Assembly (NCBI GenBank): GCA_038049695.1
Contig: CP142452.1
Location: 36,196,501 to 36,260,500 of the forward strand
Direction of reading: 5' to 3'
Length of the DNA stretch: 64,000 nucleotides
Origin: Cinnamomum chago
Lineage: Eukaryota; Streptophyta; Magnoliopsida; Laurales; Lauraceae
Positions 1 to 64,000 of the stretch are shown here, in pieces (positions within the stretch are counted from its first letter, which is position 1; each line of letters begins with the position of its first letter). A model generated the notes under the pieces. That model saw nothing but the letters and a program-made list of their open reading frames with translations. It searched no databases and was not told the origin of the DNA. A program made the position numbers and the translations under genes.

Positions 1-207
1 GTTGTCAGGCTTTCCCCAAGGAAGAGAATGGAGTAGCATAGCCTCTTGGGGCTTCTCTCAGAGAACTCAATCGAGAGTGGTCGAGTCCATCGTTGGCGTT
101 GTAGAATCCATCATCGCGTTAAAGTATCCATCGTTGCAGCATCGTCGGGCTTTCCTCAGGGAAGAGAATGGAGTAGCGTAGCGTCTTGGGGCTTCTTTCA
201 GAGATGA
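1..207. repeat. 140-bp direct tandem repeat, 1.5 copies
   Basis: The segment GGCTTTCC..AAGGAAGAGAATGGAGTAGC..AGC.TCTTGGGGCTTCT.TCAGAGA at about 8-66 recurs at about 148-206 with few changes. Shorter TCCATCGTTG motifs occur between. No gene is supported. Confidence 0.8.
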
Positions 208-385
208 GAATGGAGAGGGTTTGGAATGAGATTTGGTCAGAAATCTCAAAAGTGAAAATGGGTTGCTTTTTCTCCTCGAAAACAATGCAATGCTTGTTTG
301 ACTTTCCATCCCACCGTTAGATATGAGAGGTGGATGGACGGTTGAGATGCAGCTCTCTCATGTATATGGTGAGAGAGACTCTCCC

Positions 386-390
<5 letters not shown>

Positions 391-424
<34 letters not shown>
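391..424. repeat. (AT)n microsatellite
   Basis: Uninterrupted AT dinucleotide run directly abutting the left end of the first MITE. Confidence 0.95.
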
Positions 425-426
<2 letters not shown>

Positions 427-605
427 GGAAGTTTCAAGTGCATCCATCCCTCACCATAGGGTGAGGGATGCTTCCACAAATGGGAATTTTCAAGTACAAA
501 AGTGAATTTTCAAGTACATAGGGTGAGGTACACTTCCTTGTCTTCATGTGCAAAAAGGAAAAGTGCCCTCACTCTATGGTGAGGGATAGATGCACTTGAA
601 CATTC

Positions 606-608
<3 letters not shown>
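425..608. mobile_element. 184-bp MITE (GGGGAAGTTTCAAGTGCAT ends) in a TA tract
   Basis: The ends are inverted: GGGGAAGTTTCAAGTGCATC at the left, and at the right a sequence whose complement reads GGGGAATGTTCAAGTGCATC. The inverted homology continues inward through the CCCTCACC/GGTGAGGG blocks. TA repeats flank both sides, so the target is TA, but a clean TSD cannot be separated from the microsatellite. No coding capacity. Confidence 0.8.

Positions 609-639
<31 letters not shown>
609..639. repeat. (TA)n microsatellite between two MITEs
   Basis: Pure TA dinucleotide run joining two different inverted-repeat elements. Confidence 0.95.
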
Positions 640-641
<2 letters not shown>

Positions 642-855
642 GGTCAGCTCTCTTAAGCTAAAACTTACTTTATCCTAAGCTGAAACAGTGTCAGTCCACA
701 AATCAAAGTGGATTATTATTGCTTTTTGCATGATGATCGTCTCCAAAATCAAGATAAATTCAATCAGAACTGGATTTTCTAGTTCTATCTTGCAAAAAAC
801 AGATATAATCAACTTTGATTTGTGGAACTAGTAGTATTCCAGCTTAAGAGAGCCC
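640..855. mobile_element. 216-bp MITE (GGGG(T)CAGCTCTCTTAAGCT ends) in a TA tract
   Basis: Left end GGGGTCAGCTCTCTTAAGCT; right end complements to GGGCTCTCTTAAGCTGGAAT. A second internal inverted pair (TCCACAAATCAAAGT / ACTTTGATTTGTGGA) makes most of the element a hairpin. TA repeats flank both ends. Different sequence from its neighbour. Confidence 0.8.
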
Positions 856-2173
856 TATATATATATTTATATATATAATTGTTTCTTTCCAGTTGGTGAG
901 TTCTTTAGCATCATTGAATTTTGGGGTTAATACGGGATTAGACAGTCATTTTTGGGTTGGCCATCCAAGGCCGCATCTACTATATTTTAGACATCATTAA
1001 AGTAAGCAATCTTTTTAACATAGCCATTTGGTGTCAATATTATAAAAGGACCCCAGGTTAGATATACTTTTTTAATTTTATTTTGTATTTGTAGTTTTTG
1101 AAAGTTATCTAAACTTTTTCTCCTTTAGAATAAATCTTGATTATGGAATTTTGAAAGTAATAAAATTTTAAACCCTAATTAAACTAATAAGCCCATATAT
1201 TTTCTTTCTTTTTTTTTCAAATATTTTAGTTGGTTCCTAACAGGCATCAACAACCTCGTATATTATCTGTTAAGAGATTTGGAAAAAAAAAAAAAAAAAA
1301 AGAAGGATATAACCACGGTGGTGGTCACCTTTGGGGGATCCAATTCACTCACTGGATGTCATCGTTATTGCTAGGATTTGGATAAGATTTGAGCTGCAAA
1401 TTGATCACATTTGAAATATAAAAATTTCAGGAGTGGCTGTTCCAATCGTCACATGATCAATCCAGACTCCTCCCAATATTCTTTGCTCAGTATTACGTTT
1501 ACAGTGTCACTTCCCTGGATTGTTGATGATCTTTTATATGGTGTAACCTTCGTAATCGTATCACGTTCCCCAAGATTGATGATGATCTTTTTTCTTGTGC
1601 AACTTCAATATTATGACTACATCATGGCTGAATAACAGAAATGATGAATGTACCATATTTAGCTCTAGGCTCATTATTTTCTATTGTTCTCTTACAAGCC
1701 TAGAGGAATAAACAATATATTTGCTCTAAGCTCTTACAATTATACAATAATACATTTTGTTCATGTGTTATTGTCCCGGATCTCCTTTTTACATTTCTAT
1801 TATAATTTTCACAAAGCCGAGTAGTAATTTTGTAATGTGCATGTTTATAGACATTTCTTGGGCTCAAAGAGTGGGTGTGTAAAGGGACTCTTCATTTAAA
1901 AGTTCACCTGCCATGTGATAAGAAACCTATTACTTCTCTTTAATCAATGAAATTTTCAACTTTCCTCACACATGATTAAAAAATTAGAATTTCACCCTAA
2001 TGATAGTGGATAAAATGAATGCTTGCACACCTTTTCTTTTTGTTGACAAATCAAATCAACCTCCCAATCCCATTTACATATTGCCTAGTTTAACTTCAAT
2101 CAGTAAATATTTCATATTCTCATTAAAGATATATACCAATATTTTTTAATCCTTATAAAAAATAGTTTTTTTT
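856..2173. other. A+T-rich intergenic DNA
   Basis: Short TA tract, a poly-A run at 1283-1301 and long A/T-rich stretches. Open frames are short and low in complexity. I see no gene or clear mobile element. Confidence 0.5.
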
Positions 2174-2709
2174 TAGGGGTGTAAAAAAAAAACCCGAAAA
2201 ACAGTCTAATCGACTGAACCGAACCGACGTTTAATAATCGTGTTACACGGTTTCAGTTACAGTTATTGAAATCGAAAAACCATGCTTCACGGTTCAGTCT
2301 CGGCTTCGGTTTTCAATCTCGACTCATAGTTATTAAACGAACCGAACCGTAAAATATGATTGGATTAACCGTTTTGTTTTTTTCAAAACACACGGTCAAC
2401 CGAACCACTACACTCCATTTCATTTGTCTATGTAAACATTTCAATGCTACTTTAGTATTTTAGAATTATATAATTTGTTATCTAAGATATTTGGTTTTGA
2501 CTATTTAACATGTATTTTACATTCTGATTAAAAAAAAACATGTATATGAAGTAACAATTAACCGTAATCAAACTGTTTAATACGGTTAACCGCGATTCAA
2601 TTTTTTAGGTTATAGTTACGGTTGCAGTTTTTAAAAACTAAAAACCATAAATATAGTCCAGTTAATAATTTTTCCAAAACACACGGTTAACCGAACCGTT
2701 ACACCCCTA
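2174..2709. mobile_element. hAT-like non-autonomous element, 536 bp
   Basis: Terminal inverted repeats TAGGGGTGTAA / TTACACCCCTA are of the short plant hAT type. The flanking octamers TTTTTTTT and TTTATTTT match at 7 of 8. The interior is dense in ACCGAACCG / CGGTTAACCG subterminal motifs on both strands, typical of transposase-binding repeats in hAT derivatives. No transposase. Confidence 0.75.
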
Positions 2710-2737
2710 TTTATTTTAATCTCTCCAAGATTGTCCG

Positions 2738-2756
2738 TCATCATCATCATCATCAA

Positions 2757-2793
<37 letters not shown>
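2738..2793. repeat. (CAT)n followed by (ATA)n microsatellites
   Basis: CAT repeats at 2738-2753 pass into an ATA/AAT run at 2757-2793. A (CAT)n run is also how an RTE LINE tail appears elsewhere in this window, so it could be a decayed tail. Confidence 0.9.
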
Positions 2794-4077
2794 GACTTTA
2801 CCTCTTTAATTTCCAACGTTTGGTCAAATGGTGAATAATAAGATTTCCAGAAGAAAAAATTCGGCTTTGCAAGATGGAAATTTAGGCAATCAGTTTAGAG
2901 GAATGTATGCTGCTATGTATCGAATGAAGTTTTTGCAACGTTGTTATGGATGGTGCTTTATTGCTTTGAACATTTGCAATTCTTTAAAAGTTATCAATAT
3001 TTTCTATTACTATCGTTCTTTCAAATTCTTTTTTATCTGATAATTATATAACATTTTTTTATATCAGATTGATGAAATGACTAGGACCCATAACCTCATA
3101 GAAGTGAAAATGAGCATCTACCAACCATGCTATGGCCCTTGTCAACATGATTTTGTTAAAAGGGGAAAACCCAAATACAACAGAGAACCTTTCAGCCTCC
3201 CAGCAGGAGAATAGAGAGGTACAAAGGTGACAAACCCACCTTAAAAGCCCACAGCCCAGGCTCAAGCAATAAAAATAAATAAAATAGGGATAATCATAAA
3301 ATGGAGACAGAGTAAACCCAACGGAAAATATCAATTAAAAAATACTGAGTTCCGCAACAGAAAGAACTATTTCATTTTTCTTGGCAAAAGATTCAGAAGA
3401 CACAAGAAGAATATCATCTGGATTAAGACAAATGAGCTCAGCATGCATATTTCTAACCTTAAACCGATCGTTCCAGCAAGAGGATGATGGATTTTGAGCA
3501 ACTATTAACAAGTATCCCTCCATCTCAAAAGCAAAATGAAGCAATCCAAGAGGCAGCAACTCAAAGACTGTAAGAACTCCAGCTAACAGGTTGTCCGATG
3601 GAGTTTCCATCAACTGCGGTCCTATTCATAGACCAAAGAACACCCATAAGCAGAGACGAGCAGCAAACAATTGATAATCTCCAACGATCAAGAACTGGTG
3701 AGACGATCAGAGCTCTCCGTCTCATCTGCATAGGAGGATTATATCCTACTCGCTAGCAATATTTGCAGGAAGATGAAGGCCAAGATAGGTCAACCTACTT
3801 GTAGCTTGCTGCTGGATCCCAGATACAACATGATACAACAGAGCCACATGATACAACAGAGCAGATACATCAGTTCCGCCTAAATATTCTTACTAACAGA
3901 AAATAAGCATGGATCTAATATGACCAGGCAATGACCACAGATTGACTATACCCATGTTCTTTAACTAATCCACCATAATAAAGGAACTAAAACTGTAGTG
4001 CCACAAATGGTCATGGCCTATTCAGACATTACGAGGTCAAGTTGGGTCCGCTATGGAAATTTGAATTCCAACGTGCT
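2794..4077. other. Downstream of RECX stop: probable 3' UTR and flank
   Basis: DNA just beyond the stop on the minus strand should include the RECX 3' UTR. No certain polyadenylation signal found. A 92-codon minus-strand frame at 3335-3613 lies here without recognisable homology. Confidence 0.4.
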
Positions 4078-4359
4078 CTAGGGTGGATGTTGGGACTCCA
4101 ACTTCTTCAACAAAAAGAACGTAATATCCCAGTTGAACCCACGGTACTGGAGCCACCTCACAATCCTTGATTTGCGTGTCTCCAGTGGGAGATCTTTTCC
4201 CCGTAGCCATTGTTTGGAGGCCTCTGCTAAGAGACGATCCAATGAGATCTTAGACATGCCAAGATGGGTGCCTCGATCAGCACCACAGTCGCCATCTTGG
4301 AAAACTTGCTTCATTGCCCTCTCAGCATCTTGTTCAGTCACCCCTTTTCTGAGAAGCGC
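4078..4359 (-). CDS. RECX: RECX exon 6 (C-terminal RecX repeats, stop codon)
   Basis: Codes residues 225-317 and the TAG stop. It opens with [20 protein letters not shown], which continues the WGPRRIKQ helix of exon 5 without a gap. It then carries a plant-type insertion ([19 protein letters not shown]) and ends with the last helix block [14 protein letters not shown], finishing KKLESQHPP. The acceptor is TTGTTTGAACAG. Coding continues left of the acceptor to an ATG at 4377, but those residues do not fit the family. Length and end match a complete RecX C-terminus. Confidence 0.95.
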   Translation of the reverse strand, partial: ALLRKGVTEQDAERAMKQVFQDGDCGADRGTHLGMSKISLDRLLAEASKQWLRGKDLPLETRKSRIVRWLQYRGFNWDITFFLLKKLESQHPP

Positions 4360-7300
4360 CTGTTCAAACAAATTCATTTCTTAATCAGAAAGCATAGTGA
4401 AGATGATTGGGAATCCCTAAAACATAATATAAAAGGCTCCTCTATTGGTCACAAGCATATGTAGCATATGTGGACATTGATTGCCAATCCATTGTGGTTA
4501 TTCAATCAAGACACTTTTGTAAAACCACTCGAGAGTCTAGTCGCCATTATTGTGCACTATAAAGATAGGGTACTGAACAGTTTGGTGAAACTAGCAGGCA
4601 CCAAATCTGCCTGACCTGCTTGCTACACAGAAATTTGAAAATGTTGCTAGCATCACCATCAGGGTAATTTTCACCCAAATAAGATCTATCATATGAATAT
4701 CCATATACTTTATCCAGCATTCAGATGTTATATGTTGCACGTATTTCGAAAGATTTACAATGGGATACATATTCCATCAAAGAGCTATGATACCCGGATA
4801 CTTCAAAATAGGACATATCTTGTGCCATATCATATCCGATACTTCCCCTTTTATGTCTAAAATCCATGTCCCTACCATAGCCATGTTGTATCTGGGCATC
4901 ACAGTCAGAAAGTAAAAAATCAAAATATTATGGCTAGGTTTCTGATAGAAATAGGTTAAAATAGTTTAATAGTAAACAAACAACCAAAAATAAAGCTAAA
5001 ATACTTTTTTCCAGGAAGAATCAATAAAAGATTTTATAAGGATGGGCTGTGTAAAATCAAATACATAAAAGAGGAACTAATTAGTAGGCAATAGAGAGCA
5101 ACCTATGAAAAGAACAGAAAATTACAGAGAGAATAAATTTCCAATTTCAATTACGTCTATTTACTCCTTTCCTGGCCTGAAGTTCCGGTTTTTCATTCCG
5201 TTCACATGGAATGTATGCAGCAACACATTGATTTAAATGCTCATCATTGTATTTCAATGGAGGATGGAAATTACCAAGCAGCCATCTTTTAGTTAAAGTG
5301 AATCATCAGCTTCAACTAGTGGCCCTAACAAAGAGTCTTGGAAAAAAAAAAAAAAACACCATGCTAAGATTTCGCTTTATTTGAATCTCCTAAACCTCTT
5401 TGTAGTTTAAAAGGAAACATCAAAACTCTTTTATCATTCTTGATTATGCCTCTAATCCCAGATCAACCACGCTTAACAAGAGATGTTTCTCATGGGAATG
5501 ATCCTTTAATCACAATTTACCATTATTCTTATTGAAATCAATGTTGGAAAACTCAGTGGGTTGACTCTTGACTCGGCCAAGGAACCTCGTTTTGACAAAA
5601 GACCAAATCAATTATAAGAGAAACTTGTTTGATTCACTTCGTTTTGATAAATTGTATGCATTTTGGACCAATAATTAAATTTGATTTTAAACAATTGATG
5701 CTTATTTTTAAGTAATTAATGCTTGAGGTTTGGAGTTAGCAATTTAAAAATGATTGATTTAAATATAATTTGAGAATTATAATCGATCTTTTACATTCGA
5801 TGTTTGGACTTAAAATTATTTTATATGCAGGCTTTTTTTTTTCCCCTTATTGTAATAGTTTTCTTGCATATATAAATTTAGCCAATTTATTTATCATTAA
5901 TACATGTAAATATATGTATATCTAGATTTTATAAGTACTTGGTCTATTTTAATTTTTTAAAACATGATTCTCCTGAATCATCGCATTGACTCTCCAAGTC
6001 AATTTTCTTAGAGCTGGACGAGTCAAGTCCAAGTCAGGAGTTTCACAACCTTCAAACATCAACAATTTTATTCAATCACCCAATAATTTCAAGTGTCAAT
6101 GGTAAAACACAATATTTTTTTCCTTTAAAAATACACTTATTTAATTCCTTCCATATGTAAGATTTTTTATAAAATCTGGTATCAAATTCGAAACAGACAC
6201 GTAGACCAACCAACATATAATTGGTAGTAAGAAAAATAGGAGAAGGAAAAGACACCATATAGTAAGAAAATAGCACCAAATAATTGATAGAACTCTGGAT
6301 TCAAAGATCTTAAGGGTTTTCCCAAAAGCAGTATGTAAAACTTTAGAGAAGAATGAAGAAATATAAGAGAGAATTGGGGGGAACAGCTACTGCAGAGCAA
6401 CAAACCCCCTATTGATTCTACTAATTACAAATGAGCACCTAAGGATTATCTCGTATTGAAATATGAACATATCCTGCAACGCTCCCCCTCAAATTGGTGG
6501 TTAAAAATCTACTATGCCCAGCTTGGACAGTGTATAAGGTAAATGTCTTCTTGCTATCGCCTGATTAGGAAAATCTGCTAGCTGTTCTTTTGATTGCACA
6601 TACTTTAACTTGATTTCTTCACTGCCATGGTTTTAAAAAAATGGCCGTTATGAAACGGTAATGGCCTTATGGATGTAAATGGGTCCCCGATTCTCCAATT
6701 ACCCAGAGGTTCCAAACCAGTTAAAAACTGGGTCTGCGTCCCTTATTTAGGCCCCAATAAGTAAATGGGTTTATGTCCTTTTTTCTTTTCTTTTTTTTGT
6801 GACCCGTGACCTGAACGGGTCCGGGTCCCGTTCCACCTTGGGACGGATCCGTGGACCCAAAACCCGACATATTACCTCAATTTTCGAGAATCTCTCCTAA
6901 AAACTAGTTTTTTCCCATATCATTCTCTACCTAGACCCGGACCCGGATCCGGACCAGTCCCATATACAGTTCAGGTCCGGTTCCATCTTCTCATTAGCAG
7001 TTCCGATTCCAGAACAAGAAACCAGTTCCAGATCCGGGTCCGGTTCCACCTTCTCATTAGCGATTCCGGGTCCACCATGGACTCAGACCGGAACCGACCT
7101 GCTTACATCCCTAAATGGCCTAAGCCTTAACCTTATTTTCAATATAACGGTCATAACGACCACAATATATAAAAAAAAAAAAAAAAAAATGAAAAATTCG
7201 GTCCATAACGGCCATCATTTTGAATATAAGGGTCATAATGGTCATAATGGCCGATATTTTGAAAATAATGGCCAAAATATTGGCCGACGATGGTTTTTTC

Positions 7301-10300
7301 TTTTTTTTTTTTTTAACTTTCTTTCACTTCTTTCTTTCCCAAACAATTTGTGGAGCTTCTTGGGATTGTGCTAGAGCTTCCCAAAACTCTTTTTTCACCT
7401 AAACTCAAGTGATTTACAAGATTTTGGTAGATTCTCATATGAAGGCTTCTTCCTCCTCAACCACAATACCCCTATGTCCATACTCCACTATTTTCATTAA
7501 TTAATTCATCTTGATGTAGTAGTAAATGTTACTTGAAAGTTGAAACTCACTCTCAACTTACTTGGTAATTGAGTAATTGAGTATTGCACTACTACTAGCA
7601 GTTTCTTGACATTAAGAGTTTAACACTAATGGCCAGTTCAAAACTATGGTTGCAATGCATCTCGTAAAATCTGTGATATTTCAACTTATTTTAATATATA
7701 CATGTAAATTTATTTAATTCAGAACAAACTTTATAGGTTTTAGATAAGACAACGATACATGATGTTATGACTCAGGGGGGCGCATATTTTTAAGCCTTTT
7801 CCCACTAGGTGGGGTCGGCTATATGGATTTGACGACGCCAATCAAATCTTTTTAGGGTCATGTCCTCCGTTAGATCCATGTAGGCAAGGTCATGTTTAAT
7901 AGTTTCTTTCCAACTTCTCTTGGGTCTCCCTCTCCCTCTCCTACTCCTGGCAATCTCCATGCTTTCACACATTTTAACAAGTGCCTCCGTTGGGCGCCTT
8001 CTAACATGGCCGAACCATCTCAATCGATTTTCTCTCATTTTATCTTTAATCGGTGCTATTCCTATTTTGCCCCTAATCTCCTCATTCCTAATCCTATCTC
8101 TCATTGTGATCCCGCACATCCATCTTAGCATTCTCATCTCCGCAACTTCCATCTTCTTAATATGATTATGCATTATTGCCCAACACTCTGATCCATATAA
8201 CAACGCTGGACGTACCGCCACTTTCCAACTTCCATCTTCTTTTAAGTGTTTACCAATGGAAAAAGAAAAAAAAAAACCATTGTTTTCTAGTATTTTATAA
8301 TATTTTGGGTCTTTTGAATATTTTTTTCGGATTTTTAGGGTAAAATAAAACTTCACACCATGATGACCACAAACTGTAATGCGATGCCACATCATAACAG
8401 TTTTCAAGGTTGACTACGATGGCAACCGCAACCTCAATTTTGAACCATGTTTACTTACTGCCCAATTTGGCCAGTGCGTGGTATTTTTCTTATTACCTTA
8501 ATAAAGAAATCTGTGAGTTGTTCTTTTGATCGCTATAATACCTCAGACCCTGACTTGGGGGCTACAGTATTTAAATATAAGTATATATTTTATTATTGGG
8601 ATTTTATTTATAATATTTAATCATTATGAATTTATGATTTATGATTTTATTATTGGTATGTAATATTGATTAGTGGGTTACACAATTAATGGAGAGAGAT
8701 GCTAGTGGGCACCGCCTTTGGAATGGGACCCTTTCTAGTGTTATGTTATATATATATATATATATAAAGGTCATCACCCAGTGCAATCCCACCGAAGTAG
8801 GGTAATATATATATATAGGCCTTTAAGTAGAGGATTAAAGAATTCGTAGGACCCATGAGAAAGAATTAATAGAATTAGAATTAGCGAGAGATTTGGGACG
8901 CACGAGTTTAGAATAAGTAGGATTTTAGTCTTGTGCTTAAGTAGTGGGTTTTTAGAGTAGATGGGACCCATGCACTAGGAACAAGAATGTCAACTTGGTG
9001 TTAATATGAGGTGCGTACAATCCCGATGGGCACTTGGGGAATTGTGCAAGTTTCCCTAGTTGTAGTGGGACACCTGAATCCTACTTCAGTTCCATGTAAG
9101 TACTTGACATGTTTAAAAGAGGAAAACCCATCAAGACCCCAAAAACCCTCTCTCGCTTTCCTATATTGTTCTTGCTTTCCCCTTTCTCTAAAACCCATAT
9201 TACTGGTTGGCAGTCCTAAACATCCTTTTATTCTCATCCATTGACCTTGTAATCTCTGGAATACTTCACAAAGAAAAGAAAACAAACGACTTCTAGAAGA
9301 GAATCAAGTAGAATTAGAAGGAGTAGCAGAGTTGAAGATTCGTGAATGACCTATAGCCTTTCCTCATATAAATCAAGCCGACATCGCTTACACAAGGTGA
9401 GTAAGCATGAAACTTTATTTGGTATACCATGAGGTTTCCTATAATCTACAGCAAGGTTTAAAAAGCTGGACTCGGGACCTGACTCACCTAGGGCCGAATT
9501 CGAGTCGATTCGACCGACTCTGGCGAGCCAAATGGGACTTGGCCGAGTCGGGTCAAATCCCTATCCGGTGCTAAAAAAAAAGAAGAGGACGAAGAAGCAA
9601 CAGCAGCTACAAGGCACTACTGAAGTAGAAAAAATAAAATAAAAAATAAAAAAAAGGAAAAGAAGAGGTGTACCAGGAGACCAGATGATACAATAAAAAA
9701 AAAAAAAAAGAAAGAAAGAAAAAGAAGTGTAGCAGGACCAGTTGAGCAGCAACGGCACAGTAGACAGCACAGCATGCGGCAGCATTGCAGGCAGGAAGCA
9801 GGCAACTGGTCAGATTGCACAGGAAGCAGCACAGCGGGCATCAGGCAACAGGTTAGATTGCTTTTTATTATTTTTCAATGGTGCTCTTTGTCTTCCTCTA
9901 TCCACCATTTTCTTTTCCTTTCTTTTTTTGTCTTTCTCCTCCTATCTTCCCTCCCTTTTCCCTTTTTTTTCTCAATGATACAGGCCGAGTCCAAGTCCCA
10001 GGGACCGACTCGGTAAGTTCCAAGTCCGAATCGCGGACTTGGCCAATTTTTTAAACCATGCTCTAGAGTCTAGGAACCCTAATATTTCTGGATCTTTGGC
10101 ATAGGATTTTAATTTGAGAAAACTCAAAGTAGAGGCTCCAATGTCTAGTGGAACTCCACCTAAAGGTGAGATGTCGAACAAATCCCAAGAAAGAGATTTT
10201 TGTCCCATCCGAACCTTCATGTTGGATTAGCTATGGCCAAGTCCCTTTTTGGGGGCAGGGCCTTAGCCTAACCTTCTTTAGCCCTTAAATTGTTTGTTTT

Positions 10301-13300
10301 GTGGTGTTCCTTGTTTGTTTCCACAACATGTCAGTCTAATTGGTATTTATTGATGAATGAATGTTTAGATTCACACATAACAAAGACAGTGGTGCTGCTA
10401 TAATGTATATCTGAATTTATGTTAAGTAGATGGAACCTTGGCCAACTCCCAACATATGAATTTCAGAATGGCTGAACCTACCTAGAGTCCTCTTAACTCT
10501 TTAGTAATGATTTACATACTTCTATGCTTTTCTTGAAAGATTTGGATTATTTACAACTAGAGTAGACATTAGAAAATCTGAATTTTGTTAATGTGGTGAG
10601 TTTTAGGACATGCTGAATCATGTTTGGAAGATTAGAGTTGAGCCGACCTCCACGTATAAATTATTAAGATGGCTGAACCCCTGTCGGGTTCAGGCCATGG
10701 TCGAAACCCATGATATGGGTTCTGGTTGCAACTTATTGATATGAAGGTTTGAACATTATGATTAATTGTTAACTAGTACGTATGTTACATCCATCCATGT
10801 TGTCAAATCATTATTGATGGTTTCGTGAGGCCTGATTTCGTTTATGTGATATTTCCACCCCTTACGGGAATAAGAAACCTATATTGTGATATTCTATGAG
10901 ATTGCCAAGTCATAGCTGGTTCTTATATGGCATATTGTCTATGTTGCTATAGTGTAGTTGATGCCATTAAGCTATATTATGTGACTGCATACGCGAGTTC
11001 TAGTGCTCCAGGCATGAACCTCTTTGCTGGAAGCTGAGTTTTGTTCAAAAGTTGGGTACTGTTTGGAAGAGGAATTCTTTTATAAGTTTTAAAAATTACA
11101 CAAAGACCCCTGCTAGTTTTGGAAAACATGACCAGAACCCCTTTTAACTTTTCCATTCAGAAAATATTAAGGTAGAGCACACTGAATTGTCTAGAATTTG
11201 GTGGATGACTTGGGTTTATCATGCAGCTCTATTATTTTCTTTTACACATGTAAATACTGTATTGATTATAGTGTGAACTGAGGCTGGTATATCCATCTTA
11301 ATGTGATTATTAAATTATGTTATGTTATTCATTGTGTTGCTCCATAAGGTTATGATGAATGATGTTGATGAGGTGTCTCATTCTATCAGGATAATTTGGG
11401 ATATTATTCTTACTACGGGTACCAAGATGGTAAGGGAATGGGTTGACGAACATCAGTATGTACAAAATCTCAAATTATCACGATAACTATACTGGAAAAT
11501 ATTATTGAAAGCTGTTTTCGAAATATTGTTGACCAACTCATTGGACACCCCAGATGCACCAGCACATGAAGCTAAGAGATGAATTCCCAACGTGGCTTTT
11601 AGGGCATCTGCATAATTTCTCTGACTTTTAGGTCAGTTGCATTTTATTTGGCTATAGATTAGCCGTTCGTCTGACTATAGTTTGTCCCTTATGTTTCAAG
11701 AGGCTGCGTAATTTTTCTGACTTTTAGGCCAGTTGCACTTTCTTTGGCTATAGGTCAGCCGTTCAATCGACTACAGCATGCCCCTTGTATTTCGGAGGCA
11801 CCCTTGAGGTGTATGTTATTTTTGGAAGCTTGTGCACACGGTGGTTAGGCATTGGTCCCAAAGTTAAGAGTTAGAAACCTTAACTAAATTAATGCATACA
11901 ATTTTTTTATTGTTTCATAATTGAATTAAGTGCTTCTTTTATTATAATGTTGCACACAAATCTTGTATATGTAGAAATCAATTCACTCAGTATGACTGAT
12001 TGTGTTTCGCCCCAATCCCAGGTATGCTAAACATAGAAAGGCAAGAGGATCCCAATGGCGAAAAATTGGATTTGATACCTGCGGCTAAGCGGGACTCAAA
12101 CAATTTATAACTAGATACATGCTTAGTTGATTCTTTTAAATTATAAGGACTATGTTTTTGGAATTATGTAGTTTATTTGGACATTATTATTGGATTTGGA
12201 TATTCTGTTGATTAAAGGTTCAGATTTTAGGCAAAGCCTGGTTAGTATGCTTGAATGATTTTGATTTATGTTGTGGATATGCTACTGGCTAGTTATGGTC
12301 CGGAATCCGACAGGGCCTCGGACTCCGGGTCATTACATTGGGTGAAGCTCATATCGCAAAAAATTGGGGTTCCTTATCAGTTCTCACAACTGATATTCTC
12401 AAAATATCAGTATCGGTCAATAAAAATTTATTAGTAACAATCCTAACGGCTATAAAAATAGAGGAAGAGAGGGAGATGGGGAAAGCTCCAACTGATCTAA
12501 TACATGTTGCAGTAAAAAAAGGAAGAAAACAGAAATAACAAAGCATATGGAGTTCAGAGGGGTTGCTGGCTTGTATAGCACGGTTTCTTTTACATGCATA
12601 TAATTGGACCTTCACCCTATTGACATGAATGTTTTTATTTAATAAATTACTTCCACGCCAAAAATCAAATAAAGACGCACAGCCAGTGTCTTGATGTACA
12701 ATAAATCAAAAAACACATTGATGATTTTCAGAAAGGACAGTTGTCCATTCTGTATAGGACAGTTATCCATTCTGCTAGTGCTATGCATTTGCTCCAGCAT
12801 GGATTTCAGGATCCACACTCAAAACAAAAAAGGAGTCTGCCTTTGCCCCAATTCCCAAACAATTCCAGTAGACCTCATATATAGTTGTCTATGGAAAGTT
12901 GAAGAAAAAGGTGTAGCAGACCTAAGGAGGTTCCCTATTCCATGCCTACCTGGTCACTAAGCAGAGCACATGATTTGAGATATTTGAATCACTTGCGATT
13001 TGGATGCATCCAAGCATCCAAATAGAAAGCAAAACAAGCAACTACTTATATAGAATATAAAAGTACATAAATGAAAACCATCATATTTTTTAAAATATGA
13101 AAAGAACTTTATTAAGGGAAGTAGTGACTCACTTGCTTAATCCGCCTTGGCCCCCAACTCAAAGAAAACCATCTAGAACGTGAAAATGTTTCCGCATACG
13201 AGTAATCATTAAGCAGACCCCTATAAACAGTAACCTAGAAGGTCAAATTTCTTGAATATATATGCAATTATGCCATATGCACATGCAAGTCCCTTTTATT

Positions 13301-14821
13301 TTTATTTTTGGATCAGCTAGAAAAACCAAGAGATGAAGTGCATATGAACAACAGTTGAAGTAAATGATTGAAATTCATGAAGGAGAAAAAGAGTAGAAAA
13401 TGCAGTGAAAGACTGAAAGTTCAAGAAAAGAGGCTACTTTTAGCTTCGCTTTGAAGAATGTCTCAAGAATGTTTCAGGAAGAATATTTTCTGAGAAAGAG
13501 GGCCAATTCGCTGACATTGCATCCATTGATAAGGACTACGATGACTGGTTCGTGAATTATTTGATAATCGATCTTTAACCATAAAACTGTAGCCTTATTC
13601 ATAAAAGTATAAAGATTACAATTTTCTTATTTTAGATCAATACAGTAGCAGTCTTGGGCAAGTAGTGTCGGCTAAATAATTAGAGGGTAGGTTGACTATA
13701 GGCTGGGCTCAGTGTTCAAACTTAATAACCCTGCAGGTTTCCCTTGCTAACTAGTTATTGAGGCGAACAACAGGCCTCGCCCAAACAAGTCAAGTAGTAC
13801 TTCATTAATGACACTATTAAAAAAACGTGCTTGATTAACAGACCGGGCCTGCATTTTAAACCAATAAATATTCAGACCAGACTGGACCCAACCCAGTTGC
13901 AACATTAATGAGAACGATGAACAAGGAATTCTAGGAATAAAGACAGATTCTCCTCTATTCTGATCTTTAAATATACATACCATCGTCATCATCATCATCA
14001 AAGCCTTGTCCCAACTATGTTTAAATATACATATATTTCATCAAATAAGTTTATTCTCTATTCTAATCTTTATATATGTTCAAATGTATGCATATCTCTA
14101 TATCCATTTTCAACATAGAACCTTCTGCCAATAGATAGCTCTCACTGTTTCCATGAAAGGTAACTATTTCAGCCCCTTGTGCTGCTCACTTGAATATATG
14201 TTAATCATGGGAAAATGGGATGATGGAAAGGACCCATTGTGGATTAGAGTTTGCCCAGGCCAGTTGGATCGTCCCAACCCATGAGGTGAGAACTATTTCA
14301 TTTGGCACCATGAGAGGTACCTCTCGACGGTATTCCTTGAGCTTAGGAGAGTTGCCCCGTATATATATATATATATATATAATATATTACATGTTCTCCA
14401 TCCACAAATTAAATAAAAAGAAAAAGAAACTAGAAAGGGAATGGGAACAAAAATAGATTTTATTGCCAATAAAATAAGATGTAGATTTTAACTTTTTATT
14501 TATTTTGATTGAAAATTGGGTATAATGGCACCGGACAAGCAAAAGATTCCTAATTTAGGTTAGAGCTCTACTCATACAATTCCTTCAACTATGGTACGAA
14601 CTTGGCCTTGAAGTCAGAACTCAGGTTTTCTAGTGCTTCAATGCTCACCAATCTCCATGTCATTAATTTAGAAAACCTACTCACCTCGTGTAGCTAATCG
14701 CTTAACGCTTAATGTGAGATCCCGAACATGTCATCCACTACGCTCCACACGGTTGATCTTGTTTGTCTTCCTCGCGGATCTCCTTGCTCCCTACAAGTTC
14801 CCATGCAAAAGCTCAATTAGG

Positions 14822-14860
<39 letters not shown>

Positions 14861-17800
14861 AACAATGAGATATTAGAGGAAGAATAAGAAGAATTAGGGG
14901 TTATATCATGGTCAACAAGGGTTTGGAGTCTTATTAGGATCATGTGCTCCTAAGGATCCTTCACTGGGAAAGGAGCCTAGCCCTTTATGGGCTTGGGTCA
15001 TGCACCACATGTGGGTTTTAGGCCCATCATGATACTCTTATGATACCGCTAATAATACTACTATATATTTGGGGTCCCACAATTCAATCTAATGTTTCCA
15101 ACATACTCCGGGCCCACAATATAAATAATAATTAAATAAAATTAAGGCCCCATAAAAATAAATTAGTGTTGGACAAATATGGGCCCTATCCCTACTCCAT
15201 ACATAGGGTATTACAAACGTGGGGCTCATTGCTCATGTCAATTCCAAACTATAATGCGGGCTCCGCATATTAATGGAATCCAAATATTTTGGTTAGTTAT
15301 ATTCTGATTTTTCTGAAGTAAGTGGAGCTCACACAGTGATGCCTTTAGGTAGCAATTTTTTTTCTTTTTTTCTATATGTTCTTGTTTCTCTCCATTTTTT
15401 TCCTCTTTTTTCTCATCTATCTGGTTTACACTTTTCTTCTGCTGGTTTGCTCTTTTCTTCTTCTTGGCATGGACTATGTTGCTGGATGACGATCGCCTTG
15501 CTTGAATTAAGTGCCAAGTATAATTTTTCCCTTTTAAACACTTGGACATTTTAATTCTACAACCTACATGCAGATTTTTAACTTTGATATGATAGATATC
15601 ATATGTTAGTAGTATATAAAGATGCTAATATTTGTCATGTATTGATGTTGATATGGATGGAAAATAGATAGATAGTAGACATTTATAATTTTCCTATTTT
15701 TTCTATATTTTTTTAGCATTTCTTTTATCTATATTAAGGAAAGTACAAAATATCTTACAATTCACAGCTCAATTCAATTCAACCACTTGAACAATTCACA
15801 ATACAATTCGTGATTTGACAACTATGCTCACGATCACTACAAAGTGGCCTGATCAATGGGGACAATAGAAGATCCTGATGCATCAAATAGTGATGCAGTG
15901 GCAATACCACATCATTACAAAAAGACTCGTGGGCCACATGTGGGACCCATGAAATTCTAATTTTAATTGTTATTAGTTTTATTCTTAGCAAGAGTATAAT
16001 TAGGATTAGTTTCTAATTTTTATTGTGTTTCCTAGTTTGATTATGATTGTTTTTAGGGTAAGTACATTTTTATAAATAGAGCATTGTAGAGATCAATTAG
16101 CTCATATTAGATTTTTGAGATTAACAGAATTCCCTGTGAGGGTTTATAGTTGGAGTGTCTTCCACGTGAGAATGTTCCCTGGGAACCCTGATTGTGCCCC
16201 AGTACTTACAATCGTATCAACAATTGCATCAATTGGTATTAGAGCCAAACGATTCCCGATCGTTGGCGTGATTAGCCCTATATGTCATCCATCCATCTCG
16301 CCAAACCATCTTTCCCTGCTGCTCATCATTCGCCCTCCTCCAACTTCCAAAACCATCCCTTCCCCTTCACTGCCGCACTCCCTCCCTACATCACCGAAAC
16401 CAAAAACCCCAAATCATTGAAACCATCTCGGCCCATCATCCCAGAACCTAGCAAACCCAGCCCTATCCCTTGCCTCTTTGCGAAACACACCCCCCTCCTC
16501 AACCCAACCCTTCTTCTTCTTTTCTCGATCCCACACCCACTACCAAAACCCCAAACAGAATCCCCAAACGCTGCCCTAAAATCCATCTTCCCCATCTCCA
16601 CCTTCGTCCGACCAAACCCAAACCATCGAATCAGCGACCCAGTCCACAGCATCTCTAAGAACCCACATCACCGCTTTAATCCAAACTCGAAGGTTAAAAT
16701 AGGATCACCTGCTTTAATTGTAAACAATAAGGGCATCATGCAACAGAATGTCCAAAACGTATCCACCTCATTGAGAATGAAAGTGATGTGAAAGATACTC
16801 CCGAAGAGCCTAAAGAGAATGATACAGAGGAGGTGGGCATTATGCCCGAGGAGGGTCCTGAGTCTCTCCTGGTCATCCAAGCGGCTAGATCCACTACCGC
16901 AACCGCGAAGAAATGGCTATGAGATAATATTTTTTATTCAAACGGAATAGTCAAATGTCAGGAATGCATGGTAGTCATTGATGGCGGCAGTTGTCAAAAT
17001 ATTATCTCCCAAGCTCTTGTGAATCGATTGCAGCTAAAAGTTCGGAAGCATCATCGTCCTTATTTTGCTACATGGTTAATGTCAGGTGATGAAGTGCACA
17101 TACGGTATCCCTATCCAGTTACCATTTCCATTGGTGAAGCTTATAAGATACAATTTGGTGCAATGTGGTACCCATGGATAGTTGTGATATCTTATTGGGT
17201 CGCCCATAGATGTATGACAAGAATGAAACTAATGGCATGCACAACAATACCTTCACATTCATGCATGGTAATAAGCAAGTCACAATCTTTCCTATGAAGC
17301 CGGAGCCACCAGAGAAAGGTTCATGTTCTCGTCTCACCAAGGAAGCGCTTCACGTGCACACTATCTACAAAAGCAACATCAAGAAGACGAGCCGAGTTCG
17401 AGGTCGAACTCTTTTCCAACTTGGGGAGAATGATGCACCAGCAATACCATGTCATTACAAAAAGACTCGTGGGCCACATGTGGGACCCATGAAATTCTAA
17501 TTTTAATTGTTATTAATTTTATTCTTAGCAAGAGTATAATTAGGATTAGTTTCTAACTTTTATTGTGTTTCCTAGTTTGATTATGATTGTTTTTAGGGTA
17601 AGTATATTTTAATAAATAGAGCATTGTAGAGATCAATGATCTCAGATTAGATTTTTGAGATTAACAGAATTCCCTGTGAGGGTTTATTTATAAAAATATT
17701 GTGCCCCGGCACTTCAGATCGTACCAATTGATGCAATCCTAGAGTTATGATGCAAGTGCTGGAGCACAATTAGGGTTCCACGGGAACAATCACGTGAAGA

Positions 17801-20800
17801 AGACAACTCTCCCTCGATAAAACCCACAAAAAGGAATTCTGTTAATCTCAAAATTTTAATTTGAGATCATTGATCTCTACAATGCTTTATTTATAAAAAT
17901 ATACTTACCCTAAAAACAATCATAATCAAACTAGGAAACACAATAAAAATTAGAAACTAATCCTAATTATACTCTTGCTAAGAATAAAACTAATAACAAT
18001 TTAAATTAGAATTTCATGGGTCCCACATGTGGCCCACGAGTCTTTTTGTAATGACGTGGTATTGCTACTGCATTAGATAGGTACAATGTCATACTGTTCC
18101 GTTGTTAATTTTTCCAACTGGGGCCCTTTGTTTGGTGAACCAGACACTGGTCTGATCGGACACATGCAGCATAGCAAAATGCCCAAAATTTCACAGATTG
18201 TAACTTCTTTTCAGAACCCATCATTGTAAGTTTTTCTTCAAGTTCTAGTTTCACGCCAAAGATCAGAAGGATGGAATGCTCACATGAGAGTCCAATCAGA
18301 TCAACTGATCGGTGGTCCTACCTAGTACAGAAAGAGACATCAAGTTACAATTGATCCTAATGCATGAGGACCCAAGAATTTCTTGGTCGATAAGAAATAA
18401 CATCATCAATATTGAAGTCTTATCCCATCTAAGGATAGGAAGGTGCTACTAAGTCCAAAAGAATCACCTGGAACACACAGCTACAGATTATAGTAGCAGC
18501 TGCAATTGTATATAAAAATGATGACAAATATAGACACTTACCTTCCCTGAAAATCAGCTATTACTGCCTCCACTTCATGAAGAGGAAATTTCTTTCCACG
18601 CAATTTCTTGTGCAGCTCGACTGTTGTAAGTGCTCTGCAGGAGGCCATGCTTCAAAATATTGATATAATATAAAGTGTGAACTGCAGGCAGCAAGGAGAT
18701 CCAAAAAAAAAAACTTCGCAGGGAAATATAACACTATAATTATAATAAAAATGGTTTCTATGTATAAAGGGGGCGTCTGGACTTGAAGGCTCCCTTTGTT
18801 CATTAAAACTTGTGGATGCATGTTTTCTTTCCATTATAAAGAACTAAGTAAACTTCCATAATCATCTTATTCCAAACAAGGGAGAATTGGAGAAGTCAAC
18901 CTCGTCAGTAAGTGCAACCATGCATCTGTAACAAAATCCCAACTTTTTGAAAATTCTGAAAAACATGTAGCAAACACGCATAAAAATCTAAATTATCCAA
19001 AATGTGAACCCACTATCAATGGATTACAGATAGAAAGTATATGGCTTACTGAAGTTGGAGATACAAACATTTCCCTTGAAAGATTTATGCGATCTCAACA
19101 AAAAGTAAAAATCCAATTGTTGTATTTCTTATCCATGGATAGCACTTTCCATCCCCAGTGCCCACTAAGTGTTGCTGACAAAGTGTCAGGCATGACAATA
19201 CATACAAATATACTATCCAGATCTGCTGAGTGCCTGCTCACACTTCATGTGAGCACAGGGCCTCACCTTGTGGGCTGGGACTGGACCAGTCCCAACAGAT
19301 TGGTGCAGGTTTAAATGGAGAAGAGGGGCAGATTTTCAAATCAGACGGATCTATCATGATCGAGATATGATCAGAAACCCCTTGATCTCAGATACAATGG
19401 TGGCGCCAATTCATACAGGATCAACTGGACCGGTCCCAACAGATTGTTGCAGGTTTAAATGGAGAAGTGGGGCGGATTTTCAAATCAGATGGATCTATCA
19501 TGATCGTGATATGATCAGAAACCCCTTGATCTTAGATACAGTGGTGGGGCCAATTCATACAGGATCAAAAAGTTCCCTTAGCCGTACAAGGGGAGATCTT
19601 TCATTTGAGAGGGGGCAGCATCAAAATGGGCCCACAGGTGGCAGTACTCTCTACACAACATCACTTAGCAAATCAAAGTTGGCAGTACTCTCTACACAAC
19701 ATCACCTAGCAAATCAAAATGGTGTGTGCGGAGAGTCGATGTGACATGTGTCGCGTCCCGAATCCTGGGCCCATTCAGATTCTGGACCAGGACAAAGTGG
19801 TATCAGAGAATAAGGTTTCGGGCAAATTAAAAGAAATAGCAACCCTTGGGATCCGGGTGAGGACGATTAGAATAGTGTATGAGACTAATAAGTCTTGATT
19901 GATTTGTGAACTTATGGTCATGTGCTATTTTGCAAAGGTGATTAGAGGATGCAGAACCAAAACGGTAATGGGGGAGATAATCCCAACCCGAAGGTAGGAC
20001 AAGGGGATACGCCAAAATATGCACAGGTGATGTTCAAGAACTTTATGAAGGCTTATATGCAGGTACAAGAGCAACTCTCTGTCGTTATTAACTGCCAAAA
20101 CAGAGAAGGACACAGTGGTACTGGAGGTGATGAAGACGGCTCAGGTATAGGAAGAAACACTAGGGCAGAAATCGTGAGAGGGATTCACTCTAAAAACGGT
20201 TTAACAACTTTCACCCCAAGTGTTTTGAAGAAACCGTTGAACCGTGGGATGCCAACGAATGGATAGAGCACATGGAAGGGATCTTTGAGGTGATGGGTTG
20301 TGCGGACCAGCACAAGGTCATACTTGCAACTTTCTAATTGGAGGGTGAGGCCAAGTCTTGCTGGAAGGTGGTCAAGAAGACCTTCGAAGAGCCAGAGACT
20401 AAGATAGCCTGGGATTTCTTCAAGAGGGATTTTATAGAGCAGTTTATACCTGATCAAATTAAGGACATCAAGAAGAATGAATTCCAATTGTTTACACAAG
20501 GAGGATTGCCAAGTATGCTAATAGATTCATAGAATCGTCACACTTTGCAACAGGCTTGGTGGCTATGGAAGACCTGAAGATGAAAAAGTTTGTTGACGGA
20601 CTGCGCCTCGACATCAAGAAGGACGTGAAGTTACATGAACTGACGACCTATGCTGCTGCCCTTAAAAAGGCATTTGTATCCGAAGCTGCTATCAATGAAA
20701 TCAATGGTGACATTCAAACCAAACCCACAGGTGATCGGCGGGATATAATTTCAGGGAGCATATTCCACATAAGAAGCAAAAGGTAGTGAACAGCCAAGCT

Positions 20801-23800
20801 GTGAATATTGCGAGAAGGGGCATAACGTTAGCCAGTCTAGAAAGAAGTGGGGCAACTGTTTTGAGTGTGGTCAAGCAAGACATAAGATTAGAGACTGCAC
20901 GAATAAGAGTACAATATCAGAATCAATCCCAGCCATATAGATTCCAGCAGCAAACCCAACCGCAGCGTCCAATGTAGCAACAGAGAAATCAACCGAATCA
21001 GCAGCCCAGGTACCCCCAAAACATGCAGAATCCTCTGCAGGTTCCACACCAAAATAGAGCAAGAGCAGGTGATTACACTGGGCTGATGTCAATTTATCCT
21101 TCGCATCTGAAGCTGCTTTCACACTTTTCATCCCATGACAAAGGCACGCCCTTCCTGGTGAGTCTAGTTAATGGCCCGGCAATAGAAGAAAACCCTTGTA
21201 CAAACCTCATGTAATAACCTGCTAGGCCCGAGAAACTCCGCACTTTTGAAACGGTCTTGGGTCTCTTCCAATTCGTGATGGCCTCAACCATAGCCAGGTT
21301 CACAGATAACCCTTCTCCCAAAATGATGTGGCCCAAAAAGGCCACTTGTTCTAACCGGAAGTCGCACTTCCTTTGCTTAGCATAAAGCTGATTATCCCTG
21401 AGCAATTGAAGGGAAGTGCGCAAATGCTCTCCATGGTCTTCCTTAGCCTTAGAGTAAATGAGGATGTCATCAATAAATACTACAACTAATCGACCCAGAT
21501 AAGGCTTGAAGATCTGATTCATTGTGGCCATAAATGCCGCCGAGCATTAGTTAGTCCGAATGGCATGACCAGGAGTTCATGTGGCCGTAACGAGTCCTAA
21601 AGGCTGTCTTGGGAATATCAGTATCTAGTTGATGATACCCTGTCTTAGGAATATCAGTTTCCCAATCGATGATACCCAGACCTTAAGTCTATCTTAGAAA
21701 ATACTTTTCCCCTTAAAGCTGATCAAACAGTTTATCAATTCGTGGCAACGAATACTTGTTTTTAATAGTGACCTAGTTGAATTGTCGATAGTCAGCGCAC
21801 ATACACATCAACCCATCTTTCTTTTTCACAAACAGCACAGGTGCACCCCATTGGGACACACTTGGTGTAATAAACCCCTTGTCTAGCATTTCTTGCAATG
21901 GCTCTTTGAGTTCCTTCAGTTCTGCAAGAGCCATCCTATAGGGTGCTTTAGATATAGGTGTTGTTCCAGGCACTAACTCGATGGTGAAATCCACTTCTCT
22001 AACTGGAGGTAACCCCTGAAAATCATCCTGAAAAACATCAGGAAACTCCCTGACTGCCGGAATATCCTCTACTACAGATTTTTTCTTCTCTTCTGAAACA
22101 AAGGCTAAATACCAATCATTTCTCAAAAAATTTCCTGCCTTCATAGCTGAAATAATACTGGTCTTAACTGATTTCTTTTCCCCACCAAAGAAACACCAGT
22201 AAACCCCTCTAAGTTAAAGCGGATTGTTTTGTTAAAGCAGTCCACCATGGCTCTATACTTGGACAGCCAGTCCAACCCTAAGATAATATCAAAATCTCTC
22301 ATGTGCAATAAAACCAGATTAATTGGCATCTTAACTCCCCCAATCTCTAACATACAATCATAGAAAATAGTTGCAGTAGAAAGAAACTCGGTCGCCAGTG
22401 GGGGTAGAGACAATTAGTATGCTATCAAGCTTAGAAGGAGACATTTTTAGTTTTCGTGCAAACACGTGTGATACAAAAGAATGAGTGGATCCAGAATCAA
22501 ACAACGTACTGGCTTCAACATTAGAGATAGAGACCATACCCTCTACCATGTTGTCTACCGTCGCTGCCTCCTGATGAGTCATGGCATATACCCTAGCATT
22601 GGCTTGAGGCCTTCTCTAATTTCCACCTTGGCCAGCTCTAATGACCCATAATTTGATGTATTTTATTTTATTTGAGGTTTATATGTTGGAGTAATTAATT
22701 AACTTATTTGGTATAATGGGACTTAAAATATTTCAAGTATGGGTTGGGCCAGTGGGCCCTGAGTTTAATTAAAATTATGTTTGGTGAGATACCAAATAGG
22801 ACTCATTAGATTAAGCCATGTGTCTGAACTTAAAGTATTGGACCTTATAATATAATAGGTGTTATAACTTATAAGGAGGCGACCCACCCTTTGTAATTAA
22901 AGGAGAATTGGGATGTGCGCAAGTCCCAAATAAAGAGAGTTGCACACACTCCGTGAGGCCAAGATGGGTTTCGCACAGCATGGGGAGGAACCCACTAATA
23001 TCATACGACATTTGCATAAGGGGTCTCTCCCTCAGAACCCATTATCCTTAGTCCTTCTCTTATGTCAACTTCTGCCTCTTGGAATACAAGCCCTAATCTG
23101 AGTTCTTTTGGAAATCAAGGGAGAAAGAAGGAGAATCGAGGAAACTCTTGGGATTTATGTCCATCAGTCTGCCCCAAGTGATCAAGGCAACCAAGGTTTA
23201 TACAAGGCGAGTGGAATTTCTAATATGGTTGGATTCTTTTATCAGATCTAAGCAATTTCTGTGTTGAGTCTCTTTTAGAAAAAGTAATTCAAGGAGAAAA
23301 CCTTTCTGGTGGCTAATGCCCCCTTTGCTGAACCCTAGATCTCTTGATCTACGGTCGGCCGAATCTGATTATAGGGAAATTTGAGCTGGCCGAACCCTAG
23401 ATCAAAAGATCTAGGGCTGGACGAACCCAAAATTGGGTATTTTGATGTTGGCTGAACCCTAGATCATGGATCTAGGGTTGACAAATTCCTTTTTAGATAC
23501 CCTGTTATATTATTTTGTAACTTCAGTCCAAAGAACAGATGTGCAACATCTGATTTCTGGTTTGGTACTCTTTACTTGATATTCTTCAAGCTGGATTTTG
23601 ATGTTATAGTTGTGCATCAGTCATGAACAATCTGAAATCGATTTTAATGAGTGAAATACACTTTCATGTAACCCCCACCAATATTCATAGGGAAATATAG
23701 GATTAATACATCTTATGTGATAGCCATATCAGCCCAAACGGTTGCAAATCCGTGGGAACAGCTACCTAATGATCCTACACTGTTTGAGGACTGAATGTAG

Positions 23801-26800
23801 TAATGTCACACACCAATTAAATACATATTTTGAAATTGGTAAGGGCATTCATAACCAGGAAAGGTGTGTGCTGTGACTACTGAATTCCCCAGGCCAGTTG
23901 TGGTAAACTTTATAAGTCTTATGTTAGTGGCAGCCATGCAAGCAAGGTAATAATATATGAGTAATTATGTTGGTCATGACTAGTCGATATACTCTGTGGG
24001 ACACTCAATTGTGTATACAGAATGAAGAGGGTATTCCTCAATTCATTTGTGGGTATGTATGCTATGATGGTTGTGCTAAGGGGATGCATGTGCTCTGTTG
24101 TGTGAGGGAGGTTTGCGGTGGTTGTGTTGTGATATGGGTTGTTTGAGACTGATGGGTAGTAGATGATGGGGGAGTGTTTGTGTTGTGTTGGGGAAGTTCA
24201 GTTGTGATATGCAGGTGGAAATATTTGGTTGTGTTTGTTGGTTGGTGATTTGGTAAAGCTTTGTTGTGGACCGGGCTGACCAATGGAGTGAAAGGGGTTT
24301 TGGAGAGAACATCCTAAGTTATTTTGGTATCCCAAATGTCTGAATTCTACTTGCCCTTTCAGTTGCTGAAAGTTTATTTTGCTTCATGTAAATCACAAGC
24401 TCAAACAAACAGCTAGATTAGAAATTTTTCTGTGTTGGTACTGACCCCCTGGTTTGCGCTTGCCAGGTAACCAGACTGCAGAAGAATATGCGGCCTGCGA
24501 TGATCAGGAGCTTGTCTTCAACATCTGCGGCTGAGAGGCGATTCATCCATTATCTCCGAGGACTAGCCTCTCATTTGTTTCCTTAATCGGTTGAATGATT
24601 ATTAAATATTTGTTAGCCCTGAAATTATGATATTGCTGGATATGCAGTTCGAATGACTTATTTATCATTTTGTGAACTTCTATAATGATCATCAGATAAA
24701 TAAATAAATGCCCAGATTTATGTAATAATTTTATTTGATTTTGTTGAATTATGATGTACATTGATCACGGTCCAGAATCTGAATGGCCCCGGATTCGGGA
24801 CTGTCAAAGCCAGCAAGAAGAAGAGAGAAATAATGTTGTGAATTCGATGAGCAAACACAACTCTATACAGAGTTTTCTGAGTGATCTTCTCCATCTTCCA
24901 AGCATTGGAAGTCATCAAGTGTCTTCTCTACTCGAGAAATCTTCATCCGTTGGTCTGATCAAGGTGTGATCATATGCGGCCCACCCTAGATCAGCACTAC
25001 TGTATCTGGAGATTGCAACCGCTCTGGTCGCCTGCTTCTTCTGGTATTTGTGGACATTTTTTGAGGTTCTTTTGGCATCACAAAGGTAGGCTTTCTACCC
25101 CTTCTAGAGAAATTTCAGCTTCTGCAGTATCTTACCATCACAGCCGTCCAAGTCTTTGAATCTAGCTCTTTTTGGTGAGCAATTTGGCTTGTTTGGTGTG
25201 AATTTTGATTCTTCATCACTCTGATCTCTGATTGATCATACATCGCACCTGTTGTCTGCTGCACTCCATTCTGTCTGGAAAATCATGCTCGCCTGGGTCA
25301 TTTTTTTGGAAAAATTGCATTTTTTAAGTGTTGTCCTCTCTGATTGATCAGTTGGAAGTCTTCTCATATCTGATTAGCATTCCTTATCAGTTTGATTTAA
25401 GTACAGTTGGATTTTCTTGCACAGTTTAATAGATCTACTGATTACTGAAATGGAAGCATGAAATTGCCTTGATCAAATTTAATGGCAAGAATTACACTTC
25501 CTGGTCATATCAATTTCAAGTCTATCTTGAAGGAAAGGAAATGTGGGGACTTGTTTCAGGATGGGATCCGCGACCTAAGGAAGATGAGAAAAAAATACTA
25601 TCTTGGAATACAAAGGATGCCAAGATCAAAACCTGGATTCTTGGTTTTGTTGAACCACAATATACTCTGAATCTCAAACCTTACAAGACCTCCAAGGAGA
25701 TGTGGGAATATCTGAAACAAGTGTATCACCAAGGGAACTCTACCCATCAATACCAACTTGAACTGGAGATTGCTTAGTATTCCCAAGGCACCTCTTCCAT
25801 CCAGGACTATTATACAGGTTTTCTCAATTTATGGCTAGAATATGACGAAATCAAATACGTCAATGTATCTGAGGCAGCTCTTTCTGAGATTCAAAAATTA
25901 CAGGCAACTTCTCACGGAGACCAGTTCCTCATGAAATTGAGATCTGAATATGAGATCGTTCGTTCCAATCTAAGGAGCAAGGTTCCATCTCCATCCCTAA
26001 CTGAGTGCCTTAATGAACTCTTGCACGAGGAACAAAGTCAGCTCACTCAGCATATTCTGAAGCAACAATCTTCGGGAAACTCTCCTGATGTAGCATATGC
26101 TGCCACTGCCAATTACACCCCGGGTATTTCTCACAGTCCGGGAGGGATCGTTCATCATACCACCTCTGCTACTAAAGGACAATCTACTGCAAGAGATCTT
26201 AGTAAAATCCAATGTTTTGGTTGCAAGAGTTATGGACATTATGCCTCACAATGTAAGACCAAGTTTTGTAATTACTGCAAATCAAATGGTCATGTTATTA
26301 CCGAATACAAAAGGTGGCCACAAAATCGCACTCTTTGAGCTTATCATGTCAGCACTGCAGCTGCTACTACTTCTATCGATAATCCTTCAGCATTGGTCAT
26401 GTCTTCACCACCTCCTGCCTCTAATAATGCTCCTCAGATCACCCCTAAGCTCGTTCAACAAATGATCACGAATGCCTTTTCTGCACTTGGCATTTCGGTA
26501 ACCACCAATCCTCTTCCTCTGTATGGTTTCTTGATTCTGGAGCTTCAAATCACATGACCTCTTCCACCACTCATCTCTCTAATCTACAACCATACAATGG
26601 AAATTTGCAAGTTCATACTGCTGATGGTCAAAAGCTTTCCATTATAGCTCTTGATGATGTTATTCATTCATTACCTCTGAAAAATGTTTTTCTCTCTCCT
26701 CATCTAACTACAAATCTGCTGTCTGTCGGACAACTGATTGATGAAAATTGTAATGTTTCTTTTTCTCGGTCTGGTTGTGTTGTGCAGGATCAAGTGTCGG

Positions 26801-29800
26801 GGACGGTGATCGCGAAGGGGCCTAAGTGTGGATGCCTGTTTCCTCTTTTTCTGCCTCTTTTAGAATAAACAGATCTCTGCGTTCTCTTGTTTTTCTCCTC
26901 AAGATGTTTGGAGGCTCTGGCATAATAGATTAGGCCATCCTCATTCAAAATTGTTGTCTTTGATGTTGAACACTAGTAGCATTAATGAAAATAAAACTTC
27001 TTTTAGTCACATTTCTGATGAGTGTTCTGTTTGCAAACTTGGAAAAAGCAGAGTTCTTCCTTTTCCTTCTAAATCTACTATGGCTTCAAATTGCTTTGAC
27101 ATTATTCATAGTGACGTCTAGAGGATTACTCCTGTAATTTCTCATACAAATTTCAAATATTGTCACATTTATTGATGATCATAGTAGATTCGCATGGGTA
27201 TATTTCTTGCATTCTAAATCTGAAGTCTTTGATGCTTTCCAAAATTTATTGCTTATGTTGAAAATCAGTTTTCTACTCGCATGAAAGTTTTCCAATCGGA
27301 TTCCGGAGGGGAATATATGTCCCATCAGTTTCAAAATTTTATGCACACACGGGATTTTATCGCAAAGATCATGCCCTTATACTCCTCAACAGAATGGAGT
27401 CGCTGAACGAAAAAACAGACATCTCTTAGATACTATTCGTTCTCTTCTCTTAGAATCATCAGTTCCTGCTAAATTCTAGCCCGAAGCTTTAGCCACTATG
27501 GTACACTTAATCAATCGCTTACCATCCCCTCATCTCACCAATCAAACACCATACTTTCGTCTCTTTTATACAGATCCTACTTATACCCACCTGCGTATTT
27601 TTGGATGTGTGTGTGTTCATCTTCCTCCTTCTGAACGTACAAAATTAACTCCTTTAGCTCTGATACCATGTCAAAGCCAGCAAGAAGAAGAGAGAAATAA
27701 TGATGTGAATTCGATGATCCCTTTTGAGGATCATGATGCTTCATTAGATAGATATATTGTTGCTATACAAGTTACAATGATTGTAGCAATCATCTAGATT
27801 ACAGCCATTCTAATCTAATCATATCTCCTAATAAGGCAAAGCATAAAGTTACATAGCTGTACACACGTGACTTGTTTTGACCCACAAGTTGGGCTTTATT
27901 TGTCATGGGTTGTGACCCACTGACCCATTTAACAGGGACGTGACAACATGGCTACTTTTGGGATTTTCTCCAACAAAAATACTCTCAGTTGACTTCTTGT
28001 AGCACACAAATATCCTCATATGCCATGATGCCCACATACGGCAAGGACATGGATTTTATACATAAAAAGTGAAGTATCGGATACAATACAGCACAATATA
28101 TTGCCCATTTTGAAGTATCCATGCATCATAGCTCATCCAAAAACCCTCTACACATTGCTTTTATAGCCAAGGAGGAAAAAAAAGACACAATTATGGAGGG
28201 TTCTATTGACCCCTCCTTCCGCCCCTCCAAAAAATACAGAGATGATTCACAATTTGACTGTCAAGATGACGAGGTTCAAGAGCTCAACCCCATACACCAG
28301 AATGAACGATTTTGAATGAATCTGAACTCTTGCTAAACTAGAAGGATAGCTCATCTTATGATGCTTCAGAAACCCATGAGTCTCACATTACAATCTCAAA
28401 TCAGAATAGAATTTTCTATTAGGAAAAAGTAATATGAATAAGCCGATCAAATATACCATAGATATATTCAATTATGTCTGTTGAAAAACGTGGAACATAA
28501 CAGATGAGGAGCTTCTTGAATCCAGAATGTACAATTTGTTCTCTTCATGACCTCCACCAATTGTCTTCTTCTACTCTATTGTCCTAAAAGACACATAAGA
28601 TGGAACCAAAGCAACTCTACCAAAATGACAGAAGTTAAAGAAGAAGATACTGGATACCTGCCTTATCCAGAGGCCAGGACTCATCAGCAATTTTAACACT
28701 GGAGCTAATGTCGGATAGAGACAAAGCCATTGCTCTTACTAGTCGTATGGTCCATGGCACTTAAATCTATTATCCATAAATTGGATATGAGAGGCAGGAT
28801 TTGTTATTCCTGTAGCACGTAGAAGTTCTGAAGTGACATTGGTATTTAGAGATGCCCAAATACGGCATGGATACGATAGAGACACACAATGAACATGGCA
28901 AGGACACAGATTTTACATATAAAAGTGAAGTATCAGACACAATACGACACGATACTTTGTCTATTTTGAAGTATCCATGAGGGATTATTGGAAGAGATTA
29001 CACTGGATGAAGACATCAAACTGCACCAATGAATAAGATCCACAAAATACAGTACTCTAGTATCAGTTAGGGAAAAGAACAAAAAGCCAATGCATCCAGA
29101 ATCAATGAAATAAAAATTTTGTTTCCATAAAAGCCTTATCATTGAATAACCATGTTACTGACATTGAATCACATCCAATCAGACCTGCAGATCTTGGCTG
29201 AATTAGGCCAAACAACCCCCCGGTAAGACCATCGATCATAGTTGAGAATTTCTTTTAGACCCCATTTCGGTTTGGCCGCCAAACCAAAATGTTTCAGCCA
29301 ATTCAGAAATTTCCACGGAACATTTCGGAGATAAGTTTCGGTAGAATATATATAAATGAATAAACATATATATGTAGAAAATTTAAAATATAAAAATATG
29401 AAATAACATATAAATTCTATAGATTTAATTTATTCTAGCAAATCAATCATGCAATATATCATTTCTACATGACAAATGAGTAATTTTTAGTGGTTTAAAT
29501 TTTCCTAAAGTGGGCCTATTAGAGGGTACAACCGTATTTTGGACCGAAATTATGGATTTCAGCCAATATGGTTCAAAATCCAGACCGAGCTTTTTAAGGG
29601 AGCAATTTAGTTCGGACAAATTGTTCAAACCAAAACTATTTGGCCATTTCAGCTGAAACAAACCAAAATTCGTGCCAAATGAAATGACTCCCAGTTGGTT
29701 GTCAGCCCAAAGCCCCTCTACAATCAAACAGAAATCCTACGTCAAACGACAAGGCAGTAGAACATTTATCGATGATCATAAATCCATTAATAAAGGTCTT

Positions 29801-32800
29801 CAATCCTTGGGAGAAGGCTCAAACCAAAGAGCAGCAAGAGATGCAGATAACAACATCAACTACAATACGTGAAAATATTTAAGACTAACACATCATCCCT
29901 TTTGCAGCACATACATATGACAAAACATCGTAGAAACCTAGATTTAAACATTACCAGTGATCTAATCCACAAGGAAAACCCTGATCTTATATAAGTCCTT
30001 AACTTACTCGAAAGATTCCATAACGAATCAAAAAGAAAAAAGAAAAAAAGAAGTTTGTTTGCTTGCTGATTATGTGCAAACTGTGGAAATTGTCCTTCAA
30101 CTTCTTCTTTTTTTTATCAATGGGCCATACATGATGACTGGTGGGGCAGCCACCAATCCCCAACTGGTCTGCCAAGCATGTGGCTTCCCTTGGTGGATAG
30201 GGTCTAGTTTGGGCCACATTTTGATGGCCCAAATCCAGCTTGGCAGCTATGGATGGATTTGGGCCTGATGTGCATATTTGGGCCTCAAAGGTGTTGCTGG
30301 GATGATCCAAATGGGCAATTATTGACCTCTTTTCAATCCCCTCTTAGTTCAACAATTTTTAAATTTGATTTTGATGCAATGCTAACGGGCCATTGCAAGG
30401 AGACTCATGGACCACATGTGGGACCCAAGAGAGTTTAGAGATTTTTGTTTCTTATTTTATTTCTCTAATTATTCGTCATTACTTTCTAATTTTATTTAAT
30501 GAGTTGTACTTAGGATAGTTTCTAATTTGCTTAGTTTCCTGGTTTGATTAGAAGTCCTAGTCCCTAAGATTTTTTTTCTTATTTATATGGCATTGTAGAA
30601 GATCAAGACATTTCAGAAGTTAAATAATATTAGTTGAGGAATTTGTTTTCCTCTATGATAGTCTCTGCAGAGACCTGCTATCGTGCCTCAGCACTGTTCA
30701 AGTTAACCTTGACCCTAGGTTCTGCATCAGCTCATGTCCGAGCTTTAAACGGTTCCCAAGATCAGGAGTCTTCTGTGCAAAAGGGAAGTGAGATCAAAGA
30801 ATTGTTTTGGTTCAATTCAAAAATTCAGTCTCTGTGGGCAATTTGGATAGTTGAGTTTGGATCACTAATCGCGGGGGACAATTGGAGTGATTGTTGTGCT
30901 CACGGAAGAAAAGGATCCGAACTCAGTTTCTTCAGCAAACACAGGATTCAAACATCTATCCACGCCGGAAAAGAAGGCAATCGCCACCACCAACTGCTAC
31001 TATTCTTGAAGGACGTGGATAGTAGGCAGTTGCCATCACCGACTGAGAATCATTAACATCTCCAGCTGAGTCCGAACAACCATGCAGAGCAAATGAATTG
31101 TGTGATAGCATAAGTAGAGAATGATTGGTGGTGGGTTGTAAATAACACAAAATTTGAAGGACCACAGCTAGAGGTGTAAAAGGGCTGGATTGGGCCGGGC
31201 TCAAGGTTGTCCAAGCCCTACCCTCAACTTATACGGGTCAGACCCGAGGCAGGCCAAGGCCTGAAAAGAAGAAGATCAATTTTTAATTTCTTTTTTTCTA
31301 CATTGCTATTAGGCACCAAGTATAAACCTGAAGTTAACCGTCCTTTATCTGACCTTGGCCATCAGTATAATACAATAAGAGACATGGCAATAGATGGAAA
31401 TTCACTTTACCACAATCTAATTTAGGGTGATGCTAGGCAATCATTTACTATCCATGAGAAGACTATTTTATGGCATTAGTTAATCTTATCTTTTTACTCA
31501 TCAATTTTAGGCCCATGATAGAATGCATTTATTGAATCCTGATGATTTAAATTCCGGAAAAACAAATGAATTCTATATAAGAAAAAAAAGAAATAGAAAT
31601 TATTTCATAATTTCGTCTACAACATGCCATTGTGATTTTGTAGAGATTTCTTTCTAGGCTATGCCCATCCAAGATGTGGGCCACTGGAGTTGAATAAGAA
31701 TGTGAGGCTAAACATTAAAACTGATAACTAAAGAGAAGTGATCACATGCTAATAAGAACCCAAGTACCAACCACATAAGAATCATGTGCAAATAAACACA
31801 TGAATACGCTTAAACATATCCACATATATTTTTTTAATAGTAAATAGATCCACATACACAGCAAGTATAAGTAAATAAGCAATTGAAAAAAATCAAGTAA
31901 TAATCATGCACGGAATGTTGTCATCTCAAAATTCATGTTTGGGTTGTGGCAAAATTTTACACTGGCTATGAACCTACCTAATACAACCTTCTTTATCCAA
32001 GCTTGAGAAGGGATATGCCAAAGAGGTTGCTCGTTGTGACAATTTTTCTATGCAGGTTGATGGCCCACCAAGGGGAAAGGGTATGCCAAAGAGGATGTGT
32101 ATGGAAGTAGTAACAATAAATCTAAAGAAGTGCAACCCATGCTAGGATTTGGCTCAAGATAGATCAAAATGGAGAAACAGAATTCATGTAGTCGACCCCA
32201 ACATAGGCTTTGATGATGATGAATTATGCATGGCATTTTATAAAAATCACGTAAGAATCATAAAAAAAATTAAAAAAAGAATCACATAAGAATCATACTC
32301 AAATAAACCCACACATATGCTCAAATATATCCACATATATATAAGGAAAATAAGAAAGCTAAGTCGGGCCTAATATTGTCAAGCCCGACCCTCAAATTGG
32401 CAGGCCAACAAAAAGTGTGCCCGACCATCTGGCTTTCTAAGAAAACCAAAAGCCTTCATTTTGTGGGCTTCTAAGGGCCGAGCCAGGTACCCTTATAGGA
32501 GAGGCCCTATTGACAACCTTAACTACAAACAACCCCACGAATGGAAGTTGAGCAAGGAACAAATTGACTTGACACATGAATCCTTAAAACAATATTTGAT
32601 TGGGTAATGGCAAGATAAACAAGGCTTCCAACAACTGACAGTAACAAGTAAGATCTGGAAGGACACCATCAGTAGTTTGAAGTTTTAAATGATTCTCAAT
32701 TGGAGTAGTAATCAGCTTTGTATCTTTCAAGCCGGCTTTCTGGATCACATCATTACAATACTTGGTCTAATAAAAGAGATATCCTTCCAATGAATAAGCC

Positions 32801-35800
32801 ACTTCAATTCCCAAAAAATACCTAAGATAACCAAGATATTTCATTTCGAAATGTTGATGCAAAAAGTTCTTAAGATTATGAACGCTTGTAGAATCATTAC
32901 CATCATCATCATTACCACAAACATGAATTCTGTGGAACCATTATCAGTGATAATAAAATCATCAACATATAATAATAATAATAAGAACAACAACAATAAT
33001 AATAAAAGAAAGCCTGCATTGGCATGCATGGTGAAGAGTGTTGAATCATGAACGCTTTGATTGAACCCCAAGCTGAGAACACAAGTGCTGAAACAGCAAA
33101 CCATGCACAAGTAGCTTGTTTGAGGCTGTTAAGACACTTTTGAGTTTGCACTTTGCACATATGATGTGGAGGCCGGAGAAATTATAGTACTAAATCACGA
33201 AAGGTATAAGCTATCCTTCAAACTTTTAAGTTAAAAAATCAAGGGCTAGGATAATTTCATGTGTGTGATGTTCGGCCACACCTAATAAACATCAAATCCT
33301 TCCCATTTATAATGATATTTACACTAAGATTGGCAATCCAAGAGGACCCATTAGAAGGGCCTTTTGTCATGCTTTGTATTTCTCATTTCATTCTTCTGCT
33401 ACAAAAACACAATGATAACATTGAAATATGTGTATGGCAGAAACTAGAAAATGAATACGATCAAGCCTCAAACCTCTTTGCAAGAACTTCTATCGCCATA
33501 GTCCTTGCATCTTGCTTAGCCATACTCATGGATGGTGCATCCATCTCAGAAGCATCATTGTCGTTGAATATTTTGAATTCAGCACTAGGCCTTTCAAAGG
33601 CTTCACTGAAACCTTGATCCTCGACTCCCAGATCATGACCAATGTCATCTTCTGAAAGCTCTGCGATATGTCCCAAATATCACTTGAGTTTGTGTGGGGG
33701 GAAAATCAAAGATCCATAAGATAAAGAAACAAATTAAGATGAAATTATAAGTGGAAAATTAAAAACAGAAGTCTTATAAACAAATAAATGTAAAAAGGCC
33801 ACACTTTGTTACATTGCTTCCATAAGAAACCCTGTAAAAGTAGATTGAATAGCTCATGGTTCCACAAATCCATGGCATGTGTTCCATTAACAAGGATGAG
33901 TAGCCACTTGTCACCTAACAAACAAGAACGGACAACAGAAGAAACAAGAATTAAAAACCAACTGCTCCTACACAACAGGAAGCCCATAAATTAATCATTT
34001 ACATTTTACCATTTTGTAGAATCTCTTTAATGTGAATCCAGTTAACTCATTTCCATCATGCCCATATAGCCACAACAGTCAATGCAATCAATGTTTGCAA
34101 ATGAAGAAAAAATATCAGTTGATATTCTGCCATTTCTCTTCCCAATGAACTTTTTATCCCCCGAGGGTAACAAAGCAGTAGTAGTAGAGTAAAACAAGTA
34201 AACCATGTTCCAGGCACAAAAGTCATATAACTAGTAAAGTTGGAAATATCTTGCATCGTTCTCTTGATAATAAACTTGATGCTAACTCTGGTAGTTGCAC
34301 ACGATTGAATAGTAAGGGGCAATAATGGGTTCAACATGTTTAATGGGTCAGTGGGTCACAGCCCATGACAAATAAAGCCCAACTTGTGGGTCAAAACAAG
34401 TCACGTGTTTACAGCTATGTAACTTTATTCTTTGCCTTATTAGGAGATATGATTAGATTATAATTAGATTAGAATGGTTGTAATCTAGATGATTGCTACT
34501 GTTAGAGACTCTTGAACCAAACCAAAAGCAGCAAGAGAGAGAACAGAAACATGCAAGAGAGAGACGAGTTGCAAGAGAATTGCATATACCATTCTATATG
34601 ATTTGTATTGACGATGGTTACATATATAACACTGTAGCCTAAATTAGTGGATCTGATTAAGATCTGGTTACAAGATTACAGGCATAGTTAAGGAAACTAA
34701 TATCTATCTAATATCTAGTGACAACTCATACAATGTTGACTTGTGGGCTGACCCAATACATGGGTTGTGGGCTGACCCATTGGTCAAGCTGACTTGCTGC
34801 TGACCTGCTTCTTTACACCCCCTCTCAAGCTTTGGATGGGAGAAGGTGACCATCAAAAGCTTGGGAACTAGCTCCAAAAAACGAGAGGTGGAGTGGCTTT
34901 TGGTGAAAAAATATGCTATCTGGGCAGTCTGAATCAGAATAGCCATGCAGAGTAAGATTCTGACTCGAGGAAAGAAGGAGGGCACGGTTGGAACTTCCTT
35001 GTAAGTATCTCAGTATGCGCAGTACAGCAGCCCAGTGAAGATGAGTGGGTCGCGCAACAAATTGGCTTACCAATTGTACCGCATAGGCAATATCTGGTCT
35101 GGTAATGGTCAGATAAACCAAGCTGCCGACCACTTCACGATAACGAGTTGGATCAGAAAGTAGATCTCCATCAGTAGTTCAAAGTTTCAGATTATGTTCA
35201 ATTGGAGTAGAGACAGGTTTAAGATCTGTGAGTCCAGCTCGTTGAAGAACTTCATTGCAGTATTTTGTTTGTGACAAAAGATATCCTGTGGGAGAGTAGG
35301 CAACTTCAATGCCTAGAAAGCACGCAGATGACCCAAATCTTTCATCTCAAATTGTTGATGAAGAAAACGCTTCAAGAATAGAATACCAGAAGCATCACTG
35401 CCAGTGAAAATCATATCATCGACATAGAGTAACAGGAAAACACAGCCAGATCGCGAATAGCGAGTGAAGAGAGCAGAGTCATGGGCACTCTGAGAAAAAC
35501 CAATGCTGATAATACAGGTGCTAAACCGTTCAAACCAAGCACGAGGTGCTTGTTTGAGTCCATATAAAGCACGTTTGAGACGACACACATAATGAGGAGG
35601 TCTCACGACGCCTGGAGGAGGATGCATATAGATTTCTTCCTGAAGGAATCCATTCAAGAAGGCATTCTTGACATCAAGCTGATAGAGTGGCCAATGTCTA
35701 ATAGCGGCAACAGAGATAAAAGTACGAACTGTTGTCATCTTAGCAACCGGAGCAAAGGTCTCCTCATAATCTACCCCATATTCTTGTGTGTAGCCTTTGG

Positions 35801-38800
35801 CAACCAAGCGAACCTTGTAGCGATCAACAGATCCATCAGATTTGGTCTTGATCTTAAATATCCATTTGCAGCCGATAACCCATTTTCCGAAGGGAAGAGG
35901 AACAAGATCCCATGTTCGAGTTTTCTGCAGAGCTGCAAGTTCTTCTACAATGGAAGACCTCCAGTTCGGATGAGCAATGGCCTCCTTATAGGATTGTGGT
36001 TCTGTCAAGGTATGAATTGCTGCAAGAAAGGACTTATAGGATGGAGAAAAATGATCAGTACGAACAAAGCCAAATCGAGAGGGAGGGATTCTGGTGCGCA
36101 CTGGATACCTTCGAGTTTGAGGAGGATCCTGCACATCTGGAGCAGAGGAGATAGGCCCGGGGTCAAGAGTAGGAGGTGGTGCTACCAAGTCCGAATGAGC
36201 AGACGGAGTTTTGGGCCGACAATGATAGACCTGCAGGGGTGGAGGAGAAGGTGTATCGAAGGGAAACAGGCCTAGAAAGGGATCAAGAGGGTAAACCGTA
36301 GGTTGCTCAGGAGAAGGGGATGAAGTAGGTAAAGTGTAGAAAGGTATATGTTTCGAGAAGGTGACATTACGCGAGACCCGTAGCTTATTGGTTTTAGGGT
36401 CATAACATCGATAGCCTTTTTGTTCGATGCCATACCCTAAGAATACACAGACAGTGGATTTAGGGGAAAGTTTGGTTCTCTCATTGTCATGCAACAGAAC
36501 AAAATAGGTGCAACCAAATACCTTTAGATGAGACAAGTCCGGTTTACAAGAGAACAATTTTTCATATGGAGATGTGCTAGATAATACAGAGGATGGTGTT
36601 CTGTTAATCAGATAGATTGCAGTCAGGACTGCTTCCCCCCAGAATTGTAGAGGAACATGTGAGGAATAAATCAAGGATCTAGCAGTCTCTAGGATATGTC
36701 TGTGTTTCCGTTCTGCTACTCCATTCTGTTGTGGTGTGGCAGGACAAGATAATTGAGTAAGAACAGAATTTGCGGGACATGTATTCTCCCCCTGAATCAG
36801 ACCTGAATATTTTAATCCTCGTGTCGAATTGAGTGGAAACCATGGTGGAGAAAGCAGTGTAGATAGTATATAATTCAGAACGATTTTTCATCAAATACAG
36901 CCATGTATATCTAGTGAAATCATCAATAAACAGCACATAATAAATGGAACCGCCTTTCGTGGGCTGAGAGGCCAGTCCCCAGACATCAGAATGTACTAAA
37001 GCAAAAGGAGCAGTAGAAAGAGAAGTGCTTTTATTTTAAGGGAATGCATGTTGTTTACCAAATTGGCAACCAAAACAGGTAGAAATGTCTGATACAGAAA
37101 CGTTACCAAATACACCACTAGAAAATAAAAACTTCATTTTATTAAAAGATAAATGGCCTAAACGAGAGTGCCAAAGAGCAAAGGGTCATGTAGATGAAAC
37201 AAGGGCGGCAGGGGATACTGTGGATGATGGAAGGTGCAGCGAGCGGAGATAGTAAAGTCCTCCTGACCTAAGGCTGGTCCCAATCTGTCTCCTGGTGCGC
37301 GGATCCTGCACAGAACAGCCAGTAGAGGAAAATGAGACAAGAAATCTAGAAGAAGTCAATTGACTAACAGAGATCAAGTTGATAGACAAGTGAGGAACAC
37401 ACAAAACATTAGTAAGAGAGATCAACTTATTTGAAATGGAGCCAATAAGAGAGACTAGTAGAGGAGTGGCATCAGTTGTTTGGATAGTGAGAGCTAGCAG
37501 GAGTATAACAATTATGAAGTTTGGAAACATCATTTGTCATATGATAGGATGCACCAGAATCAAAAATCCATGTAGTATCATGAGTACCTGAAGGACCAGA
37601 AATGGACATGGCAGAACCAGAGGCTGAGGGGGTAGTGGCCATCTGAGAAGCAGAACCAGTGGAGGAAGCCAGAAACAACTGTTGCATGCGCTCATCAACC
37701 ATAGCCTGAATCTGAGATGTAAGATCCATTTGTGGAGGCACAAAGCTATCATCTTCAATAACATTGGCTGCATAAGGTCGCTGTGGATAAGATTGCATGG
37801 GACCACGATTGGGCTGTTGACCAGAGTGTTTGGTCTTATTGTTCGGCCCTTGGAGGTCTGGTTGGGCAGTCTCATTCCAGTGTCCTTTCTTCTTACAATA
37901 GTTGCAAAAGTCATTGGTACCAAATGGAAAGGAGCGATCATGCTGTGGGGTACTAACATTTGCTGACAGGATATGAGTGGGCTCCACATGTTTCTTCCTT
38001 GTAAGAGAAAGTTGAGTTTGTTCTTCTGCCAAAAGTTCCGAGAGTGCCGTATCAACGAAAGGCACTGGCGACCGATGTAATAACTGACCACGAACATGTT
38101 CAAAATCAGGGCGGAGGGCCATAATAAACTGAACCAGGCGAGTCTGTTGCCTATAGACTTCAAAGGTGTGAGCATCATCAGTTGTTTTAAAAGTGGGTTC
38201 CATTAGAGCCAGTTGATCCCATAAGGCAGTCATTTTGATAAAGAAATCATGGAGTCATTCCCTTGGTCTGCAGTTTTGATTTCCCATTCTAACCGATATC
38301 GACGAGCAGCATTAGATTGAGTATACAATCGTGCTAAATAATCCCAAGCAGCCTTAGGATAATTGAATTTAGCTAATTGATTTCCAATAGATGGATTGAC
38401 TGAATTGGCAATCCAAGAATTTATTTTCCCAACGGAAGCTTCCCATTCCTCAAAAGTGGCATCCTTACTGTCTGGTGTAGGGATTTGCTGAGCAACATAT
38501 TTCCACAGTTTTTTACCTTTGAGGAAATTTTGCATGAGATGGGACCAATAGGGATAATTTGTGCCATCAAGGATAACAGTAATTCCCGATACAGTTCGGT
38601 CAGAAGACATTGAACCAAAGCAAGGTGCCCACAGTCTGAATAAGGAGAAATCCAGCCTCAAAAGCCTATTCAGATTTGAAATACAGCCACAGTAACAAAC
38701 CAGATCTGAAAATTTTCAATAAGAAAGGTCCAGGAGACTTGAATCTAAGCACAGATGAGTGCTATGGGCCCTACTGAATGATCAGAAGAGAGATCACAGC

Positions 38801-41599
38801 CACAGAGAGCAGACCAATCCAAAACAGGCAAAAAAGAATTCAAAACAAGACCAGGCGAGTATGATTTTGGGCACATATCTGAGCTGTGGGCCCCACTGGA
38901 TGATCAGCCGGATGATCAGAGCACACAGTGATCTCTGCCTTTGAAATCCGAAACTCCTCTAGGTGGAATTTTGATGAAAGCTTGTGTAACCAGAAATTTG
39001 AACGGGCTAGATGAAAACTATTTGCTCAGATGAGATATGTATAAATCAGGGAGAAAGGCCTACCTCAGATGATCAAAAAATCTGGAAAAAATGTGCAAAA
39101 TTCTCAGGATAAATGGTCGACCAGGATGGGGAGATTTTCTGATGCAGGGTGATCAATAGGTGGGCCACCTTTGATCACAGCAGGTTGCAGGGCGTGATGA
39201 CTGACGAACAGGGCTGCTTCAGGGCTCCTCTTATGCTTGAATGGACAGACGATCAGAGCTCCGATACCATGTTAGAGACTCTTGAACCAAACCAAAAGCA
39301 GCAAGACAGATAACAGAAACATGCAAGAGAGAGACGAGTTGCAAGAGAATTGCATATATCATTCTATATGATTTGTATTGACGATGGTTACATATATAAC
39401 ACTATAGCCTAAATTAGTGGATCTGATTAAGATCTGATTACAAGATTACAGGCATAGTTAAGGAAACTAATATCTATCTAATATCTAGTGACAACTCATA
39501 CAATGTTGACTTGTGGGCTGACCCAATACATGGGTTGTGGGCTTACCCATTGGTCAAGCTGACCTGCTTCTTTACAACTACGATCACTGTAACTTGTATA
39601 GCAACAATATACCTATATAATGAAGCATCGTGACCCTCAAAAGGGATCATCGAATTCACAACATTATTTCTCTCTTCTTACTGGCTTTGACACAACAGAG
39701 CTAAGTATATGACCAATAACTTGATCAATTTGGCAGCTTATTCAGATTCTTTAAGGTCTGGTAAGTAATACTTAAAAATATCACAAACACCCTTCATTGG
39801 AATTTGCAAAGAAAAAAATGATGTCCTTCGAATCTTATAGGAAGTATTTCTGTTCAGTCCGCCATTCAAATTTTAAGAAGATCCAACACTGTAGACAGAA
39901 TAGCTTGGAATGGGATGGATCTTCCCAACATCGACTGATGTCAATTTATAATAATGTACAAGCCCTGATTTGGGCTACAAATTAGTAATTGCCCAGTCAT
40001 ACTACAGTCAGAACCATCCAAATATAGTATGTAGTATCTATACAGGATATTAAAGTTTGACTATACAAATGGCTTGGGCTTTATTATACAAGTGGGTTTG
40101 GCCCAATGGATCCAGAATCATTAACACCCCTCCTCAAATTGATGTTGGTGAGCTTTGGTAAAAATGTCAACAATTTGGAGGTCGGAGGAGATGAATGAAA
40201 GAGAGAGAACATCGCGTAGATATTCCTCCCTGATAAAGTGGCAATCAAACTCGATGTGTTTTGTTCTTTCATAAAACACTGGATTTTCTGTAATCCGAAT
40301 GGAGCTGGTGTTATCCGCATGTAGAGGGGTGGGTATTTTTGTTCAAAGCCAAGTTCTGTGAGTAGACCACGAAGCCATATAATTTTTTAACATGCCCGGT
40401 ATTCTGCCTAAGTTGGTGATTTTGAAACTGTCTTGTTTTTCCACTTTCCATGAAATGAGAGCATCACCCAAGTACATGCACCAACCTGCTGTGGAACGGC
40501 GGGTATCGGGGCAACCTACCCAATCAGCATCAGAATAGACAGTCAATGTCATTGGAGAGCCAACAGGAAAAAATAAGCCTATGTGGGGATTGGGGAGTGC
40601 CAATACGATAACGGATAATTCGTCGACAACCACTAAATGAAGATGATGAAGCTTGGTCATATACTAGCTCATCAAGTTTACTGCATAGCTAATGTATGGC
40701 TGAGTAGTAGTCAAACATATGAGACTACTGACAAGTTGTCGATAATATGTCAGAACGGGAAAAGGATCGCCACTTTCACATTGGAGTTTAAGAGTTATCT
40801 CAAGAGGAGTATCCACAGGAGTGGAGTTTGACAGGCCTGCTGATTCAATTAAATCCATAGTATACTTATGTTGATGAAGAATCAACCCTTTCTCAGATTG
40901 ATGAACCTCTAATCCCAAAAAATATGTCAGAGGCCCCAGGTCCTTCATGTGAAAAAATTGATGAAGAGAAAGCTAGGATGAATCTGTGAAAAGAAGATAA
41001 CAGCAATGACTAAGAGGTCGTTTGTCTTTTATGCGTGGGATATGTAAATACAATTTACACATGTAAATGATGAATATTCAAATTTTAAGTATGTAACGTT
41101 TACACATGCGTATCTTTTTACAAAGTTTGTCTAATAACACTATTTTCGCATCATTTACACATGTGATTCATTTTTCTATGTTTGTTTCAATGATATGTGG
41201 ATTTGTATTAAACGATTTTATAAATGATACTTATTAATCATTAAATTATATTATACTATAATGATATGAAAAGGAGACAAAAAAAGGTCTAATTTATATC
41301 AAAGTTTTCATTTTCATTTTAAATGCTTAAAAAAGAACATATCTTTCAACATGAAATATACTTTTAAAAAATATACATTTCTATCATTGATCACCTTAAA
41401 AAAATGCATTCCAACATGTTTGGTTAAGGAGATATGAGTTTATAGTCTGATGGTTAAGAAAATAGGATTATTATTAATATTTTTATTAATTAATATTTAG
41501 TTCAATATTATCTTAATTCATTATTCAATTTGCATAAAACTTAACCCATGCATCTCACCGGCTTTATGCTAATATTAATCAATTATAGGAATAGATTTT

Positions 41600-41633
<34 letters not shown>

Positions 41634-44600
41634 GTATAGCAAGGCAAAAGAGAGAAATAGAGAGGTTACCTTCTTAAAAGGGGATGAGATGAAGGGAGAG
41701 TTTTCATTCATAGGATTCATCGGTCTTGATGCATCTTTTATTGTTATTTTATAAATGCGTTGGAGGGGGGTTTCGAACCCAAAACCTCTTTGATGGAAAA
41801 GCCTTTTTTATTATTATTTTTCTAAATGCGTTGGAGGGGGTTTTGAACCCAAAACCTCTTTAACGGAAATTGCCCCAAAACCAAACCATCCGCCTCCAAC
41901 GGGTATTCTTCGAAATCACATGTGGCTTGGTATTCTCTCTCTTTTCCCACCTGACCAGGTGTTCAAATCTTGGTGTGAAAATGGACTTATTTTCACACCA
42001 TTTTCACATCTGATTTACATACAAGATGCGTAAATACTTGTAGACAAACATAACTAATGCAAAAATATTACGCATATTCACCATTTACATACGTAAATTG
42101 GTGTAGACAAACAACCCCTAAACAATGAGGAGAAGACCACTCGATTATTGATAGATGGGGAACTTCTTCAACCAGAAGAAAATCTACAACTTGGGGTCTC
42201 CCAACGGCGCTTTGATAGTGATATCATGTTAGGAGTAGGAGACTCAACACTGTAGACATAATAGCTTGGAATGGGATGGATCTTCCCGATTGATGTCAAT
42301 TTATACTAATGTACAAGCCTTGATTTAGGCTACAAATTAGTAATTGCCCAGTCATACTACAGTCAGCATCATCCTAATATAGTGAAAATGGGTTGGGCTC
42401 TAGTAGAGTTTGACTGTAAAAATGGGTTGGGCTTTATTATACAAGTGGGTTTGGCCCATGGATCCAGAATCATCAACACAAATAACTTAAATATGCTCAT
42501 AAATCAGTTATATCACAATCTCAAGAAGACTATATAGTAAGCAAATTGTGTGCCAATGAACAAGAAATAGGATATCTAGAATAATCAATCGTGATTCAGA
42601 TGACCTCAAGTCACATGTTTAGGGCCCAAGTTAATTTAGGAGTTTTATTTCATTAATTATCTGCATTAGTTTTTTAATTTTATTTAAAGAGTTGTTTAAT
42701 TTTACTTAAAGAGTTGTAATTAGGATTAGTGATGCAGGCCAGACAATAGGTCCGCCAACCCATTGGGTCCAGTCTACAGGCCCAACTGGACATCCATTTA
42801 GTTAGGAGTATTATTAAGCAGTTTGATTTGTTTAAGATTAATATTAGTATGTTTCCTATTTTAGGCATTATTCAAATATTAGGAAATATTGTTGCTTAGG
42901 GATTAAGCGAACTCCTCTATATAAGGATGTTACGCCTCATTGAAATAGAATGCTGATTTTCAATCAATTAAAGTTTCTTTGAGATTTATCTCTTATGGTG
43001 TTTTCTCTTCTTGTGAGGGTGCCCTAGTATAGCTGAATCCATTGTTGGATTCAATCAATCCTTCGGAAGATTGATCTATTATCGGATCGTGGATCCGGGT
43101 GCGCCAATTTTGGTATCAAAGCCGAAGTCCTACGATCGGCAGGAAGATAATCTATTTCTTTCTCGGATTTTATCTATCATCATCATCCTTCCATCATCGA
43201 ATTCACTGTTCCAAACCAGCAACCTTCAAGTCAACCAAACTCCATCACATCCAAAGTCCAGTCCTTTCTCTCACCAAAACCATTCAACCAACGAAGCCTT
43301 GCCTCTGTCATGCCTCATCACCGAACCAACACTGCCCTAAAACCCGTCCCATAATCCCCTTTAGCCACATCACCTCAACCTTCGTAAATCCAGTCCCCAC
43401 CATTACAAAAGCCTTGAATCACGTACCCTTTCCATATCCCAATTTTTCCACCGATCCCAATTCCCAAATTCCTTTCATTCCATCCCTACCAAGTGCCAAA
43501 TTGACTTTCCAATTCATCCAGAATGTAAACCTAATCTACCAGCCCCGTCAGAAACCAAAACCCTAAATCCCAGCCAACGAGATCCACTACAAGGCCACCA
43601 AAACCAACCCATCCAAAAATAAAAAGTAAAAAATACTAGCCAAGTCCCACTTCTTCTCTCCCTATCCCAAACCCACCTCCCTGATTTCCCTAATCCCACC
43701 ATCTAAAACCCATTCTCAATCCAAACCCACATTTCCCGCCATCCGAAGCCCGCCCGCCCGCCCGCCCCCCATCTCCCACCACCACCACCAAACCCCCACA
43801 ATCCCATCTCGTTCAAACCTCACTCCCATAGTCCCTTCATTGAAACCCCAGAAGAGGTATAAGGAGATCCAAGTTGGGAGAGCATACCTAGCACCCACGA
43901 CAAGTTGTCACATTGTCGTCACATAACTCCACGGCCTCATCCACTCTCATCAAGACCGCGATCGTCTCACCATCATGATCATTGCATCGCCATCGACATC
44001 ATCCCACCATCACCAGAGCCCTCTCCTTTACTTTCGCTTCGTTGAAGTTCATAGCAGCACAACCCAGCCCAGCTTCCGACTTTGGCCTGATGTGCAGTTC
44101 GAATCTGATCCGAGTCTGAACCCAAGTCCAGCCCACTAGCAAAAAAAAAACCTACAAGTGGGACTAGTTTTCAAGGAACCAACCCTATTCAAAACACAAA
44201 TTTTTCTTGTTAATCAACTATCAGTTTTCACGTGCATAAGTCAGGTCAGTTCATCTTTGAAACAAAAAATGTTTGTAATACCCCGGGCCCGGTAATAAGG
44301 GCTAGAATATTTTTTGATATTTAATATTTAATTATCTTGATTTTACTTAAAATTATTGGGACCCATAGTTTGATGGAGGAATTCAAATGGGACTTGTGTT
44401 GGTTATACCATAGACTCCTAGTAATGTTAGGAATAGGATTGGCATGTGAGAAGGAAATAATAAAATTAGGAAGAGGACTTTGGGAAGGATTCTAACTTCT
44501 AGCTTTTATATATTGATCGACCCCAAGCCTCTCTCAAGCTATTCTCTCTCTCTTTCCTACTTTCTTTTCCATCAAGCCATAACAGGTAACCAGAACTAAG

Positions 44601-47600
44601 CGACTCAGGAAAATCTTGGTGACTGGGAGATAAACTTTGGGATGCGTACTTGAGCGTCGAAGCCATATAGATGAAGAAATAGATTATTTAGATTATTTCA
44701 TTTGGAAGACAATGCAATTATTTTATTTTATTTGTCAATGTTACATTTGTTTATTAGATTTGGACTTTTAATACAAGTTGTTTTAAGCTGGTAAATGCCT
44801 GAATCTTTATGTGATCTTTGATTTAACCGATGTGTGTGATGCTTACAAGTCTCGGCACAGAATTCGAAGGGCCCCGGATTCCGGGTCATTACAATGTCTT
44901 ATTCCTATTTTACATCCAATGTGAGAAGCATTGAAGATCCCATTGAGCAACAAAGAGAACTTTATCAAAAGAGATATAGGGATCGATATTATAAGAAATC
45001 AATCTAATTCATGGTTTAAAAAAACAGACTCGGGACCTAACTCGTTCATGGCCGAGTCCGAGTTGACTCATCGAGTCGCATTAGGACTCGGCCGAGTCCC
45101 ATGGGACTCAACCAAGTCGCATTAGGACTCGACTGAGTCACATGATTCGAGTCCGAGTCCCATGCAACCCGACTCGGACTCGGCCGATTTTTTAAACCAT
45201 GGTCTACTTTGAGCAGTTCCTCCATTTGAAGCAAGGAGATCTGACAGTTAATGAGTACACAACCACTATCAAAATCAGGAATTTGATTGTAATTTAAAGG
45301 GTATAGATAAAGATGATAAAAAGCGATATATGAGAGGTTTGCGATCAGAAATACGAGATAAGATGTGTTTTTGCATGACCATTCAAGACGCATATGCTGA
45401 AGCACTCCGGGCTGAAAATGAAATTTGGCATTCTGAAGAAGAAAATTTTCAGCAAAGATTAAAAACCCATATTATGGAAATACTTTTTGCAAGAGAAGAT
45501 AATCCCACTCTTATCATCCGTCGACTCATTAATACAAATGAGAAGGAAGAAGAAGAATGGAAACAGGCTACGAAATTCCACATGCGGGTAACAATCGAAA
45601 ACAAATCTACTAATTTGATTATTGACAATGGTAGTGCGATAAATTTTGTCGCACAAGAGGTCATTGACAAACTTTATTGGCCAACTGAGAAGTTTTCTAA
45701 GTCCTACCAAGTCACATGATCTAATGGCCATGTTATCCCTGTGACTCATAGATGTTTGGTATTATTCAAGATGGTCTATTATGAGGACAAAATTTGGTGT
45801 GATGTGATCCATATGAATATTGCTCCATGGATTTTTTATCGAAAAGTTCGACATGTTAAAGAGGCGAACATGTATACCCTTCTGTGGCATGGAAAAAGGG
45901 TTATGCTCATTCAGATGGCATCGACAGCCTCATCATCGTCTACATCATCACCTTCAATAAAAGAGCCATGAAAAGAGCAAAAAGTTGAAAGAGAAATCAT
46001 GATTGCACCAAAAGAGACAACAAAAGACATCAAGGATGACATTGAAGAGCAAATTCATAGCCAAGATGATTTCGTGAGTTCAAACAATATTGATCAAGGC
46101 AATACCAATCCAAAGCTGCAAAGGGTTGAGGAAGTACGAGGTCTAGCGCACATTGAAGACTCTAACCAGGTTAGCATAAAGATAAAACATCCGGTAGATC
46201 TGATTGTCATGCCTCTTCCAAAAAATCCAATTGCGTCATCGGAACTCAAATCAATTGTCCCAGTGGTTTCACAAAAAGATCAAGTTATTGAAGTTCCTCA
46301 CATTGACTTCATTTTTGTGGAGCCACAATGGATAGTCAATGTTCATGATTTGTTGGTACAAAGGCAACACCTGAAGCATCTAATGGTCAGATCACACATC
46401 CGAGCTCAATGCAAACATTAGAAGAAGCGACATCTCGCATCTACTTCTAAATGGAGAATAAGACTACATGAAGCTTGCAAGATACACAAAGCAAATGAAG
46501 ATCGCAAGACCATTCTGAAGTTTGTGTGATTGATTTTCGACCCAGGAGGGCATTTCTAACACTTGCGGTCGAATTCTCTCCCGTATTATCAAGTTGTCAA
46601 CTCACCAGAGTTGAGTTTTTTCAAGCAAGGGAGAATTGATGCAGACCACTCGGCCAACCCATTGGGTCCAGTCTATAGGCCCAACGGGACATCCATTTAG
46701 TTAGGAGTATTATTAAATAGTTTGATTTGTTTAGGATTAATACTAGTGTGTTTCCTATTTTAGGGATTATTCAAATATTAGGAAATATTGTTGCTTAGGG
46801 ATTAAGTCAACTCTATATAAGGATGTTAGGCCTCATTGTAATAGAATGCTTATTTTCAATCAATTAAAGTTTCTTTGAGATTTATCTCTCACGGTGTTTT
46901 CTCCTCTTGTGAGGTTGCCCTAGTGGCTGAATCCATTGTTGGATTCGATCAATCCTTCGGGAGATTGATCTATTATCGGATCGCAGATCCGGACTGTGCC
47001 AATTAGGTTTCCAATTTCATTAGAATTCTTATTTTAATTCTTAAGTTAGATTATTAGGTTTCTTAGCCAACAAGTATTCTCTTCTTATTTATATGGCATT
47101 GTAGAGAAGAAATATTCAAAGAGAGTTAATTAATAGAATTGGGTTTTCCTATTGAGAAGCGTCCTCGTTATAGTCTCTGTGGAGATATTTAATGTCTGCG
47201 GACACGTGCTTCAAGACTAGTATTGTGCTTCAGTACTTCCCCACAAGCCCTAACCCTAGGGCCTGCTTCAGTTTGGTATCAGAGAGGGCAATCCTCTTCA
47301 GATCGCCTTCGTCAGGTACGTTATCCTTCCCATCGATTCCATTCCATCATCACTGCACTCAAGCCACCCATCCAAACCTCTGAAGTCTCTGTTACCCGAG
47401 ACCATACCCACTAAGCCCATTCGGAGGAAAAAAACCTAATGCCAAATAATTAGTGAACTCCTATATTAACTTGGGCCCTACACATGTGCTATTTGTATCA
47501 CTAACCTTAGGGCCTGCATCAAACAGTCTAGAGAATCTTTCAACCTGAAAGTGACAATGTAACGCCCCAATTCCGGATACCGATATACTCGTTCGATTAC

Positions 47601-50600
47601 CCGAAATTGGCGCGCTACTCCCCGGAAAATCCGAGGACTTCCAAGATCGTAGGCCGCAGTGAGGTCCGATTTAAAACTTTTTGACCAAATAATGTTCAAT
47701 GGTTAAAACTTGCGGAAGCATAACATTTGAAAAAGAGCGGAAGCAATGGTATCATATATAATAAAGAAAAGCAGAACAGTGGTCTAATTAAAATAAGTCA
47801 ATGTAAATTTAAAGTTAATACATTTGATCTTTCTACCCTTCTCACAACAAGTTTCGCTCAAAACCCGAATAACAAAGTCACTCAATAACCCTCTATAAAC
47901 TCGTCTCCGCCCTCCGGCTCGACGTCAGTGTCGGCCGGGCCCCATGCGTACTCTCCGGCTACAGGTGCCTCCACGAGGGCTAGAGCGTCGTCGGGAATAT
48001 CTGGGTCAAGGCCTAAGCACCATAGAATGGGTCAGATCTAAACGATCTGGCAAGATACAGCATACTACTAACATAGCATATATATATATCAAAGGAAATA
48101 AAGACGGGTACATAATTTAAATGAATAACAAGGAAAGAGAACTAGGCAATCGTGCATGTAAAGCATAAGGAATCAGTATAAAGAAATCATCTACACAACT
48201 ATAACAAAGTGGCACATTCACACGAGCTGGAATACCGCGGGATATTATGCCGCGGCTCTCCCATACTGAACACAGTCGCGGTGGGGAACCTAACCAGGGA
48301 ATAACTAATCCCGAATACTACTCATCAACTCATCATCTCATCACTCCAGATCGGCACGGCATGACACCTTGCCGTCTTAGCTCATCATGATAGCTCCTCA
48401 ACACATAACTAGCTCCTACCGGGGATGATCAGTCCACAGGCTGAGCTTAAATCAACCGAGTGAATGTTCATGCCGACTCGAGAATAACTCTAAGGTCTGT
48501 GTCTGTCTAGGCTTTGCCTTGCGTGAACAAGGTCCTAACAATACCTCTATAGAGTCTACACATCTCAATACAACCTCTGGACCTCATTCAAGACCCAGGC
48601 CCACTCGTTGGATCCATACCAAGGCCCATCAGTACATGGCCTGGTCTAAAACCGTCCAAACGAGGCAACCAATCCATCTATTACTGACAAACAGTTCCAT
48701 CATAATCCATATAACTTAACAGTCCAATAGAAACTATCTCTTCAAGCTAAAGGGTTCACATCACCACACTTAGGCCCAATAAGGGCCCGCCTAGACACAG
48801 ACACGGGTCAATGATCTCCGAAGTCACATCATCGGGTCACCTCTAGATACCCTAGGTTCAGGTCTTCCAATTATGATTAATTAACGGTAAACAGCTAAAC
48901 TAAAGATCTAAGAATGACAGAGTAATAATAATGAAGTATAAACTTCAATCAGAGAATCAACGGGAAATCCAACGGTCCAATCCTAGGTAATGGGCCACTT
49001 CAGGTTCGGGTCTATCTCCGGTAATTCGATCTCTAAACGATGTCATTAATGCCGTAAAATACTGTATTTGGTGCTTAGTGGGTTAAGGGCATTATCTGAC
49101 AACATTTAGAGGTCGAATCATCTTAGATAATCAACCAAAACACTAAACAGTGGTCCCCGCGAGTCAAGGTTGAGCCACACCGTTGACTCGGGCTAAGGAC
49201 ACTGACAAATGCTCATTTGGATGGTCAATGGGCCCCACAACTGATCATATCTCCTAAGTGTTGAAAACTGGAACAATCAGGGTTTTCCAGGTGAGCCTGA
49301 TGTGTTGTGAGCTCGGTGGATTTCCTGGCCGGGAAGATCAACCGAGTGCACTAACTAATCTGAATCAGGCTTCCTGGACAACTTATATCGTTTCTAAAGG
49401 CTTACAGCGTGTCCGGTCAAACAACCAGGCCTAGGTGATTGACCGCATACTCTGAAAACCTTAGAAAGATTGATGATCCAGCTTTAAACACTTTCTAAAG
49501 TAAAATCCTAAGTATCAAGTCCATTTGGGTGTAAGGAGTCTGAGTTTTGATTGAAGAACCAACTTTCAGTCACTTCCTGCACAAATAGCGTGAATCGGGT
49601 CAACCGGTGCGAGACCAGGTCAACCCGACTATTTGAAATGAAATTTGTGCAAGAAATGGCTAAGGGCCAGTTTTTCCAAGAAATCTCAGTGTGGCCGGTT
49701 AACCGGCCTGCATAGTCCGGTTAACCGGCTGCACTGCAGCAAGCCCCTGCAGAAGAAAATAACTGGGAGCTGCCATTTCTGTAATTTCAGTGTGGCCGGT
49801 TAACCGGCCTGCAAAGCCCGGTTAACCGGCTACACTGCCGGTTAACCAACCGGTTAACCGGTTACACGAAACTGGGACAAAACCCAGTTTCTGCAGTCAC
49901 TCTGTTTTGGCTCCATTTCCACCCAAACTACTTCCAATCTCTTCCAATCCCAACCAAAACTTCTCCAAGCATAAACCAACTCATTAACCATCCATTAAAC
50001 TACCTTATGGCCCACTGATCTTCCAAATGGGGGGTGAAAACCCCCATCCATCAGTGACCTTTCCATCCATTAAACACAAAAACAGAGCTCATGCAGATTT
50101 CTATACTAAACAAACACATCCATGAATTAAAGCTATAGGAATCAATAGACAACACATATATGCTAATTTAGGAGTATGAGCACTTGCCTTATGTGAAGTG
50201 GGTTGCAAAGAGAAATAGCTTGAAGAGGGAAAGAACCCAAAATTCCAGCAGAACAGAGCAAGAAGAAGAAGAAGATGGACCAGCTGAGCAGCAGCAGCTC
50301 TTAGAAATCGTTTTCCAGCCCAATATCAGTAGTTACAGCTCTTAGGAATAGATTCCAGCAGGGTAACAGGGTCTCAAGTGATGAAATGGGGAGGAAGAAG
50401 ATGACCCAGCTGAAATGATGAAGAGGGAGATGACAGCAGCAGCAACAGGGGGAATTTCAGCAGTAGTAGGTGGTTCCAGCAGTGGTGACAGCAAGAGAAA
50501 TAAAGAAGATGAAGTGGGGTGGCTGCTGTAGTGGCTTCAAGATGAATTCCAGCTGAGATGAAGTGGTTGCAGCACAGCCCAGGTGGGTTTCTTCTGGCAC

Positions 50601-53600
50601 AGAACCACCACAGCAACTTGGAAGATGAAATGAGAAGGAAAGGTGGGTGATATCAGTAGTTCCTGGAAAAATTCCAGCAGAGTAACGGTAGGGAGAAGAA
50701 GAGGAAATCCAGCAGAAACTCTTGTGATGGATTCCAGCAGTTCAAGCAAGATGAATGAAGAAGATGATGAACACCACAGTTGCTGTTGAGATGAATTCCA
50801 GCAACAGTTCCAGCCCAGCAAGAGAATAAGAAGATGAAGTGAAGACGGCTACAGCAGCTATGTGGAAATGAGATAGGAAGGAAGGTGACAGCAGTAGCAA
50901 CAGAGCTCTCAATGGGATTCTTTGCTCAACGTGGGAGAGAAAATGAGGGAGGAAGAGAGGAAATGGAGAGGTAGTTGGGTGGTTTTTTTTTTTTCTTGGG
51001 AAGAGAGCTGGAAGGTTTCTTGGGATGGGGGCTGGGATTAGGGTTTTGAAATGAGTTGCAAAAGTTTAAGAGATATTATATAGGATTAGTAAAGTAGTTA
51101 GGGACCATAATACCCTTAGGGTTTAGGGGAATTAGGGTTAGGGTTTAGGGGTGATTGGGTCATTTGGTGAGGAAGCTTCTAGAGAGGGCACCCTTAACCA
51201 AAACTAAACCTAACTTAATTAATTAATTAACTCAATCTAAGGCCTAATTAACACTAATAGCCTAGGATTAAATCTAAAGCACCCAACTAGCCATTCTAAC
51301 TCAACTAAGCTATTCTACCCAACTTAGGAAAATCTAACTAACCCTCCTAGCCAACCCCTAATAAGCTTAATTAAATAGTAATTAGCCAAGATTAGTAAGG
51401 ATTAGCAAAGATTAGCGAAGATTAGTATAATTAAACAATAATTAAGATAAATTAAGATTAATTAGCCTATAAAATAGCCCTTAGAGGGCCCACCAAGGGT
51501 GGGACCTCACAGACAAAACAAAAGGAAAGTTATTGTTGTCTCATTTGGCATTGTTTATCAAATCATACCAAAAGGAATGCCAACAACAATTCTTAAAAAG
51601 AATATCAATCCAATTAAATATCCAAATTATGAAATGACAGCCGAAAGGGTGAGCCCAACTGAATGGAAACCCCAATTCCAATCCCTTACCGAATTTAACA
51701 AAAACTCAAGCAATCATAAGGAGAAAAGTAGTAGAAAGCTAACTCCAAATGCAACAATCCACCACTTAAAACAACCTTCAATCCTTGGGAGAAATTATTT
51801 CTCAAACCAATAGGAGAAGAAAATAATAATTGCAATAATGCAATTTTATTGATAAAAGATTAATAAACCAGCTAGGGTTGGGCGTTCCATAGCTATGCTT
51901 TTATGATTATCATACTAAAATCATCTTAAGATTATTTCTAATCCCAGCCTTTAATCATGTCTAAACAATATAGACAAACCTATCAAAATAATGTCCTTAT
52001 TACAATGCATTACTTAAACTCAAATGAAAGGAACTTAAATAGAAAGTCTAGCTGGCAAATCCTCCATCACTTGGGCATCCCCTTCCTTGCACGGATCATC
52101 TTGCCTTCTTGCATGATCTTTCCTCTTGCTACTTCAATAACTCCTCCAACTCGGCCACTATCTTAGAAATTTCTTGAGTAAATGACTCCTTCATGGACAA
52201 TGAACCTGTTATGGGAAAGTTTCCATTCATGATATTGCTTGCATTGGAATTAATTGGATGTCCCCCACTAAGGGGGCTGTGGTCCCCACTTTTTGGATCG
52301 ATGGGACCGGTCAATGGGGCATGAGAATGCACCAGGTCTGATGGGCCTGATTTGGAGTGCGTTGGGCCTGATTTGGGTCATGATCCATGGACCCCAAATT
52401 AGACAATGTACAACAATTGTTCGTCATGTTTGGCCTTGATTGGACCTGATTAGATGGTCCAAATGATCATTAAAGTGCTGTTTTGATTTAATTAATTTTG
52501 AACATTCAACAACTGATTTGGATCCATCTCTACGACGCCCAAATGCTGCTGGATACAGCAGGACATGCCGTGGAGATCATAGAGACAGATTTTACATATA
52601 GAAATATAATATGCCACAATACATTGCCTATTTTTAAGTATCCAGGTACCATAGCTTCAACCACCTGAACTCATCATAGAAAAGCTATTTATGGTCCTTT
52701 ATGTACATGTCCAGACCATTTCAAATAATATACATTGATCGTCTTTTTCTTTCATTGCAACTATACATAGGTGTCATCAATGTTTGAATTCCCAATGCCA
52801 TCCTCTCCAATAACTAAAAACATCAGTATTAGCAACTACGTCACAAGTACTTTTATCTCTTTCTCCTTTTCCATTGTCCAACATTCTGATTCATGTACCA
52901 AAATAGATCTAATGGTTCTACACATTTATAGTTCATAAATGCATAAAACAGCGGGAGGAGAGAGAGGACGAGAAGGGGTTTACACCATAAAAAAACATAA
53001 CCAAACCAAACCAAGCCTTTTCCCACTAGGTGGGGTCGGCTATATGGATTTGACGACGCCAATCAAATCTGTTTAGGGCCATGTCCTCCGTTAGATCCAT
53101 GTAGGCAAGGTCATGTTTAATAGTTTCTTTCCAACTTCTCTTGGGTCTCCCTCTCCCTCTCCTACTCCGGGCAATCTCCATGCTTTCACACCCTTTAATA
53201 GGTGCCTCCGTTGGGCGCCTTCTAACATGGCCGAACCATCTCAGTCGATTTTCTCTCATTTTATCTTTAATCGGTGCTATTCCTATTTTGCCCCTAATCT
53301 CCTCATTCCTAATCCTATCTCTCATTGTGATCCCGCACATCCTTCTTAGCATTCTCATCTCCGCAACTTCCATCTTCTTAACATGATTGTGCTTTACTGC
53401 CCAACACTCTGATCCATATAATAACGCTGGACGTACCGCCACCTTATAATACTTTCCTTTAACCTTGAGGGGGACTTTCCGATCACACAAGACCCCCGAA
53501 GCACTCCTCCATTTGGTCCACCCGGCCTGAATCTTGTGACTTACATCAGTATCAATCTCTCCATCCTGTTGCGCCATAGATCCAAGGTACCTAAATTTTT

Positions 53601-56600
53601 CTTTCTCTACAATCTTTTGTGTGCCCAAACTTACTTCTAAGTTACCAAGTGTCCTACTTTGACTAAACTTGCATTCCATATATTCCGTCTTGCATCGACT
53701 TAGCCTAAACCCTTTTATCTCTAACGTTTTCGCCACAATTCTAGCTTAGCATTCACTCCTTCTCTCGTTTCATCCACTAAAACAATGTCATCTGCAAATA
53801 GCATACACCACGGCACATCATCCTGAATATGTCTTGTAATCTCATCCATAACTAGGGCAAACAAGTACGGGCTTAACGCTGAGCCTTGGTGTAGACTAAT
53901 CGTGATAGGAAACTCTTTAGTCTCTCCGCTAGTCGTTCTTATAGATGTCACGGCTCTATTATACATATCCTTTATCGCCTCAATATATGCGACACACACT
54001 CTTTTCTTTTCCAGTACTCTCCATAGAATCTCCCTAGGAACTCGGTCATGGGCTTTCTCCAAGTCAATGAACACCATATATAAATCTCTCTGGCCTTCTC
54101 TATACTGTTCCATTAACCTTCTCAGGAGAAAGATAGCCTCCATGGTTGATCTCCCAGGCATGAAACCAAATTGATTCTCTGAAATGTTTGTTGTTCTTCT
54201 TAATCTTCTCTCAATAACTCTCTTCCATAATTTCATTGTATGGCTCATCAATTTAATCCCGCGGTAGTTCGCACAGTTCTGAATATCTCCTTTGTTCTTG
54301 TATATGGGTATAAGAATACTTTTCCTCCATGCATCAGGCATCTTCTTGCTCTTTAGCACTACATTAAAAAGCTTTTTTCTTTTTTTATTTACACCATAAA
54401 AAAACATAAGAGCAATATTATCATTATATATAATTATGGATCCATCTACATACAAAAGGATAAAGATTTATCATCATCGTCATCATCATGAAAGCCTTGT
54501 CCCAACCATGTTGGGGTCGGCTACATGAATTCTATTTCTCCATTCCGATCTATCTTGGGCCAAATCCTTAGATAAGTTGTACTTTTTCAGGTCCATTTGT
54601 ACTATCTCCATACACATTCTCTTCAACCTACCCCTTTCCTTTGGTGAGCCATCAACCTACATAGCCAAACTTTTCCTTATTAGCATCATTGCCAGCCTAC
54701 ATTGGACATGCCCAAACCATCTCAAATGGGTTTCTCTAATTTTATCCGCTATTAATGTTGCCCCTAAGTGCTCTCGAAATCGCACATTTCTAATTTTATC
54801 CTCCCTACTTTTACCACACATCTACCTCAACATTCTCATATCTGCTACATCTATTTTGTGCATATGTTGCTTCTTAATTAGCCAACATTCTACTCCATAG
54901 GCCATAACTGGTCTAATCACAGTCCTGTAAAAAATTTCCTTCAATCTTGTTGGCATTTGTCGATCACAAAACACTCCATAAGCAAGTCTCCACTACAACC
55001 ATCCCGCATTTATCGTATGTTCAACATCTTCATCAATCTCTCCATCCTTATTAATTATCGAGCCAAGGTAACAAAAAGAATCTATTTGTGGCATCTCGTG
55101 GGCTTCGATTCTCACAGTAGTTTCAACTCTTTATATATGCTCACTGAAGTTGTAATCCATATGTTTTGTCTTTGTAAGACTTATTTTTAAAGCCTTTGGA
55201 TTCTACAGCCTCCCACCATCTCTTGGATTTTGCATTCACATCATCTCTTGATTCATCCACCAACACTATATCGTCTGTAAACAACATATACCAAGGTACC
55301 TGCTCTTGAATATGAGCAGTTAACTCACTCATAATCAATGCAAAGAGATAAAGGCTTAGAGTTGACCCCTAATGCAAACCTATCCTCACTGCAAAATCAT
55401 ATGTTTCTCCACAGGTGGTTTCCACACTCAATATTGTTCCTTCGTACATGTCTTAAATAATATCAATATAACATCTTGGAACAATCTTTTTATTTAAAAC
55501 CCACCAAATTAAATCTCTAGGTACTCGGTCATACGTCTTTTCTAGATCTATGAAGACCATAAGCAAATTCTTCCTCTTCGCTTGATATTTTTTCTTTAAT
55601 TGCCTAAGTGAGAAAATAGCTTCTATAGTTGACCTCCCTGGCATGAAACCAAATTGATTTTCAGATATCTTGTCATCTGTCTAAGTCTTTGCTCGATTAC
55701 TCTCTCCCAAAGCTTCATAGTATGACTCATAAGTTTAATCCCACGTTAGTTGATACAATTTTGTATATCTCCCTTATTCTTATATATATATGTACTACAA
55801 CACTTCTTCTCCATTCATCCGGCATCTTCTTTTTCATTAATATTTTATTGAAGAGCCTAGTTAACCAAATCAACCCAACTTCTCCTAAGCATTTCCAAGC
55901 CTCTATCGGAATGTCATCTAGACCTGTAGTCTTTCCTACCTTCATTTGTTTTTATGCTTTCCTCACTTCCACCACCCTAATTCTGCGAAAAAATGTATGT
56001 ATAGTTAAAAAAGTATCCTCTCTTTTGTTCTTATGTCTCTTACAAGGTCTTCATTTAAAAGTTTACTAAAATATTCCCTCCACATTTCTTAGATAACATT
56101 GTCATTCAATAGACATTTTGGTCATTGCTTTTAATACATTTGACATAATCTAAGTCCCTACTTTTGTCTTCCCTTAGTTTTGAAAGTTTAAACATATCTC
56201 TCCTCCTATTGTTCCCAATCTATAATATAGGCCATCATATGCTTTGAACTTTGCATCACTTACAACCTTCTTAGCTTCTTTCTTTGCCTTCTTATACATC
56301 TCATAGTTTTCCATATTCCTAGTCCCCCGCCAAACTTTGTCAACCTACCTAACGCAACCCTCCTTTACTAGGGCTTGGGACCGACAATAAAAACTAGCAT
56401 TCGCCATCAACTGTTCAAAACTAGAGAAAGCTATCTCATGCAGATCCTTACCTATGACTAGCAGTAGCCTTGTTATTTTGAGAGGTCCCAGCATGTTAGG
56501 TGACAGAGAAAATTGCCAAAAATGGTATGCCCATGTTATGTACGTTGTAAGAAACCAACCTATACAACTGCATTTGTGAAATTGATGCAGTCAACAGTCT

Positions 56601-59600
56601 GACACACCAACTCATTTAGGAAAATAAAAAGAACTGCAGTAGGGCTGTGTATTCTGCAGAATCATACCATTTTCAGCATCAAATATTCTCTTGGTGTGGG
56701 AACATTGATAACGAGCCCCATCTTGCAAAATCCATGATCCTTGTGTAGTTACATCTTTTAAGAAAGTTGAATATGAAGAATGATGAGGAGAATTTCCACC
56801 TTTGCTCTGGGAGTAATTTCTACAAATGCATCTCACAAAATATGAGTGGGAAGCTTTAGAGCAGCTAATGGCACTTGCCTTCTTCACCCTAAAAGTGGAG
56901 GAAAATAGATAAATGCCACCAAAAAGATAGGGTTATAAATTATAACCTCCTCAAACTTAAAAGACAAAAAAAATGCTGCATAGAAGCTTACAGAGAACAA
57001 ATTATATTAATGAATATTCCATTGATAAAATTTGCTAATACCAAATGCATATGTTGCACATTCATGACACAAAAGCCTGAATCAAGGGAGAGTGGGGTAC
57101 GGTGTATCTCAACTGATCCAAAATAGGCGCTCTTCAAATAAGTAAATGTGAACATATGGAATTTTCTTAAATTCATCAGTGCTTATACATGTTAGAAAAC
57201 AAGGTAAGGAGAGGATACCATTTTCGGAATGGTAATACACTCAGCGCACCCCTCAAACCTGACTTTTACTTTATGAATACAAATGGAAAGGGAAAGGTTT
57301 GGTAGCTATTCTTGATATTTTTTTCTACTTTAGTGCAAATAAAACTTGTATTATGGAAAGGGAAAAGGGTAAGTGTCACCTCATCATCATAAATAACATT
57401 GTCACCAACAACAAACTCCTCTTCGCCCTTGTGATTTGGTTCCACCTTGTTGGCTTCTACACCTTTTTGCAAAAATTATGTCACTTGTGACACTTCGACA
57501 AAACATTGCCAATTTTGTTGCATTTGAAACCCACTCTATTGCCTGCCTCTTCAACGTGGGCCCTAGTTCCAGGTGCTTGTGTAGCACTTCGTGACCAAAT
57601 GGGCTCCACCTTAGAGCAACTACTGCTGCCTTTTTGGTGGTTTGTGTGGTTTGAAAATAGCTTAGTGTGTTGTGGTTGCTTCTTCATGCATTTCTCCGCA
57701 AGGTTTGCCTTCTACAGAAAGATTGGATCAAAACCCATCTAATCAAATATGGATTGCCTTCTAGCAGGAGCGGTCAGTCTGTTAAAAAGATCTGTTTGTA
57801 TTACAAGATCGGGATCTGACACTACATAGCATACAAGAGTCAAGTGCCAAGGATGACTCCACAAGGACCGCAACAATAAACATGATATCTAATGGAGGCA
57901 GCCTGATGAATAATGTTTTGGAAGGAGTTATTGACAAGCTGAACTTTCCAACTGCAAAACATTTGCACCTATGTAGTGTTGAATGGATTAATGATGAAGC
58001 CATACCCATGAACAAAAGGTGTCTATTTACATTCATTATCAGAATTTATGAAAACTAGCTATTGTGATGTTAATCCTATGAATGTCACGTGCATTCTCTG
58101 AAAACTACTTGGCTGTTTGATCATAAGATGCATAAGATTGACATTTCCACAAATCTCCGGCTAAAGAAGAAAATCATCAAATATTTTGCATTGATTTCAT
58201 CGGTGATGGCTCCATTGGAACGCTAAAGAGCTTACGCTTCAGTTCCGCAATCAATCTTTGCCCCATCTCCCTCCCCTCCAGGGGCGGACCTAGGTGTTGG
58301 GACACAGGTGCGGCCACACCCGCGAGATTCGAAAAATTCCTTAAATAATACCTTAAAAAATTTTACTTTCTTAATTAACTTCTCAACTTGACCGTTGCCC
58401 GCACCACCCAAATGAAAATCCTGGGTCTGCCATTGCAGTCCCCTCCTCCCGGCAACCCCACCCCCTAAATTCCCCATTCTCCTCATCGATATTGTACAAT
58501 ATGTTTTAGCTACTACTAATCATTTTAAACATGACTTCCATTAAATAAGTATTAATGACACAATAATTTAAATGCAATGACACCATATGAAATTGTATAA
58601 AATAATAGAGTATATTTAAATTATTTGCACAAATGTTTACTATTTTTCTAAATTTATATGTTCCATTTTTTAGTATTTGATTAAAAAAATTTGGTAAGGA
58701 GTATTACACTTATGCCCTACGTCTCAAGATATCTTAATGCCTCATGACAGACATTTCTCCCTAATGAATTAATGAAGTGAAGCAACATCCAAATCCAGAT
58801 AAATCCATTAAGGGTGTTTGTGGATGTCCACAATGTCATTCTTTTGCCCATAATCATATCCCCGTGTTGATGCAGGCCCTAGACTTGGGGATTGTGAGAA
58901 ATGCCGAAACACAATATTGGTGCCGACTGCCGAAGCACATGTCCACAGACACTTCAACAAGTCTCCACATAGACCAGATAAGGTGGACGCACCTCAATGG
59001 GGAAACCCAAATTCAATCAATCAACTCTAAAAATACATCTTCTACAATGCCATATAAATAGGAAACATAACTTAGGCCCTAAGAAAACTAATAGAAATAG
59101 GAAACTAAGCAAACCTATCCCAATTACAACTCTTTAAATAAAATTAGGAAACTAATGATATATAATAATAAAAAGTCATAAATTAACTTGGGCCCTACGC
59201 ATGTGGCCTTTGAGGTCTATCATGCATCACGTGTACTCTTGTCTACCTTTCCCCTCTCTTCCCTACTTGTCCATTAACTCTTCTTCAACTAGTATACTTT
59301 CTCCATTAGGTATATCTTGTACTACTTCATCCATCAAGTCTCAAAAAGTTAGTTTTATTGTTTTCACTTAAACTTGTCTGGGTGCATAAGCACGAATAAC
59401 ATTTTAAATTAGAACTTAGAATTTATAGCTTTCATTTTTAGACCTTAATCTAATTATCCACGAACATATTTTTAGGCAATTTTTTTATGATGAGTTGGAC
59501 ATCCCCACTAGGCACTACATCCATTTTTTTTGCTTTTTTTGCTAGAAGGGTGAGTGACACACAACCTGTGCGACAACCAACCCTGGGCAGGTGTGTGAGA

Positions 59601-60045
59601 TCAGACACCCTTGCCACTGGGGTCTCCCGTGTTTCTCCCCACTACGCACGTCATCTTAGACGATAGGTTTGGTGATGGAAGGTGGAACCTCTTCGAACTC
59701 CGCCGCCAGGTTCTAACATCAAAGACATCTTATTTTAATACAGAAGCAGGAAGAAGACTTCTTTCCCTGACCAAAACCAATTTCAGTGCCAATCACCCAC
59801 ATCACATTATGTAATTCGCAATCTTGGTGTATGAGAAACACACCAAGAAACAAATGACCGCCAATTGGCTAAGTGAAATCCTCTAATTGCCACAATTTCA
59901 ATTGTAGAGTGTGTGGAATGGAAATGAAAAGAAAGAGACACATATGTATGTATGTTTGTTACCATGGAATAAGGAGATTGCGAGATCGAAGGTCGACCGA
60001 GAATTGAATGGTGAGATTCCCTGCAAAAAACGCCATCTTCCCCAT
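4078..60045 (-). CDS. RECX: RecX-family regulator of RecA, plant organellar; six-exon gene (whole coding span)
   Basis: Spliced CDS of 954 bp (317 aa) from exons 59963-60045, 56668-56888, 33474-33660, 18542-18634, 13133-13220 and 4078-4359. Every join restores a codon: Trp28 (TG+G), Glu102 (G+AG), Arg164 (AG+A), Arg195 (AG+G), then a phase-0 join. All introns are GT...AG. RecX proteins bind RecA and modulate its filament and recombinase activity; plant homologues are nuclear-encoded and act in organelles. Residues 1-55 are rich in S, K and R with few acids, as in a transit peptide. Residues 102-155 are an acidic linker. From about 150 the RecX helix repeats follow, with the typical TxxELxxKLxGKxFP, GLLNDxxYAExFxRSRW and [15 protein letters not shown] blocks, and a C-terminal [14 protein letters not shown] block. 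No internal stop or frameshift. Introns of 3.1 to 23 kb are filled with transposons. The join of exons 1-3 rests on phase and motif logic; exons 3-6 are very secure. Confidence 0.88.
4784..4912 (-). repeat. Interspersed repeat family R, inverted copy
   Basis: Read on the minus strand it matches copies at 28027-28134, 28851-28980 and 52535-52658: GATGCCC..ATAC, GACATGGATTTTA.ACAT, GAAGTATCGGATA, TATTTTGAAGTATCC. No terminal repeats or coding potential seen, so class unknown. Confidence 0.7.
4913..5542. other. RECX intron 5, A+T-rich, nothing recognised
   Basis: Ordinary-looking intronic DNA between an interspersed repeat and a candidate TIR element, with a short poly-A run near 5342. Confidence 0.4.
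5543..6050. mobile_element. Possible TIR element, about 0.5 kb
   Basis: The left end GTTGGAAAACTCAGTGGG with TTGACTCTTGACTCGG inward resembles the complement of the right end (GTTGTGAAACTCCTGACTTG, then GACTTGACTCG). No target duplication could be fixed. The interior is A+T-rich. Confidence 0.4.
6668..7113. mobile_element. hAT-type non-autonomous element, 446 bp, perfect 8-bp TSD
   Basis: Ends TATGGATGTAAA and TTACATCCCTA are inverted repeats. The octamer AATGGCCT occurs immediately outside both ends (6660-6667 and 7114-7121), a perfect hAT-size duplication. The interior is rich in GGGTCCGGGTCC / GGACCCGGACC motifs. No ORF. Confidence 0.9.
7794..8224 (-). pseudogene. RTE-type LINE, 3' fragment (reverse transcriptase C-terminus)
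   Basis: The minus frame ending at 7805 carries the RTE pol tail: [57 protein letters not shown]. It is nearly the same as the C-terminus of the longer LINE at 53001-54387, including the untranslated GGTGGGAAAAGGC end. Homology stops near 8224, so the copy is strongly 5'-truncated. Catalytic parts are absent. Confidence 0.88.
9453..10059. mobile_element. GACTCGG-family MITE, long copy (0.6 kb)
   Basis: Starts with GGTTTAAAAAGCTGGACTCGG and ends ACTTGGCCAATTTTTTAAACC, inverted relative to each other. Shares both ends and GACTCGG/CCGAGTC motifs with the 192-bp element at 45010-45201. Its centre is an A-rich then T/C-rich tract of low complexity, which creates spurious reading frames. Confidence 0.65.
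11604..11800 (+). repeat. 96-bp tandem duplication inside the solo LTR
   Basis: CTGC.TAATTT.TCTGACTTTTAGG.CAGTTGCA..TT.TTTGGCTATAG.T.AGCCGTTC occurs twice, offset by 96 bp. Confidence 0.8.
12338..13132. other. RECX intron 5, 5' part, nothing recognised
   Basis: Plain A+T-rich intron. A 89-codon plus frame at 12691-12960 has no recognisable domain and is on the strand opposite to RECX. Confidence 0.4.
13133..13220 (-). CDS. RECX: RECX exon 5 (second RecX helical repeat)
   Basis: Codes residues 196-224: [17 protein letters not shown] then [12 protein letters not shown]. The GL(I/L)(N/D)D..YA..F.RSRW and WGPRRI motifs are diagnostic of RecX. The acceptor is CTGTTTATAG after a pyrimidine-rich tract and the donor is CAA|GTGAGT. 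The exon is only 88 bp long. Confidence 0.94.
13983..14022 (-). mobile_element. RTE LINE 3'-tail remnant
   Basis: On the minus strand it reads TTGGGACAAGGCTTTGATGA with further ATG repeats, the same end as the LINE at 54470-56400. Only the tail remains. Confidence 0.6.
14360..14388. repeat. (AT)n microsatellite
   Basis: AT run directly after GTTGCCCCG. Confidence 0.9.
14824..14859. repeat. (CT)n microsatellite
   Basis: Eighteen uninterrupted CT units. Confidence 0.95.
14860..15890. other. RECX intron 4, nothing recognised
   Basis: A+T-rich DNA with T/C-rich patches near 15355-15480. No gene, LTR or TIR element identified. Confidence 0.4.
15891..17735 (+). mobile_element. Small gypsy-derived LTR element lacking RT/IN (TR-GAG-like), 1.8 kb
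   Basis: 5' LTR 15891-16231 starts TGATGCAGTGG and ends TTGCATCA. A primer-binding site TTGGTATTAGAGCC (initiator Met tRNA type) follows at 16233-16246. The 3' LTR at 17431-17735 starts TGATGCACCAGC, has an internal deletion and a degraded end, and is preceded by purine-rich TTGGGGAGAA. The interior holds a C-rich leader and a protease remnant only. Such elements must rely on an autonomous partner. No 5-bp duplication found. Confidence 0.8.
16968..17330 (+). pseudogene. Gypsy-type retropepsin remnant
   Basis: [20 protein letters not shown] is a retropepsin active-site block with DGG in place of the usual DSG. After a frame change it continues [17 protein letters not shown] then VTIFPMKP, the usual segment after the LGRPW motif. 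Broken by a frameshift near 17200 and lacking reverse transcriptase. Confidence 0.7.
17748..18075 (-). mobile_element. Inverted LTR of the TGATGCA family
   Basis: Reverse complement of the 15891 LTR: on the minus strand it begins TAATGCAGTAGCAATACCACG and ends CAGCACTTGCATCA. It lies 12 bp from the direct 3' LTR, so the two form a large palindrome. No clear target duplication. Confidence 0.8.
18076..18541. other. RECX intron 4, start side
   Basis: Short intronic stretch between the inverted LTR and the exon 4 donor. Nothing recognised. Confidence 0.4.
18542..18634 (-). CDS. RECX: RECX exon 4 (first RecX helical repeat)
   Basis: Codes residues 165-194: [16 protein letters not shown] followed by [14 protein letters not shown]. 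This is the hallmark first repeat of RecX, in which a short helix with EL..KL precedes a helix ending in VI..F. The acceptor is CTCCTGCAG and the donor is near-perfect AAG|GTAAGT. AG at the end joins G of exon 5 to give Arg195. A TGA upstream in frame shows the exon does not extend left of the acceptor. Confidence 0.93.
18635..19280. other. RECX intron 3, near exon 4
   Basis: Contains the pyrimidine-rich stretch and acceptor of exon 4 on the minus strand. Nothing else recognised. Confidence 0.4.
19281..19567 (+). repeat. 144-bp tandem duplication
   Basis: CTGGACC.GTCCCAACAGAT to CATACAGGATCAA is present twice, at 19281 and 19425, with few differences. A TGATCGTGATATGATCA near-palindrome lies in each unit. 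Confidence 0.85.
19640..19720 (+). repeat. 41-bp tandem duplication
   Basis: Two adjacent copies of GGCAGTACTCTCTACACAAC followed by ATCAC.TAGCAAATCAAA. Confidence 0.9.
19746..19812 (+). mobile_element. Collapsed gypsy LTR fragment with primer-binding site
   Basis: TGTCGCGTCCCGAATCC resembles gypsy LTR termini elsewhere in the window. Less than 50 bp on comes AAGTGGTATCAGAG, a Met-tRNA primer-binding site leading to gag. Most of the LTR must have been lost. Confidence 0.5.
19949..21112 (+). pseudogene. Ty3/gypsy gag with zinc knuckle, degenerate
   Basis: Pieces in different frames read as one gag: [63 protein letters not shown], and a CCHC knuckle [16 protein letters not shown] near 20850-20900. 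Stops and frameshifts break it at about 20230, 20337 and 20530. It stops at an abrupt junction with minus-strand pol near 21115. Confidence 0.85.
21113..22600 (-). pseudogene. Ty3/gypsy protease and reverse transcriptase, inverted relative to gag
   Basis: Read right to left. Retropepsin block [19 protein letters not shown] (about 22500), then [20 protein letters not shown]. The RT N-terminus is [14 protein letters not shown], then [12 protein letters not shown] and CADYRQFN. After a gap comes the RT core [26 protein letters not shown] and [10 protein letters not shown]. The catalytic D is present in FIDD. The region 21532-21772 is damaged. RNase H and integrase are missing; it ends at [10 protein letters not shown] next to plus-strand gag. 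Confidence 0.88.
22637..24806 (+). mobile_element. Probable gypsy LTR, 2.2 kb
   Basis: Starts (T)CTAATGACCC and ends GGCCCCGGATTCGGGACTGTCA, matching the end style of the other large LTRs. No coding potential. It may belong to the element whose pol lies just left. No target duplication established. Confidence 0.5.
23329..23481. repeat. Cluster of AACCCTAGATC / GATCTAGGGTT motifs
   Basis: Three CCCTAGATC copies, two of them paired at short distance with GATCTAGGG to form imperfect hairpins, within the LTR. Confidence 0.75.
24802..24850 (-). mobile_element. Copia LTR fragment (family A), minus orientation
   Basis: TGTCAAAGCCAGCAAGAAG and the following 30 bp match the end of the LTR at 27669-27934. 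Similarity stops near 24850. Confidence 0.65.
24851..25468 (+). other. Copia 5' leader region
   Basis: Non-coding sequence before the copia gag frame; I could not fix an LTR end or primer-binding site in it. Confidence 0.35.
25469..27655 (+). pseudogene. Ty1/copia gag-protease-integrase, truncated before RT
   Basis: Gag N-terminus [20 protein letters not shown], then a CCHC knuckle [14 protein letters not shown]. The protease site [10 protein letters not shown] is followed by [20 protein letters not shown]. In integrase come [41 protein letters not shown] and INRLPSP, ending at RTKLTP. Several stops and frameshifts. Reverse transcriptase and RNase H are absent: coding breaks off where an inverted primer-binding site and LTR begin. 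Confidence 0.9.
27656..27934 (-). mobile_element. Copia LTR (family A) with adjacent primer-binding site, minus orientation
   Basis: LTR 27669-27934; its reverse complement runs TGTTAAATGGGTCAG to TTGCTGGCTTTGACA. Immediately inside (27656-27668) the complement of AGCTCTGATACCA reads TGGTATCAGAGCT, a Met-tRNA primer-binding site. This fixes the 5' LTR of a minus-strand element. The same LTR occurs as a split solo LTR at 34337-39692. Confidence 0.85.
28027..28134 (+). repeat. Interspersed repeat family R
   Basis: GACATGGATTTTATACAT, GTGAAGTATCGGATAC and CATTTTGAAGTATCCATG match the other three copies. Confidence 0.75.
28851..28980 (+). repeat. Interspersed repeat family R
   Basis: Second direct copy, about 0.8 kb from the first, with GATGCCCAAATACGGCATGG at its left and TATTTTGAAGTATCCATGAG at its right. 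Confidence 0.75.
28981..30371. other. RECX intron 3, repeats but no recognised gene
   Basis: The 29250-29670 stretch has many TTTCGG/CCGAAA and GGTTTGG/CCAAACC motifs, suggestive of a decayed MITE, but ends could not be defined. Confidence 0.35.
30372..30729 (+). mobile_element. LTR of the TGATGCA family, probably solo
   Basis: Starts TGATGCAATGC, contains GACTCATGGACCACATGTGG and a TTATATGGCATTGTAGA stretch, and ends GGTTCTGCATCA. Close to the LTRs at 42592-47270 and 58868-59229. No duplication of 5 bp seen. Confidence 0.7.
30730..32579. other. RECX intron 3, possible decayed hAT element
   Basis: TAGAGGTGTAAAAGGGC at 31171 and GCCCTATTGACAACCTTA near 32503-32520 could be decayed inverted ends, with GGGCCGGGC-type motifs inside each. 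Target duplication is not convincing. No gene. Confidence 0.3.
32580..33165 (-). pseudogene. Ty1/copia reverse transcriptase fragment with microsatellite expansion
   Basis: Minus frames give [12 protein letters not shown] (the YVDD catalytic motif), then [20 protein letters not shown], and [20 protein letters not shown], all in copia RT order. AAT/AAC triplet repeats at 32970-33005 and GAT-type triplets near 32895 swell the region around YVDD. Multiple stops. Confidence 0.8.
33474..33660 (-). CDS. RECX: RECX exon 3 (acidic linker and start of RecX domain)
   Basis: Codes residues 103-163 after Glu102: an acidic stretch starting [14 protein letters not shown], then [15 protein letters not shown], which is the helix preceding the RecX domain. 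The acceptor is ATATCGCAG with a weak pyrimidine tract; the donor is the non-consensus but valid GTTTGA. The last two bases AG plus the first base A of exon 4 make Arg164, giving the continuous family block [16 protein letters not shown]. Intron 2, on its 5' side, is 23,007 bp. Confidence 0.85.
33661..34331. other. RECX intron 2, acceptor side
   Basis: DNA between the exon 3 acceptor and the first transposon. Two minus frames here (33745-33987 and 34056-34337) lack conserved motifs and the correct splice context. Confidence 0.45.
34825..35312 (-). pseudogene. Copia RNase H, truncated
   Basis: [20 protein letters not shown], then [16 protein letters not shown] and [13 protein letters not shown], followed by unrelated residues. 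The part after YSDSD (normally D-W-G...) is missing, so the active site is incomplete. Confidence 0.8.
35313..36674 (-). pseudogene. Copia integrase C-terminus and reverse transcriptase
   Basis: A 453-codon open frame. Residues 1-120 are the end of integrase ([37 protein letters not shown]). After a Pro/Ser-rich linker comes [85 protein letters not shown] and the catalytic [13 protein letters not shown]. This RT looks intact; flanking frames are broken. Confidence 0.93.
36679..37533 (-). pseudogene. Copia protease end and integrase core, frameshifted
   Basis: [20 protein letters not shown] (protease to integrase link), then integrase core [20 protein letters not shown] and [11 protein letters not shown], in at least two frames. 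A stop lies after KQHAFP near 37035. Not functional as it stands. Confidence 0.85.
37472..38233 (-). pseudogene. Copia gag C-terminus and protease
   Basis: Gag body [15 protein letters not shown] and [12 protein letters not shown], a zinc-knuckle remnant [11 protein letters not shown] without its last Cys (CxxC..H..then ETAQ), and the protease site [14 protein letters not shown]. Joined to the upstream gag frame by a frameshift near 38230. Confidence 0.88.
38230..38610 (-). pseudogene. Copia gag N-terminus
   Basis: Probable start [20 protein letters not shown], then [19 protein letters not shown] and [16 protein letters not shown], typical copia gag (UBN2-like). I prefer the Met at 38610 over that at 38661 because family similarity begins there. 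Confidence 0.85.
40343..40948 (-). pseudogene. Copia RT C-terminus and RNase H remnant
   Basis: [39 protein letters not shown] and ISYAVNLMS (RT end), then RNase [21 protein letters not shown] and ALISWK in another frame. The Asp residues of YSDADW are kept; the rest is degraded. Confidence 0.9.
41011..42120. mobile_element. 1.1-kb TIR element nested in the copia remnant
   Basis: The left end AGAGGTCGTTTGTCT and the complement of the right end AGGGGTTGTTTGTCT lead into extended inverted homology including ATTTAC..ATGTAAATG. It interrupts the space between RT and 5' LTR. Contains a 27-T run (41607-41633). No transposase. Class uncertain (hAT-like). Confidence 0.7.
41753..41870 (+). repeat. 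71-bp direct duplication
   Basis: AAATGCGTTGGAGGGGG.TTT.GAACCCAAAACCTCTTT occurs twice, offset by about 71 bp, separated by T-rich DNA. Confidence 0.85.
44274..44893 (+). mobile_element. Solo gypsy-type LTR, 620 bp
   Basis: TGTAATACCCCGGGCCCGG start and GGATTCCGGGTCATTACA end. Flanks ATGTT and ATGTC agree at 4 of 5. Nested in the internal region of the 4.3-kb element. Confidence 0.8.
45010..45201. mobile_element. GACTCGG-family MITE, short copy (192 bp)
   Basis: CATGGTTTAAAAAAACAGAC at the left is inverted as GATTTTTTAAACCATG at the right. The inside is packed with GACTCGGCCGAGTC-like palindromes. Same family as 9453-10059. Confidence 0.8.
45205..46421 (+). pseudogene. Gypsy-type gag C-terminus and retropepsin
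   Basis: [20 protein letters not shown] (45210 on), then [14 protein letters not shown] and [13 protein letters not shown] are gag. [20 protein letters not shown] is retropepsin with DNG for [16 protein letters not shown] and [13 protein letters not shown] follow in a new frame. A Lys/Glu-rich tail runs to 46421. Stops at 45300 and 45717 break the frame. No RT follows. Confidence 0.8.
47558..51511 (-). mobile_element. Very large gypsy-type solo LTR, 3,954 bp, TSD GACAA
   Basis: On the minus strand it starts TGTGAGGTCCCACCC and ends GGAATTGGGGCGTTACA. GACAA lies directly outside both ends (47553-47557 and 51512-51516). No gag or pol inside. Contains a GGCGGAGACGAGTT-type block near its end, a CAGCAG/GAAGATGA-rich tract at 50230-50900 and a cluster of CCGGTTAACCGG palindromes. 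Confidence 0.9.
49687..49868. repeat. CCGGTTAACCGG palindrome cluster
   Basis: The 12-bp palindrome occurs at about 49695, 49717, 49795, 49818 and 49850, with a half-site at 49838. The first pair and second pair sit in a 101-bp duplication (CAGTGTGGCCGGTTAACCGG at 49687 and 49788). Confidence 0.9.
51517..52534. other. RECX intron 2, nothing recognised
   Basis: A+T-rich DNA; several short frames without motifs. Confidence 0.4.
52535..52658 (+). repeat. Interspersed repeat family R, diverged copy
   Basis: AGACAGATTTTACATATA, ACATTGCCTATTTTTAAGTA and TCCAGGTACCATAGCTTC align with the other copies. Confidence 0.6.
53026..53736 (-). pseudogene. RTE reverse transcriptase C-terminal part
   Basis: [14 protein letters not shown]-type block (here [20 protein letters not shown]), [65 protein letters not shown]. 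Continues the RT core after a frameshift. Almost the same as the fragment at 7794-8224. Confidence 0.92.
53721..54387 (-). pseudogene. RTE reverse transcriptase core
   Basis: [80 protein letters not shown] and [19 protein letters not shown]: the canonical non-LTR RT blocks, with the FADD catalytic pair. [17 protein letters not shown] is present. Ends in a frameshift near 53730. The apparent ATG at 54455 lies outside the LINE. Confidence 0.93.
54470..56400 (-). pseudogene. Second, older RTE LINE, degenerate
   Basis: The 3' end reads GGTTGGGACAAGGCTTTCAT followed by ATG repeats. RT pieces in several frames: [88 protein letters not shown] (FADD altered to FTDD) and [13 protein letters not shown]. 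Farther right are traces of the endonuclease-RT linker. Clearly older than its neighbour. Confidence 0.85.
56668..56888 (-). CDS. RECX: RECX exon 2 (basic, Ser-rich N-terminal region)
   Basis: Codes residues 29-101 (begins [10 protein letters not shown], ends KRIFDAEN) with one base left over. The acceptor is a good pyrimidine-rich CTCCACTTTTAG; the donor is GTATGA. The leftover G joins AG of exon 3 to give Glu102. The segment is Ser/Lys/Arg/Cys-rich, fitting the end of a transit peptide followed by a variable linker. There is no conserved domain here, so the assignment depends on phase, orientation and open frame. Confidence 0.72.
56889..57265. other. RECX intron 1, acceptor side
   Basis: Carries the exon 2 acceptor with its pyrimidine tract (minus strand). 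Nothing else recognised. Confidence 0.4.
57266..57690 (-). pseudogene. Gypsy-type gag zinc-knuckle remnant
   Basis: Minus frame [19 protein letters not shown] resembles a CCHC knuckle region, followed in another frame by residues rich in K/E. Too decayed to place further. Confidence 0.45.
57790..58080 (+). pseudogene. Gypsy-type retropepsin remnant
   Basis: Plus frame with [40 protein letters not shown] and [10 protein letters not shown], then a CDVIPMN-like tail. Similar layout to the proteases at 16968 and 45600, but the catalytic triplet has become SNGG. It lies opposite to the zinc-knuckle remnant on its left. Confidence 0.55.
58279..58437. mobile_element. Short hAT-like MITE, 159 bp
   Basis: Left end CAGGGGCGGACCTAGG; right end complements to (TG)CAATGGCAGACCCAGG. 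Flanking octamers CTCCCCTC and GTCCCCTC match at 7 of 8. Resembles the ends of the 528-bp element at 60744. Confidence 0.7.
58438..58867. other. RECX intron 1, A+T-rich, nothing recognised
   Basis: No element ends or coding motifs seen. Confidence 0.4.
58868..59229 (-). mobile_element. Solo LTR of the TGATGCA family, TSD CGTGT
   Basis: Both ends are TGATGCA...TGCATCA, a perfect 7-bp inverted terminus. CGTGT flanks both sides (58863-58867 and 59230-59234). On the minus strand it matches the LTR at 42592-47270 (GGGCCCAAGTTAATTTA, AAAGAGTTGTAATT, TTTATATGGCATTGTAGA). Confidence 0.92.
59235..59962. other. RECX intron 1, donor side
   Basis: Starts at the exon 1 donor GTAACA. A+T-rich, no recognised element; short frames lack motifs. 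Confidence 0.4.
59963..60045 (-). CDS. RECX: RECX exon 1 (start codon, presumed transit peptide)
   Basis: Codes residues 1-27 plus two bases of Trp28. It starts [10 protein letters not shown] and ends RNLLIPW, with donor GTAACA directly after. ATG at 60045 is the first Met after an in-frame stop at 60097-60099. A second Met lies three codons on and could equally be used. Little acidity, several Ser/Arg/Leu: consistent with the start of an organelle-targeting peptide. The donor phase (two bases, TG) matches the exon 2 acceptor (G), giving Trp. Assignment is inferred from phase, strand, position and targeting-like composition; a 5' RACE or transcript would settle it. Confidence 0.75.
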
Positions 60046-60330
60046 TTCAAAGCAAAAGCTACGGAGGCACGGAATGGAGGGAGCGGAGCCGGAGCCCTAG
60101 TGGCCCGTAATAGAGCGGGAGATTTGAGATTAGGGTACCAGCGAGACGTTATGGAAAAAGAATACTTAGACCCTGCGAATGTGGTTGATAAAGATGGCAA
60201 CGGGTCGGGTTACCGGAACCCGCCCGACCTTCTTTGCTCTCGGGCCTTTTGCTTTACATGAGACTCGCTAAAAGGGAAAGTAGGTGTAAGTGCCTAAATA
60301 ATACGGACTAGGTTAAATAGATAATAAGCT
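60046..60330 (-). promoter_or_regulatory. RECX 5' flank: probable 5' UTR and proximal promoter
   Basis: Just right of the start codon the sequence is G+C-richer than its surroundings and has no ATG in frame before the stop at 60097-60099, so it may be 5' UTR. From about 60197 an AGATGGCAACGGGTCGGG stretch appears, of a type often seen at ends of plant MITEs. I see no convincing TATA box. The mobile DNA farther right leaves only a short host promoter segment. Extent is a guess. Confidence 0.35.
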
Positions 60331-60743
60331 CTGATATAGCTTGTAAAACTCCTTTGGGAGAGATTAACCGCCTGGGACCTGAAAGGGAAGGAAGAAGAAA
60401 AAGGTCAGGCCTGGGCTGCTATCAGCCGGAGGCACTCCAAAGCCTAAGTTAGTGCAGTTACTAAACAAATGATGAGTGAGTAAGGAAGAGGAGAGAGTGC
60501 AGAGTAAGGATGTATATGATAGTTTATTTTGTGGATTTACCTCATGCATATATATAGAAAAAGGTTTCTCCCATGAAGGTAGGTAAAGGCACTGTCCCGT
60601 TGCCCCACGTCATGCTTCCTTAATGGCGGTAGGTGGGAGAAACGTCTCATCGGATCATGCGCCAAATCCTCGAATTAATGTAGAGGGGATCACCTGATAA
60701 GGCTAGCCTCTTATCATAGTCCGGCTTTCATCTTGTCTGTCAG

Positions 60744-61271
60744 CAGTGGCGGATCCAGGATTCAAAATCACTGGGGGCACGATTAACTAGTTGCCCCCGG
60801 AATTTATTTTTTTTGTTATTTATATGATTGCAAATGATTTTTTCTTCTTGTTTTCTTTATGCTTGAGAAAAAATAATACACAAAAAAAGCAATGGACATT
60901 TTACATACATTATCAGTAACTAATCCACAGAAAGGTGCATTCAAAGACAGATAGTTTGTACATTTCCACTGCATTGCAAATCATGCCTAGCAAGGACAAA
61001 TAGGGTGCAGATTTACCACAAACCTTTTATATAGAACAAATATAGTATAATAATTTCAAGCAATAAAACAAGACATATTTATTTATCACAATTATTCTCT
61101 ACGAGTTTTCATTGGGGGCCTGGTTCAATGTCACTGGGGGCCTAATTGATTTGGGCCTAACTTAGTATACATATATTTTTTTTTCCCAAAAAGAAAATAT
61201 ACATATTTTTTTCCCCCAAAAAGTCACTGGGGGCCTGGGCCCCCAGTGACAAAGAAGTGGATCCGCCTCTG
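60744..61271. mobile_element. hAT-type non-autonomous element, 528 bp, perfect TSD TCTGTCAG
   Basis: Inverted ends CAGTGGCGGATCCA and TGGATCCGCCTCTG. The octamer TCTGTCAG is repeated exactly at 60736-60743 and 61272-61279. CACTGGGGGC motifs recur near both ends. No transposase. It interrupts the LTR-like DNA upstream of RECX. Confidence 0.95.
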
Positions 61272-61279
61272 TCTGTCAG

Positions 61280-62173
61280 TACGTTCTGCAACGTAGCCGT
61301 AGCGTTATGGGATACAATTATGATCTTATACTCATCCTAGTTGGCAATGTCGAACTAAGGATAATGCCGAGGTGGACACATTCTGGCACTGTTGCCGAGA
61401 TGCTTGTTGCTGAGGCCGAGATGAGGCCAACTGGTACCTTTACCGAACCTAGCTCAAGTTGGATGCTAGCTGGCACTGTTACCGAGCTGAATGTATATTA
61501 TACTTCTACCGAGCTTGGACACCGAAACCGAGATAAGGCAAGTCGGTAATGTTCTGTTCTTAGGAGAAGGCCCCACACAATTGCCCCCTAGCTCTTGACC
61601 TCGTAAAGTTCCCCAATTCTTTGAGGTCGGGAGCTAAGTGATATGACTGAAGAGTCCTGGGAATTTAATTCGCATCCCATCTTGATATCGGTTCCTTTGC
61701 CCGAGATAATCGATAGCATGTTGTCGTCGCCTCGTCTGCTCGAGGATATTAATAGGGTGTTTGAATCATTGCAGAAGATGGACCGGCGGCACCACGTGTC
61801 TCCATCTGGTTGGCTGCCCAATTAATTTGAAGTAACGCGTGCAGCTTCTGAGGCGACGCTTAGCACGCGCGTTTTTCGAAATTCAAAAGGGCACCTTATC
61901 TCCTATATATAGGGGTGTCCCATTTTTCTTCTTACTTTTGCCTTGCAATCGTTCAGAAGAGTTATCACAGAGGAAGAGCTTCTTGCTGTTAGTTTTTTCT
62001 TATCAGAGTCCGGCATCTTTAGGATCCCTCCTCGCCGTTGTAAGTCTTCGCCTACCCTTCTTTCTTCTATTCTGAGGTCCCTCTAGGTTCTCCTCCTTCT
62101 TTATTCCGTCTAGGGTTTCTGGTGCCTTCTCGATTCTCTGCCCCCTTTTCTCCCAGTCTTCTCATATTTAGAT
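61280..62173 (+). mobile_element. Probable 5' LTR and leader of a gypsy-type element
   Basis: Repeated TACCGAG/GCCGAG motifs (61340-61530), then a TATA-like CTATATATAGG at 61901-61911 followed by T/C-rich leader DNA before the gag-like gene at 62174. LTR ends could not be fixed, so this is inferred from context. Confidence 0.45.
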
Positions 62174-62712
62174 ATGGGGATCTATAAGAGCTGGGTAGAT
62201 ACTCCAGCGACTGCAATGGAGTTTAGGGCAAAGTACAAGATTACAGACGACATAAGGATTAGGCTAGACAACCTAGAGGACCCCTTTGATGGCCACTCCT
62301 TCCGGGATAGCTAGATGTCGTTTCCGTTGGTGTCGATAGTCGAGGGCGGAGTCAGGTTTCCTGTGCACCTCCTTCTTAGGATCTGCCTGAGCAAGTGGAG
62401 TCTCTACCCTTGCTAATTGATGCCAAACAGCTTCAAAATCATCATGGGAGTAGCCGAGCTGAATAGAATTCTAGGTATTGGTCTCGGTGTCCACGACATT
62501 GAGGACTCCTATGACCTATGTAAGCCTGAGGGGGAACATACACATTATCTCCAAGTTAAGGCAAAAAGAGTGTCTTTTGTCCAGGACTAGGAGGATTCAT
62601 ATAAATATGCCGGGATGATCGGTTGTTTGTCTCAGGCAACTGAGAACGAGGCGAGGCTGAAACCGATTCGAGAGGGCGTACAAGATCCCTCGTTGCCTCG
62701 GGGCTCCCCCAA
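62174..62712 (+). pseudogene. Gypsy-type gag-like protein, N-terminal domain (Transposase_28-like)
   Basis: One frame from ATG at 62174: MGIYKSWVDTP, then MSFPLVSIVEGGVRFPVHLL, LMPNSFKIIMGVAELNRILG and HDIEDSYDLCKPEGEHTHYL. Resembles the putative gypsy-type transposon domain of plant gag-like proteins. Three in-frame stops (at RDS*M, YPC*L and VQD*E) are each one transition from Trp or Gln codons. A likely donor GTAAAT follows at 62713. Confidence 0.7.
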
Positions 62713-62788
62713 GTAAATATCGAACTTCTGAGCTTTTCATACTGCTTTTTCCTGCTTTTGCCGACCTGACTCTCTGTTTTCTGTTTAG

Positions 62789-63543
62789 GTGTTAGCTAGA
62801 GGCGACAAGAAGCGAAGCGAGCGGGGTGGAAGAAGAGTAACGCCTGGTTCGACGCCGTTTACCGATACAAGGGCCATGAGGTCGGGCCACTTAGGTGTTG
62901 CTCGGCTACGAACCAAGGTACCACTCCTTTTATCAAAATGAGAGAGGGCGAGCCGTCGAGGAGTTCGGAACCGGTACTAGCCTTGACCCACGTTGACCGC
63001 CAAGAGACATCGGGCGCTGAAGCCTCAATCCCGCATTCTGATTCGGGGGAAGCTGAGCTTGAGAGAGTTATTGAATCATACGCCTCCCCGAGCTCGAAAA
63101 GGAGAACAAGGGACATGGCACTGAGACCTCCTCTGGTGATCAAAGATCTGAATTCCCTCGTCTTTGGTGGTCGAACTGCTTCAGCCAAAACGGGCCCGTC
63201 CACTGAGGTTGTTGACAATCCTGTCCCGACCTCCGAAGTCCGGCAGGAGGAGCAGGGTCAATGGGAAGAAGAGACCCGACCGGAGAAAAGGGCCAAGGTC
63301 GAGAGCCCGTCTGGAGACATTCCCAGCAGTATCGCGACGCCCTAACTTCCCAGGCCAGCAGTATGGAGACCAAACTTTATGATTGAACCCGGGAGGCCAT
63401 TGACGGTGGAGGATCGGATGTGGAGGAATCCCAACGTGATTGCAACTCTGGCCCATGCCTGCACCTTGCCAAAGGATATGGCGAGGCACAGGGAGGCTGA
63501 AGATGTCCAGCTGGTGGCGTGGAATATGCAGTCAGCTCTCTCG
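62789..63543 (+). pseudogene. Gag-like protein, middle exon
   Basis: Acceptor CTGTTTAG at 62788. WKKSNAWFDAVYRYKGHEV, then a Ser/Pro/Glu-rich linker (MREGEPSRSSEPV...), then RPLTVEDRMWRNPNVIATLA and HACTLPKDMARHREAED. A stop near 63345 separates the last block, which continues in another frame. Ends at donor GTAAGA (63544). Confidence 0.65.
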
Positions 63544-63644
63544 GTAAGATTCAGTTTTTTCATGAGTTTTTCCACTTCGTCTTGGTCGTTGTGTCTTGAC
63601 AATCGTCGTGTCTTGACAATCTATCTCCTTTTCAAGTGCTGCAG

Positions 63645-64000
63645 AGAACCCAAGTCCAGCTAGAAAGGTCTCGGCACACCAGAATTCGGATTGCGAAGCT
63701 GGAGGAGGAGAAGTGGGCCCTCCAAGCAGTTCTAGAGGAAAATAAACGGAGGGAGGAGGAGTGGGAGGCGACTGTCCGGGCTATCATAACTGAGCTCGAA
63801 ACGGTGAGGGTTAAGGCTGAGGAGCAGAAACAGCTTGCCGCTGAGCTCAAGAAGCAGAAGGAGGATGCTGAGGACAAGCTTAAGACCAAGGTTGACTCTG
63901 CTTACGAAGAGGGGGCGGAAGCGGCTTCACATTTATTTGAGGCTCAAGTTGTGAATCTGAGCCAGACGATTTGGGAGCTAGGGTGGAGAGGTGCTCTGAA
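63645..64000 (+). pseudogene. Gag-like protein, coiled-coil exon (runs off window)
   Basis: After a 101-bp GT...AG intron (63544-63644) with matching phase 0, the frame reads RTQVQLERSRHTRIRIAKLE then a long Glu/Lys/Ala heptad coiled coil (AVLEENKRREEEWEATVRAI, KAEEQKQLAAELKKQ) to the window end. No stop in this exon. Incomplete at right. Confidence 0.65.

Follow-up and report, generated by a model that had tools for sequence, protein, structure and literature searches.

The window, a stretch of 64,000 nucleotides of the Cinnamomum chago genome (C2:36196501-36260500), contains six minus-strand exons that join in phase into a stop-free protein of 317 residues followed by a stop codon, and this protein carries the domains of RecX. 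In chloroplasts and mitochondria, RecX regulates the recombination of DNA. The gene spans 55,968 bases, of which the exons, ranging in size from 83 to 282 bp, make up 954 nt including the stop codon, or 1.70% (98.3% intron); the coding frame without the stop codon is 951 nt. Introns 1 to 5 measure 3,074, 23,007, 14,839, 5,321 and 8,773 nt, four of the five being longer than 5 kb. All five are GT-AG introns, in phases 2, 1, 2, 2 and 0, and ten of ten splice dinucleotides are intact. The model consists of the following features (positions in the window):

59963..60045, minus strand: exon 1, 83 nt; ATG and GT donor; residues 1-27, where the presequence-like N terminus begins
56668..56888, minus strand: exon 2, 221 nt; residues 28-101; in phase, AG/GT borders
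33661..56667, minus strand: intron 2, 23,007 nt, phase 1, GT-AG; the largest intron
33474..33660, minus strand: exon 3, 187 nt; encodes an acidic linker and the beginning of RecX_HTH1
18542..18634, minus strand: exon 4, 93 nt; remainder of RecX_HTH1
13133..13220, minus strand: exon 5, 88 nt; encodes the opening part of RecX_HTH2
4078..4359, minus strand: exon 6, 282 nt; completes RecX_HTH2, encodes RecX_HTH3 and holds the stop codon

Judged against the splice-site consensus, the acceptor of exon 3 is without an adjacent pyrimidine tract and its donor, GAG/GTTTGA, looks weak. An Rfam scan at gathering scores gave no matches, and no tRNA was found by a tRNA scan with the bacterial setting.

Exon reconstruction, RecX domains and copy number

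The first-pass annotation had named six exons without listing them, and their coordinates were therefore rebuilt. A home-made profile was prepared from three bacterial RecX sequences (E. coli and two others) and used to rank 2,303 stop-to-stop ORFs of at least 18 aa on both strands. The ORFs of exons 6 and 5 (4380-4081 and 13234-13115) came out as ranks 1 and 2, with weak E values of 0.061 and 0.18, and that of exon 4 (18651-18541) as rank 7 with an E value of 14; among the minus-strand ORFs of the interval the three were ranks 1, 2 and 3. Exon 3 was picked by eye from a list of acidic ORFs, using frame and sequence. For exon 1 we used the ATG at 60045, the end coordinate given by the first-pass annotation. 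For exon 2 the interval offered 34 AG..GT candidates of 200-240 nt in a compatible phase, and our selection was partly guided by the previously reported total of 317 residues and intron of 23 kb, both of which are fitted by a length of 221 nt. Three of the 34 candidates had this length, and the other two lay inside a reverse-transcriptase stretch (53026-54467). Exons 1 and 2 thus depend on the earlier finding, from which the end coordinate, the 317 residues and the 23-kb intron were taken over.

The rebuilt model gave the same figures as had been claimed before, namely six in-phase exons of 83-282 bp encoding 317 residues with no stops, about 98% intron (98.3%) and a largest intron of 23 kb (23,007 bp). 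The description of the locus as one intact RecX gene with transposon-filled giant introns likewise agrees with the joined frame, the Pfam domains and the mobile elements in the introns. The observation is thus confirmed in its main lines, the two 5' exons being its least supported part.

When the joined protein was searched against Pfam, three consecutive RecX three-helix domains were found in the right order, all above the Pfam cut-off of 26: RecX_HTH1 (PF21982) at residues 153-190 (32.8 bits, E 6.6e-8), RecX_HTH2 (PF02631) at residues 199-240 (44.3 bits, E 2.1e-11) and RecX_HTH3 (PF21981) at residues 264-303 (33.2 bits, E 5.9e-8). In NCBIfam, 16 RecX models matched the joined protein at E<=1, the best with an E value of 1.6e-19 over residues 150-246. 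None of the 16 reached its curated equivalog cut-off (best 70.6 bits vs. a cut-off of 175), and the protein was not filed as a bacterial RecX equivalog. Alignment with E. coli RecX gave 45 identical positions out of 155 aligned.

We also compared the scores of single and joined exons. Exon 3 alone had no Pfam match and exon 4 alone gave 19.0 bits with HTH1 (profile positions 12-38); together they gave 25.1 bits (positions 1-38), a gain of 6.1 bits that brings the score just below the cut-off of 26. Exon 5 alone passed the cut-off with 27.2 bits for HTH2 (positions 1-26), and addition of exon 6 raised this by 19.4 bits to 46.6 bits (positions 1-42). Exon 6 alone passed the cut-off for RecX_HTH3 with 30.3 bits. 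Junctions 3/4 and 5/6 are supported, since RecX domains run across them and the scores rise on joining, and junction 4/5 is supported because the NCBIfam and E. coli RecX alignments run through it. The match of exons 3-6 to RecX exceeds chance.

Codon usage was tested with a training set of 2,590 codons from the matches of control genes to E. coli queries (see below), leaving out segments with stops, the gltB-like copy on C3 and five short or overlapping rows. The score of exon 3 was reached by 0.6% of stop-free segments and that of exon 4 by 0.5%, whereas the other four of the six exons (1, 2, 5 and 6) scored at background. Exons 5 and 6 are well supported by homology nonetheless, and the test is weak because these two exons fail it as well.

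The genome (1,061,006,199 bases in 14 contigs) was searched with the joined protein at E<=10, and all seven first-look candidates were scored. The seven rows were the six exons and one row on C10, which at an E value of 2.75 was taken as chance. In the rows of exons 1 and 4 the match includes a stop, and we attributed this to the alignment overrunning the exon end; exons 1 and 2 each occurred at one genome place. Exon 6 alone as a query gave one row at E<=1. At E<=10 the search with the joined protein revealed neither a further RecX locus nor a processed copy, so the second intact RECX locus, which the first-pass annotation had named as evidence against its reading, did not turn up. A single nuclear copy is in line with plant RECX genes, which are reported as single-copy in excerpts of PMC7076466. 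When the whole unspliced genome was searched with PF02631 (RecX_HTH2), none of the 16 candidates that were scored matched at E<=0.001; the most likely reason is that this domain is interrupted by an intron.

The N terminus and the 5' exons

Exons 1-3 together match no Pfam family, which would fit a lineage-specific N-terminal region, yet lends it no support. Residues 1-80, which come from exons 1 and 2 and are without independent domain or codon support, contain 2 acidic, 10 basic and 18 Ser/Thr residues. A low content of acidic and a high content of basic and Ser/Thr residues is typical of organellar presequences. Arabidopsis RecX (At3g13226) is said to be 382 residues long, 65 more than the 317 of our model, and this shortfall may reflect a missing N-terminal exon, a wrong exon or simple divergence. 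We scanned the introns for further in-phase exons; the scan, a test of low power, gave no convincing host exon, and its top scorers were partly recognisable mobile-element frames and partly frames that could not be placed.

It is possible, although we do not think it probable, that the RecX gene is real and its 5' model wrong or incomplete, with exon 1 or 2 false or an extra exon lying in intron 1 or 2. Exons 1 and 2 have no domain support, their codon scores are at background, the interval holds 34 phase-compatible candidates of 200-240 nt, and the Arabidopsis protein is longer. Against these points stand the two exons themselves, each of them in phase, bordered by GT/AG and confined to one genome place, as well as the presequence-like composition of the joined N terminus and the outcome of the extra-exon scan, low in power as it was. 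An error of this kind would leave the RecX domain (exons 3-6) standing and is compatible with the main explanation, that of a nuclear RecX gene with inflated introns.

Mobile elements and the state of the gene

The window contains 156 ORFs of at least 75 aa, and 19 of them, 17 inside the gene span, were scanned with Pfam. Mobile-element domains above the cut-off were found in eight of the 19, another three matched a family only below the cut-off, and the remaining eight had no match at E<=0.01. The following elements were recognised:

34500..39576, minus strand: Copia LTR element in intron 2, nested in an older repeat; 302-bp LTR blocks with 8 differing sites, K 0.027
42751..47004, strand not assigned: candidate LTR element in intron 2; direct repeats 42751-43109 and 46650-47004, K 0.075
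47558..51511, strand not assigned: solo LTR in intron 2; 3,954 bp with TG..CA termini, flanked on either side by the target-site duplication GACAA
53026..55839, minus strand: reverse-transcriptase remnants in intron 2, two related copies; RVT_1 in 53721-54467 and 55456-55680
21094..22413, minus strand: protease and reverse-transcriptase remnants in intron 3; RVT_1 21094-21546, RVP_2 22144-22413

Domains of Copia type (reverse transcriptase, SH3, gag and gag-pre-integrase) were present in the ORFs 35313-36887, 38230-38715, 40667-40972 and 26864-27118. The end of the Copia element at 39576 was placed from its TG..CA termini and an imperfect 5-bp duplication, and related copies reach 39571-39576 at 92-94% identity. 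An inverted copy of the older repeat that the element has split lies at 27654-27934 in intron 3, about 6.6 kb off; because this copy is uninterrupted, the empty site is directly readable. The one ORF scanned in the candidate LTR element (45972-46418) gave no domain match. A third pair of direct repeats (39876-40127/42237-42479, K 0.14) flanks Copia remnants, its status as an LTR pair being unproven.

To sample further copies of intron sequence across the genome, we used 36700-56660, which covers most of intron 2, as the query. With 30 of 20,729 candidates scored, at least 57 genome matches were obtained, each of them falling within either the solo LTR or the Copia element, and within the same sample the relatives of the solo LTR longer than 1.6 kb were 91-99% identical to it. 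These relatives included four groups (on C1, C2, C6 and C9) in which they stand in twos, threes or fours, 8.7-9.0 kb apart, e.g. at C1:107.94-107.97 Mb and C2:26.547-26.567 Mb; such spacing looks like whole elements and multi-LTR arrays. Going by the Copia element and the solo LTR, intron 2 has gained elements and has probably lost most of one by LTR-LTR recombination.

The two reverse-transcriptase remnants of intron 2 are 68% similar to each other (53746-54355 and 55229-55839) and are probably LINE-type, while those of intron 3, with the protease, are probably Gypsy-type; in both cases we infer the type. We also noticed that 7792-8224 in intron 5 and 53013-53445 in intron 2, beside the reverse-transcriptase remnants, are 96.5% identical over 433 bp. 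In intron 4, a repeat of roughly 250-350 bp occurs three times within 2.2 kb (15891-18073), twice in direct and once in inverted orientation, and at 19280-19568 two 144-bp units that are 94% alike abut in tandem within one stop-free frame. As judged by domains, LTR pairs and the solo LTR, mobile elements appear to be a main content of the introns above 5 kb. Across the rates assumed, among them 1.5e-9 (rounded from PMC8626473), K values of 0.027 to 0.14 translate into ages between roughly 1 and 47 million years.

The ages of the insertions were used to ask how surprising an open RecX frame is. With a nonsense fraction of 4.3% for the RecX coding sequence, the stops expected without constraint were 0.55, 1.5 and 2.9 for K of 0.027, 0.075 and 0.14, respectively, and the corresponding chances of seeing no stop 0.58, 0.22 and 0.06. 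When frameshifts were added, assuming one indel per ten substitutions, the chances dropped to 0.25, 0.02 and 0.0007. The open frame thus favours selection since the older insertions, on the basis of few repeats and an assumed indel rate, and says little for the time since the youngest one, for which the chances are 0.58 and 0.25. The first-pass annotation had deduced purifying selection from the intact exons; this is indirectly supported for the period since the insertions at K 0.075 and 0.14, over which an intact frame is less likely to have persisted unconstrained, and the pair at K 0.027 tells little.

A recently dead pseudogene, in which the insertions halted proper splicing and the frame is open merely from lack of time, appears improbable. 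The youngest datable insertion would allow it, its stop-free chance without constraint being better than even, and loss of the gene is perhaps tolerated, as moss RECX knock-outs had no significant morphological phenotype according to excerpts of PMC7076466. The older repeats make a stop-free frame considerably less expected, the more so with frameshifts, all splice dinucleotides have survived, and we found no other RecX in the genome, while plants are reported to carry one. A chance assembly of unrelated reading frames into a RecX look-alike has practically nothing left in its favour, although a chain of six exons over 56 kb allows many combinations and the home-made profile gives individual exons weak scores, since exons 5 and 6 each pass a RecX Pfam cut-off alone and the joined protein has three ordered domains with E values of 1e-8 to 1e-11; the Pfam scores rule it out for exons 4-6 and leave it very improbable for exon 3. 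We consider it very likely that the locus holds one intact RecX gene, present as a single copy and inflated by mobile elements.

Gene length, proposed function and known systems

To place the length of the gene within the same genome, control genes were located exon by exon with E. coli GltB, GyrA, RecA and PNPase as queries. Several matches in one neighbourhood were counted as a locus, which gave ten control loci whose spans are minimum values over the matched parts; six rows matching only the C-terminal part of PNPase were left uncounted. Six of the ten loci spanned more than 20 kb (46.7, 29.0, 23.5, 26.4, 34.0 and 46.6 kb) and four less (7.6, 4.6, 3.6 and 8.4 kb), the 4.6-kb locus carrying stops. 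At 56 kb, RecX is the longest of the eleven loci and not of another kind. The rarity that the first-pass annotation had attached to such a gene was overstated, given these control loci and the long mobile-element-rich introns already published. In the RecA-like gene on C2, two matches adjoining in the protein lie 13,962 bases apart, the outer one being weak (E 0.002, two stops), and the gap points to another single intron of about 14 kb. The glutamate-synthase-like locus at G000:C3:104339132-104343717 has ten stops in its longest match and seems to be a decayed copy, with better-preserved ones present on C10 and C11.

The exon structure, the RecX domains, the single genome place and the intronic mobile elements were seen directly. 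On these grounds we hold with good confidence that this is the plant's nuclear RecX gene, transcribed and spliced, with introns inflated by mobile elements and a product that would be imported into organelles and tune RecA there. The gene, the only one as far as found, would yield a precursor transcript of at least 56 kb, from which the spliceosome would remove the five GT-AG introns. These would have grown by successive insertions of Copia, probably Gypsy and LINE, and other elements between, and not in, the short exons. The product would most likely enter mitochondria and/or plastids, where its three three-helix domains are expected to bind and tune RecA-type recombinases, and such tuning would limit recombination between short repeats. 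Full-length transcription through silenced intronic elements may need a complex of the IBM2/ASI1 type, by analogy with Arabidopsis and rice genes with heterochromatic introns; excerpts of PMC7145194 report that in these two plants loss of the IBM2 complex leads to premature polyadenylation in introns with silenced elements.

A further idea, which we regard as very doubtful, is that heterochromatic giant introns keep organelle-recombination genes low or conditional in expression, so that silencing and release of intronic elements would tune recombination of organelle DNA. What is seen for it is co-occurrence, in RecX, in the RecA-like copy with its apparent 14-kb intron and, elsewhere, in MSH1; long genes in this genome also include those resembling gyrase A, PNPase and glutamate synthase.

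The relevance of the locus is for gene-finding practice rather than new biology. It serves as a clean worked example of a gene that mobile elements have drawn out to 56 kb and whose 951-nt frame has remained open. It also shows why genes of this sort can escape domain searches run on unspliced plant sequence: RecX_HTH2 came up blank against the genome at E<=0.001, yet scores 44 bits on the joined exons.

With the known plant RECX proteins (Arabidopsis At3g13226 and Physcomitrella RECX) the gene shares the C-terminal RecX domains, an N-terminal extension and single copy number. The moss protein is described in excerpts of PMC7076466 as located in both organelles and as binding RECA1 and RECA2 in the yeast two-hybrid assay. 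Among the literature matches listed, we recognised none on the structure or size of plant RECX genes. A similar architecture is known from MSH1, likewise a mostly single-copy organelle-recombination gene expanded by mobile elements; according to excerpts of PMC10487979 it exceeds 50 kb in 34 green-plant species, its introns reach 101,025 bp, and gene length and TE content are correlated. It is another gene, however, with 22 introns in most of the gymnosperms studied there as opposed to five in RecX here. Introns in Arabidopsis that are longer than 5 or even 10 kb consist mainly of transposons and were confirmed by RT-PCR (PMC5575664, in part); they are rare in that plant and, going by the title of the paper, shorter than the 14.8 and 23 kb found here.

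Genome-wide surveys offer the broadest comparison. In Chloranthus spicatus, 876 of 2,184 orthologs are longer than 20 kb with introns expanded by LTR elements, and the same result was obtained on introns with RNA-seq support only (excerpts of PMC8626473). In grapevine, excerpts of PMC3058033 list 2,697 introns of 3-100 kb that were mapped by ESTs and consist of repeats to over 80%, as well as 188 clusters that matched several annotated genes, an error ascribed to large introns; in general terms this supports the remark of the first-pass annotation that automatic annotation would probably report fragments or nothing. These surveys concern other species and have RNA or EST evidence for their introns. 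They share with the RecX gene the expansion of introns by insertions of LTR elements and LINEs, and in them genes above 20 kb or introns between 3 and 100 kb occur frequently. Mobile-element-inflated plant genes of this size are thus already well documented, and the RecX gene described here is an ordinary, tidy example of them.
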